DNA of 48,514 bases from a virus. A model generated the notes under the pieces. The model saw nothing but the letters and a program-made list of their open reading frames with translations. It did not search any database and was not told where the DNA came from. Location of the stretch: positions 1-48,514 of IMG/VR virus record IMGVR_UViG_3300006754_000004; one strand, written 5' to 3'. A program made the position numbers and the translations under genes. Of the stretch, positions 1 to 48,514 are shown piece by piece (positions within the stretch are counted from its first letter, which is position 1; every line of letters starts with the position of its first letter).

Positions 1-89
1 ACGAAGATATCATCGTCGACCTCGAATTTACCGCGCACATCAATTCGACGGACTCTCGGACGATTCAGATTTCGCGATACACCGCATAA
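1..89 (+). CDS. 3' end of major tail tube protein gene (duplicate of the copy ending at 48480)
   Basis: The reading frame is open from the window edge to a TAA at 87-89 and is identical to the last 29 codons of the gene ending at 48480. It is not a separate gene. It is the continuation of the tail tube gene across the point where the circular genome was opened, and it shows that the tail chaperone gene at 157 directly follows the tail tube gene. Confidence 0.9.
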   Translation, partial: EDIIVDLEFTAHINSTDSRTIQISRYTA

Positions 90-123
90 CCGCGAGTCGG
101 TTAGCGTGTCGAAAATGGCTACA
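1..123. repeat. Left copy of 123-bp terminal direct repeat
   Basis: Bases 1-123 are identical to 48392-48514. Both copies carry the last codons of the major tail protein gene, its TAA stop and the start of the following spacer. The simplest reading is the overlap produced when a circular or circularly permuted phage genome is assembled as a linear contig, leaving a unique length of 48391 bp. A true short terminal repeat is possible but would be unusual inside a structural gene. Confidence 0.9.
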
Positions 124-156
124 TTCAAAACCACCATAGCCCCGGAGTAAATAGAA

Positions 157-585
157 ATGCCCAAGCTCAGTACATTTAGAACCGACCTCGACCTCGAACT
201 TAGCGGTCGTTGGGTTCAGTTTGGCGACGAAGACGAAAGCGGAAAATGCATCGAATTAAAGATCGCGCGACTTGGAAACAAGAATTACGAACGTCAATTA
301 GGAACGCTTAAGCGTTCGGACTTGAAGAAGATAATGCGAAAGCGCGGGCGCGTCGATATTAACGCGCTTGAGCCGTATATGAAGGAAGCAATGTCGGTAC
401 ACGTTCTTCTTGATTGGAAAAACATTCAAGACGAAAAAGGGAAAACGATTCCCTATTCTCCCGAAAAGGCACTCGAACTGTTTAACGATCCGTCGCTTCG
501 CGAGTTTTACGAATTCGTTCGCGACGAAGCTCAGGACGTCGAGGAGTATCGCGCGGGCGTTGCCGAGGATTCAGCGGGAAACTGA
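157..585 (+). CDS. Tail assembly chaperone, short (G-like) form
   Basis: This is a 142-residue acidic protein lying between the tail tube gene and the tape measure gene, the usual site of the lambda G/GT-type tail assembly chaperone. Such proteins coat the tape measure during tail assembly and are absent from the finished tail. The start ATG has GGAG about 10 nt upstream. The body contains DLELSGRWVQF and a C-terminal helical part rich in D and E. The last codons are TCA GCG GGA AAC TGA and include the slippery heptamer GGGAAAC at 576-582, so part of the translation should continue in the -1 frame. The role is inferred from position, size and the frameshift rather than from strong sequence identity. 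Confidence 0.85.
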   Translation: MPKLSTFRTDLDLELSGRWVQFGDEDESGKCIELKIARLGNKNYERQLGTLKRSDLKKIMRKRGRVDINALEPYMKEAMSVHVLLDWKNIQDEKGKTIPYSPEKALELFNDPSLREFYEFVRDEAQDVEEYRAGVAEDSAGN

Positions 586-1010
586 GGGCGGCTCTTCGTT
601 GGTGGCTCAAGTATGGGGCGACCGGGGATCGAGTCGTTAAGGCGTCGGAGCCGAAGAGCGACCGGCACCGCTCGAAGCGGAAAATTCCCGCATTCGTCGA
701 AGAGGAGCCGGAGATATTCCCCGACCTGCTACCCGTCTGGCGAGCGTTCAATCAATTACACGCGGCGAGAGAGTCGAACGGGTTCGGCGCGTCGCCGCTA
801 CGACCGGCGGACGTTGTGGCATATTTGCGCCTAATAGTTCCCGACGAAGAATCGGTTCGTTTTTGGTATGATCTTGTCGCGGCTATGGATTCCGAGTGGC
901 TTTTGTGGGCGCGGGAGTCGTCCGACAAACGGTCGACCAAATCGGAAAACGTAGAAAGTCGAAAAGAAAAGGAACCTCGCAGTCATGCCCATGATTTCCG
1001 TCGCGATTAA
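157..1010 (+). CDS. Tail assembly chaperone, long (GT-like) frameshift product; join(157..582,582..1010)
   Basis: After a -1 slip on GGGAAAC the ribosome reads CTG AGG GCG from 582 and stays open to a stop at 1008-1010, adding 142 residues for a 284-residue product. The extension begins LRAALRWWLKYGATGD and includes IVPDEESVRFWYDL and WLLWARESS before a basic tail, so it looks like real protein. It has no ATG until 816 and no good ribosome site of its own, so frameshifting is the natural way to express it. Its end overlaps the tape measure start by 26 nt, as in lambda-like tail operons. In lambda the T extension recruits the tail tube protein to the tape measure. I infer the same here. Confidence 0.85.
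576..582 (+). promoter_or_regulatory. -1 programmed ribosomal frameshift site GGGAAAC
   Basis: The heptamer fits X XXY YYZ in the frame of the upstream gene: G GGA AAC, one codon before the TGA stop. It resembles the GGGAAAG site of lambda G-T. The codons after a one-base slip (GGG AAA) open the -1 frame to 1010. The efficiency cannot be read from the sequence. Confidence 0.88.
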
Positions 1011-4000
1011 CGCCGCCGGTGCCAAGAAGGGCGCGACGGAGTTTAACGCCGCAACAAAAAGTATGGGGCGATCGGCGACCGCCGCGAAGGCAAAGGTTGC
1101 CGGTTTGGGCGCGTCGACGAAGAAGCTCAAGTCGACAATGGGCGGAATGAAGGCCATGTTCGCGGGCATCGGCGCGACGATCCTTTTAACAAAAACAATT
1201 AAGACGATGGCGGGGTTTGAGCAAACGATGGCGACGCTCTCAGCGGTAACGGGTAAGTTCGGCGATGAACTGTCCGAACTTGAAAGCGTCGCGCGTAAAA
1301 TGGGGTCGACGACGGTCTTCTCGGCGCGCGAGGCGGGCGAAGGGCTTGTCTTTTTGGCGCGCGCGGGGTTTACGGCGAACGACGCGATTAAAGCGTTACC
1401 GGGCACCCTCGACCTCGCCCAAGCGGGCGCACTCGATCTTGGCAAGGCGGCGGACATCGCTTCGAATGTTCTTTCTCAGTTTGGGCTAGCGGCGGAAGAA
1501 ATGACGCGCGTCGGCGACGTTCTCGTTAATACGGCGAACTCGGCGAACACCGATGTTACGCAAATGGCGGAAGCGTTAAAAATGGTCGGGCCGGTCGCGG
1601 GCGCGCTCGGTATATCGCTTGAGAATACAAGCGCGGCGATAGGCGCGTTGGGCGACTCCGGAATTCAGGCGTCAATGGCGGGCACGAATTTGCGCGGAGT
1701 TCTTGCGGCTTTGCTCGGGCCGACAGGGAAAGCCGAGGCGGCTATGAAGCGGCTCGGCATAACAGCCGAAGAACTACAGCCGGACGAATTAAACGATTTT
1801 TCGGGCGTGTTTAAGAAGTTGGCGGGGACTTCATTTAGCGCGTCCGACGCGGTCGCGATGTTTGGTCGGCGTAATGCGGCGGCGGCTCTTATTCTTGTTG
1901 ACAGTATCGGGAAGGTTGAAAGTTTAACCGAAGCGAACATAAAGGCCGAAGGCGCGGCAAAAGACGCTGCTAAGGTAATGAGCGACACGCTCGGCGGTTC
2001 GTTTAAGACTCTTGTTTCGGCTATTGAAGAGGCAATGATTCAGGTCGGCGAAGGCGGCTTCGGCGGCGCGGTACGGTCGACGGTTGATACTCTTCGGTCG
2101 GCAATTCGGATCATATACGGCTTCGCCGAAGCGGAAGACAAGGCGAGCAAGGCGGCGAACGTTTTAGCGGTCGCGCTTCGCATAGTCGCTTTTTGGATTA
2201 AGACCTTAATCGCCAAAGCGGTTATTCTGTTTGTTATCAAGTTGGCTAAACAGCTACGAACCCTAACCGCAACAGTTATGGCGTTAAATGTTGCAATGGC
2301 GGCAAATCCGATCGGCTTAATTGTTACCGGTCTTGCGCTCGCAACGGCGGCGTTTTTTACGTTTAGCGGCGGGGCGGATTCCGCGACACGGTCGGCGGAA
2401 CAGTTCGCCGAACGACAGGCGGCACTAGCTGATAGACTAAAAGGTTTTAACGCCGCCGTCGCAGCGTTCGAGCGAGGAACAGAACTGAAAGAATCGTCGA
2501 AACAAGTGTCCGCGATTGATAGTTTAATACGGCTATTCGAGGCCAAGTCGGAGGCGTTTAGAGTTATGGCCGCCGAGTCGGCTAACGCTAAAATCGAGTC
2601 CGCCGATATAATCGGCATGGCTAGCGCGGTCGAAAAAATAACAGGCCGCGCGCCGGGTGGATTTGGCCCCGATGTAAGCGTGACAGATTACGGTTCTGGA
2701 CCGGTAGTCTCTCGATCAAGTTCTATGCAAATACAAAAGGGTATTAGCAACCTTGAAACATATATACGGGCATTGCAAAAATATAGGGATAACCTGAAGG
2801 ATAATAAGAAACAAGACGCAGAGGACGCACAGTCTAAGGTTGACGCGGTGATCGCGACAAAAAACGCAATGTCCGCGCTTAAAAAGCGAATCGCCTTAAT
2901 GACCCGCGAGGCTTCTTTGATTTCCAAGACCGCGAAACAGCGCGCAATCTCGAACGCCATATTCGCAAATGCGGCAAGCCTTGAAAAATTGAGCGCGAAA
3001 GATCGCTTAATTAAAATTATGCAACTGTCGCAAATTGCGGGCTTGATGGAAGACGAGAAGCAAGCGGCGAAGAACAGGAAGAAAACCGACGCGCAAGCCA
3101 AGGCGGACGCAGCGGCGAACGTCGCGGCGAAAGAGTCTCTTGACGCGTTAATAGAGTCCCAAAAAATGGAAGTAATGTTAATCGGCGAAGATGAAGCCGC
3201 GCGCGTCCAACGCCTCGCGGTCGAGCGCGCCGAGGCAACGATAGCGGGTACGTCGTTAACTTTAACGAAGGATCAAATAACGCTAATTCAGGCGTTAGCA
3301 CTTTCTAAGCACAAAGCGGCAATAGAGGCGGCGAGGATCGCCGAAGAGGCTTTGACCGCCGAGGGGAAATTGCGGATAGCAAAAGCCGAGTCGGACGCCG
3401 CCGAAGAACGCCGCGCGCAAATGCAAGAGGACGGATTAGCGCGAGCAAAGGAAACGCTTCGATTGATGGAGCAAGAAATAGAACTTTCGGGAATGTCAAA
3501 CGAAGCGCGCGAACGCGAAGTCGCGCGTCGCGAATTTATTCTCGCGCTGAACGACTCCGAAGTTGAAGGCGTCGAAGCGTTGATCGCGAAGTACGACGAA
3601 CTCGCCGGTAAACTTAGCAGCATTGACAAGAAGACAAAGACAATGGGCGAGAGCATCGAGCAAACATTCGAAAGAATGGGCGAGAAGATCGGCGACGCGT
3701 TCGCCGATTTCTTCGAGGATATTCTCGTTAACGTTACGTCGATCGAAGACGCCTTCGAGAATCTCGCGCGCGGTATTGTTCGGATTATGACCGAAGTTTT
3801 GGTTATGGAGCCGCTGCGAAATTCTATGCGCGATTTGTTTAGCGGGCTTCTCAGCGCGTTAAGTGGAGCGTTAGGCGGTGCGCTTGGCGGGGGCGGTGAT
3901 AGTGGCGGCGAAACATTCGACGCGCTTGTCGCGGCCGGCGATTCCATTACGGCGCGAGATCTGGCTCTGAATAATGGAAAATTCGCAAGCGGCGGCGTAT

Positions 4001-4263
4001 TCGCGCATGGCGACGTATTCAGCGGGCCGACAACCTTCCCCATGAGCGGGGGGCGAACTGGCTTGCTCGGCGAAGCCGGACCGGAAGCAATCTTGCCGCT
4101 CAAGAGAACAGCCGACGGGAAGCTCGGAGTCGAGGCGGGCGACGGTGGCTCAAAGACCATAATCGTAAATCAGAAAATATATACGCGCGACGCGGGTTCG
4201 TTTGATCGCTCGCAGAAACAAGTAGCCGACGGAGTTCGTCGCGCAATGTCGAGAATAGGGTAA
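985..4263 (+). CDS. Tail tape measure protein (TP901-type core)
   Basis: At 1092 residues this is the longest tail gene product. It sets tail length and is ejected with the DNA. Residues about 75-270 form the phage minor tail (TP901) core, with GFEQTMATLSAVTG, LARAGFTANDA and GISLENTSAAIGALGDSGIQ. Hydrophobic segments at about 390-460 could insert in the host membrane. The middle is alanine- and lysine-rich helix. The C-terminus has the glycine-rich segment SGALGGALGGGG and the motif LLGEAGPEAILPLKR that is typical of tape measures. The first of two ATGs (985 and 991) is chosen because AGGA lies upstream. The gene overlaps the frameshift extension and is followed after 7 nt by the distal tail gene. 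Confidence 0.95.
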   Translation: MPMISVAINAAGAKKGATEFNAATKSMGRSATAAKAKVAGLGASTKKLKSTMGGMKAMFAGIGATILLTKTIKTMAGFEQTMATLSAVTGKFGDELSELESVARKMGSTTVFSAREAGEGLVFLARAGFTANDAIKALPGTLDLAQAGALDLGKAADIASNVLSQFGLAAEEMTRVGDVLVNTANSANTDVTQMAEALKMVGPVAGALGISLENTSAAIGALGDSGIQASMAGTNLRGVLAALLGPTGKAEAAMKRLGITAEELQPDELNDFSGVFKKLAGTSFSASDAVAMFGRRNAAAALILVDSIGKVESLTEANIKAEGAAKDAAKVMSDTLGGSFKTLVSAIEEAMIQVGEGGFGGAVRSTVDTLRSAIRIIYGFAEAEDKASKAANVLAVALRIVAFWIKTLIAKAVILFVIKLAKQLRTLTATVMALNVAMAANPIGLIVTGLALATAAFFTFSGGADSATRSAEQFAERQAALADRLKGFNAAVAAFERGTELKESSKQVSAIDSLIRLFEAKSEAFRVMAAESANAKIESADIIGMASAVEKITGRAPGGFGPDVSVTDYGSGPVVSRSSSMQIQKGISNLETYIRALQKYRDNLKDNKKQDAEDAQSKVDAVIATKNAMSALKKRIALMTREASLISKTAKQRAISNAIFANAASLEKLSAKDRLIKIMQLSQIAGLMEDEKQAAKNRKKTDAQAKADAAANVAAKESLDALIESQKMEVMLIGEDEAARVQRLAVERAEATIAGTSLTLTKDQITLIQALALSKHKAAIEAARIAEEALTAEGKLRIAKAESDAAEERRAQMQEDGLARAKETLRLMEQEIELSGMSNEAREREVARREFILALNDSEVEGVEALIAKYDELAGKLSSIDKKTKTMGESIEQTFERMGEKIGDAFADFFEDILVNVTSIEDAFENLARGIVRIMTEVLVMEPLRNSMRDLFSGLLSALSGALGGALGGGGDSGGETFDALVAAGDSITARDLALNNGKFASGGVFAHGDVFSGPTTFPMSGGRTGLLGEAGPEAILPLKRTADGKLGVEAGDGGSKTIIVNQKIYTRDAGSFDRSQKQVADGVRRAMSRIG

Positions 4264-4270
4264 GCCGATA

Positions 4271-5248
4271 ATGGGGTTTCACGAAGTCAATTTTCCCGAC
4301 CGCATTTCTTACGGCTCGACCGGCGGTCCGGGATTTAACACCGGAATAACGGAGCTTCGAACAGGCATCGAGGAAGCGGTCGCGCGGTCGTCTTCTGCGA
4401 GGCGTCGCTATAATGCCCGGTACGGCATCAAAAGCCACGCAGACCTATACGAATTGATCGAGTTCTTTACGGCTCGCCTTGGCTCGGCTAACGGGTTCAG
4501 GTGGAAGGATTGGACGGATTACGCGACGACCGCGACCGGGACGACCCACAATTCGGGCGACGCGTCAATATCGACGACCGACGAAACAATCGGCACGGGG
4601 GACGGGTCGACAACGACGTTTCAATTAGTCAAGACCTATACAAGCGGCGCGATTACTCGAACGCGAACGATCGAAAAGCCGGTTGCCGGGTCGATCGCCG
4701 TATCGGTTGATTCTGTCGCAAAGACCGACGGCGTCCATTATACGGTTAACACGACGAACGGAATCGTAACGTTTACATCGGCACCGGCGGCGGCGGAAGT
4801 TGTTAAGGCGGGTTGTAAATTCGACGTTCCCGTTCGCTTCGGTTTAGAAATCGACACGCAACTTCCGGTTTCAATCGAGGGGTTCGACGCGGAAGACCTA
4901 AGCGACATTCCGGTTGTAGAGATTAAGAACGAAGACGAGTTAAGCGACGAGCAGTTCGCGGGCGGTGCCATAAATCATGGCGACATAATCGCAACCGTAA
5001 ATATGGCGATCCTTCAGGGGTTCGTTCATGTTTGGGAAACGTCGAGCGGTGCGCCTATCGCAAAACTTCCCGCGACGACGAACCTTCCGACAGGCGGTCC
5101 GATTTTCTCGATATTCAACGACGGCGCGGTTTCTCTTGTCGTTCAAAATCAGGCGGCGGCGACGATTGCAACCGTTGCGGCGAACGCGGCGGTTATGATA
5201 TTTCTCGGGTTAGATTCGGGCGGCTCGAAAGTTTGGCGAGCGTTATAA
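4271..5248 (+). CDS. Distal tail protein, DUF2460 / GTA gp12-like, with extra C-terminal beta domain
   Basis: The product has 325 residues. Residues 1 to about 215 match the DUF2460 family, the distal tail or baseplate hub protein of gene transfer agents: FHEVNFPDRISYGSTGGPGF, RRRYNARYGIK, a SANGFRWKDWTDY stretch and VPVRFGLEID. The family is usually about 210 residues. Here an extra domain of about 110 residues follows, with FSIFNDGAVSLVVQN and AANAAVMIFLGL. It resembles the N-terminal domain of the next protein, which suggests tandem duplication of a small beta domain for fibre attachment. The next gene starts directly after the stop. Confidence 0.88.
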   Translation: MGFHEVNFPDRISYGSTGGPGFNTGITELRTGIEEAVARSSSARRRYNARYGIKSHADLYELIEFFTARLGSANGFRWKDWTDYATTATGTTHNSGDASISTTDETIGTGDGSTTTFQLVKTYTSGAITRTRTIEKPVAGSIAVSVDSVAKTDGVHYTVNTTNGIVTFTSAPAAAEVVKAGCKFDVPVRFGLEIDTQLPVSIEGFDAEDLSDIPVVEIKNEDELSDEQFAGGAINHGDIIATVNMAILQGFVHVWETSSGAPIAKLPATTNLPTGGPIFSIFNDGAVSLVVQNQAAATIATVAANAAVMIFLGLDSGGSKVWRAL

Positions 5249-6448
5249 ATGTGGACACAACAACGATTTTACGGTGGACCGGTTCAACGCGTCGCGATTG
5301 GCGGCGGCGGGGGAACGGTATTCGCCTCGAAATTGATTCACGTTTACATAGCCGCGCCGACCGTGGCGACTTGGGACGTTCGACTTCCTGACGCAACAAC
5401 CGTTAACGCGGGTTCGACTTTCTATATTTTCAATGATGGCTCGTCGCTCTTAAACGTCAAGTCGAAGGACGACGGCGGACTCGACCACGAACTCGCAGCG
5501 AATAGGGCGGGGATTTATTCGCTTGTTGACGGGTCGACGATCAACGGGTCGTGGACAAAGCGAGTTAAGACGCCCGCAAGCGCGGACTACCCGCGCGTAT
5601 CGGTTGACCTGTTCGTTCGTGGCTCGGGTTCGGGCGCGACTAATCTCGACCGTCGAGAATATACTACGGCGGCATGGTCCGAAGAGGTTTCGTCGCCGGT
5701 CACGCGGGCGAACGCGGCGGGGTTCGCGATCGGCAAGCGGTTATATTTCTTTGGTGACGACGCAGCCGGGACGGACGCGGCGGACGTTCGCGAATTTTCC
5801 GGTTCGGCGGGCGGTTCATGGTCGACAAAGGCAACGCTCGGGTTCCAAATGGAACGCGGAACGGCGGCAGCAATCGACGGGATAGGCTACGCGCTTGGCG
5901 GAAGATCTCAAACGAACGCGAAGAAGTACGACGCAAGCGTCGACACTTGGACGGCTGTCACTGCGTTGCCGCAAGAGCGATACTACGCGCGCGCGATTGC
6001 GGTCGGCGAAGAGAGAAGAATTTTTATCGCACCGGGCGAGCCGACACCATACGCCGCGCCTCTTATGTATCACCCGGCGACCGATACGTTCGAGAAAATC
6101 GCAGTCTATGCCGCCATTGGTTACGAACGGGTCGGCGGAACTTGTCTTGAGGGTAAGCCTTATATATTCGGCGGGCGCGGCGGATCGACAGACTTTAAGA
6201 CTGAAGTCTTTTCGTACAACCGAGCGATTAACGCATGGGCCGAGGAAGCCGACATGGGGACGGCGCGCGCCGATATGGCTTGTTCGAAACAAGAAGAAAC
6301 GGCAACGCTTGCGGGCGGACTGGAAAATTCCGACGCGAACGTAAACACTGTCGAAACGTTTTCCTATCGAACGAGAACCTTTACAGCGTCAACGGCTATG
6401 CTGGCTCGGCGAAGTGGCTTACAAAACGGGGGCGTTGTTGGGATATGA
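5249..6448 (+). CDS. Kelch-repeat tail protein, putative receptor-binding adhesin
   Basis: The product has 399 residues. Residues about 25-105 form a small beta domain (FYIFNDGSSLLNV, AANRAGIYSL) related to the C-terminus of the preceding protein. Residues about 150-395 contain kelch-like blades: AIGKRLYFFGDD, AAIDGIGYALGGRS, YDASVDTWTAVTALP, EGKPYIFGGRGG, YNRAINAWAEEADM and KQEETATLAGG. These alternate hydrophobic strands, double glycines and spaced Y/W residues, as in a beta-propeller. It sits among distal tail genes, so I infer a host-binding or glycan-binding role. No enzymatic motif is visible. The stop overlaps the next start as ATGA. Confidence 0.75.
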   Translation: MWTQQRFYGGPVQRVAIGGGGGTVFASKLIHVYIAAPTVATWDVRLPDATTVNAGSTFYIFNDGSSLLNVKSKDDGGLDHELAANRAGIYSLVDGSTINGSWTKRVKTPASADYPRVSVDLFVRGSGSGATNLDRREYTTAAWSEEVSSPVTRANAAGFAIGKRLYFFGDDAAGTDAADVREFSGSAGGSWSTKATLGFQMERGTAAAIDGIGYALGGRSQTNAKKYDASVDTWTAVTALPQERYYARAIAVGEERRIFIAPGEPTPYAAPLMYHPATDTFEKIAVYAAIGYERVGGTCLEGKPYIFGGRGGSTDFKTEVFSYNRAINAWAEEADMGTARADMACSKQEETATLAGGLENSDANVNTVETFSYRTRTFTASTAMLARRSGLQNGGVVGI

Positions 6449-7092
6449 ATAATGGGGACATAGCAAGCGAACTCGGCGACCTGTTGAGCGATCACCGACC
6501 TTTCCATTCCGAATTTCAAATCGACAACTTTATAGTTCGCAAGAGCGCGCCGACCGCATGGGGGCAGTACGTCCAAGTTTTGCGGGAATTAGATTCGCGG
6601 GTCGAGGAATTGCGCCGCGCGTATGTGGAAATTGAACGACTGAAAATTGACGTCGAAGAATTTGTCGCGACGAAGCCGCGAGGCGGTTCGAATGACTTTA
6701 AGCGTCGCCGCCTTGTTCTTGACGAACTCGAATTAAACCGTCGCCTATCGCAAGCGGAGAAGATGCAAGCCGACCGCGAGCGCGAATTCGCGCGGTTCTA
6801 CTCGATCGGTCTTTCGCTTCGCTCGGCAATCGGACCGGTCGACGAAGAGCGTCGACAGTTGCTCGACGCTGATTTGTGGCGCGCGCGCCTTGTCGAAACG
6901 CTTTACTTCGAAAAACGGTCTTCGACCGGGATTTCCAAGGAAACGATAGAAACGCTTGCGGCGTTGCCGTCGGAAATGGCGCGCGCGGCGTTGGAAGAAA
7001 GCGAAGAGGAAGAGGTCGCGGCGCGGTTCTTCGTCTCAAGAAATCGCGAAACGGTCGCGCCCGGCGAAGTTAGGCGGTTGGTATGCCGCTAA
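6445..7092 (+). CDS. Unrecognised coiled-coil tail-region protein
   Basis: The product has 215 residues. The ATG at 6445 is chosen because it overlaps the previous stop as ATGA; the frame is open further upstream but only in the shadow of the kelch gene. The sequence is mostly charged helix (VLRELDSRVEELRRAYVEIE, LDELELNRRLSQAEKMQADR) and is probably coiled coil. The position between the kelch adhesin and the DUF2163 protein suggests a tail or assembly role. I recognise no family. It overlaps the next gene by 10 nt. Confidence 0.7.
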   Translation: MNNGDIASELGDLLSDHRPFHSEFQIDNFIVRKSAPTAWGQYVQVLRELDSRVEELRRAYVEIERLKIDVEEFVATKPRGGSNDFKRRRLVLDELELNRRLSQAEKMQADREREFARFYSIGLSLRSAIGPVDEERRQLLDADLWRARLVETLYFEKRSSTGISKETIETLAALPSEMARAALEESEEEEVAARFFVSRNRETVAPGEVRRLVCR

Positions 7093-7976
7093 CTATTCCG
7101 ACAATTCATTCGGATTTTAAGACGACATGGACGAAGCGTCTTTCTCACGCTTGGAAAATCACGCGCGCCGATGCAACCGTGTTCAAATTTACATCATTCG
7201 ATCGAAAGGTTACGCTCGACGACGGGCTAGTTTATACGCCTGTCGGCGGGTTCGATCAATCCGCCTCGCGCCGGTCCGACTCAATGCGCGATCACGATAC
7301 AGAGTTTCGCGGAGTAATTACCGCCGCGTCGATTACCGACGACGATTTGCGCGCGGGGTTGTTCCGCGAAGCAATGGTCGAAGAGTATGTTTTCGATTGG
7401 CGTTGTCCGTGGGCGGGGCCGGTCGTTACTCATGTTTACTGGATCGCGAAAACAATGTTCGACGGCGAGAAATGGCAAGCCGAATGCACCGGCCCGATGC
7501 GTTTTCTTAAGACGAAGATCGGCGACGTTTACGGTCGTACTTGTCGTTGGGATTTCGGCGATTCGAATTGCGCGTTTAACGTCGCGTCGGTTACGCTGTC
7601 CGGTCGCCTTGTTCTTGCAATGGAAGACGGATTAAAGCGGCGAATTATTCTCGCCGATCCGACAGGTCCGCCGGGGTTCGGAACATTTACAGACGAAGCC
7701 GTTTTCGACGACGGGAAAATTACGTTTACAAGCGGCGCGAACAACGGGTTAACCGGCATCGTTAAAAGCTACCGAAACGCCGACAAGCGAATTGAACTTC
7801 AGGTCGCAATGCCTTACGACATCGCGTCCGGCGATGCCTTCGACATTGTCCAAGGTTGCGATAAGTTGCTCGGAACCTGTCGCGATCGATATTCAAATAT
7901 CGCGAACAACGGCGGGTTCCCATATATTCCGGGGCAAGACCGAGTCTTGCAGACGCCCGCGAGTAAGACGAAATGA
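7083..7976 (+). CDS. Baseplate hub protein, DUF2163 / GTA gp13-like
   Basis: The product has 297 residues and matches the DUF2163 (phage BR0599-like) family found immediately before the NlpC/P60 gene in gene transfer agents. Recognisable parts are WKITRADATVFKFTSFD near the N-terminus, the GRTCRWDFGDSNCAFN segment and a C-terminal GCDKLLGTCRDRYSN...NGGFPYIPGQD motif. The paired cysteines of these two segments are the ones thought to bind an iron-sulfur cluster in the related lambda L and GTA hub proteins. A TSGANNG segment near residue 220 resembles an insert also seen in two other tail proteins of this phage. It overlaps the next gene by 4 nt. Confidence 0.88.
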   Translation: MPLTIPTIHSDFKTTWTKRLSHAWKITRADATVFKFTSFDRKVTLDDGLVYTPVGGFDQSASRRSDSMRDHDTEFRGVITAASITDDDLRAGLFREAMVEEYVFDWRCPWAGPVVTHVYWIAKTMFDGEKWQAECTGPMRFLKTKIGDVYGRTCRWDFGDSNCAFNVASVTLSGRLVLAMEDGLKRRIILADPTGPPGFGTFTDEAVFDDGKITFTSGANNGLTGIVKSYRNADKRIELQVAMPYDIASGDAFDIVQGCDKLLGTCRDRYSNIANNGGFPYIPGQDRVLQTPASKTK

Positions 7977-8410
7977 ACAAAGAAGTTGAACACATAATCG
8001 ACGCGGCTCGCGCTGGAATCGGATCGCGCTTTGCTCACCAAGCGCGGTCTCCCGGCGTTGCGGTTGATTGTGTCGGATTGCTCGCAGTTACGGCGGATAA
8101 GCTCGGAGTTCCTCACGGCGATATAAAGCGTTACCCGCGACTCGCTACGCCTGATATGCTGTCGGAAGGCTTGGCCGACTGTGGGCTTCTTGGCCCGTTT
8201 CTCGCGGACGCTATGAAGACGGGCGACGTTCTCGTTTTTCGTTGGGGACCATTGGGCCGGTTGGGCCATGTTGGAATATTGGTTTCGCCGTCGCGATTTA
8301 TTCACGCATACGCAGCGGCGGGGCGCGTTTGTGAGAGCGACTTGTCGGATTCGTGGCTTGAAAAAGTGTCGGAAGTTTGGCGTTTTCCCGAAAGAAGAAA
8401 AGGGTCTTAA
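7973..8410 (+). CDS. NlpC/P60 cysteine peptidase of the tail tip (GTA gp14-like)
   Basis: The product has 145 residues, normal for the family. The catalytic cysteine is C33 in VAVDCVGLL, the histidine is H99 in GRLGHVGILV and a third polar residue is H111 in FIHAY. NlpC/P60 enzymes of this type cut peptide links in peptidoglycan. On the tail tip this would help the DNA cross the cell wall at infection, rather than cause lysis. The gene starts as an ATGA overlap with the DUF2163 gene and its TAA overlaps the ATG of the next gene, so the series is translationally coupled. Confidence 0.92.
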   Translation: MNKEVEHIIDAARAGIGSRFAHQARSPGVAVDCVGLLAVTADKLGVPHGDIKRYPRLATPDMLSEGLADCGLLGPFLADAMKTGDVLVFRWGPLGRLGHVGILVSPSRFIHAYAAAGRVCESDLSDSWLEKVSEVWRFPERRKGS

Positions 8411-11046
8411 TGGCTTCGCTCGCTTTAACCGTCGTCGGGTCGTTAGTGCCGGGAGTCGGTCCGATTCTCGGTCCGATTTTGGGCGCAATGGGGAGCTATA
8501 TAGACAACGCGTTTCTTTTGCCCGCGCTATTCCCGCCTGAAGACACCGAAGGGCCGCGACTTAACGAACTTCAGTTGCAATCAGCCGAAGAAGGCGCGTC
8601 GGCTAACTATATCGCCGGGGCGGAAAATCGAGTTGCGGGGACGATTATTTGGATTTCTGACTTAGAGGAAACCGAACACCACGAAACGATAGGCGGCAAG
8701 GGCGGCGGCGGGCAGGACCATGTAACGTATCAATACTTCGTTTCGCTTGCTGTTGCTATCGCGCCGCACACGATTAACGGGATCGAACGCGTTTTCGCAG
8801 AGGGCAATGTCGTATACGAAGAAGTCGACGACCCGTCCGCGAGTTCGAACCAACTTTCGGGGACGGTAATTACTGCGGGCTATTCCTTCGGTTCGCCGGC
8901 GCGCATTGGCGGTGTCCCGTTTTATACGTTCCAAATTGACTCGCCTAACGGGGGGCCGGATTTGTCCGCCTTTCGGTCCGGCGTCGACTGCGTTATTAGC
9001 GGATTTTCGAACGGAGCAAATAACGGAACATTTGGCGTTATTTCGTCGTCGTTTACGGCGAGTTCCGGTGCGTCGCGGCTTCGCGTTCAAAATAAAAACT
9101 GCGTTACCGAATCAGCGGGCGCAACTGTCACAATAACGCAAACAGTACCGCCGTTTTTCCCCGACAAAGTTAAAGACGTCCGGATTTATAACGGCGGGCA
9201 TGCGGCGGTCGACTCGATCATTGAAGCGATCGAAGATCCGACCTCGATCGGCGGGCAGGTTCCGCCATTCAACGGCACTGCTTACGTTGTATTCGAACGA
9301 CTCGCTTTGGCCGACTTCGGAAATCGAATTCCACAATTAAACTTCATTGTTCGAGGCGACGCGGGGACAGTTACCGCGCCGACAGTTATCGGGCGGTGGA
9401 TGGATCGCGCGGGCCGGTCGGGCAAATACGACACTTCGCGCGCTAGCGGAACAATGCGCGGCGTTACTGTCGTCGGGCCGGTCGCGGCATCAAAAGCATT
9501 GCAACCTATAATGATGGGTTACGACATAATCGAGCAAGAGCGCGGCGAGGACGTCCACTTTTTCGACCGCGAACTCGCGACGGTTATCGACGTCTCGACT
9601 GATCACCTATCCGCAAGAGAGACAGGGACGGACGCCAGCGAATATCCGATTCAGGTCGAAGACGACAACGGCGTCGAGATTCCCGCCGAAGTGAACATTC
9701 GATACATTGATTACGAAGCCGATTATCAATTCGGCTCGCAGCGGCACCGGGTCCAAGAATTCGATTCCGACGCGGTCTTAAATATAAACCTTCCTATCGT
9801 CCTGAATCAGTCGGGCGCGGAAGCGCGAGCGATCGCAAAACGAACGGCATGGTATGCGCGCGCGAACCGGCAGCCGGTCAAACTGTCGCTACCCGCGCGC
9901 TATCTCGACTCATTGGAAAACGACGTTCTTCGATTCGTCGCGCTCGATCAACTGTGGAACGTTTTAGTTCGCCAAGTGGACATCGGCGCGAACTTTATCT
10001 TACGTCTCGATACAATCGTCGAGTCTCGCGACATAGTGACGCAACCGGCAACGGCGGAGTCGCCAACAAACAAGAACGTTCAAATATTCGTACCGCCATT
10101 TGTGCCAACTTACGTCGTCGACATTCCGCCTATTTACCCAAGCACGACGCTTGTCCCCGGATTTATTGCGGGAACGGCGATTCCCGGCGGCGCGTCATGG
10201 TCGGGCGCGGTCCTATACGAATCCCTCGACGACTCAGAATTTACATTCACGACGAACATTGTCGGCGAGGCGGCGGTCGGCTATGTGACTTCTGTTTTAG
10301 CCGACGGCGTTGTCGGAAGTTGGGATCGCGCCAACAGCGTAACGCTTGAATTGCTTTCGGGTAACTTGGAAAGCGTGACGGAAATAGAGTGCCTTAACGG
10401 CATGAACCGGCTACTTATCGGCGAAGAGATTATCGGTTTCCAAACCGCGACGCTTGTCGGCGGCAAGACTTGGACCGTATCGAAGTTGCTTCGCGGTCTT
10501 CGAAACACGGAGTCGAAAACAGGCTCGCACGCGGCGGACGACCTCGCGATTCATCTTAACGACCACGGTTTAACGTTTGTCGAGATCAACCATTCGGCGA
10601 TCGGTCAAACTCGATATTACAAAATTATACCGATCGGCGGAGCTATTGCTGATTACTCGTCGTGGCAAGTTCAATTAAGCGGCGAAAATATTAAGCCGTT
10701 CTCGCCCGCCGACCTTCAATACAACCGCGAGTCGCCGTCGACGGACGACGTTTCCATTTCTTGGATTCGCCGAACGCGCCAAATCATGCGGTTAATTGGG
10801 CAGTTGGACGAACCGCCATTAACGGACGGGTTCGAAAAATACGAAGTCGACATATTGAACGCCGCCGGGTCGACCGTTCTTCGAACGACGACGGTAACGG
10901 ATTCTTCGTCTTTCGTGTATACTTCGGCGATGCAAACTGCCGACGGACTGGTCGCCGGATCGACGGCTTTTTCTGCGAAGGTTTACCAAAAGGGAACGGC
11001 GGGGCGGGGTCGAGCGAGTGCGTCGTTAGCCGTTCTCGCAACGTGA
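8410..11046 (+). CDS. Large tail tip / host-specificity protein, GTA gp15-like
   Basis: The product has 878 residues from the ATG at 8410, chosen because AAAGGG lies 5 nt upstream and the ATG overlaps the previous TAA. A TTG at 8377 in the same frame has no such site. The hydrophobic glycine-rich N-terminus (GSLVPGVGPILGPILGAMGS) is typical of this family and of lambda J-like proteins, followed by VAGTIIWISDLEETEHHET. Residues about 185-245 hold a small insert with SGFSNGANNGTF. The protein closes the tail tip and follows the NlpC/P60 gene as in gene transfer agents. The receptor-binding part may lie in the fibre genes instead. Confidence 0.88.
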   Translation: MASLALTVVGSLVPGVGPILGPILGAMGSYIDNAFLLPALFPPEDTEGPRLNELQLQSAEEGASANYIAGAENRVAGTIIWISDLEETEHHETIGGKGGGGQDHVTYQYFVSLAVAIAPHTINGIERVFAEGNVVYEEVDDPSASSNQLSGTVITAGYSFGSPARIGGVPFYTFQIDSPNGGPDLSAFRSGVDCVISGFSNGANNGTFGVISSSFTASSGASRLRVQNKNCVTESAGATVTITQTVPPFFPDKVKDVRIYNGGHAAVDSIIEAIEDPTSIGGQVPPFNGTAYVVFERLALADFGNRIPQLNFIVRGDAGTVTAPTVIGRWMDRAGRSGKYDTSRASGTMRGVTVVGPVAASKALQPIMMGYDIIEQERGEDVHFFDRELATVIDVSTDHLSARETGTDASEYPIQVEDDNGVEIPAEVNIRYIDYEADYQFGSQRHRVQEFDSDAVLNINLPIVLNQSGAEARAIAKRTAWYARANRQPVKLSLPARYLDSLENDVLRFVALDQLWNVLVRQVDIGANFILRLDTIVESRDIVTQPATAESPTNKNVQIFVPPFVPTYVVDIPPIYPSTTLVPGFIAGTAIPGGASWSGAVLYESLDDSEFTFTTNIVGEAAVGYVTSVLADGVVGSWDRANSVTLELLSGNLESVTEIECLNGMNRLLIGEEIIGFQTATLVGGKTWTVSKLLRGLRNTESKTGSHAADDLAIHLNDHGLTFVEINHSAIGQTRYYKIIPIGGAIADYSSWQVQLSGENIKPFSPADLQYNRESPSTDDVSISWIRRTRQIMRLIGQLDEPPLTDGFEKYEVDILNAAGSTVLRTTTVTDSSSFVYTSAMQTADGLVAGSTAFSAKVYQKGTAGRGRASASLAVLAT

Positions 11047-11071
11047 TTCGATAGGGGACAAGGGTTCGGTT

Positions 11072-11785
11072 ATGGCAAATCTAATTAAACACACTTCGAC
11101 ACAAACCGCGATCGCTCTTTTAACCGAAGGGCAAGCGAGCGGCGAGGTAACGCAAAACCAAATATCGAACTTGCTCGACTTGTTCGCGGGCGGAATTACG
11201 CTCGTCGACCGTGATATTCTTGCTGCTCCGGGGTCGCCTACTACCGGGCAGGCGTACTTAATCCCGGCGTCGGGGACGATAGCGAACGCATGGGCGACGG
11301 ACTCCGCGTCGCATGGCGACATCGCCGTTTATCTTGGCGGCTGGATTTACATAACGCCGGGAAGTTACGCGATCGTCGCTTATGTGACCGACGAGAAATT
11401 ATGGATCGCATATAGCGAAGTAGAGTCGGAGTGGCACCCGTTACAAGATTCTTGGTCGACTACCGAGCATTGGACCGGCAAATACGCGGCGGTCGGCGGC
11501 GGCAAAATTTACTCAAAGACGGTCAACGTCGGGGCATTGCCGAACGCGACGACGGCGACGACGGCGCATTCGATTTCAACGATCGACTTTTCCGGACAAG
11601 TTCGATTTGAGTTTAGTTTGAAAGAGGACACCTTAAACATCGCGCTTCCGGGTAACGGGACGATTCTAATCGCCGGTGCGGCTCTTGTCGAGGTAACGGT
11701 AAACGCGACGAACGTTGCCATTACGACAAACTTCGACGCGACCGCCTACGATATTGTAGTTCGGATTGAATACGAAAAAGCATAG
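11072..11785 (+). CDS. DUF2793-domain tail fibre protein 1
   Basis: The product has 237 residues. Residues about 50-120 show the DUF2793 pattern: PGSPTTGQAYLIPASGT, AWATDSASHGDIAVYLGGWIYITPG, then a short DEKLWIAY segment. The family is common in tail fibres of alphaproteobacterial prophages and gene transfer agents. The C-terminal half (residues 150-237) is beta-rich with repeated T and V strands and may form a trimeric head. It is preceded by AGGGG about 17 nt upstream and followed by a second DUF2793 gene, so two fibres probably decorate the tip. Confidence 0.8.
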   Translation: MANLIKHTSTQTAIALLTEGQASGEVTQNQISNLLDLFAGGITLVDRDILAAPGSPTTGQAYLIPASGTIANAWATDSASHGDIAVYLGGWIYITPGSYAIVAYVTDEKLWIAYSEVESEWHPLQDSWSTTEHWTGKYAAVGGGKIYSKTVNVGALPNATTATTAHSISTIDFSGQVRFEFSLKEDTLNIALPGNGTILIAGAALVEVTVNATNVAITTNFDATAYDIVVRIEYEKA

Positions 11786-11801
11786 CGGAGGATAAAACCA
11801 A

Positions 11802-12476
11802 ATGGCAATCGGACAAGAAACAACGGGCGCGAAGCAAAACGCGCCGCCGGAGTCCCCGTCGCCGGGCGACATTCATATTGTGGGCGATAGCGGGTCGGGA
11901 ACGTGGTCGGGGCGCGCCGAGAACGTATTGGCCGTTTCGGTCGACGGCACGGCGTGGCTATTTCGAACGCCGGGCGCGGGCGAACGAGTTTATTCGACAG
12001 ATAAAAACGCCGACATCGTTTACGACGGCACGAATTGGCTTGCGATTGGTGCGCCGTTTACTTTGCTTTATCAGGCGACCCATGCGACGGCGGAGAATTC
12101 GAATCGGTTCGGTCGGTTAACATCCTCTTCGACAAATTCGTCGGGTATTATTCCGTCCGGTCGGTCGGCTCTAGTTCTTTCGTGCGAGTTCAGCCATAAA
12201 ACCGGGGCGGACGCCGGAACTTATACGGTTTTCGGTTTGCTTCGGGACGTTGGGAATAGCGCAAACTATTTACTCGGCGCGGCGTGGACCGGCGCGCAAA
12301 ATACGCGACTTCGCGAATCTCGGTTCGGATCAATCGAAAGCCCGCTCGCATTGGTCGACGGCGGAGCGGCGACGCGATTTTCGGTCGGTTGGCGTAACGA
12401 GTCGAGTTCGCCGGGCGCGATGGCGTCAGAGTATGCGAGTTGCTACGTTGCTGGTTTTTATGTTGAGAAGTTGTAG
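11802..12476 (+). CDS. DUF2793-domain tail fibre protein 2
   Basis: The product has 224 residues. The N-terminal 95 residues have a DUF2793 pattern (PSPGDIHIVGDSGSGTWSG, VDGTAWLFRTPGAGERVYS, VYDGTNWLAIG). The C-terminal part is an unrecognised beta-rich domain (RFGRLTSSSTNSSGII, ATRFSVGWRNESSS) likely to form a globular tip. It is better matched to DUF2793 than its neighbour. GGAGG lies upstream of the ATG at good distance. Confidence 0.78.
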   Translation: MAIGQETTGAKQNAPPESPSPGDIHIVGDSGSGTWSGRAENVLAVSVDGTAWLFRTPGAGERVYSTDKNADIVYDGTNWLAIGAPFTLLYQATHATAENSNRFGRLTSSSTNSSGIIPSGRSALVLSCEFSHKTGADAGTYTVFGLLRDVGNSANYLLGAAWTGAQNTRLRESRFGSIESPLALVDGGAATRFSVGWRNESSSPGAMASEYASCYVAGFYVEKL

Positions 12477-12490
12477 GGGACGATAGAAAA

Positions 12491-12838
12491 ATGGCGACAC
12501 AGACGAAAACAGAGGCAGAACTAATAGCGACCGGCTATTCGCGCGTTTCCCTTTCAATTCTCCGCGCTCAAGTTTGGGAAAAGTGGAGCGACGGAGACTT
12601 GGCCGACGAATTGCTTTACGACGCGACGACGAACGAGTTGTTCGACCTCCCGGACGTTGACTTAGTCGGCGGCAACGCCGAGGCGTTGTATGCGTTGTCG
12701 GGTTCGCTCGACGACCGAGAGCTTTATAACGGCATGGTCGACGCGCTCGAATCGGGCGGAAGCATGACGACGGCGCAAGCGGACGCGGCAAGGCGACCCC
12801 TTCCCCTGATAATTCGCGACAGGGCGCGCGCGGTCTAA
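12491..12838 (+). CDS. Hypothetical protein in the tail operon
   Basis: The product has 115 residues and I recognise no family. It is acidic and helical in prediction by eye (LSILRAQVWEKWSDGDLADELL, GNAEALYALSGSLDDRELYNGMVDAL). AGGGGACGATAG precedes the ATG. The stop overlaps the ATG of the next gene (TAATG). Position after the fibre genes suggests a tail chaperone or accessory protein, but nothing in the sequence proves that. Confidence 0.7.
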   Translation: MATQTKTEAELIATGYSRVSLSILRAQVWEKWSDGDLADELLYDATTNELFDLPDVDLVGGNAEALYALSGSLDDRELYNGMVDALESGGSMTTAQADAARRPLPLIIRDRARAV

Positions 12839-13044
12839 TGTCCGGCGATTTCTTTCGCGGGTTTGCGGACGGGTTAAGCAACACGCACCGCGCGCGCTTT
12901 CAAGAAGTCAAAGTTAAGGGCGAAGAAAAGGGTAAACGAAAACGCGTCGTCTGCGGTTGCGGTTGGGTCGGCCCGACCGCGCGCGCGGAGTTGTTCGGGG
13001 ACATGCCCGCGCGATGCCGATTCGAAGACGCGAAAGACGAGTAA
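12838..13044 (+). CDS. Small cysteine-containing hypothetical protein
   Basis: The product has 68 residues. A basic middle (KVKGEEKGKRKRVVCGCGW) leads to three cysteines, CGCGW and a later C in PARCRFED, which could be a degenerate zinc knuckle. No family is recognised. It is coupled to the preceding gene by TAATG and is the last gene of the tail operon before about 200 nt of noncoding sequence. Confidence 0.62.
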   Translation: MSGDFFRGFADGLSNTHRARFQEVKVKGEEKGKRKRVVCGCGWVGPTARAELFGDMPARCRFEDAKDE

Positions 13045-13061
13045 CCGCGCTCGCGCCGAAA

Positions 13062-13087
13062 AACTATTTTCAAAAACTTAAATAGTT
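13062..13087. repeat. AT-rich inverted repeat after the tail operon
   Basis: AACTATTT (13062-13069) pairs perfectly with AAATAGTT (13080-13087) across a 10-nt loop. It lies 18 nt after the last tail gene in an A/T-rich patch. The stem is weak and no strong T tract follows. It may be a poor terminator or a protein-binding site. The rest of 13045-13177 holds nothing else I can identify. Confidence 0.5.
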
Positions 13088-13177
13088 GTAAGTCGTTTCG
13101 CCACGTTGAACGCTCGACCGATGAACAACGAGTTACGTCGCAAGTCGCGGCGCACTAAAATTCGGTCGATTGGATTT

Positions 13178-13186
13178 TGTTATAAT
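13178..13186 (+). promoter_or_regulatory. Extended -10 promoter (TGTTATAAT)
   Basis: A perfect TATAAT at 13181-13186 has the extended TGn element directly in front. No good -35 box lies 16-18 bp upstream. Transcription would start near 13193, just before a perfect hairpin at 13196-13216, and run into the gene at 13256, which ends in its own terminator. Confidence 0.65.
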
Positions 13187-13195
13187 GCCGTATAA

Positions 13196-13216
13196 CGAAG
13201 TCGATCGTCGACTTCG
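13196..13216 (+). promoter_or_regulatory. 5'-end hairpin in the leader of the single-gene unit
   Basis: CGAAGTCGA (13196-13204) pairs perfectly with TCGACTTCG (13208-13216) over a TCG loop. It would lie within the first few bases of the transcript from the promoter at 13181. Hairpins at the 5' end commonly protect mRNA from decay. The palindrome could instead be an operator. Confidence 0.55.
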
Positions 13217-13255
13217 CCGATCTTTGATTTTTGAATAACGAAAGTGAGTAATCAC

Positions 13256-13633
13256 ATGAGCAAGAAGCACGAAAGCTTCCAAGGTACTGATTCTAAAATG
13301 AAACCAGTAATCACGATGGCTAACAGCGAGGGATACCATGTCGAATATTATGTTCTCGTGGAAGGCCAACGTCTCAGGTTTCCCGGTGTCAAAGAAGGCA
13401 GCGCGCGCGCCTATTGGTTTGGTCCGGCGTTAGTCACGCGCGACCTTTCGCATAGAGGCTTAAGCGATAATGAAATGTGGAGCGACGATCCCGGAGCGTG
13501 GGAAGGCTTGCAAAACTTGGCGCGACTTGGCTTGGCTTATCTCGAAGAGAACGCGGGCGGCGAAGACTTCAGTCTTTGGACCGATGAAGGCAAAGCGAAG
13601 TTGGCGCAGTTCGAGCCAAAAGTAAATAAGTAA
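13256..13633 (+). CDS. Hypothetical protein in its own transcription unit
   Basis: The product has 125 residues from the ATG at 13256 (MSKKHESF); a GTG at 13244 in frame would add MSNH. No family is recognised. Features by eye are YHVEYYVLVEGQRLRFPGV, which looks like beta strands, and a helical, acidic C-terminus (WEGLQNLARLGLAYLEENAG). It is the only gene between an extended -10 promoter and a strong terminator, so it is probably expressed independently and perhaps early. The function is unknown. Confidence 0.72.
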   Translation: MSKKHESFQGTDSKMKPVITMANSEGYHVEYYVLVEGQRLRFPGVKEGSARAYWFGPALVTRDLSHRGLSDNEMWSDDPGAWEGLQNLARLGLAYLEENAGGEDFSLWTDEGKAKLAQFEPKVNK

Positions 13634-13649
13634 CGAAGCTCGACGGGAT

Positions 13650-13689
13650 AGCCGTCTTGCCCGATCGCGGGTAAGGCGGCTTTCCTGTT
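13650..13689 (+). terminator. Intrinsic terminator after the single-gene unit
   Basis: A 14-bp stem (13650-13663 with 13668-13681) contains two G-U pairs and closes an ATCG loop, followed by TTCCTGTT. It lies 16 nt after the stop at 13633 and separates this unit from the early operon. Confidence 0.8.
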
Positions 13690-13756
13690 GTCTGTCGGCT
13701 GTTTGAAAAAAGACAGGAATAAATTGTTTAGGGGTATGGATCTTTTGGGTCGACCG

Positions 13757-13774
13757 TGCTATATTCCACTCATG
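13757..13774 (+). promoter_or_regulatory. Early operon promoter with ATG at the predicted transcription start
   Basis: TGC-TATATT (13757-13765) is an extended -10 element; the -35 region is poor. An ATG at 13772 begins 7 nt after the -10 box, about where transcription should start. It is in frame with the SD-led ATG at 13808 and would encode MSNLTTTTKGNK ahead of it. The same geometry recurs at five other promoters in this genome. Confidence 0.65.
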
Positions 13775-13807
13775 AGCAATTTAACGACAACAACGAAAGG
13801 CAACAAA

Positions 13808-13996
13808 ATGAGCAATCGAACTCCCGAAAAAATCATTGAAGACATCCACCGCTGCGAAGACTTTATCAGCGAAGTAGGCGCAGAGGCGCGAAACGAAGCA
13901 GTCTTATACGGTGACGCAGTTCCTCAATCTGGATACCAAACAGCAATACACGCACTGACCAAATTAGAAGCAGAACTAAAGGAGGCAACAAAATGA
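13808..13996 (+). CDS. Small hypothetical protein, first gene of the early operon
   Basis: The product has 62 residues from the ATG at 13808, which has the phage's standard block GAAAGGCAACAAA in front. An in-frame ATG at 13772 would add 12 residues. The protein is helical and acidic (PEKIIEDIHRCEDFISEVG, LTKLEAELKEATK). No family is recognised. The gene overlaps the next as ATGA, and its last codons form the SD sequence of that gene. Confidence 0.68.
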   Translation: MSNRTPEKIIEDIHRCEDFISEVGAEARNEAVLYGDAVPQSGYQTAIHALTKLEAELKEATK

Positions 13997-14352
13997 GCAA
14001 CGAGACAATCAACACAAACGAAAAGATGGTCGACGCGGTACTACGCGACATATGGAAGAAACGCGCTTGTTTCGCCAGTCGCCTGTCGGCGGGTTACAGT
14101 GTCGCGGTTCGAGTGACTCACGCCGAAGCCCCGTTTAACGCGTTGAACATCAACGCAAAAATGAACGGGCGAAACCTCAAGGTTTTACATGAGGGAAGCA
14201 TTATTGGCGCGTTGTCCGGTTGGGGGGCCGCGCCGAAATCAAAGAAGTACAAGCAAGCGGGAAGCGAAGTCGTCTTGGCGACGGTCCAAGTCGAAGACTT
14301 GAAAACAGAGATTAAGTGGAATCTAAACCAAAAACGAAAGGCAACAAAATGA
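13993..14352 (+). CDS. Hypothetical early protein
   Basis: The product has 119 residues, starting MSNETINTNEK. A strong SD (AAGGAGG) is embedded in the end of the preceding gene. The body looks mixed alpha/beta (YSVAVRVTHAEAPFNALNI, EVVLATVQVEDLKTEIKW) with a basic C-terminus. No family is recognised. Its stop overlaps the next start as ATGA. Confidence 0.7.
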   Translation: MSNETINTNEKMVDAVLRDIWKKRACFASRLSAGYSVAVRVTHAEAPFNALNINAKMNGRNLKVLHEGSIIGALSGWGAAPKSKKYKQAGSEVVLATVQVEDLKTEIKWNLNQKRKATK

Positions 14353-14534
14353 GTAACGAGACAAGTAACACAAACGAAAAGGCAGTCGACAATAGGCTTC
14401 CCCTGACAAACGCCGGTAACGCGCAAGGTTGCACTTGCTCTGCGCCGACAAGTAACCGCTACACTTTGAAGGATCGCGGCGACGGAGAAGTCGCACCGCA
14501 TTGCAGCGGTTGCGGCGAGGAGTTGGAGCTATGA
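14349..14534 (+). CDS. Small putative zinc-ribbon protein
   Basis: The product has 61 residues and begins MSNETSNTNEK, nearly the same as the previous protein's first residues, which suggests local duplication of gene starts. The C-terminal part has CTCSAPTSNRY followed by HCSGCGEEL: a CxC and a CxxC pair that could bind one zinc. The function is unknown. It is coupled by ATGA to both neighbours. Confidence 0.62.
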   Translation: MSNETSNTNEKAVDNRLPLTNAGNAQGCTCSAPTSNRYTLKDRGDGEVAPHCSGCGEELEL

Positions 14535-14965
14535 ACGACCCAACAACGAAAATTCAATTAATCTGGAAGAAGATCGAAGCCGGTTGCTATCGCGCGACCT
14601 CGCCAGAGGGCGCGCTTATTCAGGTTGCCAAGTATCCCGGCAACTACGCACCGGGCGGGCGACCTTTCTATTGGGCGGTCACGCTTTGGGACACCGAGGA
14701 CGTAACGAACTTGACCTTCAAAGATCGCGCCGAAGAAATCATACAAGCCGACGGCGTTTATCAGGGAACACTACTCGAAGCCAAAGACTACGCCGAAGAC
14801 CTTTTAACTTGGGCGCAGAACGAAACGGTTAAATCGGAAGCATTCGAAGCGAGCGTTTATCCGAGATTCTTCTTGCCCGGCGAGTACGACGTCGCGACAG
14901 GTCGACCGGCGGCGGAAGTTTACGAATTTAACGGCGATCGAATCGTCGCGAAGGGGGAAAAATGA
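14531..14965 (+). CDS. Hypothetical early protein
   Basis: The product has 144 residues. The ATG at 14531 overlaps the previous TGA. The sequence has YWAVTLWDTEDVTNLTF and a helix with AKDYAEDLLTWAQNE, then FFLPGEYDVATGRPAAEVYEF. I recognise no family. The AKDYAEDLL segment resembles small phage proteins with a trailing helix, but this is not enough for a name. Confidence 0.68.
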   Translation: MNDPTTKIQLIWKKIEAGCYRATSPEGALIQVAKYPGNYAPGGRPFYWAVTLWDTEDVTNLTFKDRAEEIIQADGVYQGTLLEAKDYAEDLLTWAQNETVKSEAFEASVYPRFFLPGEYDVATGRPAAEVYEFNGDRIVAKGEK

Positions 14966-15093
14966 AACTTGCAACGTTAACCAACATCGCCCGCGAATTG
15001 CTCGCGGTCGTTTTTGTCGCGGCAGTCTTTGCCGCAATTCTCGCGGTCGATACGGTTCGGCTCGATCGCATTTTTACGGAGTGGATTAAATGA
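14962..15093 (+). CDS. Small single-pass membrane protein
   Basis: The product has 43 residues. It begins MKLATLTNIARE, followed by a hydrophobic stretch (LLAVVFVAAVFAAILAV, residues about 14-30) and a charged C-terminus ending FTEWIK. GGGGGAAAA lies directly upstream of the ATG and both ends overlap neighbours as ATGA, which supports translation. It is probably an inner-membrane protein of unknown role. A lysis-inhibition or superinfection role is possible but unsupported. Confidence 0.65.
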   Translation: MKLATLTNIARELLAVVFVAAVFAAILAVDTVRLDRIFTEWIK

Positions 15094-15398
15094 GCAAAGG
15101 CAAACTAACAGCGGCGGTAAAAGATCGACGCGCGACGCGCGTCAACATTGCGCGCGCCGCGCAACTAATGGATATGAAGTATTCGTCTATCCGCGAAGCG
15201 ATGGATCGCGGGTACATCCGGGCGACCGTTCGCTATGAAGGGTCAAACGGGCGAACGGGTCGGCTTACAACAATTGGCGACTTGGAAGACTTTCGACTTG
15301 TGCTAATCGAACGTTACTCCGCGTACAACAGCGAACACCACGCCGCGAAAGTCGAGTCGCTTCAATCTATCGGCGACCTTTCGGACATTGCAACATGA
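15090..15398 (+). CDS. Putative helix-turn-helix DNA-binding protein
   Basis: The product has 102 residues. Residues about 17-45 (TRVNIARAAQLMDMKYSSIR, EAMDRGYI) fit a MerR/excisionase-like helix-turn-helix, followed by a wing-like basic segment (VRYEGSNGRTGRLTTI). It could regulate the early operon or bind the origin. The assignment rests on pattern only. It is coupled by ATGA to the small membrane protein and to the nuclease gene downstream. Confidence 0.58.
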   Translation: MSKGKLTAAVKDRRATRVNIARAAQLMDMKYSSIREAMDRGYIRATVRYEGSNGRTGRLTTIGDLEDFRLVLIERYSAYNSEHHAAKVESLQSIGDLSDIAT

Positions 15399-16603
15399 GC
15401 AACAAAACGAAAGCAACAGGCGATACGAATCTCGACCGCGCCCGCGCGGCGGGGTTCGAGATTGTGACCTATTCTTCCCTGTCCCGGTTCAGGAATTGCC
15501 GTCGAAAGTTCAAGCTCGGCTACGTTGACGGACTCAAGCCGAAAGCGAAGAGCGACGCGTTGTGGATTGGAACGATTTTTCACAACGCGATCGAGGCGCA
15601 TTATAAGCGCGGCGAAATTGACGTCGACCGTTTCTTAACCGAAGAGCAAGGTTTAACGCTCGACGACGAAACTCGCGGAACGTTTGAGTTGTTGCGCGCA
15701 ATGTTGCGCGGCTACTTTGCGCGTTGGGGTACGTCGAAAAGCGACAAGCCCGTCGGCGTTGATCCTCGCGGGATGATTCGCGACGACGAACTTGAATATC
15801 TCTACGTCGAACCGACATTCGTTCACAAAATCCGCAATCCGGAGACGGGCGCGAAGTCGCGTTCGTTCATCCTGTCCGGCAAGATCGACGGACTCGTTCA
15901 TTTGAAAGGAACGAACGAGCTTTACATAAAGGAAAACAAGACGGCGGCGACGATCGACGGCGCATATCTTGAGCGGCTATGGTCCGATTTCCAGTCGATG
16001 CTATACGCGCGATACATCGACGACATCGTTTCGGACGGTTTCGGAATGAGAGTCGTCGGCGTTCTGTACGACATAACCGAAAAGACGCGCATTCGTCGCA
16101 AGGCGGGCGAGACTGTCGACAAGTTCGAGGAACGACTCGGTCGTTACAAGACCGAAAAAACGATCGAGAAGCACCGCGAAGCGGGACCGAAGCCCGCCGA
16201 AACTTGGGAAGCGTTTCGCGAGCGCATGAAACGCGAGTACGAAAACCCGGACAAGATGCACCGCGAGTTAATACGCTTCGACGAGCAACGGCTCGCGGAC
16301 ATCGACGGCGAGGTTTGGGAAATGACGCAACAAATACTCGACGCGCGTCGACGCGACAGGTGGTCGATGAACACTTCGCAATGCTATTCGTTCGGCTTCG
16401 GCTGTTCGTTCGTCCCGATTTGCCGCGCGGGCGGAGTCCTCGACGAGATAACAGCGAACGACTTCGAGGTTCGAGTTCCATTCGAAGAACTCGACGACGT
16501 AGACTTCGACTTCGAGTCGAACGGAATGATTTTTCAGCCGACCGAAAAAAAGGTCGCTTCGACTATTGACACCGGCGACGAATCGCCTACCCTTCCTTTC
16601 TAA
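15395..16603 (+). CDS. PD-(D/E)XK exonuclease, Cas4/RecB-like with iron-sulfur cysteines
   Basis: The product has 402 residues. The nuclease core shows D165 in SGKIDGL and E180-x-K182 in IKENK, followed by a QxxxY-type motif in FQSMLYARY. One cysteine near the N-terminus (C35 in FRNCRRK) and three near the C-terminus (C330, C337, C343 in the CYSFGFGCSFVPIC segment) match the four-cysteine iron-sulfur arrangement of Cas4 and AddB-type nucleases. It probably works as a DNA exonuclease with the Sak4-like ATPase and SSB-like protein encoded next to it, to produce or process recombination ends. There is no sign of a CRISPR locus, so a recombination role is preferred over spacer acquisition. Confidence 0.88.
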   Translation: MSNKTKATGDTNLDRARAAGFEIVTYSSLSRFRNCRRKFKLGYVDGLKPKAKSDALWIGTIFHNAIEAHYKRGEIDVDRFLTEEQGLTLDDETRGTFELLRAMLRGYFARWGTSKSDKPVGVDPRGMIRDDELEYLYVEPTFVHKIRNPETGAKSRSFILSGKIDGLVHLKGTNELYIKENKTAATIDGAYLERLWSDFQSMLYARYIDDIVSDGFGMRVVGVLYDITEKTRIRRKAGETVDKFEERLGRYKTEKTIEKHREAGPKPAETWEAFRERMKREYENPDKMHRELIRFDEQRLADIDGEVWEMTQQILDARRRDRWSMNTSQCYSFGFGCSFVPICRAGGVLDEITANDFEVRVPFEELDDVDFDFESNGMIFQPTEKKVASTIDTGDESPTLPF

Positions 16604-16630
16604 CCTTTTCCATTTTTTGGAGTTCAAGAC

Positions 16631-17461
16631 ATGACAACGAAAGCAACGCAAACGAAACCGGCGGAAGCGACGCCGACAACAACGGCGAAGCCGGTAGGCG
16701 TTTTACCGACCGCCTCGACACCGCCGAAGCGAAGGATCGAAGACCTTTCGATTCTTCTTTACGGCGCGCCCAAGATCGGGAAGTCGTCGTTCGCGGCGCA
16801 GTTCCCCGACGCACTCTTCCTACCAACCGAACCCGGCTTAAACTCGCTCGACGTTTTCCAAGCCCCGGCCGACGGGACAGGCGTTAAAGACTGGCCGGAG
16901 CTTTCCCGCATTTATTCGGAAGTCGCGCGCGGCGGACACGGCTTCAAAACAACAGTTATCGACACAATCGGCAACGCCTACGAATTTGCAGCGGCGCACG
17001 TTTGCGGCGCGCGCAACGTTGAATACGCGGGCGACCTCGCGCACGGTAAAGGTTGGGGATTGATTAAAGCGGAGTTTAAGCGGCTGATTACGGCGGCGGC
17101 AAAACTTCCATTCGGTTTAATCATGATCGCTCACGCGACAAACGACAAAATCGAGCAAGGTGGTAGCGAGATAATCAAAACGCGTCCGACCTTGTCGAAC
17201 GCTTGTCGCGAAGTGCTTTTGGGTCTTTGCGATATGATTTTGTTTTTCGACGTCGAGAAAGTTAACGACGACAACGGAAACGTTCGGTTCGATCGCGTTT
17301 TACGCACGAAGCCGAACGCAAACTTTGAAGCGGGCGATCGCTCGGGAACACTCCCGGCGGTTATCCGTGTACCTAACGGCGCGTCGATGAGTGGCCCGGA
17401 ACACTCCCGCGCCTTATTTAACGAGTTCCGGAAAGCCTACGAAAGCGGTGTAAAAAAATGA
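16631..17461 (+). CDS. Sak4-like RecA-fold ATPase / recombinase
   Basis: The product has 276 residues. The Walker A loop is GAPKIGKSS (45-53) and the likely Walker B strand is TTVIDTIG near residue 115. ILLYGAPKIGKSSFAAQFPD and GLIMIAHATNDK are typical of the AAA_24 / Sak4 family of phage single-strand annealing ATPases. It probably promotes recombination or annealing together with the SSB-like protein encoded immediately downstream (ATGA overlap). The N-terminal 35 residues are a T/P-rich disordered tail. GGAG lies 9 nt upstream of the start. Confidence 0.88.
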   Translation: MTTKATQTKPAEATPTTTAKPVGVLPTASTPPKRRIEDLSILLYGAPKIGKSSFAAQFPDALFLPTEPGLNSLDVFQAPADGTGVKDWPELSRIYSEVARGGHGFKTTVIDTIGNAYEFAAAHVCGARNVEYAGDLAHGKGWGLIKAEFKRLITAAAKLPFGLIMIAHATNDKIEQGGSEIIKTRPTLSNACREVLLGLCDMILFFDVEKVNDDNGNVRFDRVLRTKPNANFEAGDRSGTLPAVIRVPNGASMSGPEHSRALFNEFRKAYESGVKK

Positions 17462-17988
17462 ACGACAACAACGGCGATTATTACGGCGATGTTCTGGCAG
17501 AAATGGACGACGCGTTCGCGAACGCGCCCGCTCCCGACGGCGGAGTAACCGAAGTTCCCGACGGCGATTATCAGGTCGTCGTAAAAGAAGCATTCTTGGC
17601 GACTTCGCAAACATCGGGCAACCATTTACTAAAATGGAAACTTAAGGTTATCGGTCCGCGCCATCGTGGCGCGACACTGTGGCGCAATAACGTTATCGCG
17701 CGCGATAAGATGCAATGGTTAAAGAAAGACCTCGCGGTTGCGCGGCTCAATCTCGAAAGCCTGTCGGAGCTTGAAACGCGCGTCGAAGAATTGAAGGGCG
17801 TTGTTATGGACGTTCGCGTTCAAAAGAACGGCGACTTTCTTAACGTATGGCTTAACCGTTTCGTAAAGGTCGACCCGAACGCCGATCTTTCCGACGCGGC
17901 TCAAAGTGGCTTCGCTTCGCCAGTTGTTAACGACGTCGGCGCAACAACACCGCAAGCACCAATTGACGAAGAAGGGGTTCCGTTCTAA
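17458..17988 (+). CDS. DUF669 single-stranded-DNA-binding-like protein
   Basis: The product has 176 residues. The core (VPDGDYQVVVKEAFLA, GNHLLKWKLKVIGP, RGATLWRNNVI) matches DUF669, a phage family thought to have an OB fold and to replace SSB. The C-terminus ends EEGVPF, an acidic-hydrophobic tip like the SSB tail (DDDIPF in E. coli) that recruits replication proteins. It follows the Sak4-like gene, a common pairing in phages. The link to host proteins through the tail is inference. Confidence 0.85.
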   Translation: MNDNNGDYYGDVLAEMDDAFANAPAPDGGVTEVPDGDYQVVVKEAFLATSQTSGNHLLKWKLKVIGPRHRGATLWRNNVIARDKMQWLKKDLAVARLNLESLSELETRVEELKGVVMDVRVQKNGDFLNVWLNRFVKVDPNADLSDAAQSGFASPVVNDVGATTPQAPIDEEGVPF

Positions 17989-18001
17989 AATCTATCGGTT
18001 T

Positions 18002-18067
18002 GGCGTCGCGCGCGTTTTTTGCTTTCAACAGCAGTTTCCTACTATTCCATCCCTCGCGCGCGACGCC
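18002..18067. repeat. 13-bp perfect inverted repeat in the leader of the ERCC4 nuclease gene
   Basis: GGCGTCGCGCGCG (18002-18014) pairs with CGCGCGCGACGCC (18055-18067) over a 40-nt loop that contains T6 directly after the left arm. The right arm ends 10 nt before the ATG at 18078, where there is no Shine-Dalgarno sequence. The structure may control translation of the nuclease or act as a processing site. Confidence 0.65.
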
Positions 18068-18077
18068 TCTTTCTCTT

Positions 18078-18587
18078 ATGCCAAAACGCGAAACAATTCG
18101 ATTGATTGTCGACACTCGCGAAAAGCGACCTTGGGTTTTTTCGCCGATCGTGACAACGCGACGCGCGAAGCTCGAATCGGGCGACTACTCAATTGAAGGT
18201 TTCGAAGATCGAGTCGCGGTCGAGCGGAAGACGAAAGACGACTTCGTTTCGTCGATTTGTTCCGGGCGATCGCGATTCAATCGAGAGCTTCGTCGACTGC
18301 AAGCGTTCGAGTTTGCGGCGGTCATTGTTGAAGCGGAATTACCCGACTTGTTGTCGGGGAACTATACAAGTGGAATGTCCGCGCGCGCTGTTCTTGCGAC
18401 AACGGCGGCGATCACGGTAGAACGCGGCATTCCTGTTTTCTTTGCGAGCCATAGAGCGGCGGCGGCGATACTCGCCGAAGCGTTCTTCGCTCGCTTCATA
18501 ACTAAAAACGAAAGAACGAAAGGGCGAGCAAATGCAACGGCAGAAACAAAGACGCGCACCGCGCGAAAGGAAGACCGGCCCGGTTGA
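18078..18587 (+). CDS. ERCC4/XPF-type nuclease
   Basis: The product has 169 residues. It begins MPKRETIRLIVDTREKRPW. The XPF-family motif is complete: D12, D36 in SGDYSIEG and E49-R-K-T-K-D-D55, matching ERKxxxD, so it should be an active structure-specific or single-strand-junction nuclease. The ATG at 18078 begins the conserved domain; a TTG at 18000 is in frame but has no support. It sits in the recombination operon and overlaps the helicase gene by 56 nt. It may process recombination or replication intermediates. Confidence 0.85.
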   Translation: MPKRETIRLIVDTREKRPWVFSPIVTTRRAKLESGDYSIEGFEDRVAVERKTKDDFVSSICSGRSRFNRELRRLQAFEFAAVIVEAELPDLLSGNYTSGMSARAVLATTAAITVERGIPVFFASHRAAAAILAEAFFARFITKNERTKGRANATAETKTRTARKEDRPG

Positions 18588-20805
18588 AGCGACCGGTCGG
18601 GTAACGCGAATTTACTATTCGTCCGACTCATTTTCGGCGGGCGTGTTAACCGCCGACGACGGCACCGACTACAAATTCGCGGCAAAGGGCGAACTCGAAA
18701 CAGGCGACCGCGTAACGCTCTCGGGCGAGTGGAAGTATCACGCGAAATACGGCTCGCAAATTGACGGCGCGACTTTCTTGTTTGATACCAAGCCAACAAC
18801 CGAAGGGCTTGTCGCCTACCTGTCGAAGAGCGATCGGTTTAAGGGTGTCGGTCCATCGCGCGCGGCGGCTCTTGTTAACTCGATCCTCGCGTTAGGTGAC
18901 TTCGAAACTATTGTCGTGAACACCGACCCGGCAGAAATCGCCGAACGCGCGGGCGTTCCCGTTGCAGTCGTTGAAACACTCCGCGACGAATGGACAACGC
19001 AAGCGGGGACGAATGGGATCATGGCCGAGCTTGCCGGTTTCGGCGTGACACCGGCAGCGGCGAAGAAGTTGTTCGACAGGTTCGGCGGCTCGGTTGTAAA
19101 AACGATTCAGCGTAACCCGTACTTTCTTGTCGGTCGGATTCGAGGGTACGGCTTTAAGCGTGTCGATGAAATCGCGCTCCGGGCGGGCATGACGAAAAAC
19201 GATTCGAGTCGCATAGCGGCGGGCGTTGTTCACGTTTTGCGCGAGGCGCGCGACAATGGCGGACATACATTCACGGCGGCGAAGCCGTTCGTTCGCGCCG
19301 CTCTTGAGTTGCTCGCGCTCGACACAATAGACTGTCGCGAACGCGTCGAAGCGGCAATCGGCGACGCGGTCGAGGGCGGCGATATTCGCGCGGCGGAAAT
19401 CAACGGCGAACACCTGTTCGGCTTGCCTGAACTGTGGCAAGCCGAAGAGGTTGTTCAGGGCGCGATTAAAGCAAACGCGCAAGGCGCGGGCGCATTCTCC
19501 GAGCAATCGCCTGAGAGTCTCGCAAAGCTCGCTCTCGACGCGTGTTCGACCTTGAACGACGGACAAGTCGCGGCGGTCGTTGGCGCGCTCTCTAACCGCC
19601 TGTCGGTGATTACAGGCGGCGCGGGATCGGGAAAAACGTTTCTCGTCGGTGCAATCTGCGACCTGTTCGAATCTCACAACGACGCAACCGTCGCGCTTGC
19701 CGCGCCTACCGGCAAGGCGGCGAACCGCTTAATCGAATCCGTCGGGCGAAAGGCGACGACGATTCACGTTTTACTCGACCCGAAGCCGCAAACCGTCGAC
19801 GGCGAAGTCGTCTTTAACTTCGCGAAAAACGAAGAAGACAAGATCGACGCCGACCTCTTGATCGTCGACGAAGTTTCCATGGTCGACGTTCTTTTATTCT
19901 CGTCGCTATTGCTCGCGGTCGATTGGAACCGAACGACGGTCGTTCTTGTCGGCGATCACAACCAACTGCCGCCGGTAGGCGCGGGCGCGGTTCTTCGCGA
20001 CCTTATCTCGGGCGACCTCGCGCCGGTCGCGCGGTTAACTGAAATTCACCGCAACGCCGGAACGCTCGAACGCAAAATTAACAACGTGTTGTCTGGCGTC
20101 GTCGAGGCGTCCGTTCCTCGCGACTCGGGTTCGATTGAGATTCCGCCTTGGACCATACTTCCGAAATACAAAGACAAAGACGAAGCGGCTACGTTTATCG
20201 CGCGCCTGTTCCGCGAACATTTGGAAAAGTTCACGCGCGCGGACGGGTCGCCAGTTGATCCGATATGGGGCGTACAACTGTTAACCGCGATGCACAACGG
20301 ACCGGTCGGAACGAAAGCGTTAAACTTTGCGCTTCAAACGATCGCGGCGGAGCGCGACGGACGACCGGCACCGATTGCAAATCCGAAGACCGGGATCGCC
20401 CCGATTCAAACAGGCGACAAAATCATTCAGACGAAGAACGATTACAAAATCGGAGTTATGAACGGAACAGTCGGACGGGTCGTTTCAAAAAGTGTAGACT
20501 CTCAAGACATGACGATTGATTTCGACGGAATCGGAGTCGTCGAGCTGTCCGGCTCGGCGGCGAGTAACGTCCAACTCGCCTACGCGTTAACCGTTCATAA
20601 GTCGCAAGGGTCGGAATACCCGATCGTCGTATATGTTTGTCACAAATCACAGTCAATAATGTTGCATCGAGGATTATTTTATACTGCCGTCTCGCGCGCC
20701 CGCGAAGCGGTTGTCGTCGTCGGGGATTCGTGGGGAATCCGAACTTGCGCGAAGCGGATTCGAACGGATAAGCGACGAACGTTGCTTTCGTTGTCGTCGA
20801 AATAG
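18532..20805 (+). CDS. RecD2-like superfamily 1B DNA helicase
   Basis: The product has 757 residues. The N-terminal 90 residues resemble the OB domain of RecD2 (VTRIYYSSDSFSAGVLTADD). Helix-hairpin-helix segments follow (FKGVGPSRAAALV, GYGFKRVDEIALRAGM). Walker A is GGAGSGKT (362-369), Walker B is LIVDEVSMVD (D446, E447), then GDHNQLPPVGAG and a C-terminal UvrD-C2 motif AYALTVHKSQGSEYP. This is a 5'-3' helicase likely to serve recombination or fork repair. GAAAGGG lies 7-8 nt before the ATG, which supports this start despite the overlap with the ERCC4 gene. Confidence 0.93.
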   Translation: MQRQKQRRAPRERKTGPVEATGRVTRIYYSSDSFSAGVLTADDGTDYKFAAKGELETGDRVTLSGEWKYHAKYGSQIDGATFLFDTKPTTEGLVAYLSKSDRFKGVGPSRAAALVNSILALGDFETIVVNTDPAEIAERAGVPVAVVETLRDEWTTQAGTNGIMAELAGFGVTPAAAKKLFDRFGGSVVKTIQRNPYFLVGRIRGYGFKRVDEIALRAGMTKNDSSRIAAGVVHVLREARDNGGHTFTAAKPFVRAALELLALDTIDCRERVEAAIGDAVEGGDIRAAEINGEHLFGLPELWQAEEVVQGAIKANAQGAGAFSEQSPESLAKLALDACSTLNDGQVAAVVGALSNRLSVITGGAGSGKTFLVGAICDLFESHNDATVALAAPTGKAANRLIESVGRKATTIHVLLDPKPQTVDGEVVFNFAKNEEDKIDADLLIVDEVSMVDVLLFSSLLLAVDWNRTTVVLVGDHNQLPPVGAGAVLRDLISGDLAPVARLTEIHRNAGTLERKINNVLSGVVEASVPRDSGSIEIPPWTILPKYKDKDEAATFIARLFREHLEKFTRADGSPVDPIWGVQLLTAMHNGPVGTKALNFALQTIAAERDGRPAPIANPKTGIAPIQTGDKIIQTKNDYKIGVMNGTVGRVVSKSVDSQDMTIDFDGIGVVELSGSAASNVQLAYALTVHKSQGSEYPIVVYVCHKSQSIMLHRGLFYTAVSRAREAVVVVGDSWGIRTCAKRIRTDKRRTLLSLSSK

Positions 20806-20820
20806 CAGAGAAAAGGGAAC

Positions 20821-23800
20821 GTGCAACAGCACGGAGAAAGGGAAAGAAAGTTGAGCAAGCCAAGCGAAGCGGCGTCGGGGAATCGTTCGAGCGAGGTCGG
20901 AGAATATTACAAGAGGATAACGGCGACGCCTATCGGCGACATCGCGCGCGAACTCTTAAGCGGTCGAATTACGGCGGAAAGGTCGGGCGCGCTTTTAGTC
21001 GACTGCCCAAACCATAAATCTACATCGAAGACAAGTCTACACGTTGACACGCGCGGCGGCTTATTCCACTGTTTCGGTTGCGGTGTCGGTGGCGACGTCT
21101 TGCAACTGGTTGAGTTTGTCACAGACGGCACCGTTACAAAACTCGCGCGCGGCGAACGGGCGGGCGAATCCCATCGTCGCGCTCGCGATTGGCTCGCGTC
21201 GCGTCTGGCGATGCCGACGCTATCGCAAGTCGGGCTATCGCCTGAACGAATCGCGGAAATTGAGGCGCACCGAATCGAATCGGAAACGGTCGCGTCCGCG
21301 CTATGGCAAGTCTTCGACGTCTACCATAAACACCTAATGAGCGGCGAAGGCGCGGAAGTTCGCGAATGGATCAAATCGAATTACGGTTTCGACGATCAAG
21401 TTTTGGCCGACTTTCGCATCGGTTGGGCATCGCCGAACAATCGAGCTTACGAATTGTTGAAGCGAGCCGGAGTCGACGCGCGAACAGCAATCGCAACCGG
21501 CGCGTTCCGACTCGACGCGCAAGACAACGCGCGACCGTTCTTCGAAGGACGCGTCGTCTTTCCCTACCTGTCACGCGGTCGCGTCGCTTACGCAATCGGA
21601 CGCGCTACGCCGTGGACGAATTCAATCGACGCGAAAGCCAAATACAAGAAATTGCAAACGCATAACGGCGCGAACCGATCCTTCGTTTCGAAGACGATCG
21701 ACAATTCGGTTTTGTTCGGCGAGGACGTTTTGCTTGAATCGCCGAAGCGAATCGCGATCACCGAAGGCGTTACCGATTGTATCGCCGCGCTTGCCGTCGG
21801 CATTCCGACGGTTTCGCCTGTTACGGTTCGATTCAAAACGGACGACGTCGATCGGATCGTTCGCCGTCTTCGCGGCGTGGAAGAAGTCGTTTTCGTTCAG
21901 GACAACGAGTTTTCGGGAATCGGAATCGACGCGGCACTTTCAACCGCCGAGCGGTTCGATGCGGAGCGCGTTAAGTGTTCAATCGCGACGATTCCACTTG
22001 AAGACTCACAACGCGAAGCGCGCGAGCGACTCGCGGAGCTTTTAGGCGATCGCTATTCGGAAGTCGTTTCCGCTCCGCCGTCGAAGCGTCGTCGCCTTAT
22101 CGACGAAGTTGTCGTCGACGAAGCCGACCGCGACTCGGTCGACGGCTTGATCGCGAACGCGAAAATTGATCTTTGCGAGTGGCTCAAGAATAACGACGCG
22201 GACGCGCTGTCTTCCCTGCTGGATTCGGCGCGGCGTCCGCTCGAAGTTGCGATCGACAATATTCGCCCGCTCGACGACCCGGTCGCGATGGTCGATTCGA
22301 TCGCGCCAATACTGGCGCGCGTCAACGTTCAACGACCCGTCGACCGGAAGCCACTTTTCCAGCGGCTTAAAGAATTGACGGGAATCGGCGTTACCGAATT
22401 GCGGCAAGAAGCGAACGCGTTGTCGAAAAATCAAAAGAAGAACGCGACGAAAACGAAGCCGGAAGACGTAACAACGCTCGCCGAGCCGGGAACGCTCGCC
22501 GCCTCAATCGAACAAACGCTAACCGCCTCGCGCCTAAACGGCGAATCGCCGCCGTGGCTCGAACTGTCCCGCTCTACGCTTGAGTGGTTCCGCGCGAACG
22601 GTGCGGTCATTTGGAAGACCGAAGAAGGCAAGCCGATGATCTTTTTCGACGGCGCGCCGTTCGAGGTCGTCGCTTCGACCGCATACGAACGCCACGCGTT
22701 CCAAGGCATGTTTTGCAGGACGACGGGCGTTCCTTCAGGCACGACTACTTATCGCGCGTTTTCTTCAAACTTCGCCGACGTTATCGTCGACGTTTCCAAA
22801 ACTAAAGCGAAGACCTCATGGGCGACCGCGTTCGTTGCGCGCGGCGTCGTTTACTTTTCGTTAGGCGACGAGAACCGCGTAGCGCGCATTGACGAAAGCG
22901 GCGTCGAGGTCGTCGCGAACGGGACAAACGAAGACGCGGTTATTGTTGCGCCGTCGCCAAAAATGGCACCCGTTATCTTTGACGCCGACGCACCCGTCGA
23001 AGATCTCGACGCATATCTCGACAAATATATTGGTCGGCACCTCGCTTGTTCTAAATGGGAACGACGTTTGATTCTCGATTGGCTTTCGTGCTTCCCGCTT
23101 CTCGGTCTTGTTGGAACGCGACCAATGCTTCGATTCGAAGGCGAAGCGGGTTCAGGCAAAACGTGGGCGGCTAAAATGTTGACGACGCTAATTTACGGCG
23201 AAGAGCGGCAAAAGAAAGCGACGTTGGCGGCTAACTATGTTGACTCCGAACGCTCGCCAGTTGTTGCGCTCGACAACATCGAAACCGCGAACATTACGCG
23301 CGACCTTCTCGACTTCTTTCTAACCGTCGTTACCGGTGTTGAGCGAGAAAAGCGCGACGTTAATTCGGAAGGCACAATTTCAGTTACGCCGTTTTGCCTG
23401 TTACTAACAACTGGAATCGAGCCGCTATCGGGCGACGTCGTCGAACTTCAGGGCCGAATGTTCTTGTCGTGGTTCGACAAAGCAAACCAAGCCGAGTTCG
23501 GCATTTTGGAAAAGCAAGTTCTCGACGAAATAAAGTCGGTTCGGTCGCGACTGATTTCGTTAATTCTCAAGCGAGCCGCAACCGTTCTACGCTTAATTAA
23601 GCGCGGGGCGCACCCGCTAATAATGCGCGGACTGTCGGTCGCCTTGGGCGACCATGGCAAGAAGCGCGCGAACGACTTTATCGCGTTGCTATATCTTCAA
23701 CGGGTCGCAGCGGCTCGCGAAGAAGAGCGCGGCGCAATGCTCGACACGATCGACGAGTCGTTTCTTTCTTTGATTCGCAACAGCAACGCAAAAACCGAAG

Positions 23801-24231
23801 CCGAAGCGCGCGAGTCTTCGCCTATCGTCGCCGCGCTTACCCGCTTTTTCTATTGGATCAACGCGGAAGGCGCGCGACCTGATTTGCTCGGGATCACAAT
23901 GAACGATATTCATTCGACGATCGTCGACGTTCAATCGCAAGTTTTGTTTAACGCGTTGGTTCAATGCAAGCGCGATACAGGAATGCAATTTGAGTATCGA
24001 AACGCTTTGCAGTTTGGGCGACGTCTAAACATGGACGCGACCGCGCTTGCCTCAAATGGATTTACCGTTACGTCGAAACGCGATCGTTCGGGTAAGCGGT
24101 ATTATTCGATCCGGTGGAAGCGCGACGATACGTTCGACGCCGTTCCCGCGCCTATTGTCGAGTTAGTAGAGCAACAAGAAGAGTTCAGTTCGGACACGCC
24201 GTTTTACGGCGAAGACGAAGCCATTTTCTAA
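20821..24231 (+). CDS. Primase-helicase with CHC2 zinc finger, TOPRIM and AAA+ domains
   Basis: The product has 1136 residues. The zinc finger is C62-x2-H65-x18-C84-x2-C87. The TOPRIM domain has the catalytic glutamate in ITEGVTD (E315) and QDNEFSG (D361, E363), where D-x-D is usual, so the second acid is a glutamate. After a linker, the C-terminal ATPase has GEAGSGKT (774-781) and VVALDNIE. One protein would thus make primers and unwind DNA while the host supplies the polymerase. The GTG at 20821 is kept because AAAAGGG lies just upstream; a TTG at 20851 (MSKPSEA) is an alternative. The downstream noncoding repeats at 25.07-25.41 kb are a candidate binding region. Confidence 0.9.
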   Translation: MQQHGERERKLSKPSEAASGNRSSEVGEYYKRITATPIGDIARELLSGRITAERSGALLVDCPNHKSTSKTSLHVDTRGGLFHCFGCGVGGDVLQLVEFVTDGTVTKLARGERAGESHRRARDWLASRLAMPTLSQVGLSPERIAEIEAHRIESETVASALWQVFDVYHKHLMSGEGAEVREWIKSNYGFDDQVLADFRIGWASPNNRAYELLKRAGVDARTAIATGAFRLDAQDNARPFFEGRVVFPYLSRGRVAYAIGRATPWTNSIDAKAKYKKLQTHNGANRSFVSKTIDNSVLFGEDVLLESPKRIAITEGVTDCIAALAVGIPTVSPVTVRFKTDDVDRIVRRLRGVEEVVFVQDNEFSGIGIDAALSTAERFDAERVKCSIATIPLEDSQREARERLAELLGDRYSEVVSAPPSKRRRLIDEVVVDEADRDSVDGLIANAKIDLCEWLKNNDADALSSLLDSARRPLEVAIDNIRPLDDPVAMVDSIAPILARVNVQRPVDRKPLFQRLKELTGIGVTELRQEANALSKNQKKNATKTKPEDVTTLAEPGTLAASIEQTLTASRLNGESPPWLELSRSTLEWFRANGAVIWKTEEGKPMIFFDGAPFEVVASTAYERHAFQGMFCRTTGVPSGTTTYRAFSSNFADVIVDVSKTKAKTSWATAFVARGVVYFSLGDENRVARIDESGVEVVANGTNEDAVIVAPSPKMAPVIFDADAPVEDLDAYLDKYIGRHLACSKWERRLILDWLSCFPLLGLVGTRPMLRFEGEAGSGKTWAAKMLTTLIYGEERQKKATLAANYVDSERSPVVALDNIETANITRDLLDFFLTVVTGVEREKRDVNSEGTISVTPFCLLLTTGIEPLSGDVVELQGRMFLSWFDKANQAEFGILEKQVLDEIKSVRSRLISLILKRAATVLRLIKRGAHPLIMRGLSVALGDHGKKRANDFIALLYLQRVAAAREEERGAMLDTIDESFLSLIRNSNAKTEAEARESSPIVAALTRFFYWINAEGARPDLLGITMNDIHSTIVDVQSQVLFNALVQCKRDTGMQFEYRNALQFGRRLNMDATALASNGFTVTSKRDRSGKRYYSIRWKRDDTFDAVPAPIVELVEQQEEFSSDTPFYGEDEAIF

Positions 24232-24246
24232 ACGAAAGGTTCTAAT

Positions 24247-24657
24247 ATGTTGATTGGTTTTTTATGTCTCTCAGTCGCGATCGGCTACGTTTACGGCGCG
24301 GCGTTTGGTTGGTTGTTGGTTGGCGCGACGTTTGTCGTTCAGGGGTTGGTTTCGGCGCAACAACGGGAACGCCAGAAGCGCGCGCGCGTTGAGGTTCTTC
24401 GCTCGATTTCAAACGCGACGATTGATTCGCCCGCGCTCGCGGAGTTAATCGCGCTGGTCGACTCCGCCGGTGATCGGAAGTTCGGCGTTTCTGAATTTGA
24501 CCGCGCTCGCGACTTAATCGAAAAGCTATCGCCAGAAGAGCGGACGGGCGACGCGTCGCCAATGGGGCGGGATCGTTCGGCGGTCGATATAATGTTTTGC
24601 CCGCACGGAAACAGGCGTAGCCGTTGCGAGGCTTGCGAGACGGAGTCTCTCCGATGA
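24247..24657 (+). CDS. Membrane protein with C-terminal zinc-knuckle-like motif
   Basis: The product has 136 residues. The first 35 residues form one or two membrane helices (IGFLCLSVAIGYVYGAAFGW, LLVGATFVVQGLV). A basic stretch (QQRERQKRARVE) follows, then a soluble helical region and a terminal FCPHGNRRSRCEAC motif that could bind zinc. ACGAAAGG precedes the ATG. Its place after the primase-helicase suggests a replication-membrane link, but this is speculative. The stop overlaps the next gene. Confidence 0.68.
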   Translation: MLIGFLCLSVAIGYVYGAAFGWLLVGATFVVQGLVSAQQRERQKRARVEVLRSISNATIDSPALAELIALVDSAGDRKFGVSEFDRARDLIEKLSPEERTGDASPMGRDRSAVDIMFCPHGNRRSRCEACETESLR

Positions 24658-24941
24658 GCAAGACAGGCAAGCGCGAAGCGGCGAGGCGGTTTATCGAATC
24701 GCGAGCGGCTATGCCGAACGAAGTTTACCGGGCGACTCAGTCCGCAATTATCGACGTCGCCGAGAAACTCGGCGGATTAGATTTAACTGGATTCGTCGAG
24801 CGGACGGCGGCGGCTAAAACGCTCGCCCCGGACACGACTTCGCGCGACTCGGCGGCCATGTTGCTCGAAATTGGCCGTCGGCTTCTCGAATTCAAACGAG
24901 CGGTCGAGCGGTCGGCGCAACGGCTGGAACGCCGACCGTAG
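24654..24941 (+). CDS. Small helical hypothetical protein
   Basis: The product has 95 residues, starting MSKTGKREAARR, with the ATG coupled to the previous TGA. The sequence is predicted helical (AIIDVAEKLGGLDLTGFVER, LLEIGRRLLEFKRAVERSAQ). No family is recognised. It is the last gene of the early operon, directly before the long noncoding repeat region. Confidence 0.65.
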   Translation: MSKTGKREAARRFIESRAAMPNEVYRATQSAIIDVAEKLGGLDLTGFVERTAAAKTLAPDTTSRDSAAMLLEIGRRLLEFKRAVERSAQRLERRP

Positions 24942-25068
24942 TCGCGCAAGCCTCGACAGGACGTCGAGCGGACCTCGACGTTGCCCCCTGTTGCGCGTTC
25001 GGGCGTTTCGGGCGCGGTATATCGGGTTGGAAAAGAAAACGATTCAGGGCGAACCTCGGCGTTCTGCT

Positions 25069-25411
25069 GGTAGTTGCTGGTAGTGTGCGGGTAGTTGAAA
25101 TCGGCAACTACCCGCATTCGTAACCCGTTGCTATTAAATGGTTTATTCTTCTTCTTTCTTCTTTTGCTGGTAGTGCTGGTAGTTGTAAGTAAGCACCCCC
25201 CGTAAAGGGGGCGTTCGATTCGAAGAAAACGGGTCGATTCGCGTCGGGCGGCTGTTTTTCTTCATATTTCGAAGGAAATAAGGGGGGTGTTTGTTTAGGA
25301 CTACCCGCACTACCCCGCACTACCCGCAAGCGGTCGTAAGTCGTTGAATGGTAGCGCGTTAGCGTTGCGGGTAGTTGGGGTAGAAATGCAAAGCAACTAC
25401 CTGCAACTACC
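25069..25411. repeat. Candidate replication origin: 12 GGTAGT/ACTACC iterons
   Basis: The 6-mer GGTAGT occurs at 25069, 25079, 25090, 25169, 25178 and 25370, and its complement ACTACC at 25107, 25300, 25309, 25319, 25396 and 25406. Clusters are spaced 9-11 bp apart, about one helical turn. Many copies extend to CGGGTAGT / ACTACCCGC. Between the clusters lie an A/T- and pyrimidine-rich stretch (about 25131-25167) and an 8-bp inverted repeat CACCCCCC (25194-25201) / GGGGGGTG (25282-25289). By chance about 0.2 copies would be expected in this length. The surrounding 24942-25450 has no convincing gene. The features fit an iteron origin or a multi-site operator. Confidence 0.75.
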
Positions 25412-25450
25412 CGCGCTTGGGTTTATTTTGCGTTCGGGCGGATTTTCTTC

Positions 25451-25487
25451 TTGACGATAGGCAAAATGAGCCTATAGTCAGGCCATG
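25451..25487 (+). promoter_or_regulatory. Cassette promoter 1 with start-site ATG
   Basis: TTGACG (25451-25456), a 16-bp spacer and TATAGT (25473-25478). An ATG at 25485, 7 nt after the -10 box, is in frame with the SD-led ATG at 25530 and would add 15 residues (MSKTVNNATATKGNE). It has the best -35 box of the family together with the promoter at 27008, and it fires away from the iteron region. Confidence 0.8.
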
Positions 25488-25529
25488 AGTAAGACAGTAA
25501 ACAACGCAACCGCAACGAAAGGCAACGAA

Positions 25530-25730
25530 ATGAGCAACGCAACAACAGCAAAAGACATCCAAGAAATCATCGACGGAGCAAAGAAGTTCCTCGAAGCGAA
25601 CAAGGACACGGACCCGAACCATAGGGACCTCGATAGTGGATTTTCAATGGACGTTCTACTCATAGCGCACAGGGATGTGATTGAGCGAATGGAAGCCAGA
25701 CTTGCCGACCTTTACAACGAACGAAACTAA
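25530..25730 (+). CDS. Small hypothetical protein, cassette 1 gene 1
   Basis: The product has 66 residues from the ATG at 25530, preceded by the block AACGAAAGGCAACGAA. It is helical (DIQEIIDGAKKFLEANK) and ends MEARLADLYNERN. The last motif and 21 nt of its DNA recur in the gene at 26207 (LADLYNER). No family is recognised. The upstream in-frame ATG at 25485 may be used as a leaderless start. Confidence 0.66.
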   Translation: MSNATTAKDIQEIIDGAKKFLEANKDTDPNHRDLDSGFSMDVLLIAHRDVIERMEARLADLYNERN

Positions 25731-25772
25731 ACCAAAACGAAACGCGCCGACAGGCGCAAGAAAGGCAACGAA

Positions 25773-26108
25773 ATGACAAACGAGAGCAAAAAAATGAATG
25801 ACAGGGAAACAATGGGCGTCGTTCTTGAAAAGGGCGTCGATCGCTTTTGGGGCGGTAGAGTTCTCGACATGCTCACATACATCGCATGCCGAGGAAATGG
25901 ACACTTCCAGCCTACAAAGCAACCGGTTCGTTTCGTCGGCGTATCCGTTCGCAATGGCAAGTCGTGGCCGATGCGCGGATTAAATGGCCCGTCGTCGGTG
26001 GTGGTCGAGGATGAAGAGGGTCGTCGTTGGAAGCTCGAATTATCAAAGGGCGACAGCGGTAATTTCCAAGTTCGCGAAATGCTCGCAACAGGTAGCCGCA
26101 TATCATAG
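25773..26108 (+). CDS. Hypothetical protein, cassette 1 gene 2
   Basis: The product has 111 residues starting MTNESKKMNDRE, after the block GAAAGGCAACGAA. A small hairpin GCGCC-GACA-GGCGC (25744-25757) lies in the short spacer before it. The C-terminal half looks beta-rich (RFVGVSVRNGKSW, SVVVEDEEGRRWKLEL). No family is recognised. The first twin-hairpin element starts 8 nt after its stop. Confidence 0.66.
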   Translation: MTNESKKMNDRETMGVVLEKGVDRFWGGRVLDMLTYIACRGNGHFQPTKQPVRFVGVSVRNGKSWPMRGLNGPSSVVVEDEEGRRWKLELSKGDSGNFQVREMLATGSRIS

Positions 26109-26115
26109 GACCGAG

Positions 26116-26172
26116 GGAAGGCGCGAGCCTTCCCCGCTCTTCGATCGCCATTCATTCGAATGACGATCGAAG
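26116..26172 (+). other. Twin-hairpin intergenic element, copy 1
   Basis: Hairpin A is a perfect 8-bp stem GGGAAGGC / GCCTTCCC closed by a GCGA tetraloop of GNRA type (26116-26135). Hairpin B is CTTCGATCG (26140-26148) paired with CGATCGAAG (26164-26172), with a smaller inner stem. No T tract follows, and the next gene's start block comes about 25 nt later. This argues for an RNA structure inside the operon rather than a terminator. Two relatives lie at 30236 and 31819. Confidence 0.75.
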
Positions 26173-26206
26173 ATCGAGCAACTAAACCAAAACGAAAGGC
26201 AACGAA

Positions 26207-26566
26207 ATGAACGACCCGAAGACAATCGACGTAACGCCAACATGGTCCGGCATACTCCCGGCACTACTTGCCATAGTCGCAAACGGTGAAACCTTCGAAG
26301 CGCGCAAGGAAGCACAAGAGCAACTCGCACAAATGGCAAAACTCGCCGACCTTTACAACGAACGACTCGAAGACGCCGACGAAATGCGCGACGCGCTGTT
26401 GGTCGTCAATACTTCCCCGGCGATTCGCGATTGGCTTGTCGATAATGACTTGCAATGTTTGAAGCAAGTAAACGCCGCGCTCGGTTGTTCCGATTCGCAT
26501 TTGAAAAAGCTCGAAGCGGAAAAGTTAGAACGCATGTCCGAGCAACTGGAGGCAAAAACGAAATGA
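26207..26566 (+). CDS. Hypothetical protein, cassette 1 gene 3
   Basis: The product has 119 residues. The N-terminal half, with TPTWSGILPALLAIVANGET and a following EAQEQLAQMAKLADLYNER, resembles a small helical protein seen in many phages with no assigned role. The C-terminal half is charged helix (SHLKKLEAEKLERMSEQLEA). LADLYNER is shared with the 25530 protein, a likely local duplication. The start block is AACGAAAGGCAACGAA. Its stop overlaps the next ATG. Confidence 0.7.
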   Translation: MNDPKTIDVTPTWSGILPALLAIVANGETFEARKEAQEQLAQMAKLADLYNERLEDADEMRDALLVVNTSPAIRDWLVDNDLQCLKQVNAALGCSDSHLKKLEAEKLERMSEQLEAKTK

Positions 26567-26922
26567 ACTTCGACGAAGCACTAACGACCGCCGCAACAGG
26601 CGGCGGTCGCCTTGTCCCGTCGCACGACGACGCCATTCTCGCCGAAGCAATCTTCGCCGTCGCCGTTACTCTTTCAGAACACGAAGTCGCGTTGTCGACA
26701 GGCGCAATCGGGATCGAGTACGGCGCGCCAGTGGACGCGGTTCGCAATGTCCGGGCGATGATCGACGCGCGACTTCTCCGCGCGTTACCAATGCCCGACG
26801 ATTCGCCCGGCAATCGCGCGACGTTGACGAGCGAGGGTCGCAACTGGTTAGCGACGTTTCAATCGTTGGACGGAGTGAAACGGCTTCAGGGCATCGCGGA
26901 CGAGCGGTCGTCGGCGGAATAA
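26563..26922 (+). CDS. Putative winged-helix protein, cassette 1 gene 4
   Basis: The product has 119 residues from the ATG at 26563 (ATGA overlap; GGAGGCAAAAACGAA upstream). Residues about 45-100 (STGAIGIEYGAPVDAVRNVR, AMIDARLLRALP, then RATLTSEGRNWLATF) look like a winged helix: helix, helix, then two strands with a TLTSEG turn as in MarR-type proteins. It could be a transcription regulator of the cassettes. The evidence is pattern only. Confidence 0.62.
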   Translation: MNFDEALTTAATGGGRLVPSHDDAILAEAIFAVAVTLSEHEVALSTGAIGIEYGAPVDAVRNVRAMIDARLLRALPMPDDSPGNRATLTSEGRNWLATFQSLDGVKRLQGIADERSSAE

Positions 26923-26940
26923 GTGAAAATTCTTTCGTTC

Positions 26941-26983
26941 GAGAGACGTCGTTTACGCGTTGTATTCGGCGTTTCTCTTTTTT
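26941..26983 (+). terminator. Intrinsic terminator ending cassette 1
   Basis: An 11-bp stem (26941-26951 with 26967-26977) includes two G-U pairs and is followed directly by T6 at 26978-26983. It starts 19 nt after the stop of the winged-helix gene and 25 bp before the next promoter. Confidence 0.82.
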
Positions 26984-27007
26984 CTTCTTGAGCGGACTAT
27001 TTTATAG

Positions 27008-27044
27008 TTGACGGGAAGGAATGTTCACCTATATTCATGGTGTG
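27008..27044 (+). promoter_or_regulatory. Cassette promoter 2 with start-site GTG
   Basis: TTGACG (27008-27013), a 16-bp spacer and TATATT (27030-27035). A GTG at 27042, 7 nt after the -10 box, is followed by AGT AAC GCA GTA AAC AAC and stays in frame to the SD-led ATG at 27084, giving 14 extra residues. Confidence 0.8.
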
Positions 27045-27083
27045 AGTAACGCAGTAAACAACACCGCAACGAAAGGCAAAACA

Positions 27084-27302
27084 ATGTACTTCAGCGAAAC
27101 AAACAAAATCGAAACGATCGGCGACTTCAACGTAGTTACTTCTTGGGGCATCGAAGAGGTAAGCGTTCTTCGCAAGGGCGACGTCTACATCGCAACGATG
27201 ATTACCGGGCCGCGTCATTTCACCGTAGTTAATCAGGCCGACGGCGACACCATCGCAAACGCAATGCTCGCCGTCGTGACGAAAGCCGAAGGGACAAACT
27301 AA
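27084..27302 (+). CDS. Small hypothetical protein, cassette 2 gene 1
   Basis: The product has 72 residues from the ATG at 27084 (block AACGAAAGGCAAAACA). The sequence is beta-rich (FNVVTSWGIEEVSVLRKGDV, YIATMITGPRHFTVV). It lacks the usual MSN start of its neighbours. No family is recognised. Confidence 0.66.
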   Translation: MYFSETNKIETIGDFNVVTSWGIEEVSVLRKGDVYIATMITGPRHFTVVNQADGDTIANAMLAVVTKAEGTN

Positions 27303-27304
27303 TC

Positions 27305-27490
27305 ATGCGCGCAACAATTATGAATCACCCGACGACTCTTTTTACAATCGAACAGGCGAACGACTTAGTAATCAAGTTGAACGCGGACGACGAAGAGTGG
27401 ACCTACGTCGCGAAGCACGATCCGACGGGTCGCGGTTTCTCGTTCATCGAAATCACCGACGAAGACGGCTTCGTTCTCGGCAACCTCTAA
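27305..27490 (+). CDS. Small hypothetical protein, cassette 2 gene 2
   Basis: The product has 61 residues. The C-terminal part, EEWTYVAKHDPTGRGFSFIE followed by ITDEDGFVLGNL, has the W-x-Y...D-G...LG pattern of small phage proteins of unknown function. The start is uncertain: the ATG at 27305 has AGGG 12 nt upstream, and an ATG at 27320 is an alternative. Confidence 0.66.
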   Translation: MRATIMNHPTTLFTIEQANDLVIKLNADDEEWTYVAKHDPTGRGFSFIEITDEDGFVLGNL

Positions 27491-27518
27491 ACCTAAACCA
27501 AAAACGAAAGGCAACGAC

Positions 27519-27740
27519 ATGAGCAACAACAGCAACGAACTAAACGCGCTTCTCGAAATCCACGAAATCGCAACCGACATCGCGGAGCAACGCGGGATCG
27601 CGAGCGGCAATCGCGAAGCACTCGCGCGAGCGGCGAAGTCTTACACGGGTTGGCATTCACACTGTGGCGCACTCGGATTCGTCCGGGCAGTTAACGCGCT
27701 CGTCGAATCGACGCGCGAGTTTGAAAGGGCAAGCAAATGA
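27519..27740 (+). CDS. Small hypothetical protein, cassette 2 gene 3
   Basis: The product has 73 residues beginning MSNNSNELNALLEIHE, after the exact block AACGAAAGGCAACGAC. It is mostly helical (EIATDIAEQRGIASGN, GFVRAVNALVESTREFERA). No family is recognised. It overlaps the next gene as ATGA. Confidence 0.68.
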   Translation: MSNNSNELNALLEIHEIATDIAEQRGIASGNREALARAAKSYTGWHSHCGALGFVRAVNALVESTREFERASK

Positions 27741-27973
27741 GCAACAACAGCAACAACAGAAAACCGCGTCGAACTATGGAGCAAATCGCGCGCGATGAAA
27801 TCGCGACAGTGACAACCAAGGCGGGCGAACTCCGCGACGACCTTCTCGATCATCGAGAGACATGCGAACGTTCACGGGCTGGTAAGACTTGCGAGACATG
27901 CGAGGCGATTACATCGTACTTTGTCTCAACGACTGCCGGGTTCGATTACTTGAGCGAAGGCGGCAAATTATGA
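27737..27973 (+). CDS. Small cysteine-containing hypothetical protein, cassette 2 gene 4
   Basis: The product has 78 residues beginning MSNNSNNRKPRRTMEQ, so its first five residues equal those of the previous protein. It carries HRETCERSRAGKTCETCEA, three cysteines and a histidine that could bind zinc. No family is recognised. The start block is degenerate (GAAAGGGCAAGCAA). Confidence 0.65.
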   Translation: MSNNSNNRKPRRTMEQIARDEIATVTTKAGELRDDLLDHRETCERSRAGKTCETCEAITSYFVSTTAGFDYLSEGGKL

Positions 27974-28140
27974 TCTTCGCGGTCACAATCGGCGGGGCCG
28001 TCTTTCAACGGTTCGAAGCGTACGAAGAGGCGGTCGCGTGTTACATCGCCGTAAGGCGCGACTACGGGTCAAGAGCCGACGTTGAACTCGTCGCGCTCGA
28101 TTACGCCGACGCGAAAGGGGTTCGCATGAACGGCCAATAA
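27970..28140 (+). CDS. Small hypothetical protein, cassette 2 gene 5
   Basis: The product has 56 residues from the ATG at 27970, which overlaps the previous TGA. It starts MIFAVTIGGAVFQRFEAYEE and contains a helix AVACYIAVRRDYG and then VELVALDYADAK, a beta-alpha-beta look. The frame is open further upstream but only within the preceding gene. No family is recognised. Confidence 0.62.
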   Translation: MIFAVTIGGAVFQRFEAYEEAVACYIAVRRDYGSRADVELVALDYADAKGVRMNGQ

Positions 28141-28159
28141 TTACTTTCGTTGAATTCGT

Positions 28160-28197
28160 GCGCGGATCGGCGATTTGAGCCGGTTCGCGCTTTATTT
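28160..28197 (+). terminator. Intrinsic terminator ending cassette 2
   Basis: GCGCGGATCGGC (28160-28171) pairs with GCCGGTTCGCGC (28179-28190) with two G-U pairs, followed by TTTATTT. The 21 bases at 28144-28164 are identical to 29656-29676 at the next terminator, so the two control regions are copies of each other. Confidence 0.82.
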
Positions 28198-28219
28198 CGG
28201 GTTTGACAGGAAATTACTC

Positions 28220-28255
28220 TTGTCGGCAGGAAGAATGGACCTATACTCTGTCATG
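28220..28255 (+). promoter_or_regulatory. Cassette promoter 3 with start-site ATG
   Basis: TTGTCG (28220-28225), a 16-bp spacer and TATACT (28242-28247). An ATG at 28253 starts 6 nt after the -10 box and reads in frame through MSNAVNNTTNETKGND to the SD-led ATG at 28301. Just upstream, AGGAAATTACT is a one-mismatch form of the palindrome found at the next two promoters. Confidence 0.8.
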
Positions 28256-28300
28256 AGTAACGCAGTAAACAACACGACAAACGAAACGAAAGGCAACGAC

Positions 28301-28474
28301 ATGAGCAACGATTACGATACACCGAAAAACATCAACGAGTATCTTTTCGCCGAGTGCGTTTCCGACGCGTTGGGCGAGGAATTTTCGATCGAACTTCACT
28401 ACGGTTACATCACCGTTACAGGACCAACCAACCCGACGACCATCATCGAAGACGTTAAGTCTTCGATCGTCTAA
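28301..28474 (+). CDS. Small hypothetical protein, cassette 3 gene 1
   Basis: The product has 57 residues beginning MSNDYDTPKNINEYLF. The remainder (AECVSDALGEEFSIELHYGY, ITVTGPTNPTTIIEDV) looks like helix then strands. No family is recognised. The standard block AACGAAAGGCAACGAC precedes the ATG. Confidence 0.65.
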   Translation: MSNDYDTPKNINEYLFAECVSDALGEEFSIELHYGYITVTGPTNPTTIIEDVKSSIV

Positions 28475-28492
28475 TAAACGAAAGGCAAAGAC

Positions 28493-28975
28493 ATGAGCAA
28501 CAGCAATAACACACCATCGAACGACGTAACCGCCAAGGCGAAAATCATCCGGGCAACAATCAAGAAGCAACTCGGCCACAACGCGAAAGCCGTTAGCGTT
28601 CGAAGCCATCGTTACTCGATGGGATCTTCGATCTATGTAACAGTGAACACCGCCGCCGCCGCAAGAGACGTCGACGCCATTCGGGACATCGCTCAAATCG
28701 GCACGGTCGGTTACAACAGCTTCGTTCAAGTTTCGGTTAGCGATTCGGCGCAAGCCGAACTCGCTACGCCGGAGCTTATCGAAGCCGTCGCAAACGCTCG
28801 CGCAAAGCTCGACCCGACAAAAAAAGAACTCGTTCCCGTCGAAGGGACCGATGTTGCAATCAGTTTCTACTATGGGTTCGACGTAAACGTTTACGTCGAA
28901 GGCGTCGGCTTCGCCGTTCTAATCAGCGGCTACAAAAACGACGCTTACATCGCTTACAAAATCGCTACACTCTAA
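28493..28975 (+). CDS. LPD29-like domain protein, cassette 3 gene 2
   Basis: The product has 160 residues. Residues about 15-75 (AKIIRATIKKQLGHNAKAVS, VRSHRYSMGSSIYVTV, then AIRDIAQIGTVG) fit the LPD29-type polyvalent-protein-associated pattern: a helix, then SVRS..YSMGSSI.V strands. This domain occurs in large phage and conjugative-element proteins of unknown mechanism; here it is nearly free-standing. The C-terminal half repeats strand-rich VAISFYYGFDVNVYVEGVGF. Confidence 0.7.
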   Translation: MSNSNNTPSNDVTAKAKIIRATIKKQLGHNAKAVSVRSHRYSMGSSIYVTVNTAAAARDVDAIRDIAQIGTVGYNSFVQVSVSDSAQAELATPELIEAVANARAKLDPTKKELVPVEGTDVAISFYYGFDVNVYVEGVGFAVLISGYKNDAYIAYKIATL

Positions 28976-29003
28976 ACCAAAACCAAAAACGAAAGGCAAC
29001 ATC

Positions 29004-29645
29004 ATGAGCATTTACATTTACACACTACAGGCGCGCGGACGACAAATAACCTTCCCCGATGGAAGCGAACAGACGGTTTACCCGATGCAATTTCGATCGG
29101 GAAATTGCTTCAGCGAATGGAATTTCAATTCCTACAACTCGGAAACTATCGCAGAACATTACGGCGAGTTGGCTATGAATCGTTGGCACGAACGCGAAGC
29201 GACCAACAAAGGCGCGAAGTACATTCGCCACGGCGACGAAGTCTACGACGTTAGCGATTGCTCGGTCCTCGAATATTCGAGTTGGATCGATACCGACGCG
29301 CTTCCCGGCGAATTTATCGGTACGTTGAAAGGGCGAGTTCTTGAACCGGCGTCGCGTTGGGAATTATACGAAATTCACGCGAACCCTTGCGAGGCGAGGA
29401 AGCGGGATACTGTCGTTTTTACATGCGAAACGCGACTTACCCGCGAGTGGGATGGCACGGCGTCGGTTTACGAATGCCGCATGCGGGCGCTTGACGTTCA
29501 GCCCGGCGTAGTTGTTACGCACTCGCTCTACGTCGGCGACACCGACTCAGGAATCGACTCGGAACGGATCGCGGCGCATTGGGACGGCTTCAAGCGTACG
29601 CAAACCGCCTACGCCGAACGCGCGCATACGACGACGCCAGTTTAA
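29004..29645 (+). CDS. Hypothetical protein, cassette 3 gene 3
   Basis: The product has 213 residues starting MSIYIYTLQARGRQITFPDG. It is rich in W, Y and H, with segments such as WNFNSYNSETIAEHYGELAM and ASRWELYEIHANPCEARKRD. I recognise no family. The start block is AACGAAAGGCAACATC. It ends 26 nt before the terminator stem of this cassette. Confidence 0.7.
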   Translation: MSIYIYTLQARGRQITFPDGSEQTVYPMQFRSGNCFSEWNFNSYNSETIAEHYGELAMNRWHEREATNKGAKYIRHGDEVYDVSDCSVLEYSSWIDTDALPGEFIGTLKGRVLEPASRWELYEIHANPCEARKRDTVVFTCETRLTREWDGTASVYECRMRALDVQPGVVVTHSLYVGDTDSGIDSERIAAHWDGFKRTQTAYAERAHTTTPV

Positions 29646-29671
29646 GCCGAGATTTCTTTCGTTGAATTCGT

Positions 29672-29711
29672 GCGCGAGTCGCTGTTCTAAGGCGGTTCGC
29701 GCTTTTTCTTT
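29672..29711 (+). terminator. Intrinsic terminator ending cassette 3
   Basis: GCGCGAGTCGC (29672-29682) pairs with GCGGTTCGCGC (29692-29702), again with two G-U pairs, followed by TTTTTCTTT. It is a diverged copy of the terminator at 28160. Confidence 0.82.
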
Positions 29712-29731
29712 GCCTGAACAGGAAATTCCTC

Positions 29732-29768
29732 TTGCCAACAGGAAGAATAGACCTATACTCGGGTCATG
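29732..29768 (+). promoter_or_regulatory. Cassette promoter 4 with start-site ATG and upstream palindrome
   Basis: TTGCCA (29732-29737), a 16-bp spacer and TATACT (29754-29759). An ATG at 29766, 7 nt after the -10 box, reads MSNAVNNTTTKGND in frame to the SD-led ATG at 29808. The palindrome AGGAAATTCCT at 29720-29730 abuts the -35 box. Confidence 0.8.
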
Positions 29769-29807
29769 AGTAACGCAGTAAACAACACGACAACGAAAGG
29801 CAACGAC

Positions 29808-30224
29808 ATGAGCAACGCAACAACAAATACGAATCCTTCAAACCAAAACTTCGAAACGGTACGCCTGAACGGCGACGCGGCTTTCTTCGTGAACGCCGCA
29901 ACCGGGCATAACAATTGGCGTCAAATCAATACTACTTCTGAGTCCGTTCTTAATTGGGACGGCGTCAATTCCGGCGACTCAATGTTCGCAATCGAAAGCA
30001 ACGTTTACGAAGGCATTATGGCTTACGTTTCGTTCGAATCCGTTACCGGTCGCATGGCGACAAGAATTCCGAACGAAGACGGCGCGTATGGTTTCCGCGT
30101 TAAGTTGGCGATCGAAGTCGACAACAAACGCCTTTCCCTCTTCGGTTGGATCGCCGTTGCCGGTGGACCTGCAATCACGCGCGCCGAAGTCGACGCAATC
30201 GTCGCCGCCGCGACGATCAAGTAA
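29808..30224 (+). CDS. Hypothetical protein, cassette 4 gene 1
   Basis: The product has 138 residues from the ATG at 29808 (MSNATTNTNPSNQNFETVRL). It is beta-rich with W and F residues (GHNNWRQINTTSESVLNWDG, SLFGWIAVAGG) and ends in a helix EVDAIVAAATIK. No family is recognised. A second twin-hairpin element begins 12 nt after its stop. Confidence 0.7.
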   Translation: MSNATTNTNPSNQNFETVRLNGDAAFFVNAATGHNNWRQINTTSESVLNWDGVNSGDSMFAIESNVYEGIMAYVSFESVTGRMATRIPNEDGAYGFRVKLAIEVDNKRLSLFGWIAVAGGPAITRAEVDAIVAAATIK

Positions 30225-30235
30225 CGGACGGGACC

Positions 30236-30285
30236 GGGGCGAAAGCCCCGCGTTCCTTCATCGCCGCGACAAGCGACGATGAAGG
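30236..30285 (+). other. Twin-hairpin intergenic element, copy 2
   Basis: Hairpin A is GGGGC-GAAA-GCCCC (30236-30249), a GNRA tetraloop. Hairpin B is CCTTCATCG (30255-30263) paired with CGATGAAGG (30277-30285). The stem of B differs from copies 1 and 3, yet both arms changed together, which is covariation. The conserved tail GATCGAAGACCGAGAACGAA follows, partly shared with copy 3. Confidence 0.76.
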
Positions 30286-30334
30286 ATCGAAGACCGAGAA
30301 CGAAAGAAACTAAAACCAAAAGAAAGGCAACAAC

Positions 30335-31315
30335 ATGAGCAACGCAACAGAAACAAAAATGAGCGAAAAGGCAGTTATCAAAAAGATGACCCTGAAGTTC
30401 GCCGAAGACAACGAAGCGGAAAACGCGACCAACCCGGTCCGCGTTATTACGACGCGCAACGGAACGACCGTCGAGTCGCGCTACAGCGATCGGTCGGTAC
30501 AGGCGGCACTTCGTTTTTACGTCAACGCCGAAACTGTTACCTCGAATTTCGCGCGGTCGCTTGCTGACCATTCGTCGCGCGTAGGCGGCGGCGGCTTTTC
30601 GCGGTACAAGGCTTGCGGTTTGTCTCCGGAGCAAACTTGTTGGGCGCATGTCATCGTCGTTCAAACCGAGGCGCGCTTGCTCGAAGAGGTCCGCAAGATT
30701 AAGGCGGCAGTCGCCGAAGTCGTAAGCGAGTTCAAGGCGAACCGAAAGCCGATCGTCGAGCGCCTTCAGGCGGCGCGCGAGTCGGGCGTTAATTATCCGA
30801 AGATTCGTCTGTCGACTGACGACGGCGATAAGGTCGTCTTGAGTCTCGCCGGGTCGGCTTCGCGTAATCCCGGTTCAGTGTCAGTGACGGACGGCGGGCC
30901 ATTCGAGCAAAACGTTTATTACGGTCGCGTCAACGTCGACGGAACATTCGTCGCCGCGCGCGCCTTCAACGACAAAGTCGCCGCTGTTCTCGATGCACTG
31001 GCGGACGACACGGCAACAGCCGCCGCGATTCACGGCAAGCGTACCGGGTCTTGCTCGTTCTGCGGAAGGCATCTTGAGACGACCGAATCAGTGACCGCCG
31101 GATACGGTCCGGTTTGCGCGGAACGCTACGGCTTGCCTTGGGGCAAGGCGGCGGCAGTCGAAGCCGAAGAGACTGTCGAGCAATGCCACGGCGTAGGGCG
31201 CGACTGCTCGAACCCGGCGACGGATACGATTGGCGGCGCGCCGCGTTGCGCCGATTGCTACGAAGAGATTCGTTCGGAAATGGCGGGTTATGAGGATGAT
31301 TTGCGCGCGATGTAA
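30335..31315 (+). CDS. DUF6011-like zinc-ribbon protein, cassette 4 gene 2
   Basis: The product has 326 residues. Residues about 235-270 contain GSCSFCGRHLETTESVTAGY followed by GPVCAERYGL, the pattern of the DUF6011 zinc ribbon found in phage and actinobacterial proteins. A second set of cysteines follows (CHGVGRDCSN, then PRCADCYEE), perhaps another ribbon. The N-terminal 230 residues are unrecognised, with a helical segment VRKIKAAVAEVVSEFKANRK. Nucleic acid binding is plausible but not proven. Confidence 0.75.
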   Translation: MSNATETKMSEKAVIKKMTLKFAEDNEAENATNPVRVITTRNGTTVESRYSDRSVQAALRFYVNAETVTSNFARSLADHSSRVGGGGFSRYKACGLSPEQTCWAHVIVVQTEARLLEEVRKIKAAVAEVVSEFKANRKPIVERLQAARESGVNYPKIRLSTDDGDKVVLSLAGSASRNPGSVSVTDGGPFEQNVYYGRVNVDGTFVAARAFNDKVAAVLDALADDTATAAAIHGKRTGSCSFCGRHLETTESVTAGYGPVCAERYGLPWGKAAAVEAEETVEQCHGVGRDCSNPATDTIGGAPRCADCYEEIRSEMAGYEDDLRAM

Positions 31316-31326
31316 CGCGCCGAACC

Positions 31327-31363
31327 GCGCGCCGCGACCAATCCGTCGCGGCGCGCTTTTTTT
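31327..31363 (+). terminator. Strong intrinsic terminator ending cassette 4
   Basis: A perfect 12-bp stem GCGCGCCGCGAC (31327-31338) / GTCGCGGCGCGC (31345-31356) closes a 6-nt loop and is followed by T7. It is the strongest terminator in the array. Confidence 0.92.
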
Positions 31364-31439
31364 CTAACGCTGAATTCGACGCCTATCGGGCGGTTTGGCG
31401 CGCTTTGCGATTTATCTTTGCCTGAACAGGAAATTCCTC

Positions 31440-31476
31440 TTGTCGACGGGAAGAATACCCCTATACTCAGTTCATG
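31440..31476 (+). promoter_or_regulatory. Cassette promoter 5 with start-site ATG and upstream palindrome
   Basis: TTGTCG (31440-31445), a 16-bp spacer and TATACT (31462-31467). An ATG at 31474, 7 nt after the -10 box, is in frame with the SD-led ATG at 31528 through an 18-residue leader, the longest of the set. The palindrome AGGAAATTCCT overlaps the upstream edge of the -35 box. Confidence 0.8.
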
Positions 31477-31527
31477 AGTAAGACAGTAAACAACACGGCA
31501 ACAACAACAGCCACGAAAGGCAACACC

Positions 31528-31812
31528 ATGAGCAACGCAATAACAACCGTCGAGAAGATCGAAGTCGGAACAAAGATCGTAATCAGCAACGTAACGTATA
31601 CCGTCCACTTCGTGAACACCCCCGCTTACTACCGCTCAGTAGGTAACGACATTAAGGCCGACACAATGGAAGAGAACGATTGCACCGCCGACATTCTTTG
31701 CCATCGTGGCAACGCACACCGGGGCCGGGTTCATATGCTCCGCAGTTTCGATCATGGCGACTACGGCCAAGCCGTCTACCACATAATGACAATCGACGGA
31801 ACTTCTTGGTAA
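31528..31812 (+). CDS. Hypothetical protein, cassette 5 gene 1
   Basis: The product has 94 residues from the ATG at 31528 (MSNAITTVEKIEVGTK). Strand-like segments (IVISNVTYTVHFVNTPAYY, RVHMLRSFDHGDYGQAVYHI) and several H and C residues are seen (CTADILCHRGNAH). No family is recognised. The third twin-hairpin element begins 7 nt after the stop. Confidence 0.67.
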   Translation: MSNAITTVEKIEVGTKIVISNVTYTVHFVNTPAYYRSVGNDIKADTMEENDCTADILCHRGNAHRGRVHMLRSFDHGDYGQAVYHIMTIDGTSW

Positions 31813-31818
31813 GCGAAG

Positions 31819-31882
31819 GAGGGGGGGGGCGAAGCCCCCCCCCTCGCTCTTCGATCGCCGTTCACTTGAACGACGATCGAAG
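31819..31882 (+). other. Twin-hairpin intergenic element, copy 3, with G9/C9 stem
   Basis: Hairpin A has arms GAGGGGGGGGGC (31819-31830) and GCCCCCCCCCTC (31834-31845) over a GAA loop. Hairpin B is CTTCGATCG (31849-31857) with CGATCGAAG (31874-31882) plus an inner perfect stem CGTTCA / TGAACG. The tail is shared with copy 2. The homopolymer arms are prone to replication slippage, so their length may vary in the population. Confidence 0.75.
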
Positions 31883-31926
31883 ACCGAGAACGAAAGAAAC
31901 TAAAACCAAAAACGAAAGGTAACACC

Positions 31927-32286
31927 ATGAGCAACGACAAGATTTTCAGAAGTTCAATAACCGCGATTTACTCCGACGGCACGACCGGACGTTTTGCCGA
32001 CCTGTCCGACGAACTGATCGTGCGCTTCGGAATGAAACTCGTCGACGTTGACCCGCGCGACGGCAAGAAAGCGATTTCGCTTTATGTGTTTCGCAAAGAA
32101 GTTGGTTCGCGTTTTCACGACATACTAAACATCGACCTTGCGCCGCACGACTCGCGAATTACGAAGCGTTCAAGTTGGCTTTACAATGGGTGCAATTCCG
32201 GCGCGGCTTTCAACTCAGTTTCCGCCCATTACTTGCGCAAGAGGTTGAGCCCTGATTCTTGGGTCGGAAAGGAGGAGAACAAATGA
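31927..32286 (+). CDS. Hypothetical protein, cassette 5 gene 2
   Basis: The product has 119 residues starting MSNDKIFRSSITAIYSDGTT. The middle looks beta-rich (KKAISLYVFRKEVGSRFHDI) and the end is basic (SAHYLRKRLSPDSW). No family is recognised. The start block is AACGAAAGGTAACACC. After its stop a remnant of the array's A-rich linker (ACTAAAACCAAAAC) leads straight into the terminator with no gene attached. Confidence 0.67.
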   Translation: MSNDKIFRSSITAIYSDGTTGRFADLSDELIVRFGMKLVDVDPRDGKKAISLYVFRKEVGSRFHDILNIDLAPHDSRITKRSSWLYNGCNSGAAFNSVSAHYLRKRLSPDSWVGKEENK

Positions 32287-32315
32287 GTCCCAACTAAAAC
32301 CAAAACTAAATCATT

Positions 32316-32352
32316 CGCCCGATCGTTCTTTCGAACGGTCGGGCGTTCTTTA
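32316..32352 (+). terminator. Intrinsic terminator ending the accessory array
   Basis: CGCCCGATCGTTC (32316-32328) pairs with GAACGGTCGGGCG (32333-32345) with one G-U pair and a TTTC loop, followed by TTCTTTA. The following 70 nt up to the next promoter hold nothing I can identify. Confidence 0.85.
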
Positions 32353-32422
32353 TTTCTGTCGACCGTTTGTCTTGCTTCTCTTTTCCGCGCTGTCTCTCTG
32401 GCCGATCGTTTCGTTTGACCGT

Positions 32423-32452
32423 TTGACTTCGCCCCCCGCATAACCGTATAAT
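32423..32452 (+). promoter_or_regulatory. Sigma70-type promoter for the ParB-like/packaging region
   Basis: TTGACT (32423-32428), an 18-bp spacer and a consensus TATAAT (32447-32452). It differs from the cassette family: there is no start-site ATG and its leader of nearly 100 nt holds an intrinsic terminator. The start of transcription should be near 32459. Confidence 0.8.
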
Positions 32453-32495
32453 CGCGCCGTCGCTGTTGCTCATATTGCGACGTTGCTTTCGTTTG

Positions 32496-32536
32496 CCGGT
32501 CGATTCGTGCTTCGCAACTCGAATCGACCGGTTTTT
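32496..32536 (+). terminator. Leader terminator: attenuator or end of a small RNA
   Basis: A perfect 12-bp stem CCGGTCGATTCG (32496-32507) / CGAATCGACCGG (32520-32531) is followed by T5. It lies between the promoter at 32423-32452 and the ATG at 32552, so transcripts would stop after about 75-80 nt unless read-through or antitermination occurs. The loop can form a small TGC/GCA stem. Either a short RNA is made here or downstream expression is attenuated. Confidence 0.75.
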
Positions 32537-32551
32537 CTTGCGAGGTATTCC

Positions 32552-33271
32552 ATGGCAAAGGCAAAGGCAAAAGCGAAGAGCGTTCCCGCAACGACAACCG
32601 TCGAGATTAACGGCGCATCGTATCCAGCAATGCGGGTTGCCGACCTTCGGTCGCGACGAGCGGACTACAACCCCCGGCGTATATCGGATCACGACAGGGC
32701 CGCGCTTCAACGCTCAATCGGTCGATTTGGCGTCGTTCAGCCGGTCGTCTTTAACTCCCGGTCGGACACGATCGTCGGCGGGCATCAACGATTAGACGCG
32801 GCGGCGGCGGAAGGAATCGAACTCTTCCCCGTAATGGTCGTCGACCTGTCTCACGCCGAAGAGCGCGCGTTGAATCTATCTCTTAACCGCGTTGGCGGTG
32901 ATTTCGATTGGGAAGGCGTGGCGACCGTTCTTCGCGACCTTGCCGATTCTCCCGAATGCAAGGAAGACGGCGATTTTATGGATTTGGCCGGGTTCACGGC
33001 TTCGGAAATCGAGCCGCTGTTGACGGCGGAGTTCTCGACCGACGGCGTTGTCGAACTTCCGGACGACCTGTCGCTCGCGGTCGAGAAAGCGGTCGACCGG
33101 GTTAACGCCGGGACAATTGCGTTCGACGAGTTCGTCGAACTGGCTCGCGCCTTCATCGACTCGCCCGAACCGGCTTCAATGTCCGGCGAGCGCGAGGAAG
33201 AGCGAGCGGCATTCCATGATTTGATACGTTCCGCCGTTGAGGGCTACGACGACGCCGTAGGCGACCCGTAG
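32552..33271 (+). CDS. ParB/sulfiredoxin-fold protein
   Basis: The product has 239 residues from the ATG at 32552 (GAGG 7 nt upstream); an earlier in-frame start at 32483 would lie inside the leader terminator and is rejected. The N-terminus is a lysine-alanine repeat (MAKAKAKAKS). Residues about 25-115 are a ParB N-terminal domain: VADLRSRRADYNPRRISDHD, IGRFGVVQPVVFN, then IVGGHQRLDAA. Phage members may act as DNA-binding proteins or nucleases, often beside methyltransferases; none is seen here. The C-terminus is acidic and unrecognised. It may bind phage DNA for packaging or regulation. Confidence 0.82.
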   Translation: MAKAKAKAKSVPATTTVEINGASYPAMRVADLRSRRADYNPRRISDHDRAALQRSIGRFGVVQPVVFNSRSDTIVGGHQRLDAAAAEGIELFPVMVVDLSHAEERALNLSLNRVGGDFDWEGVATVLRDLADSPECKEDGDFMDLAGFTASEIEPLLTAEFSTDGVVELPDDLSLAVEKAVDRVNAGTIAFDEFVELARAFIDSPEPASMSGEREEERAAFHDLIRSAVEGYDDAVGDP

Positions 33272-33285
33272 GCGACCCGTAGGCG
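33257..33285. repeat. 11-bp tandem repeat over the ParB-like stop codon
   Basis: The unit GTAGGCGACCC occurs twice and then partially (GTAGGCG). It includes the last codons and the TAG stop of the ParB-like gene. Slippage here would change the C-terminus. Confidence 0.7.
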
Positions 33286-33292
33286 CGCGTTT

Positions 33293-33370
33293 GCCTGTCG
33301 CGCGGCACATTAGACTGAAAACAGGCGCAACCCCGCATACGGGAACCTCGGCGTTCTGGTATCATGCGGG
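33293..33370 (+). other. Structured leader upstream of the QueC-like gene
   Basis: GCCTG (33293-33297) can pair with CAGGC (33322-33326), and CCCGCAT (33332-33338) with ATGCGGG (33364-33370) enclosing a smaller GAAC-CTCGGC-GTTC stem. The 16 bases at 33343-33358 recur exactly at 25051-25066 next to the iterons. It does not match the preQ1 riboswitch patterns I know. It could be a regulatory RNA or a protein site. Confidence 0.45.
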
Positions 33371-33384
33371 CGAAAGGGGCCGTT

Positions 33385-34026
33385 ATGAAGTGTCTTGTCC
33401 TGTTATCCGGTGGTATCTCGTCGGCAATCGTTGCCGCGCGGGCTGTAGCCGAATTCCGCGAGGTCGAAGCGATAACCTTCGCCTACGGCGACGCACACCG
33501 CGAGCGGGCGGCTTCCGCGTCGCGGGCGATCGCTGAGTTTCTCGGGATACCGCGAAAACTTATCGGCATCGGTCCGGTTCTAACGCCGACCGTCGAGCCG
33601 GGCGATTATAACGCAGCGTGGACGCCGGGTCGGAACTTGTTCTTCCTGTCGCTCGCCTTCAACCGCGCGCGGGCGATCGGGGCGAACTCGGTCGGCGTTG
33701 GATTCCATCGAGGCGATGCGGAAGCCGGGTTTCCGGACTGCCGGACGGCGTTTCTCGATTCGGCGTTCACCGCGTCGAGGGAAGGCGGCGTTCCGTTGGC
33801 AGCATATGCCCCGCTCGCCGGAATGGCGCAGTCGGAGACGGTCGGCGAACTGTCGGTCGTTCCCTACGCGATGCCCGCCGCCGCTTTGTCGTGGACTTGC
33901 CGTTATGACGGGTACAGCCAGTGCAGACGTTGCGAGCCGTGCGTCGACAGGAAGCGCGCGTTCGAGGCGTACAACAGGCGAGCGAAGATAAGCAAGCGCG
34001 GGTCGATTCTCGACCCGGCATTCTGA
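33385..34026 (+). CDS. queC: QueC-like 7-cyano-7-deazaguanine synthase homologue with altered PP-loop
   Basis: The product has 213 residues from the ATG at 33385 (AAAGGGG 6 nt upstream); the ATG at 33364 lies in a leader stem. It aligns with E. coli QueC through the N-terminal PP-loop, PGRNLFFLSLAF, GFPDCRTAF and the zinc motif C172-x7-C180-x2-C183-x2-C186. QueC makes preQ0 from 7-carboxy-7-deazaguanine. However, the SGGxDS motif reads SGGISS (8-13), losing the aspartate, and TFDYG reads TFAYG. The fold and zinc site remain but normal ATP chemistry is in doubt. In phages, QueC usually supports 7-deazaguanine DNA modification against restriction. No transglycosylase (DpdA), FolE or QueD is visible here. 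Confidence 0.85.
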   Translation: MKCLVLLSGGISSAIVAARAVAEFREVEAITFAYGDAHRERAASASRAIAEFLGIPRKLIGIGPVLTPTVEPGDYNAAWTPGRNLFFLSLAFNRARAIGANSVGVGFHRGDAEAGFPDCRTAFLDSAFTASREGGVPLAAYAPLAGMAQSETVGELSVVPYAMPAAALSWTCRYDGYSQCRRCEPCVDRKRAFEAYNRRAKISKRGSILDPAF

Positions 34027-34039
34027 AGGGGGTTTACAA

Positions 34040-34462
34040 ATGGCGAAGAAGAAGAAGAAGACGACGAGAAAAACGAGCGAGGACAAGTCGCTAACGATGG
34101 TCGGCGAGGCGATCCGAATAGCGGTCGAGGCGGACGATTCATTATCAGCGTGGCAAACCGACGGCGGCGTTGTATTGTCAAGCCGCGAGGCGAAGGTCGA
34201 GGTCGTCGTTCCGAACGGCGAGGTCGAGTCGAGCGGTTACACGACGGCTAACGATTTGGCCGTATGGTTCGATCGAATCATAAGTCGAACCGTCTTTAAG
34301 CAACTGTCGAAGGCGTCGCAAATCGCGGGCGCGGCGACGGGCGGTCCGGCTGTTGCTCGATCGGCGGAAGCGGTCGTACCGCCAAGCGCGGAAATCGGAG
34401 CGGAAGATTCATGCGAAGAGTCGGTCGACAATTCGAACAGCGACAGCGACAACGACGAATAA
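34040..34462 (+). CDS. Hypothetical protein between the QueC- and QueE-like genes
   Basis: The product has 140 residues. It has a strongly basic start (MAKKKKKTTRKTSEDK), a folded-looking middle (IRIAVEADDSLSAWQTDGGV, VEVVVPNGEVESSGYTTAND) and an acidic, S/N/D-rich tail (SVDNSNSDSDNDE). AAGGGGG precedes the ATG. No family is recognised. It does not carry QueD or FolE motifs. The charge pattern suggests nucleic acid or protein binding. Confidence 0.68.
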   Translation: MAKKKKKTTRKTSEDKSLTMVGEAIRIAVEADDSLSAWQTDGGVVLSSREAKVEVVVPNGEVESSGYTTANDLAVWFDRIISRTVFKQLSKASQIAGAATGGPAVARSAEAVVPPSAEIGAEDSCEESVDNSNSDSDNDE

Positions 34463-34485
34463 GCGTGTCGAAGGGTCGTTTCGAA

Positions 34486-35115
34486 ATGCCTTCGATCCGC
34501 TATCCGGTCGTCCGTGTCTATCGGACGCTGAAATCTAATTGTCCGAACATCGGAACGCCCGCCGTCTTTGTTCGATTTGCGGACAATTCGCCGCAAGTGG
34601 ACGTCGACGAATTCTTCGAAGACTTCGAAGACGACAAGCGACCCGGCGCAATGACGGGTCGCGAAATCGGCGCGCGGATTCGCGTTCTTGCGGGAGGCTC
34701 GATTTCGCTCGTTGTCTTGAAGGGCGGCGAACCGTTGTCGCATGAAATCGGGCCGATTGTCGAAGACTTAATCGACGCCGGGTTCGTCGTTCAGGTGGAA
34801 ACGGGCGGCGGCGCATGGACTCGGCTTCCGGTCGACTCGGCGTTTCTTTCGATTGTTGTTTTACCTGACAGCGACGAAGTAGATCGTCGCGTTTGGAATG
34901 CCGCGCGAGCGTTTAAGTATTCGGTTAGCATGGAGCATGACTTAGACATTGACGGCGTACCGTTTGGGCTTGCCAAGCCGCGCGAGGGCGTTTCGGTGTT
35001 CTTGGAGCCGAAGAGCGGCGCGGCGCGCGTTGCTAACTTCGAGTTTGCGCGAATGGCTTGTTTGCATTTTGGCTACCGGCTTTCTGTGAGCATGGATTTA
35101 ATGGGGGGTGATTGA
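34486..35115 (+). CDS. Degenerate QueE homologue lacking radical-SAM cysteines
   Basis: The product has 209 residues from the ATG at 34486; GTG 34465 and ATG 34411 are in-frame alternatives. It aligns over its length with E. coli QueE: RYPVVRVYRTLK (5-16), GTPAVFVRFA (23-32), VVLKGGEPL (76-84), GFVVQVETGGG (99-109) and a terminal YRLSVSMDL. QueE is a radical-SAM enzyme whose CxxxCxxC-like cluster binds [4Fe-4S] just after the VFVRFA strand. Here that place reads DNSPQVDVDEFFEDFE, with no cysteine, and only two cysteines exist in the whole protein. QGEG reads KSNC. It cannot carry out the normal reaction, so it is either decaying or repurposed. Confidence 0.78.
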   Translation: MPSIRYPVVRVYRTLKSNCPNIGTPAVFVRFADNSPQVDVDEFFEDFEDDKRPGAMTGREIGARIRVLAGGSISLVVLKGGEPLSHEIGPIVEDLIDAGFVVQVETGGGAWTRLPVDSAFLSIVVLPDSDEVDRRVWNAARAFKYSVSMEHDLDIDGVPFGLAKPREGVSVFLEPKSGAARVANFEFARMACLHFGYRLSVSMDLMGGD

Positions 35116-35807
35116 TGGCGAAGAAGAAGAAGGCGTCGAAGCGGAAGGCGTCAAAGAAGACGACCGCGAAAAAGAAGGTCGCAAAGCGGAAGACGACCGC
35201 AAAGCCGCGAAACACTAAACGCATAGTTAAAAAAACAACGGCGGAGTCGGGCGCGTTCCCTGACGGCAACGAAGGCGCGTCGACAGGACTCGAAGGCGTT
35301 GTTCCCGATTGCCCGGAAATGGGGCGCGATAGTTGGAATGGTTGGGGGCCGGTATTTCTTGAGTCTCTCAGGAAACATAAGGGCGTAGAAGCGGCTTGTC
35401 GTGAGTCGAGGGTATGCCGTACGACGGCGTACAAGGCGCGGCGCGAGGTTCCCGCATTTAAGGAAGCATGGATCGAAGCGATCGAATTAAACGTCGACGA
35501 ACTCGAACAAACAGCGTTAACGCGAGCTATTAACGGTTGGCGCGAACCGATCGTTTATCGTGGTGAAATCGTCGCGGTCAAGCGTGTCTATTCAGCGGCG
35601 TTAACAATTTTTATGCTCAAGAAGTTAAGGGCAGACGTATTCGGCGATCGTGACGAAGCGCGCGGTTTGGATCCGGCGGAAGTCGCGGCGGCGTTGGTCG
35701 AGTTTCAGCGCGCAGCAAGGGGGACGGTCGGCAACGCGAACCCGGCAGTCGATCGCATGAACGGCAAGTCGAACGGCAAGGCTCGCCCGAAGAAGTCTTC
35801 GAAATGA
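35115..35807 (+). CDS. terS: Terminase small subunit with histone H1-like N-terminal tail
   Basis: The product has 230 residues from the ATG at 35115 (GGGGTGATTG upstream; overlaps the previous TGA). Residues 1-45 are a lysine- and alanine-rich tail (KKKKASKRKASKKTTAKKKV). Residues about 75-175 hold a helix-turn-helix-like region and the features of phage small terminase proteins: GPVFLESLRKHKGVEAACRE, TTAYKARREVPAFKEAW and LKKLRADVFGDR. It should recognise the packaging site and load the large subunit, whose gene overlaps by 4 nt. The tail is probably for non-specific DNA binding. Confidence 0.85.
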   Translation: MAKKKKASKRKASKKTTAKKKVAKRKTTAKPRNTKRIVKKTTAESGAFPDGNEGASTGLEGVVPDCPEMGRDSWNGWGPVFLESLRKHKGVEAACRESRVCRTTAYKARREVPAFKEAWIEAIELNVDELEQTALTRAINGWREPIVYRGEIVAVKRVYSAALTIFMLKKLRADVFGDRDEARGLDPAEVAAALVEFQRAARGTVGNANPAVDRMNGKSNGKARPKKSSK

Positions 35808-37189
35808 CGACAGGCGGCGTCGGCGAATTAACCCCGCGTTGGTATTCGCTCAATCCACACGAAGCGCAAGATCGGTTGTGGACTTCCGACGCGCGGTTTC
35901 GCGTTGTTCCCGCCGGTCGTCGCTCAGGTAAGACCGAACTCGCGAAGCGATTCGTTATTCTTGCCGCAATGGAATACGTCGATTCGCCCGACGGCTGGTT
36001 TGTTTGCGCGGCACCGACTCACGACCAAGCGAAGCGCATTTATTGGGACGACTTGAAAAAACTTGCGCCGAAGTGGAGCGTCGCAAACGTAGCCGAGGGC
36101 GCGCTAACGATTACGTTCTTAAACGGCGCGAAAATAACCGTTCTCGGCTTAGACAAGCCGGAGCGAATCGAAGGTCGCCCGCTCGACGGTATTGTTCTCG
36201 ACGAATACGGCAACATGAAATCGACGGTATGGACCGAGAACGTTCGACCGGCTTTATCGACTCCGGGTCGCGCGCCCGGTTGGGCGTGGTTCGTTGGCGT
36301 TCCGGAAGGTCGCAATCATTATTACCGGCTTGCCAAGAAGGCGGAAGACGACGGCGCGGAAGATTGGTCGTTGTTCCATTGGACGAGCGCGGGCATCGTG
36401 TCCGACGAAGAAATCGAGTCGGCGAAATCCGACCTCGACCCGCTCACGTTCGAGCAGGAATACAACGCGTCTTTTATCAATTTCACCGGTCGAGCTTACT
36501 ATACGTTCGACTCGTCTATTCATTCGGTCGAGCGGTTGACATACGACCCGGCATTGCCGCTATACGCTTGCTTTGACTTCAACGTTTCGCCCGGAATCGC
36601 GGCAATTGCTCAAGAGTCAATGTATACCGGCGCGCTCGAAGCGGTCGACAAAGAATTACCGATTTCAAAGTTCATCGGCGAGGTATGGATACCGAGAAAC
36701 TCGAACACGCCGTTAGTTTGTCGGCGTTTGCTGTCGACGAAGTTCGATTGTTTGGACGGCTCGCGCGCTGTTCTCGAAGATCATCCCGGCGACCTTATTT
36801 GCTACGGCGACGCAACGGGCGGCGCGAGGGGAACGGCAAAAGTGGCGGGTTCTGATTGGGATTTGATCCGCGAAGAGTTGAAGCCGGTATTCGGTTCGCG
36901 GCTTAAGATTCGAGTTCCGAAGGCTAACCCGCCGGAGCGAATGCGGGTCAACTCGGTTAATGCTCGATTCCTGTCGCAAACGGGTATATCGCGCGCGCTC
37001 GTTGATCCGCGTTGTCGGCGAATCGTCGAGGATTTGGACGGAACGACAGTCGTTGAAGGCGGGTCGGGCGAGTTAGACAAGAAGGCCGACCCGGACCGTA
37101 CCCACATAACGGACGGGATCGGGTATTATGTCGCGAAACGACATCCGATCCGGGGCGCGGGCTCAATCTTCGAACAAACGACGTTATAA
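35804..37189 (+). CDS. terL: Terminase large subunit
   Basis: The product has 461 residues, normal for the family. The ATPase has GRRSGKT (38-44) and a Walker B strand GIVLDEYGN with D133/E134. The RNase H-like nuclease has acidic residues D258 in CFDFN, D336 in CYGDATG and D437 in HITDGIGY. It cuts the concatemer and drives DNA into the procapsid through the DUF4055 portal. It is coupled by ATGA to the small subunit gene and followed by an intrinsic terminator. Confidence 0.96.
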   Translation: MTTGGVGELTPRWYSLNPHEAQDRLWTSDARFRVVPAGRRSGKTELAKRFVILAAMEYVDSPDGWFVCAAPTHDQAKRIYWDDLKKLAPKWSVANVAEGALTITFLNGAKITVLGLDKPERIEGRPLDGIVLDEYGNMKSTVWTENVRPALSTPGRAPGWAWFVGVPEGRNHYYRLAKKAEDDGAEDWSLFHWTSAGIVSDEEIESAKSDLDPLTFEQEYNASFINFTGRAYYTFDSSIHSVERLTYDPALPLYACFDFNVSPGIAAIAQESMYTGALEAVDKELPISKFIGEVWIPRNSNTPLVCRRLLSTKFDCLDGSRAVLEDHPGDLICYGDATGGARGTAKVAGSDWDLIREELKPVFGSRLKIRVPKANPPERMRVNSVNARFLSQTGISRALVDPRCRRIVEDLDGTTVVEGGSGELDKKADPDRTHITDGIGYYVAKRHPIRGAGSIFEQTTL

Positions 37190-37260
37190 TTTGAGGCGTC
37201 GTTATGGTATTTTCGCAACGAACGGCGCGCTTCGCGTTGTCCGAGCCTGTTTGATTTTTC

Positions 37261-37332
37261 ATCCGGTCGACTCCGCGAATGAGGATTCGAAGGCTTGGGT
37301 CCGTGGTGGTCGGCGTCGACCGGATTTTTTTT
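37261..37332 (+). terminator. Intrinsic terminator after the terminase genes
   Basis: ATCCGGTCGAC (37261-37271) pairs perfectly with GTCGACCGGAT (37315-37325), followed by T-rich sequence to 37332 (eight Ts from 37325). The 43-nt loop can fold an inner hairpin CGAAT-GAGG-ATTCG (37276-37289). It separates the terminase operon from the membrane-protein and head genes. Confidence 0.8.
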
Positions 37333-37344
37333 CGGTGGTATAAA

Positions 37345-37518
37345 ATGGGATTTCTGAAAGGCGCAGTTCTTGCGATTCTTGAGTTTGTTTTTTCGATTGT
37401 CACACGGAAGGGCGAAGCGTCCGAAGCGCAAGACGACGGCACCGCGCCAAGCGTTAGCCGGGGCGTTCGCGCTCGCATTCGTGACATTCGCGAGCGTAAC
37501 GGGTTGCGCGGGGACTGA
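37345..37518 (+). CDS. Small membrane protein in the putative lysis cluster
   Basis: The product has 57 residues. Residues 3-19 are hydrophobic (FLKGAVLAILEFVFSIV) and the rest is charged. GGTGG lies 7 nt upstream of the ATG. The downstream lipoprotein gene starts inside it in another frame. A membrane anchor followed by a soluble helix and overlapping a lipoprotein gene recalls Rz/Rz1 spanin pairs, but this protein is very short. A pinholin-like role is the alternative. Confidence 0.55.
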   Translation: MGFLKGAVLAILEFVFSIVTRKGEASEAQDDGTAPSVSRGVRARIRDIRERNGLRGD

Positions 37519-37726
37519 TATCGTTTTCGTGCGCGAAGACGTTAACCTTAGCGGCGACGCGCGGTCGGTGTTGAAATTGGCGGAGCCGGTCCGGGCGGAC
37601 GCGGCGTTTTTTGACGGTGCTAAGTGGACGGTTGTAACGGGCGTCGATATTCCGGCCGGTTGGCTTGTTGTCTCGCCTAAGATTCTCGGAGAAGAGGAAA
37701 GGGGGCGGAATGCTCGCATTCGCTAA
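37370..37726 (+). CDS. Small lipoprotein (possible o-spanin-like)
   Basis: The frame 37370-37726 encodes up to 118 residues, with a basic n-region (KRPKRKTTAPRQ), a hydrophobic stretch (ALAGAFALAFVTFASV) and the lipobox-like VTGC, after which AGTDIVFVRED begins the mature part. The start is uncertain: TTG 37370 has AAAGG upstream and TTG 37397 is an alternative. The gene is nested in part within the preceding one in a different frame. A lipid-anchored outer-membrane protein is likely, which also implies a Gram-negative host. Confidence 0.65.
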   Translation: MRFLSLFFRLSHGRAKRPKRKTTAPRQALAGAFALAFVTFASVTGCAGTDIVFVREDVNLSGDARSVLKLAEPVRADAAFFDGAKWTVVTGVDIPAGWLVVSPKILGEEERGRNARIR

Positions 37727-37913
37727 GAACCTGCTCGGTTCTAAAAAGTTCGTCGCGATGATCGTCGGAGTTATTTCAATGTTGGTTGCGAAGATCGGTT
37801 GGGACGTTGACGATGAAACAATAACGAAGGTTGTTGCGCTTGTCGCGTCGTATGTTGTGGGGCAAGGCATCGCCGACAATGGCAAAGAAGCGGCGAAGGT
37901 CAAGGCGTCTTAA
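37710..37913 (+). CDS. Holin-like small membrane protein
   Basis: The product has 67 residues from the ATG at 37710 (GGAAAGGGGGCGG just upstream). A hydrophobic helix KFVAMIVGVISMLVAKIG is followed by a second, weaker one TKVVALVASYVVGQGIA and a basic end. Size and layout fit a class II holin, and the location next to other membrane proteins supports a lysis function. No family was recognised with certainty. Confidence 0.6.
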   Translation: MLAFAKNLLGSKKFVAMIVGVISMLVAKIGWDVDDETITKVVALVASYVVGQGIADNGKEAAKVKAS

Positions 37914-37953
37914 GGGCAGATTGGGACCATTGATCGCGGGCAAAAGTTCGACG

Positions 37954-37987
37954 AGCGGGCGCGACAAATGAGGTCGTCGCGCCCGCT
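37954..37987 (+). other. Perfect 12-bp hairpin between membrane protein genes
   Basis: AGCGGGCGCGAC (37954-37965) pairs with GTCGCGCCCGCT (37976-37987) over a 10-nt loop. No T tract follows, so it is unlikely to terminate on its own. It may set mRNA stability between the two genes. Confidence 0.6.
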
Positions 37988-38029
37988 TACCACCTTTGGC
38001 GACAATAAGAATAAGGCGAGGGTTAATTC

Positions 38030-38284
38030 GTGCCGGACAGTAACGGGGAGTTTGTCGGTTCAACAAAAGCGCGCTTGCATATGCTCGCAGAATCGCAGAA
38101 ACAAATAGCAGAAAAGGTCGAAGCGTTACACCGCGAGTCGATACGGTTAATCGAGGTTCAACGCGAGCGAATTAACGACCTTGATACATGGCGCGCCACG
38201 CTAACCGCTCGAATTACAATGCTGGTCGGTGCGGTTTGTACTGTCGGGACAGTCGCGGGTAATTGGATAATGGGCAAACTTTAA
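38030..38284 (+). CDS. Coiled-coil protein with C-terminal membrane helix (XhlA/holin-like)
   Basis: The product has 84 residues with a GTG start (GAGGG about 9 nt upstream). Residues 15-58 are a coiled coil (AEKVEALHRESIRLIEVQRE, RINDLDTWRATL), and residues about 62-80 form one membrane helix (ITMLVGAVCTVGTVAGNWIM). This tail-anchored layout matches XhlA-type phage proteins that assist holins. The role in lysis is inferred. Confidence 0.65.
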   Translation: MPDSNGEFVGSTKARLHMLAESQKQIAEKVEALHRESIRLIEVQRERINDLDTWRATLTARITMLVGAVCTVGTVAGNWIMGKL

Positions 38285-38295
38285 CAGGGGGCGCG

Positions 38296-38535
38296 ATGTC
38301 GTTTTTAAGTAAACTATTCGGGACAGTCGCGGCGAAGAAAACGCGCACGGAGCCGTCAAGCGAGTCAGGCGGCCCGATCACCGAGACGGCTCAAATTATC
38401 GACAGAATGAAGACGACGTTAGCCGAAATCGACGGAATGACTCAAGCGTTCGTTATTGATATTGAAGAAATCAACAACGAAGAAGAGGACGACGACTGGT
38501 CTTTCGCAGACGACAACGGGGACGATAAAAAATGA
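38296..38535 (+). CDS. Small acidic hypothetical protein
   Basis: The product has 79 residues from the ATG at 38296 (AGGGGGC upstream), rather than from the upstream in-frame ATG at 38263. It begins MSFLSKLFGTVAAKK, continues with a helix and ends in a very acidic tail (EEEDDDWSFADDNGDDKK). It overlaps the portal gene by 4 nt. A portal- or packaging-associated role is possible. No family is recognised. Confidence 0.65.
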   Translation: MSFLSKLFGTVAAKKTRTEPSSESGGPITETAQIIDRMKTTLAEIDGMTQAFVIDIEEINNEEEDDDWSFADDNGDDKK

Positions 38536-40061
38536 ACGGAAACGGATTCGGTATCGGCGAGTCGGACGGACGGGCGGACGTCGACACGCCGTCGCCGGAA
38601 TTTACGGCGATGGTCGATCGTTGGGAATTGATCGACACGCTATTAGGCGGAACACCCGCAATGCGCGCAGCCGGCCGGAAGTATCTTCCGCAAGAGCCGA
38701 AGGAAGACGACGAAACGTATCGAGTAAGGGTCGCGCGCGCTATCCTGTTCGCCGGTTACGAAGACGCCGTCGAGCGGGTTACGGCGAAGCCGTTTTCTAA
38801 ACCGATCACGATCGAGAACGAAGAGGCGTTACCGGGAAGAACGAAGGCGATCCCTGATAATTCAGACATGACGGGTCGAGACATTACGCAGTTATCGCGC
38901 GATGTTTTCGCGGACGCGATCAATCACGGGTTAACGCATTTGGTCGTTGACTTTGACGAAAACGGCGCGGGCGACGCGGGCGAAGAACGCGCGCGGGGGC
39001 TTCATCCCTATTTTACGCATGTAAAGGCGCGACAGTTGTTCGCGTGGAAGTGGAAGCGCGTAGACGGTCGAAACGAGTTGTCTCAAGTCCGAATATCGGA
39101 GTCGCGTTCGGAAGAGGTCGGCAACTATGGCGAGATACGCGTTCCGCATGTTCGCGTAATCAACGCGCCGGTTCGCGTCGAGAACGAAGACGGGTCGATT
39201 GTTGAGTCGCCGGGGACTTGGGAATTGCATCGGCGCGACCCGAAGACGGGCGACTTCGAACTCGTTAATTCGGGGATGTATACGTTCCCGCAAATTCCGA
39301 TTGTGACATTTTACACGGAACGAACGGGGTTTATGACGGCGCGACCGCCGTTAGAAAAGCTCGCTTGGGCGAACTTGGCGCACTGGCAAAGCTACGCCGA
39401 CCAACGGCACTTATTGCGGTTTGCTCGCTTCGCGATCTTGTTCCTTTCGGGCTTAAGTGAAGAGGAAATGGAAAAGCCGATTTCGCTCGGTCCCGCCGCG
39501 CTGTTCCGTTCGACAAATGAGAAAGCGAAAATGGCGTTCGTCGAACATACGGGCAAGGGCGCGGAAATCGGGCGAATGGACCTTAAGGAAATCGAAGATT
39601 GGATGGAAGTTCTCGGAATGCGTCCATTCACCGAAAGCACAAGTTCGGCGACCGCGACTTCGAGAACGATCGGAGAAGACGGGGCGAACGCTGATATTAA
39701 ACTGTGGGTTCGCGGTTTGGAAAACTTCCTAAACGAAGCGTTCAAGTTTGCGGCGTTATGGGACGGGGAAGAAATGCCCGACGGTGTCCGCGTCCGCGTG
39801 TTCGACGACTTCGCGGTCGGCGTTCGTGCGGCGGAAGACGTAAAGGCGATTACCGCTCTTAGAGAAAAAAGAATCATAACGGCGGTTACTGCGATTTCAG
39901 AGTTGAAGCGGCGCGGTTTACTTAGCGACGGAGTTGTTCCGGAAGAGGAAGCGCAAGCCGTGTTAGACGAAGGGCCGGATTTGCCAACGTTCGGCGGGGG
40001 CGACGACGAAGACGAAGACGGAGACAAAGACGACGGTCCAGTCTTCGATACGGGGGCGTAA
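38532..40061 (+). CDS. Portal protein, DUF4055 family
   Basis: The product has 509 residues. The N-terminal part (WELIDTLLGGTPAMRAAGRK, YLPQEPKEDDETYRVRVARA) is characteristic of DUF4055 portals, followed by LSRDVFADAINHGLTHLVVD and a C-terminal acidic tail (DDEDEDGDKDD). The portal is the dodecameric ring at the head vertex that works with the terminase and is joined to the tail by the connector proteins encoded downstream. The start overlaps the preceding small gene. Confidence 0.92.
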   Translation: MNGNGFGIGESDGRADVDTPSPEFTAMVDRWELIDTLLGGTPAMRAAGRKYLPQEPKEDDETYRVRVARAILFAGYEDAVERVTAKPFSKPITIENEEALPGRTKAIPDNSDMTGRDITQLSRDVFADAINHGLTHLVVDFDENGAGDAGEERARGLHPYFTHVKARQLFAWKWKRVDGRNELSQVRISESRSEEVGNYGEIRVPHVRVINAPVRVENEDGSIVESPGTWELHRRDPKTGDFELVNSGMYTFPQIPIVTFYTERTGFMTARPPLEKLAWANLAHWQSYADQRHLLRFARFAILFLSGLSEEEMEKPISLGPAALFRSTNEKAKMAFVEHTGKGAEIGRMDLKEIEDWMEVLGMRPFTESTSSATATSRTIGEDGANADIKLWVRGLENFLNEAFKFAALWDGEEMPDGVRVRVFDDFAVGVRAAEDVKAITALREKRIITAVTAISELKRRGLLSDGVVPEEEAQAVLDEGPDLPTFGGGDDEDEDGDKDDGPVFDTGA

Positions 40062-40064
40062 TCC

Positions 40065-42542
40065 GTGTCGGTAAACGGTCAACTTCAAGATGCGGCGGTT
40101 CGTCATGCGTTGCTACTTGAAGGCTTCAAGAGTGGCGAGCAGCGGCGAATTATGGAGCTTCTCGCGAAAGACGTCTTCCCTGATTTGGAACGAACGGTGC
40201 GGTCGCGGCTTAACCGGATTGCGATTCACGGCTTCGATCCGGGACCGTGGCGCACAAAGCGTTACAAAGATATGTTGTCGGCGGTCGACTCGATTCTCGG
40301 AAAAGGGTTTAAGAACGTCGGCAAAGTGTCGCGGCGTAACATGCTCGACCTCGCAATTTCTGAGGAACGATGGCAACGCGCCGCGCTTCGCGATGCGTTA
40401 CCGCTCGACATTGCGTACCGCGTACCCGACCCGGCCACGCTTCGGGCGGTCGTTTCCGCGAAGCCGTTTCAAGGTAAGATTTTGCGCGATTGGTGGAAGA
40501 CGGTCGACCTTAACGCGCGGTCGGTCATTAAACAGCAAATATCAATCGGAATGGTAACAGGCGAAAGCATCGACCAAATAACGCGGCGGCTTGTTGGCAA
40601 GGCGAGCGACGCGTTCTCGGGCGCGTTCGGCACCGTCCGACGCAATGCGCGCGCAACGGTTCGAACGTCGGTTAATCACATATCAGCGGCGGCGAGAGAG
40701 CAAACATTCGCAGCGAATCAGGACGTCGTAAAGGCGGTTCGCTATCTTGCGACACTCGACGCCCGAACGACCGACATTTGCGCGAGTCTCGACGGTCGAG
40801 AGTTTAAGCCGACACGCGGTCCGCGTCCGCCGATGCACTTTCAATGTCGATCAACGATTGTTCCCATAACCAAGAGTTTTAAGGAATTGCTTAAAGGGAA
40901 CAAGAAGTTCGCGCGGCGATTTAAGGACACGCCGAAGAGCGTTCGCGCTTCGATTAACGGCGAGGTTCCGGCGAAGTTGACTTATGGGCCGTGGCTCAAA
41001 GCTCAACCGAAGGCGATTCAAAACTTCGCGCTCGGGCCGGGAAAGGCGAAGCTCTTTCGGCGCGGGAACGTTGATATTCGGCAATTTGTCGACCGTAATT
41101 TTCAGTCGCTTACCCTTCAACAATTGGAATCGTTAGAGTCGAAGATTCTTTCGACGCGCGGCGGAACGAAACCGGCTATTCCGAGAAAGAAGAAGGTCGC
41201 GAAGAAGGTCACGAAGAAAGAGTCGAGCGTTACGCCTGCCGCACCGGCAGCGACGGAAAAGACAGTAGAGTTAACGAGCGAAGAAATTCGCTTGCAGGTT
41301 ATCGCGCTCAGTGACGATATAGGTAATAGCCCGGCGTTTTTCGATTCATTGCGCGCGGATATTAACGCGATGGAGGACTTGATTCGCAATTTCGATATTG
41401 CCAAGAAGGGAAAAACCATAGGGCCTAAATTACAAATGGAACGCCGTAATCTACAAATACAACTCCAACGATTGTATAAGCGTTACGACACGCTCTCGAA
41501 GGATTCTCTCGCGATCGGTTGGGATAATGTTAATTTAGCGTTGGACGATTTTTTCGCGTTGCCACACTCAACCAGAACGGCGAACCCGATATTAAAAGCC
41601 AGATTGGAAAAAGAGAAGCGCCGAATTCTTGACGCTATCAACCGGGCGGGTCGCGCGCCTTCGGACCCGACGTTTATAACCGCCGGAAGCGAAGAGCGGC
41701 GGCAACTATTGAAACTTTTAAGGTCGAAAGACCCGGCAAAGATTCGCTTAGAGATTGCAAAAGACCCGGTACGCTCCGCTAAGAACATCACGGCTTGGGA
41801 ACAACAAGAAATAAATAGAGTGAAGAAGCGCATCGCTCGCCTTAAATGGTCCCTTGGTGATGAAGGCTTGGAGGAATGGGGGCCGGGGATTGTAAATAAA
41901 TGGTCGCAGAAATGGAAAACTGAACTCGCCAAATTGGAACGAAAGTTAAAAGGGCAAATACACGACGCCGAGTTACCTTTCATCGAAGGAAGGAAGGGTT
42001 ATTTCGGGGCGCAGAGTACGCGCGGCACACTCGACGCAAATTTGCGGGAAGCCGAAGAGTGGTTGTCGCAAGTTGTTTCGAAGAACTCGGTCGGGAAAAA
42101 GCAGCTAAACGTCCCCATCGGCAGAACCTCCGACGGTCGAGCATATGCGCGAAGCGGACTCGATAAGGGCACACTCGACGCAAATCGCGGTATCTTTCTT
42201 GCGAAAAACTCGCCGATTCGGACAATCATTCACGAGTACGCGCACCACATCGAATTTGGTAAATTTACTAAGCGCGCGCGTGAGTTTCTTCTGAAGCGCG
42301 CGAAAGCCGACCCGAAGGGGCGGCAACAAATGAAAAAGTTATTTCCAAATTACAACTACAAAGCCTCAGAGTACGCATGGGAAGACGACTTTTTGTCTAC
42401 ATACATGGGTAAGGATTACGGAGACAGGGCAACCGAAATTATTTCAATGGGTATCGAACAAATGTTCGCTAACCCGGCAGCACTTGCGCGGGGCGACCCG
42501 GAATACTTTCGTTTTATAATGGACATTTTGAAAGGCATATAA
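40065..42542 (+). CDS. MuF-like minor head protein fused to a C-terminal zincin metallopeptidase domain
   Basis: The product has 825 residues (GTG start), against about 250-350 for a simple MuF protein. Residues about 130-275 form the MuF head-morphogenesis domain, with TVRTSVNHISAAAREQTFAA, LATLDARTTDICASLDG and MHFQCRSTIVPI. A K/A/P-rich linker follows at about 374-400 (RKKKVAKKVTKKE), then a long helical region. At the C-terminus HEYAHH (723-728) fits HExxH and E791 in TEIISMGIEQMF is a likely third zinc ligand, as in gluzincins. MuF proteins are packaged with DNA and often carry effector domains, so an injected peptidase is plausible. A role in head maturation is the alternative. Confidence 0.87.
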   Translation: MSVNGQLQDAAVRHALLLEGFKSGEQRRIMELLAKDVFPDLERTVRSRLNRIAIHGFDPGPWRTKRYKDMLSAVDSILGKGFKNVGKVSRRNMLDLAISEERWQRAALRDALPLDIAYRVPDPATLRAVVSAKPFQGKILRDWWKTVDLNARSVIKQQISIGMVTGESIDQITRRLVGKASDAFSGAFGTVRRNARATVRTSVNHISAAAREQTFAANQDVVKAVRYLATLDARTTDICASLDGREFKPTRGPRPPMHFQCRSTIVPITKSFKELLKGNKKFARRFKDTPKSVRASINGEVPAKLTYGPWLKAQPKAIQNFALGPGKAKLFRRGNVDIRQFVDRNFQSLTLQQLESLESKILSTRGGTKPAIPRKKKVAKKVTKKESSVTPAAPAATEKTVELTSEEIRLQVIALSDDIGNSPAFFDSLRADINAMEDLIRNFDIAKKGKTIGPKLQMERRNLQIQLQRLYKRYDTLSKDSLAIGWDNVNLALDDFFALPHSTRTANPILKARLEKEKRRILDAINRAGRAPSDPTFITAGSEERRQLLKLLRSKDPAKIRLEIAKDPVRSAKNITAWEQQEINRVKKRIARLKWSLGDEGLEEWGPGIVNKWSQKWKTELAKLERKLKGQIHDAELPFIEGRKGYFGAQSTRGTLDANLREAEEWLSQVVSKNSVGKKQLNVPIGRTSDGRAYARSGLDKGTLDANRGIFLAKNSPIRTIIHEYAHHIEFGKFTKRAREFLLKRAKADPKGRQQMKKLFPNYNYKASEYAWEDDFLSTYMGKDYGDRATEIISMGIEQMFANPAALARGDPEYFRFIMDILKGI

Positions 42543-42543
42543 C

Positions 42544-42798
42544 TTGTTGAAGCTAAAAATGGATAACGGCGTAACGTTGATAATTCGCGCGGGCGACATT
42601 ACCGACGATAGCGACGGCGGATATGGCGAGATAGCAGAACGGCATTTGCAATCGTTCCCCGGCGGCTTCTCGATGGGCGGGCATGATCCCGATCCAGAAA
42701 TGACGCAAGCGCGAAATCTTAAAGAGGCTTTCGGCGGTGAAATCATCGCGGCGAAGGACAGAAAGACGCCGATCGCGCCACCGGAGGCGGTGAATTAG
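42544..42798 (+). CDS. Small hypothetical protein between MuF and scaffold genes
   Basis: The product has 84 residues or fewer. The start is uncertain: TTG at 42544 or 42547 has GAAAGG about 8 nt upstream, and an ATG lies at 42559. Segments include VTLIIRAGDITDDSDGGYGE and FPGGFSMGGHDPDPE. No family is recognised. The spacer 42799-42951 has a small GCGACC/GGTCGC stem but no gene. Confidence 0.6.
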   Translation: MLKLKMDNGVTLIIRAGDITDDSDGGYGEIAERHLQSFPGGFSMGGHDPDPEMTQARNLKEAFGGEIIAAKDRKTPIAPPEAVN

Positions 42799-42951
42799 TG
42801 CGGCGGGTGCGGCTTCCGGAGAATTAGACGTTAGGATTCGAAGCGGTCTTCTGATACGATCGCGCGCGTCGGTTGTCCTGTCGGTCGACCGCAAAAAACA
42901 CCACCACCATAACAGCGGCGACCGATCGCGGTCGCGTCGGAGAATTGAAAC

Positions 42952-43752
42952 ATGGCACTAAAAGCAATTATTTCCGCGAGCGCGCACGACGAGTTGGGCG
43001 AGTCAATTCAGCCGGAGTACGCCAAGGGCGACGACGGTCGGTTCTATTTGTCCGTCGATCCTGTCGACGGCTATCGGCTGGAAGACGTTTCCGGGCTTCG
43101 GTCGGCACTCGAACGCGAACGGGAAAACGCACGAACGGCGAAAGCATCGGTCGACGCGTTCGGCGATCTAACGCCGGACGCCGCGCGGGCGGCTATTGCT
43201 AAGGCGGAAAAGTTGTCCGGCGACATTTCAGAAACGGACAAATTCCGCGACGCTATCGCAGCGCGCGAGGCGCAATTCGTCGAAAAGCACACGGCGGAAA
43301 TTACATCGGAAAAAGAAAAATCAGGTCAGTTAATGGGACAACTCGAACGACATCTTATCGACGCGGCGGCTACGGCGGCAATCAACGCGTCTAAGGGGAA
43401 CGTTCGGTTACTTTTGCCTCATGTACGCGGAGCGGTTCGCATGATTGAAGGCCCGCACGGCGATTACGTCGCGCAGGTCGTCGACCCGGCGACAGGCGTT
43501 CCAAAGGTCACGCTTAAACCGGGTTCACAAGACCCGATGAGCGTCGCCGAACTTGTCGACACCATGAAAGGTAGCGACGATTTCGGGTCGGCTTTCGCGG
43601 GAAGCGGGAACCGTGGCTTAGGAACGCACAGCGACGACGGACAAGGCGGAAGAAGTGGCGGTTCGCCGCGAACTATATCGCGGTCGGATCAAGACGCGAT
43701 CGACTCGAACTTCGAGAAGATAGCATCGGGCGAAGTTACGGTCGTTGATTAG
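42952..43752 (+). CDS. Capsid scaffolding protein (putative)
   Basis: The product has 266 residues immediately before the coat protein gene. The first part (FYLSVDPVDGYRLEDVSGLR) leads into a charged helical middle (SALERERENARTAKASVDAF, AITSEKEKSGQLMG preceded by acidic helices) and a G/S-rich flexible segment near 215-240. This organisation and position are typical of phage scaffold proteins with a P22-like coat. GGAG precedes the ATG. No protease motif is visible. Confidence 0.78.
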   Translation: MALKAIISASAHDELGESIQPEYAKGDDGRFYLSVDPVDGYRLEDVSGLRSALERERENARTAKASVDAFGDLTPDAARAAIAKAEKLSGDISETDKFRDAIAAREAQFVEKHTAEITSEKEKSGQLMGQLERHLIDAAATAAINASKGNVRLLLPHVRGAVRMIEGPHGDYVAQVVDPATGVPKVTLKPGSQDPMSVAELVDTMKGSDDFGSAFAGSGNRGLGTHSDDGQGGRSGGSPRTISRSDQDAIDSNFEKIASGEVTVVD

Positions 43753-43877
43753 TCGACAAAGTCGGCGGCGATCGTGCGGAGCAAGGGAAGTCGAGCGGCG
43801 GGAAGCCGCTCAGAACGCGTAGAGGCGGGAAGCCGATTCGTACCCGGTTATAAGGCAGTAGAAAAAGGGTTCAAATC

Positions 43878-45068
43878 ATGGCTAATAGTCTCTCAAACAT
43901 CATGCCGAAGATTCTAGCGCGAGGCTTAATGGCTTTGCGACAGGTCGTCGTTATGCCTCGACTCGTTAACGGGTCGTATTCAAGCGAAGCCGCCGAAAAG
44001 GGCGACACGATCGACATTCCGAAGAGCGTCGCGGTTACAACTTCCGCCGTCGCGCCTTCAAACACACCGCCCGCCGGTTCGGACACGACACCGACAAAGG
44101 TTCAAATCGCGCTCGACAACTGGCAACAGAACGACGCGTTTTACTTGACCGACAAAGAGCTAACCGAGGTCGATCGGAATAAGCACTTCGTCCCGATGCA
44201 AGTTTCCGAAGCTGTTAAGGCTTTGGCGAGCGATGTTAACAACGACATTATGCAAGAGTACAAAGGCGTTTACGCGGCGGTAGGAACTGCCGGAACAACG
44301 CCGTTTGCCTCAGACGCAACGTCGATTATCAGCGCGCGCGGCGCGCTGCACAAGATGTTAGCACCGCGAAACGATCGGCGTTTCGTTCTTGACGTCGACG
44401 CCGAAGCGAACGCACTTGCATTGGCTACATTTTCGGACTTCGAGAAGACCGGCGACGCCGCCGTTAAGATTGAAGGCGAAATGGGCAGAAAGTACGGGTT
44501 CGATTGGTTCTACGAAGACGACGTCCTAACCCATACCGCCGGAACGATTGATAACGGGTCCGGCGCGGCAACTTGCCTAGTTAACGTCGCACTTGCGGCA
44601 GGGGCAACGACAATGAATGTCGACGGTAGCACCCTTACGGGAACAGTTGTTCAAGGCGACCTCTTCTCGTTTGCCGGACTAACCGACAACGGCGTAAGCG
44701 GAACGGCGCATTTCGTCGTAACGAATACGTCCGCCGTTACGGCGGCCGGCGACGCCATGACAGGTATTACATTTGCTCCGGCTCTTCCCTCTATCATTGC
44801 AGATAACACCGTCGTAACGTTTGAGGCTTCCCATGTTGTAAACATGGCGTTCCATCGCGACGCTATCGGCTTCGCAACTCGCCCGCTTGTTTCGAATACG
44901 CTCGACGTTGCCTTGGGTTCGGAAATTATGTCGATGCAAGACCCGCAGACCGGGCTTGTTCTTCGACTTGAAGTTTCGCGCCAACACAAGCGCACGGCTT
45001 GGGAATTTGATATTCTGTGGGGCGCGAAGTTGATTCGCCCGGAACTTGTTTGTCGCGTTCTCGGTTAG
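43878..45068 (+). CDS. Major capsid protein, P22 coat-like
   Basis: The product has 396 residues. It begins MANSLSNIMPKILARGLMAL, continues with VVMPRLVNGSYSSEAAEKGD and later has DNWQQNDAFYLTDKELTEVD, all typical of the P22 coat (gp5-like) family. Residues about 220-320 form an inserted beta-rich segment (LVNVALAAGATTMNVDGSTL, VTNTSAVTAAGDAMTGI), probably an I-domain-like insert. AAAAAGGG lies upstream of the ATG. It is followed by a perfect hairpin. Confidence 0.92.
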   Translation: MANSLSNIMPKILARGLMALRQVVVMPRLVNGSYSSEAAEKGDTIDIPKSVAVTTSAVAPSNTPPAGSDTTPTKVQIALDNWQQNDAFYLTDKELTEVDRNKHFVPMQVSEAVKALASDVNNDIMQEYKGVYAAVGTAGTTPFASDATSIISARGALHKMLAPRNDRRFVLDVDAEANALALATFSDFEKTGDAAVKIEGEMGRKYGFDWFYEDDVLTHTAGTIDNGSGAATCLVNVALAAGATTMNVDGSTLTGTVVQGDLFSFAGLTDNGVSGTAHFVVTNTSAVTAAGDAMTGITFAPALPSIIADNTVVTFEASHVVNMAFHRDAIGFATRPLVSNTLDVALGSEIMSMQDPQTGLVLRLEVSRQHKRTAWEFDILWGAKLIRPELVCRVLG

Positions 45069-45080
45069 TTGTTTATAGAT

Positions 45081-45107
45081 CGCCGTCACGGGTAGCCCGT
45101 GACGGCG
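45081..45107 (+). other. Perfect 12-bp hairpin directly after the coat protein gene
   Basis: CGCCGTCACGGG (45081-45092) and CCCGTGACGGCG (45096-45107) pair with a TAG loop, 12 nt after the coat stop and 26 nt before the next start. There is no T tract. It could protect the coat mRNA from 3' decay or reduce read-through, so that coat protein is made in excess of the connectors. Confidence 0.7.
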
Positions 45108-45133
45108 ACTTCTCAATCTGGAAGGTCGCCGCT

Positions 45134-45448
45134 ATGCCTCAAGAAAACGTTATTACGGTCGTCGATAAGTCTGGCACGGTTTACGTTATTTGCGAATCGG
45201 ATTTCCCCGAATATGAAGCGAAGGGTTTTTCGATTGTGACCGAAGGCGAGAAGCCAAAGGCGGCGAAGAAGAAGGCGAAGAAGAAGGCGGCGAAAAAAAC
45301 ACCGACCGCGCCGAAGTCGGACAGGCTCGAAACGCGCTCGCTCGCAGAGTTAAACGTTATTGCCGACGACGAAGACCTCGATCTTCCCGCAAAGGCGAAG
45401 CGCGCGGCAATCATTAAGGCAATTCGCAAGGCGCGCGGCGCGCAGTAG
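45134..45448 (+). CDS. Rho-N/SAP-like small head protein
   Basis: The product has 104 residues from the ATG at 45134 (GGAAGG upstream). The first 35 residues are beta-like (ENVITVVDKSGTVYVICESD). A lysine/alanine tract follows (KAAKKKAKKKAAKKT), and the C-terminal 45 residues (RSLAELNVIADDEDLDLPAK, RAAIIKAIRKARGAQ) fit the Rho termination factor N-terminal or SAP helix pattern. Similar proteins often follow capsid genes. Binding of the packaged DNA or head stability is inferred. Confidence 0.75.
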   Translation: MPQENVITVVDKSGTVYVICESDFPEYEAKGFSIVTEGEKPKAAKKKAKKKAAKKTPTAPKSDRLETRSLAELNVIADDEDLDLPAKAKRAAIIKAIRKARGAQ

Positions 45449-45467
45449 CGCGAGGAAAGGTCGGTAA

Positions 45468-45995
45468 ATGGCAATCACGGTTGAAGACGGAACAGGACTC
45501 GCGGCGGCGGATTCGTATTTGTCGGTCGCCGACGCCGACACCTATCACACGAAGCACGGCGCGTCGACTGACTGGTCGGGCGCGTCCACCGCGACGAAGG
45601 AAGAGGCGTTGAGAATCGCGACCCAATATTTAGACGTCGTATATAGTCGTCGTTGGATTGGCGTTCGTCAAGTTGAAACGCAATCGCTCGCGTGGCCGCG
45701 TTGGCAAGTTGTCGATTACGACGGGTTCACGATAGGTGACGACGAAGTTCCTTCGCAATTGGAAGACGCAACGGCGGAACTTGCCGTTCGTCATATCACG
45801 GAAACGGGCGGATTGCTTCCGGACATTGCATCGCCCGGAACGATTCAAAGCGAGCGAACCGGCATCGGTCGCGGCGCGGTGACGACGTCGAAGACGTTTG
45901 TCGGCGGCAAGTCGCAGATTAAACAGTTTCGCAAGGTCGAACTATTGCTTCGCGACTTGTTGGTCGCCAGTAGCGGGGAGATTGCGCGCGCGTGA
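45468..45995 (+). CDS. Head-tail connector, DnaT-like fold (adaptor)
   Basis: The product has 175 residues. The N-terminus VEDGTGLAAADSYLSVADAD followed by TYHTKHG is the signature of the DnaT-like head-tail connector family, which is annotated as ssDNA-binding by fold only. ALRIATQYLDVVYSRRWIGV and WPRWQVVDYDGF follow. It should attach beneath the portal as the first connector ring. It overlaps the next gene by 4 nt. Confidence 0.82.
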   Translation: MAITVEDGTGLAAADSYLSVADADTYHTKHGASTDWSGASTATKEEALRIATQYLDVVYSRRWIGVRQVETQSLAWPRWQVVDYDGFTIGDDEVPSQLEDATAELAVRHITETGGLLPDIASPGTIQSERTGIGRGAVTTSKTFVGGKSQIKQFRKVELLLRDLLVASSGEIARA

Positions 45996-46372
45996 GTGTT
46001 TTAGATACAACTATTCCGGGCGAGGTCGTTACGATTCTCGACGAGTTCGGCGCAAACGTTACATTACAGGCGCGATGGACGACGGGCGAATATTCAGTCG
46101 CGACGGGCAAAGTTACGACGACTTCGCCAGTAACCGGGACGGTTAAAGCGTCGCCGTTGTTCTCGTTTCGCCCCGACGAGGTCGACGGCGCGCTCGTTCA
46201 ATTCGGCGACGCGCAAGCGGTCATATCGGCGACACTTCCGACAGGCGTCGAGGAAGACGAGCTAACCGGCGGTCGCTTAATAAAGAGTGGAACGACTTGG
46301 CAGATACTCGGGTTTGAGAAGATCGAAAGCGGCGCAAGTGTCGCGGCGTATATATTGCAATTGAGAAGGTAG
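45992..46372 (+). CDS. Head closure / stopper protein (putative)
   Basis: The product has 126 residues from an overlapping GTG. It is beta-rich with GEVVTILDEFGANVTLQARW at the start and TTWQILGFEKIESGASVAAY at the end. Size and position between the adaptor and the gp10-like protein fit a head closure protein. The family was not recognised directly. Confidence 0.68.
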   Translation: MSVLDTTIPGEVVTILDEFGANVTLQARWTTGEYSVATGKVTTTSPVTGTVKASPLFSFRPDEVDGALVQFGDAQAVISATLPTGVEEDELTGGRLIKSGTTWQILGFEKIESGASVAAYILQLRR

Positions 46373-46376
46373 GGCC

Positions 46377-46859
46377 ATGATTACGGGAATTGAAAAATTC
46401 AATCGCGATCTAAACGCAATATCTAAGGGGTTACTCCCGGAAGAGGTCGCACTTGTTCAAAAGAAGATTTCGTTCGATATTCTGAAGTCGGTTGTTGAGC
46501 GAACGCCGGTCGATACCGGTCGCGCGCGTGGCGGTTGGCAAATTTCTATCGGGTCGCTACCTGTCGTTGCGCGCAAGGCGAAAGATAAGAACGGCGCAAA
46601 GACTATGTCGGATGGTGCGGCGAAACTTTCCAAACTTCCGAGCTATCAAATAGTTTTCATTTCGAACGCGGTCGAATATATCGAAATTTTAGAGAACGGC
46701 GGATTCGTTCCGCGTAATCCGGGGCCGACAAAAGACTTCAAGCGGCGCAAGGTGTCCGAAGGCTCGGTTCTCGTTCGCAACGGGTTCTCAGTACAGGCAC
46801 CGGGCGGGATGCTCGCAATTTCAATTGAAAGCGCGCGCCTGAAATTTGGGGCGATTTAA
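46377..46859 (+). CDS. HK97 gp10-like neck / tail completion protein
   Basis: The product has 160 residues. VVERTPVDTGRARGGWQISI is the characteristic HK97-gp10-like motif (TPVDTGRAR.GW), and VFISNAVEYIEILENGG follows near the C-terminal half. These proteins sit at the neck of siphophages. The TAA overlaps the ATG of the next gene. Confidence 0.88.
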   Translation: MITGIEKFNRDLNAISKGLLPEEVALVQKKISFDILKSVVERTPVDTGRARGGWQISIGSLPVVARKAKDKNGAKTMSDGAAKLSKLPSYQIVFISNAVEYIEILENGGFVPRNPGPTKDFKRRKVSEGSVLVRNGFSVQAPGGMLAISIESARLKFGAI

Positions 46860-47302
46860 TGCCAGTTGCAACGGACGTAGCCGTTACGAATTTCTCGACG
46901 TCGCTCGATACATTTCTCGACACGCTGTCGGCGGTCGACTCGGCTCGGCAATGGCCGAACGCGCCGTTTGATTTGCCGAACGTCGACGGGTTGAGTGGGT
47001 CGGCTACGGTTTGGGCGGCGGTTTCGTTCCAAATGGGCGACCGGGTTGTCTTGGAGTTCGGCACGAATCCGACATTCAGGACGGCGGCGGTTGTGACGGT
47101 CCAACTTTTTACGCCCGCATTCACGGGCGAAGGGAACATTCGCGCTGTGGCGGAGTTGCTCCGCGCGAATTATGAAGGGAAATCTATCTCTTCTGGTAGT
47201 ATCCGAATAATGAACCCGCGAGTTATTACCGTGGGCGAACGTTCGGGTTGGTGGCAAGTAAACGTCGAACTGCCTTTTCGGTTTGACTCACTAAAGGGGT
47301 AG
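46859..47302 (+). CDS. Tail terminator protein (putative, DUF4128-like)
   Basis: The product has 147 residues. Segments include GSATVWAAVSFQMGDRVVLE, VAELLRANYEGKSISSGSIR and GERSGWWQVNVELPFRFDS. The final WWQVNVELPFRF strand is typical of DUF4128/tail terminator proteins that cap the tube and join it to the head. Its place between the gp10-like gene and the tail tube gene supports this. Confidence 0.78.
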   Translation: MPVATDVAVTNFSTSLDTFLDTLSAVDSARQWPNAPFDLPNVDGLSGSATVWAAVSFQMGDRVVLEFGTNPTFRTAAVVTVQLFTPAFTGEGNIRAVAELLRANYEGKSISSGSIRIMNPRVITVGERSGWWQVNVELPFRFDSLKG

Positions 47303-47307
47303 AAAAA

Positions 47308-48480
47308 ATGGCTAGAGCAGATTCATCGATGATGGACCTCGCGTACTCGGAAGAAACGACGTATGCGACGGCACCGACAGGGAATTATACGCGGTTTAGA
47401 GTTACGGGCGAAAGCCTTAAACAAGATACTTCGACCGCTATCTCGGCGGAGATTCGGAACGACCGACAAGTTTCGGACGTCGTCCGAACTAACATTTCGG
47501 CGAGCGGCGACGTTAGCGTCGAACTGAGCTACGGCGCACACGACGATTTATTCGAAGCGGGGTTGTTGTCCGCTGATTGGGTCGCAGAACTTGCCGTCGA
47601 TGTCGCCGATACCGGTATTTCGGCGTCGACGGTGGACGACTCATTTAATCACACGTCCGCATGGGGGAATGACCCGACTACCGGTCGATGGATCAAGGTT
47701 TCGGGATTCGCAGACGCGGCGAATAACGGTTACTTCAAAGTAACCGGCACTGTTACGACGCAGAAAATTTTAGTCGCCGACGCGAGCCTTACGACCGTTG
47801 TCGCGGGTCCGGCAATTACAATTACGCAAGGCGCGTACATCCAAAACGGAACGGAATTCCGTTCGTTCGCGATCGAAAAGCAATTCACCGACCTAACGAA
47901 TGAATTTCAATCTTACCTCGGCATGGTCGTTGACGGTTTCACGATTAACATTGCGACCGAGTCGTTGATTAACGGTTCGTTCTCTTTCATGGGTAAGAGT
48001 TGTACCAGCGCGTCGGCGTCGGCTGGAACGTTTGTCGACAACTCGGCCAATGAAGTTATGAATGCTATAGACGACGTCTTCGCGATTTCGGAGGGCGACG
48101 CCGACATCGGCAACGGATCAACTGTTGTCGGGGCATCGTTAACGATTGCCAACAACATGCGAACCCGAATGGCTGTCGGCACTTTGGGCGCGGTCGATGT
48201 CGGAAAGGGAACGTTAAACGTTACCGGATCGCTTCAAGTTTACTTAGAGAGCGAAGCAATGATCGACAAGTACCTAAATTTCACCGCGTCCGAACTGACT
48301 ATCGTTTTCGAAGACTCAACCGGCAAGGGTTACGTTATTGAGATTCCGAGCGTTCGATATACGAGCGGTCAGACTGTCGCGGGCGGACAAAACGAAGATA
48401 TCATCGTCGACCTCGAATTTACCGCGCACATCAATTCGACGGACTCTCGGACGATTCAGATTTCGCGATACACCGCATAA
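47308..48480 (+). CDS. Major tail tube protein with inserted beta domain
   Basis: The product has 390 residues. The N-terminal ARADSSMMDLAYSEETTYAT, with ETTYATAPTGNYTRFRVTGE overlapping it, is typical of phage tail tube proteins, and NGTEFRSFAIEKQFTDLTNE marks the conserved second half. Residues about 115-170 are an insert containing VSGFADAANNGYFKVTG and ending AITITQG, closely similar to an insert in the tail tip protein. AAAGGGG precedes the ATG. The last codons form part of the terminal repeat, so the next gene in the circle is the tail chaperone at 157. Confidence 0.85.
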   Translation: MARADSSMMDLAYSEETTYATAPTGNYTRFRVTGESLKQDTSTAISAEIRNDRQVSDVVRTNISASGDVSVELSYGAHDDLFEAGLLSADWVAELAVDVADTGISASTVDDSFNHTSAWGNDPTTGRWIKVSGFADAANNGYFKVTGTVTTQKILVADASLTTVVAGPAITITQGAYIQNGTEFRSFAIEKQFTDLTNEFQSYLGMVVDGFTINIATESLINGSFSFMGKSCTSASASAGTFVDNSANEVMNAIDDVFAISEGDADIGNGSTVVGASLTIANNMRTRMAVGTLGAVDVGKGTLNVTGSLQVYLESEAMIDKYLNFTASELTIVFEDSTGKGYVIEIPSVRYTSGQTVAGGQNEDIIVDLEFTAHINSTDSRTIQISRYTA

Positions 48481-48514
48481 CCGCGAGTCGGTTAGCGTGT
48501 CGAAAATGGCTACA
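48392..48514. repeat. Right copy of 123-bp terminal direct repeat
   Basis: Identical to 1-123; see the left copy. It covers the last 89 nt of the tail tube gene and 34 nt of the spacer before the tail chaperone gene. Confidence 0.9.

Follow-up and report, generated by a model that had tools for sequence, protein, structure and literature searches.

In Escherichia coli, many of the 5′-terminal AUGs found on Shine-Dalgarno (SD)-led mRNAs bind 70S ribosomes and initiate translation, and some of them affect the downstream gene (Beck, Fleming and Janssen 2016, PMC4965119). The 5′-uAUG cases in that study were explicitly picked to be out of frame, avoiding longer isoforms (PMC4965119). Leaderless mRNAs, among them lambda cI and many in Caulobacter (PMC4117421) and mycobacteria (PMC4633059), form a second related group, and CA-rich sequence past the start has been reported to strengthen leaderless translation (PMC9031893). 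In a third, the cluster K mycobacteriophages, short repeats termed start-associated sequences lie just 5′ of many small-gene starts (PMC3203893).

Here we describe a phage with six early cassettes, each of which pairs a start codon at the predicted +1 with a second, SD-led start. The E. coli mRNAs, whose AUG lies no more than 3 nt from the 5′ end and is followed by an SD-led start, are the closest precedent for this arrangement, which to date has been tested in just a few genes of E. coli; the phage 5′ end is a predicted one. Unlike the E. coli genes tested, which had short, out-of-frame uORFs, all six phage starts are in frame and belong to one cassette in one early region, with both transcription start site (TSS) and use predicted. 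The cassettes resemble leaderless mRNAs in their start at the predicted +1 and their unstructured, CA-rich beginning, and differ from them in having a second, SD-led start in frame. Like the start-associated sequences of cluster K, a short repeat (ACGAAAGGCAAC) precedes many small-gene starts in this phage; its sequence is different, however, and six of its copies come joined to a promoter and a 5′ start. The cluster K SAS/ESAS motif GGGATAGGAGCCC was not found 5′ of starts, and the 17-bp inverted-repeat extension known from cluster K was not established for the cassettes. Lambda-type dual-start holin genes have two in-frame starts a few codons apart, neither of them at the RNA 5′ end. The cassettes likewise present two in-frame starts in a phage, with two N-termini predicted; we found nothing that identified their products as holins, as none of the six short-form proteins matched Pfam and none of the three long forms (of six) that were run matched PHROGs.

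Genome and early region

The window (IMG/VR record IMGVR_UViG_3300006754_000004) covers 48,514 bp and represents a siphovirus genome in full, with a direct terminal repeat of 123 bp; its ends are crossed by two near-identical metagenome contigs. No near relative turned up in the phage collection that we searched, and the only relatives in IMG/VR were strains approximately 99.95% identical. Between the structural genes on either side lies an early region with genes for DNA metabolism, which encodes an exonuclease, a Sak4-like annealing protein, a RecD-like helicase and a primase along with many small genes that have no family matches. The closest bacterial match to the major capsid protein (MCP; 55%) was in an alphaproteobacterium, a match that hints at an alphaproteobacterial host.

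Two further features of the genome were noted. QueC-like and QueE-like genes (33364-34026 and 34411-35115), which directly follow a gene with a ParB-like/methyltransferase-associated domain (32552-33271), suggest 7-deazaguanine modification of the phage DNA. Between early genes, hairpins of the form cttcgatcg...cgatcgaag at 26135-26176, ~30260-30290 and 31842-31885 lie just 5′ of promoterless ribosome-binding site (RBS) modules and are possible RNA processing or stabilising elements.

Cassette anatomy and promoters

Coordinates of the six cassettes are collected in Table 1. The sites, start codons, frames and leader lengths (36, 45, 42, 48, 42 and 54 nt) were as the original prediction had given them, and frame 0 is free of stops throughout. 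The gap between the −10 hexamer and the start codon, given there as 6-7 nt, is 6 nt in five cassettes but 5 nt at 28253, so that the predicted TSS of this cassette may fall a little off the A, by up to 1-2 nt.

Table 1. Features of the six early cassettes (window coordinates)
Cassette	Feature	Sequence or motif	Position	Strand
1	terminator-like hairpin (intrinsic), 5′ of cassette		13650..13681	+
1	extended −10 promoter, no −35	TGCTATATT	13757..13765	+
1	start at predicted +1 and 36-nt in-frame leader	MSNLTTTTKGNK	13772..13807	+
1	gene from SD-led start		13808..13996	+
2	promoter	TTGACG-N16-TATAGT	25451..25478	+
2	ATG at predicted +1 and 45-nt leader	MSKTVNNATATKGNE	25485..25529	+
2	gene from SD-led start		25530..25730	+
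3	promoter	TTGACG-N16-TATATT	27008..27035	+
3	GTG at predicted +1 and 42-nt leader	VSNAVNNTATKGKT	27042..27083	+
3	gene from SD-led start		27084..27302	+
4	terminator-like hairpin (intrinsic), 5′ of cassette		28160..28190	+
4	promoter	TTGTCG-N16-TATACT	28220..28247	+
4	ATG at predicted +1 and 48-nt leader	MSNAVNNTTNETKGND	28253..28300	+
4	gene from SD-led start		28301..28474	+
5	terminator-like hairpin (intrinsic), 5′ of cassette		29672..29702	+
5	promoter	TTGCCA-N16-TATACT	29732..29759	+
5	ATG at predicted +1 and 42-nt leader	MSNAVNNTTTKGND	29766..29807	+
5	gene from SD-led start		29808..30224	+
6	strong intrinsic terminator, 5′ of cassette		31327..31356	+
6	promoter	TTGTCG-N16-TATACT	31440..31467	+
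6	ATG at predicted +1 and 54-nt leader	MSKTVNNTATTTATKGNT	31474..31527	+
6	gene from SD-led start		31528..31812	+

A blind scan of both strands, requiring at least five of six matches to the −10 plus either a −35 or an extended −10, returned 21 promoter-like sites, six of which had an ATG or GTG 5 to 7 nt past the −10. These six were exactly the sites of the original prediction, and all were in frame, open and SD-led, compared with a mean of 0.015 such sites in 200 dinucleotide-preserving shuffles. Five of the promoters are paralogues (TTGNNN-N16-TATANT), while that of cassette 1 is unrelated to them, with an extended −10 (TGCTATATT) and no −35, yet has the same arrangement downstream. The region's strongest promoter (32423-32452, TTGACT-N18-TATAAT) and a TATAAT at 13181 both lack a start codon at +1, indicating that the arrangement marks a family of cassettes rather than all promoters.

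Several other elements were seen around these promoters. In cassettes 4-6, a pair of (A)CAGGAA-like direct repeats, spaced by about 22 bp (two helical turns), overlaps the −35 region (28190-28250, 29715-29760 and 31425-31470) and could be an activator or repressor site. At 13181-13260, the TATAAT promoter is followed by a leader (GTGAGTAATCACATGAGC) with two closely spaced in-frame starts, neither of them at the predicted +1, and at 32423-32552 a leader of ~90 nt with a long hairpin separates the best sigma70-like promoter from the ParB-like gene.

The promoter geometry, with positions taken from the −10 only, places a start codon at the predicted +1 in all six cassettes. Should transcription start elsewhere, the first ATG would be an ordinary internal or upstream triplet, and the −35 boxes, in keeping with this, are modest (9-10 of 12 matches) and the TSSs are predictions. 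We consider this very improbable, as the spacing from −10 to start codon is equal within 1 nt in all six cassettes, a pyrimidine precedes every start (YR initiator), the hexamers and their 16-nt spacing are conserved, and terminators or terminator-like hairpins lie just upstream of four cassettes (1, 4, 5 and 6).

Evidence for the first start

The sequence at the first start is itself characteristic of start codons. ATGAGYAA occurs 21 times on the plus strand, in every case at a start codon (16 gene starts and 5 leader starts) and never inside a gene, and it opens 16 of the 27 early genes versus none of the 20 late genes; the sixth leader start has GTGAGTAA in its place. Among the five paralogous cassettes, mean identity was 0.47 for the 6-nt discriminator and 0.59 for the spacer, compared with 0.95 for RTGAGYAA and 0.89 for the next 15 nt, so that conservation rises exactly at the start codon. 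The sole start-codon change among the paralogues is from ATG to GTG, again a start codon, although the GTG at 27042 would make leaderless initiation inefficient in hosts resembling E. coli.

Leaders were 74-78% A+C and folded weakly, with z-scores of +0.3 to +2.9 and none of the six more stable than the mean of its own shuffles. We rejected RNA hairpin or attenuator leaders on the basis of this lack of structure. Composition and weak folding also speak for a start at the 5′ end, given the reported strengthening of leaderless translation by CA-rich sequence (PMC9031893). Overall, the first ATG is probably a genuine start, or recently was one; the ATGAGYAA signature, the conservation boundary, the blind scan, the shuffles and the comparison with other viruses (below) support the original prediction of a bona fide start at the predicted +1 that is kept in frame.

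This evidence also bears on the possibility that the leader is a non-coding device, in which ribosomes are drawn in by the 5′ AUG and the ACA-rich leader, acting as a standby site or an ACA enhancer, and then initiate at the SD-led AUG, with little or no product from the first start and a frame that is inherited or incidental. A standby role has been proposed for 5′-terminal AUGs of E. coli (PMC4965119), and ACA motifs 5′ of the SD enhance translation (PMC3879156). The leader's composition, its nucleotide conservation and its lack of structure would suit such a role, as would the A/C-rich tracts on promoterless RBS modules and the (CACCAC)n tract that another phage has seven times ahead of the same SD module. 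Recruitment by itself, however, leaves unexplained why a sequence otherwise confined to gene starts stands at +1, and why frame 0 is open and a multiple of three in all six cassettes when viral loci generally lack such a bias. We regard this account as unlikely, if still a credible competitor.

Frame of the leaders

The original prediction had put the odds of six in-frame leaders by chance at about 1 in 700 (1/729). The pattern is indeed non-random by the shuffles above, but that figure counts related copies as independent. Shared ancestry could explain part of the pattern, as had been anticipated, with five of the six cassettes being paralogues. Counted conservatively, the set comprises two promoter lineages, and its five different leader lengths call for at least four length changes, each of them a multiple of three and so frame-preserving. 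Some of these changes fall within (ACA/CAA)n tracts, in which slippage by triplets would be expected to produce steps of three without selection, whereas the additional 6 nt of the 28253 leader consist of a 5-nt repeat plus one A and are harder to obtain in that way.

As an outside yardstick, viral contigs were scanned for TATAAT-N6-ATG-N(9-39)-AAGGAG-N7-ATG, which returned at least 120 stretches. Among the matches listed (110 distinct sites), the three phases accounted for 26, 51 and 33 sites, with 26 in phase 0, and 10 of the 110 were both open and in frame. A further eight phage records, totalling ~340 kb, contained 308 promoter-like sites; a start at +1 was present at 24 of these, and none had an in-frame SD start. 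With no in-frame bias in phages at large, the six of six found here stand out even after discounting shared descent. Selection for frame is thus likely, though not proven, from the sequences compared: the argument of the original prediction that in-frame length changes reflect selection on translation gains from the viral comparison and the 28253 change, but slippage could account for some of the changes.

A purely historical origin would have a gene start (MSNA...) duplicated beneath a promoter and spread by recombination, leaving the first ATG and its frame as functionless relics, preserved by recent descent and by slippage in triplets. In its favour, several cassettes share ~100-170 bp at 75-86% identity, the leaders begin much as genes do (ATGAGTAACGCA and ATGAGCAACGCA), the downstream proteins are unrelated past their first few residues, so the cassette moved as a unit, and ACA/CAA repeat changes are among the length differences. 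Shared descent alone, however, does not predict a start block that is 95% identical next to a discriminator and spacer that have drifted to 47% and 59%, and both the different promoter of cassette 1 and the 6-nt difference of the 28253 leader, which is no simple triplet slip, also speak against it. We find this origin decidedly doubtful.

We also searched for relatives in which the leaders might have diverged. Scans for the promoter-leader DNA pattern found only the same virus in viral contigs and nothing in bacterial genomes, and a primase search found only near-identical strains, whose variants all fell outside the leaders. Those relatives by portal and MCP (27-55% identity) that were checked lacked the cassette, as did a prophage-like region of alphaproteobacterium BAL199, with an MCP 55% identical. 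Across the viral contigs, bacterial genomes and portal/MCP relatives checked, no diverged relative with the cassette or with independent leaders was found.

The second start and the downstream proteins

A separate SD-led start lies downstream in every cassette, as ACGAAAGGCAAC-NNN-ATG in five and ACGAAAGGCAAAACA-ATG in cassette 3. The former is also found ahead of some eight internal genes without a promoter, and thus stands as an RBS module independently of the cassettes. A contig of an otherwise different phage (65% G+C; 11016-14340) has (CACCAC)n-ACGAAAGGCAACGACATG before seven small genes, combining the same SD core with a triplet-repeat tract; the core may be shared between the two phages or convergent.

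Past their first few residues the six downstream proteins are unrelated, indicating that the cassette was distributed as a unit and ruling out homology of these proteins as the cause of cassette likeness. The original prediction had further proposed that the leader encodes an N-terminal tag. We rejected leader peptides as protein tags since leader conservation extends to the nucleotides, synonymous changes being nearly absent, which argues against selection on the peptide itself. Constraint, or recent spread, appears to have acted on nucleotides and not clearly on the peptide.

Discussion

Our preferred reading, to which we assign a probability of roughly 0.55, is that these are SD-led early mRNAs with a functional 5′-terminal start that is held in frame with the SD-led start, so that both entry routes would lead to the same protein body. 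Six early transcription units would open with a portable cassette consisting of (usually) a terminator, a host sigma70-type promoter, a start at +1, an unstructured CA-rich leader, an AAAGG SD element and a second start. Ribosomes would enter and start at the 5′-terminal AUG or GUG in the leaderless manner, and the SD-led AUG, 36-54 nt further on, would be the conventional start. Ribosomes entering at the 5′ end would make the same protein body with an N-terminal extension of 12-18 residues, and a single open frame would avoid an out-of-frame product that interferes with the second start. The presumed benefit would be more, or more robust, early expression.

Dual initiation, as originally proposed, is therefore retained as the best single reading on the strength of the evidence for the first start, without a functional tag and without its switching with ribosome state, for which we found nothing in support. 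In a more speculative version, which we think unlikely, every early mRNA could be entered by both the 70S/leaderless route at the 5′ AUG and the 30S/SD route in one frame; genes would stay expressed, and the infected cell's translational state would determine the proportions of two N-terminal forms.

As read from sequence, the phage cassettes are an in-frame, repeated and modular version of the E. coli SD-led mRNAs with 5′-uAUGs, and are new in these respects. In-frame 5′-terminal AUGs on SD-led mRNAs were knowingly omitted from the only systematic study that we found, since they would give isoforms. Gene finders would misplace the N-termini of the cassette proteins, or pick one arbitrarily. 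Six copies in one phage genome provide a natural replicate set for asking if a 5′ AUG gives rise to another form of the protein, supplies the SD start with ribosomes, or does both.
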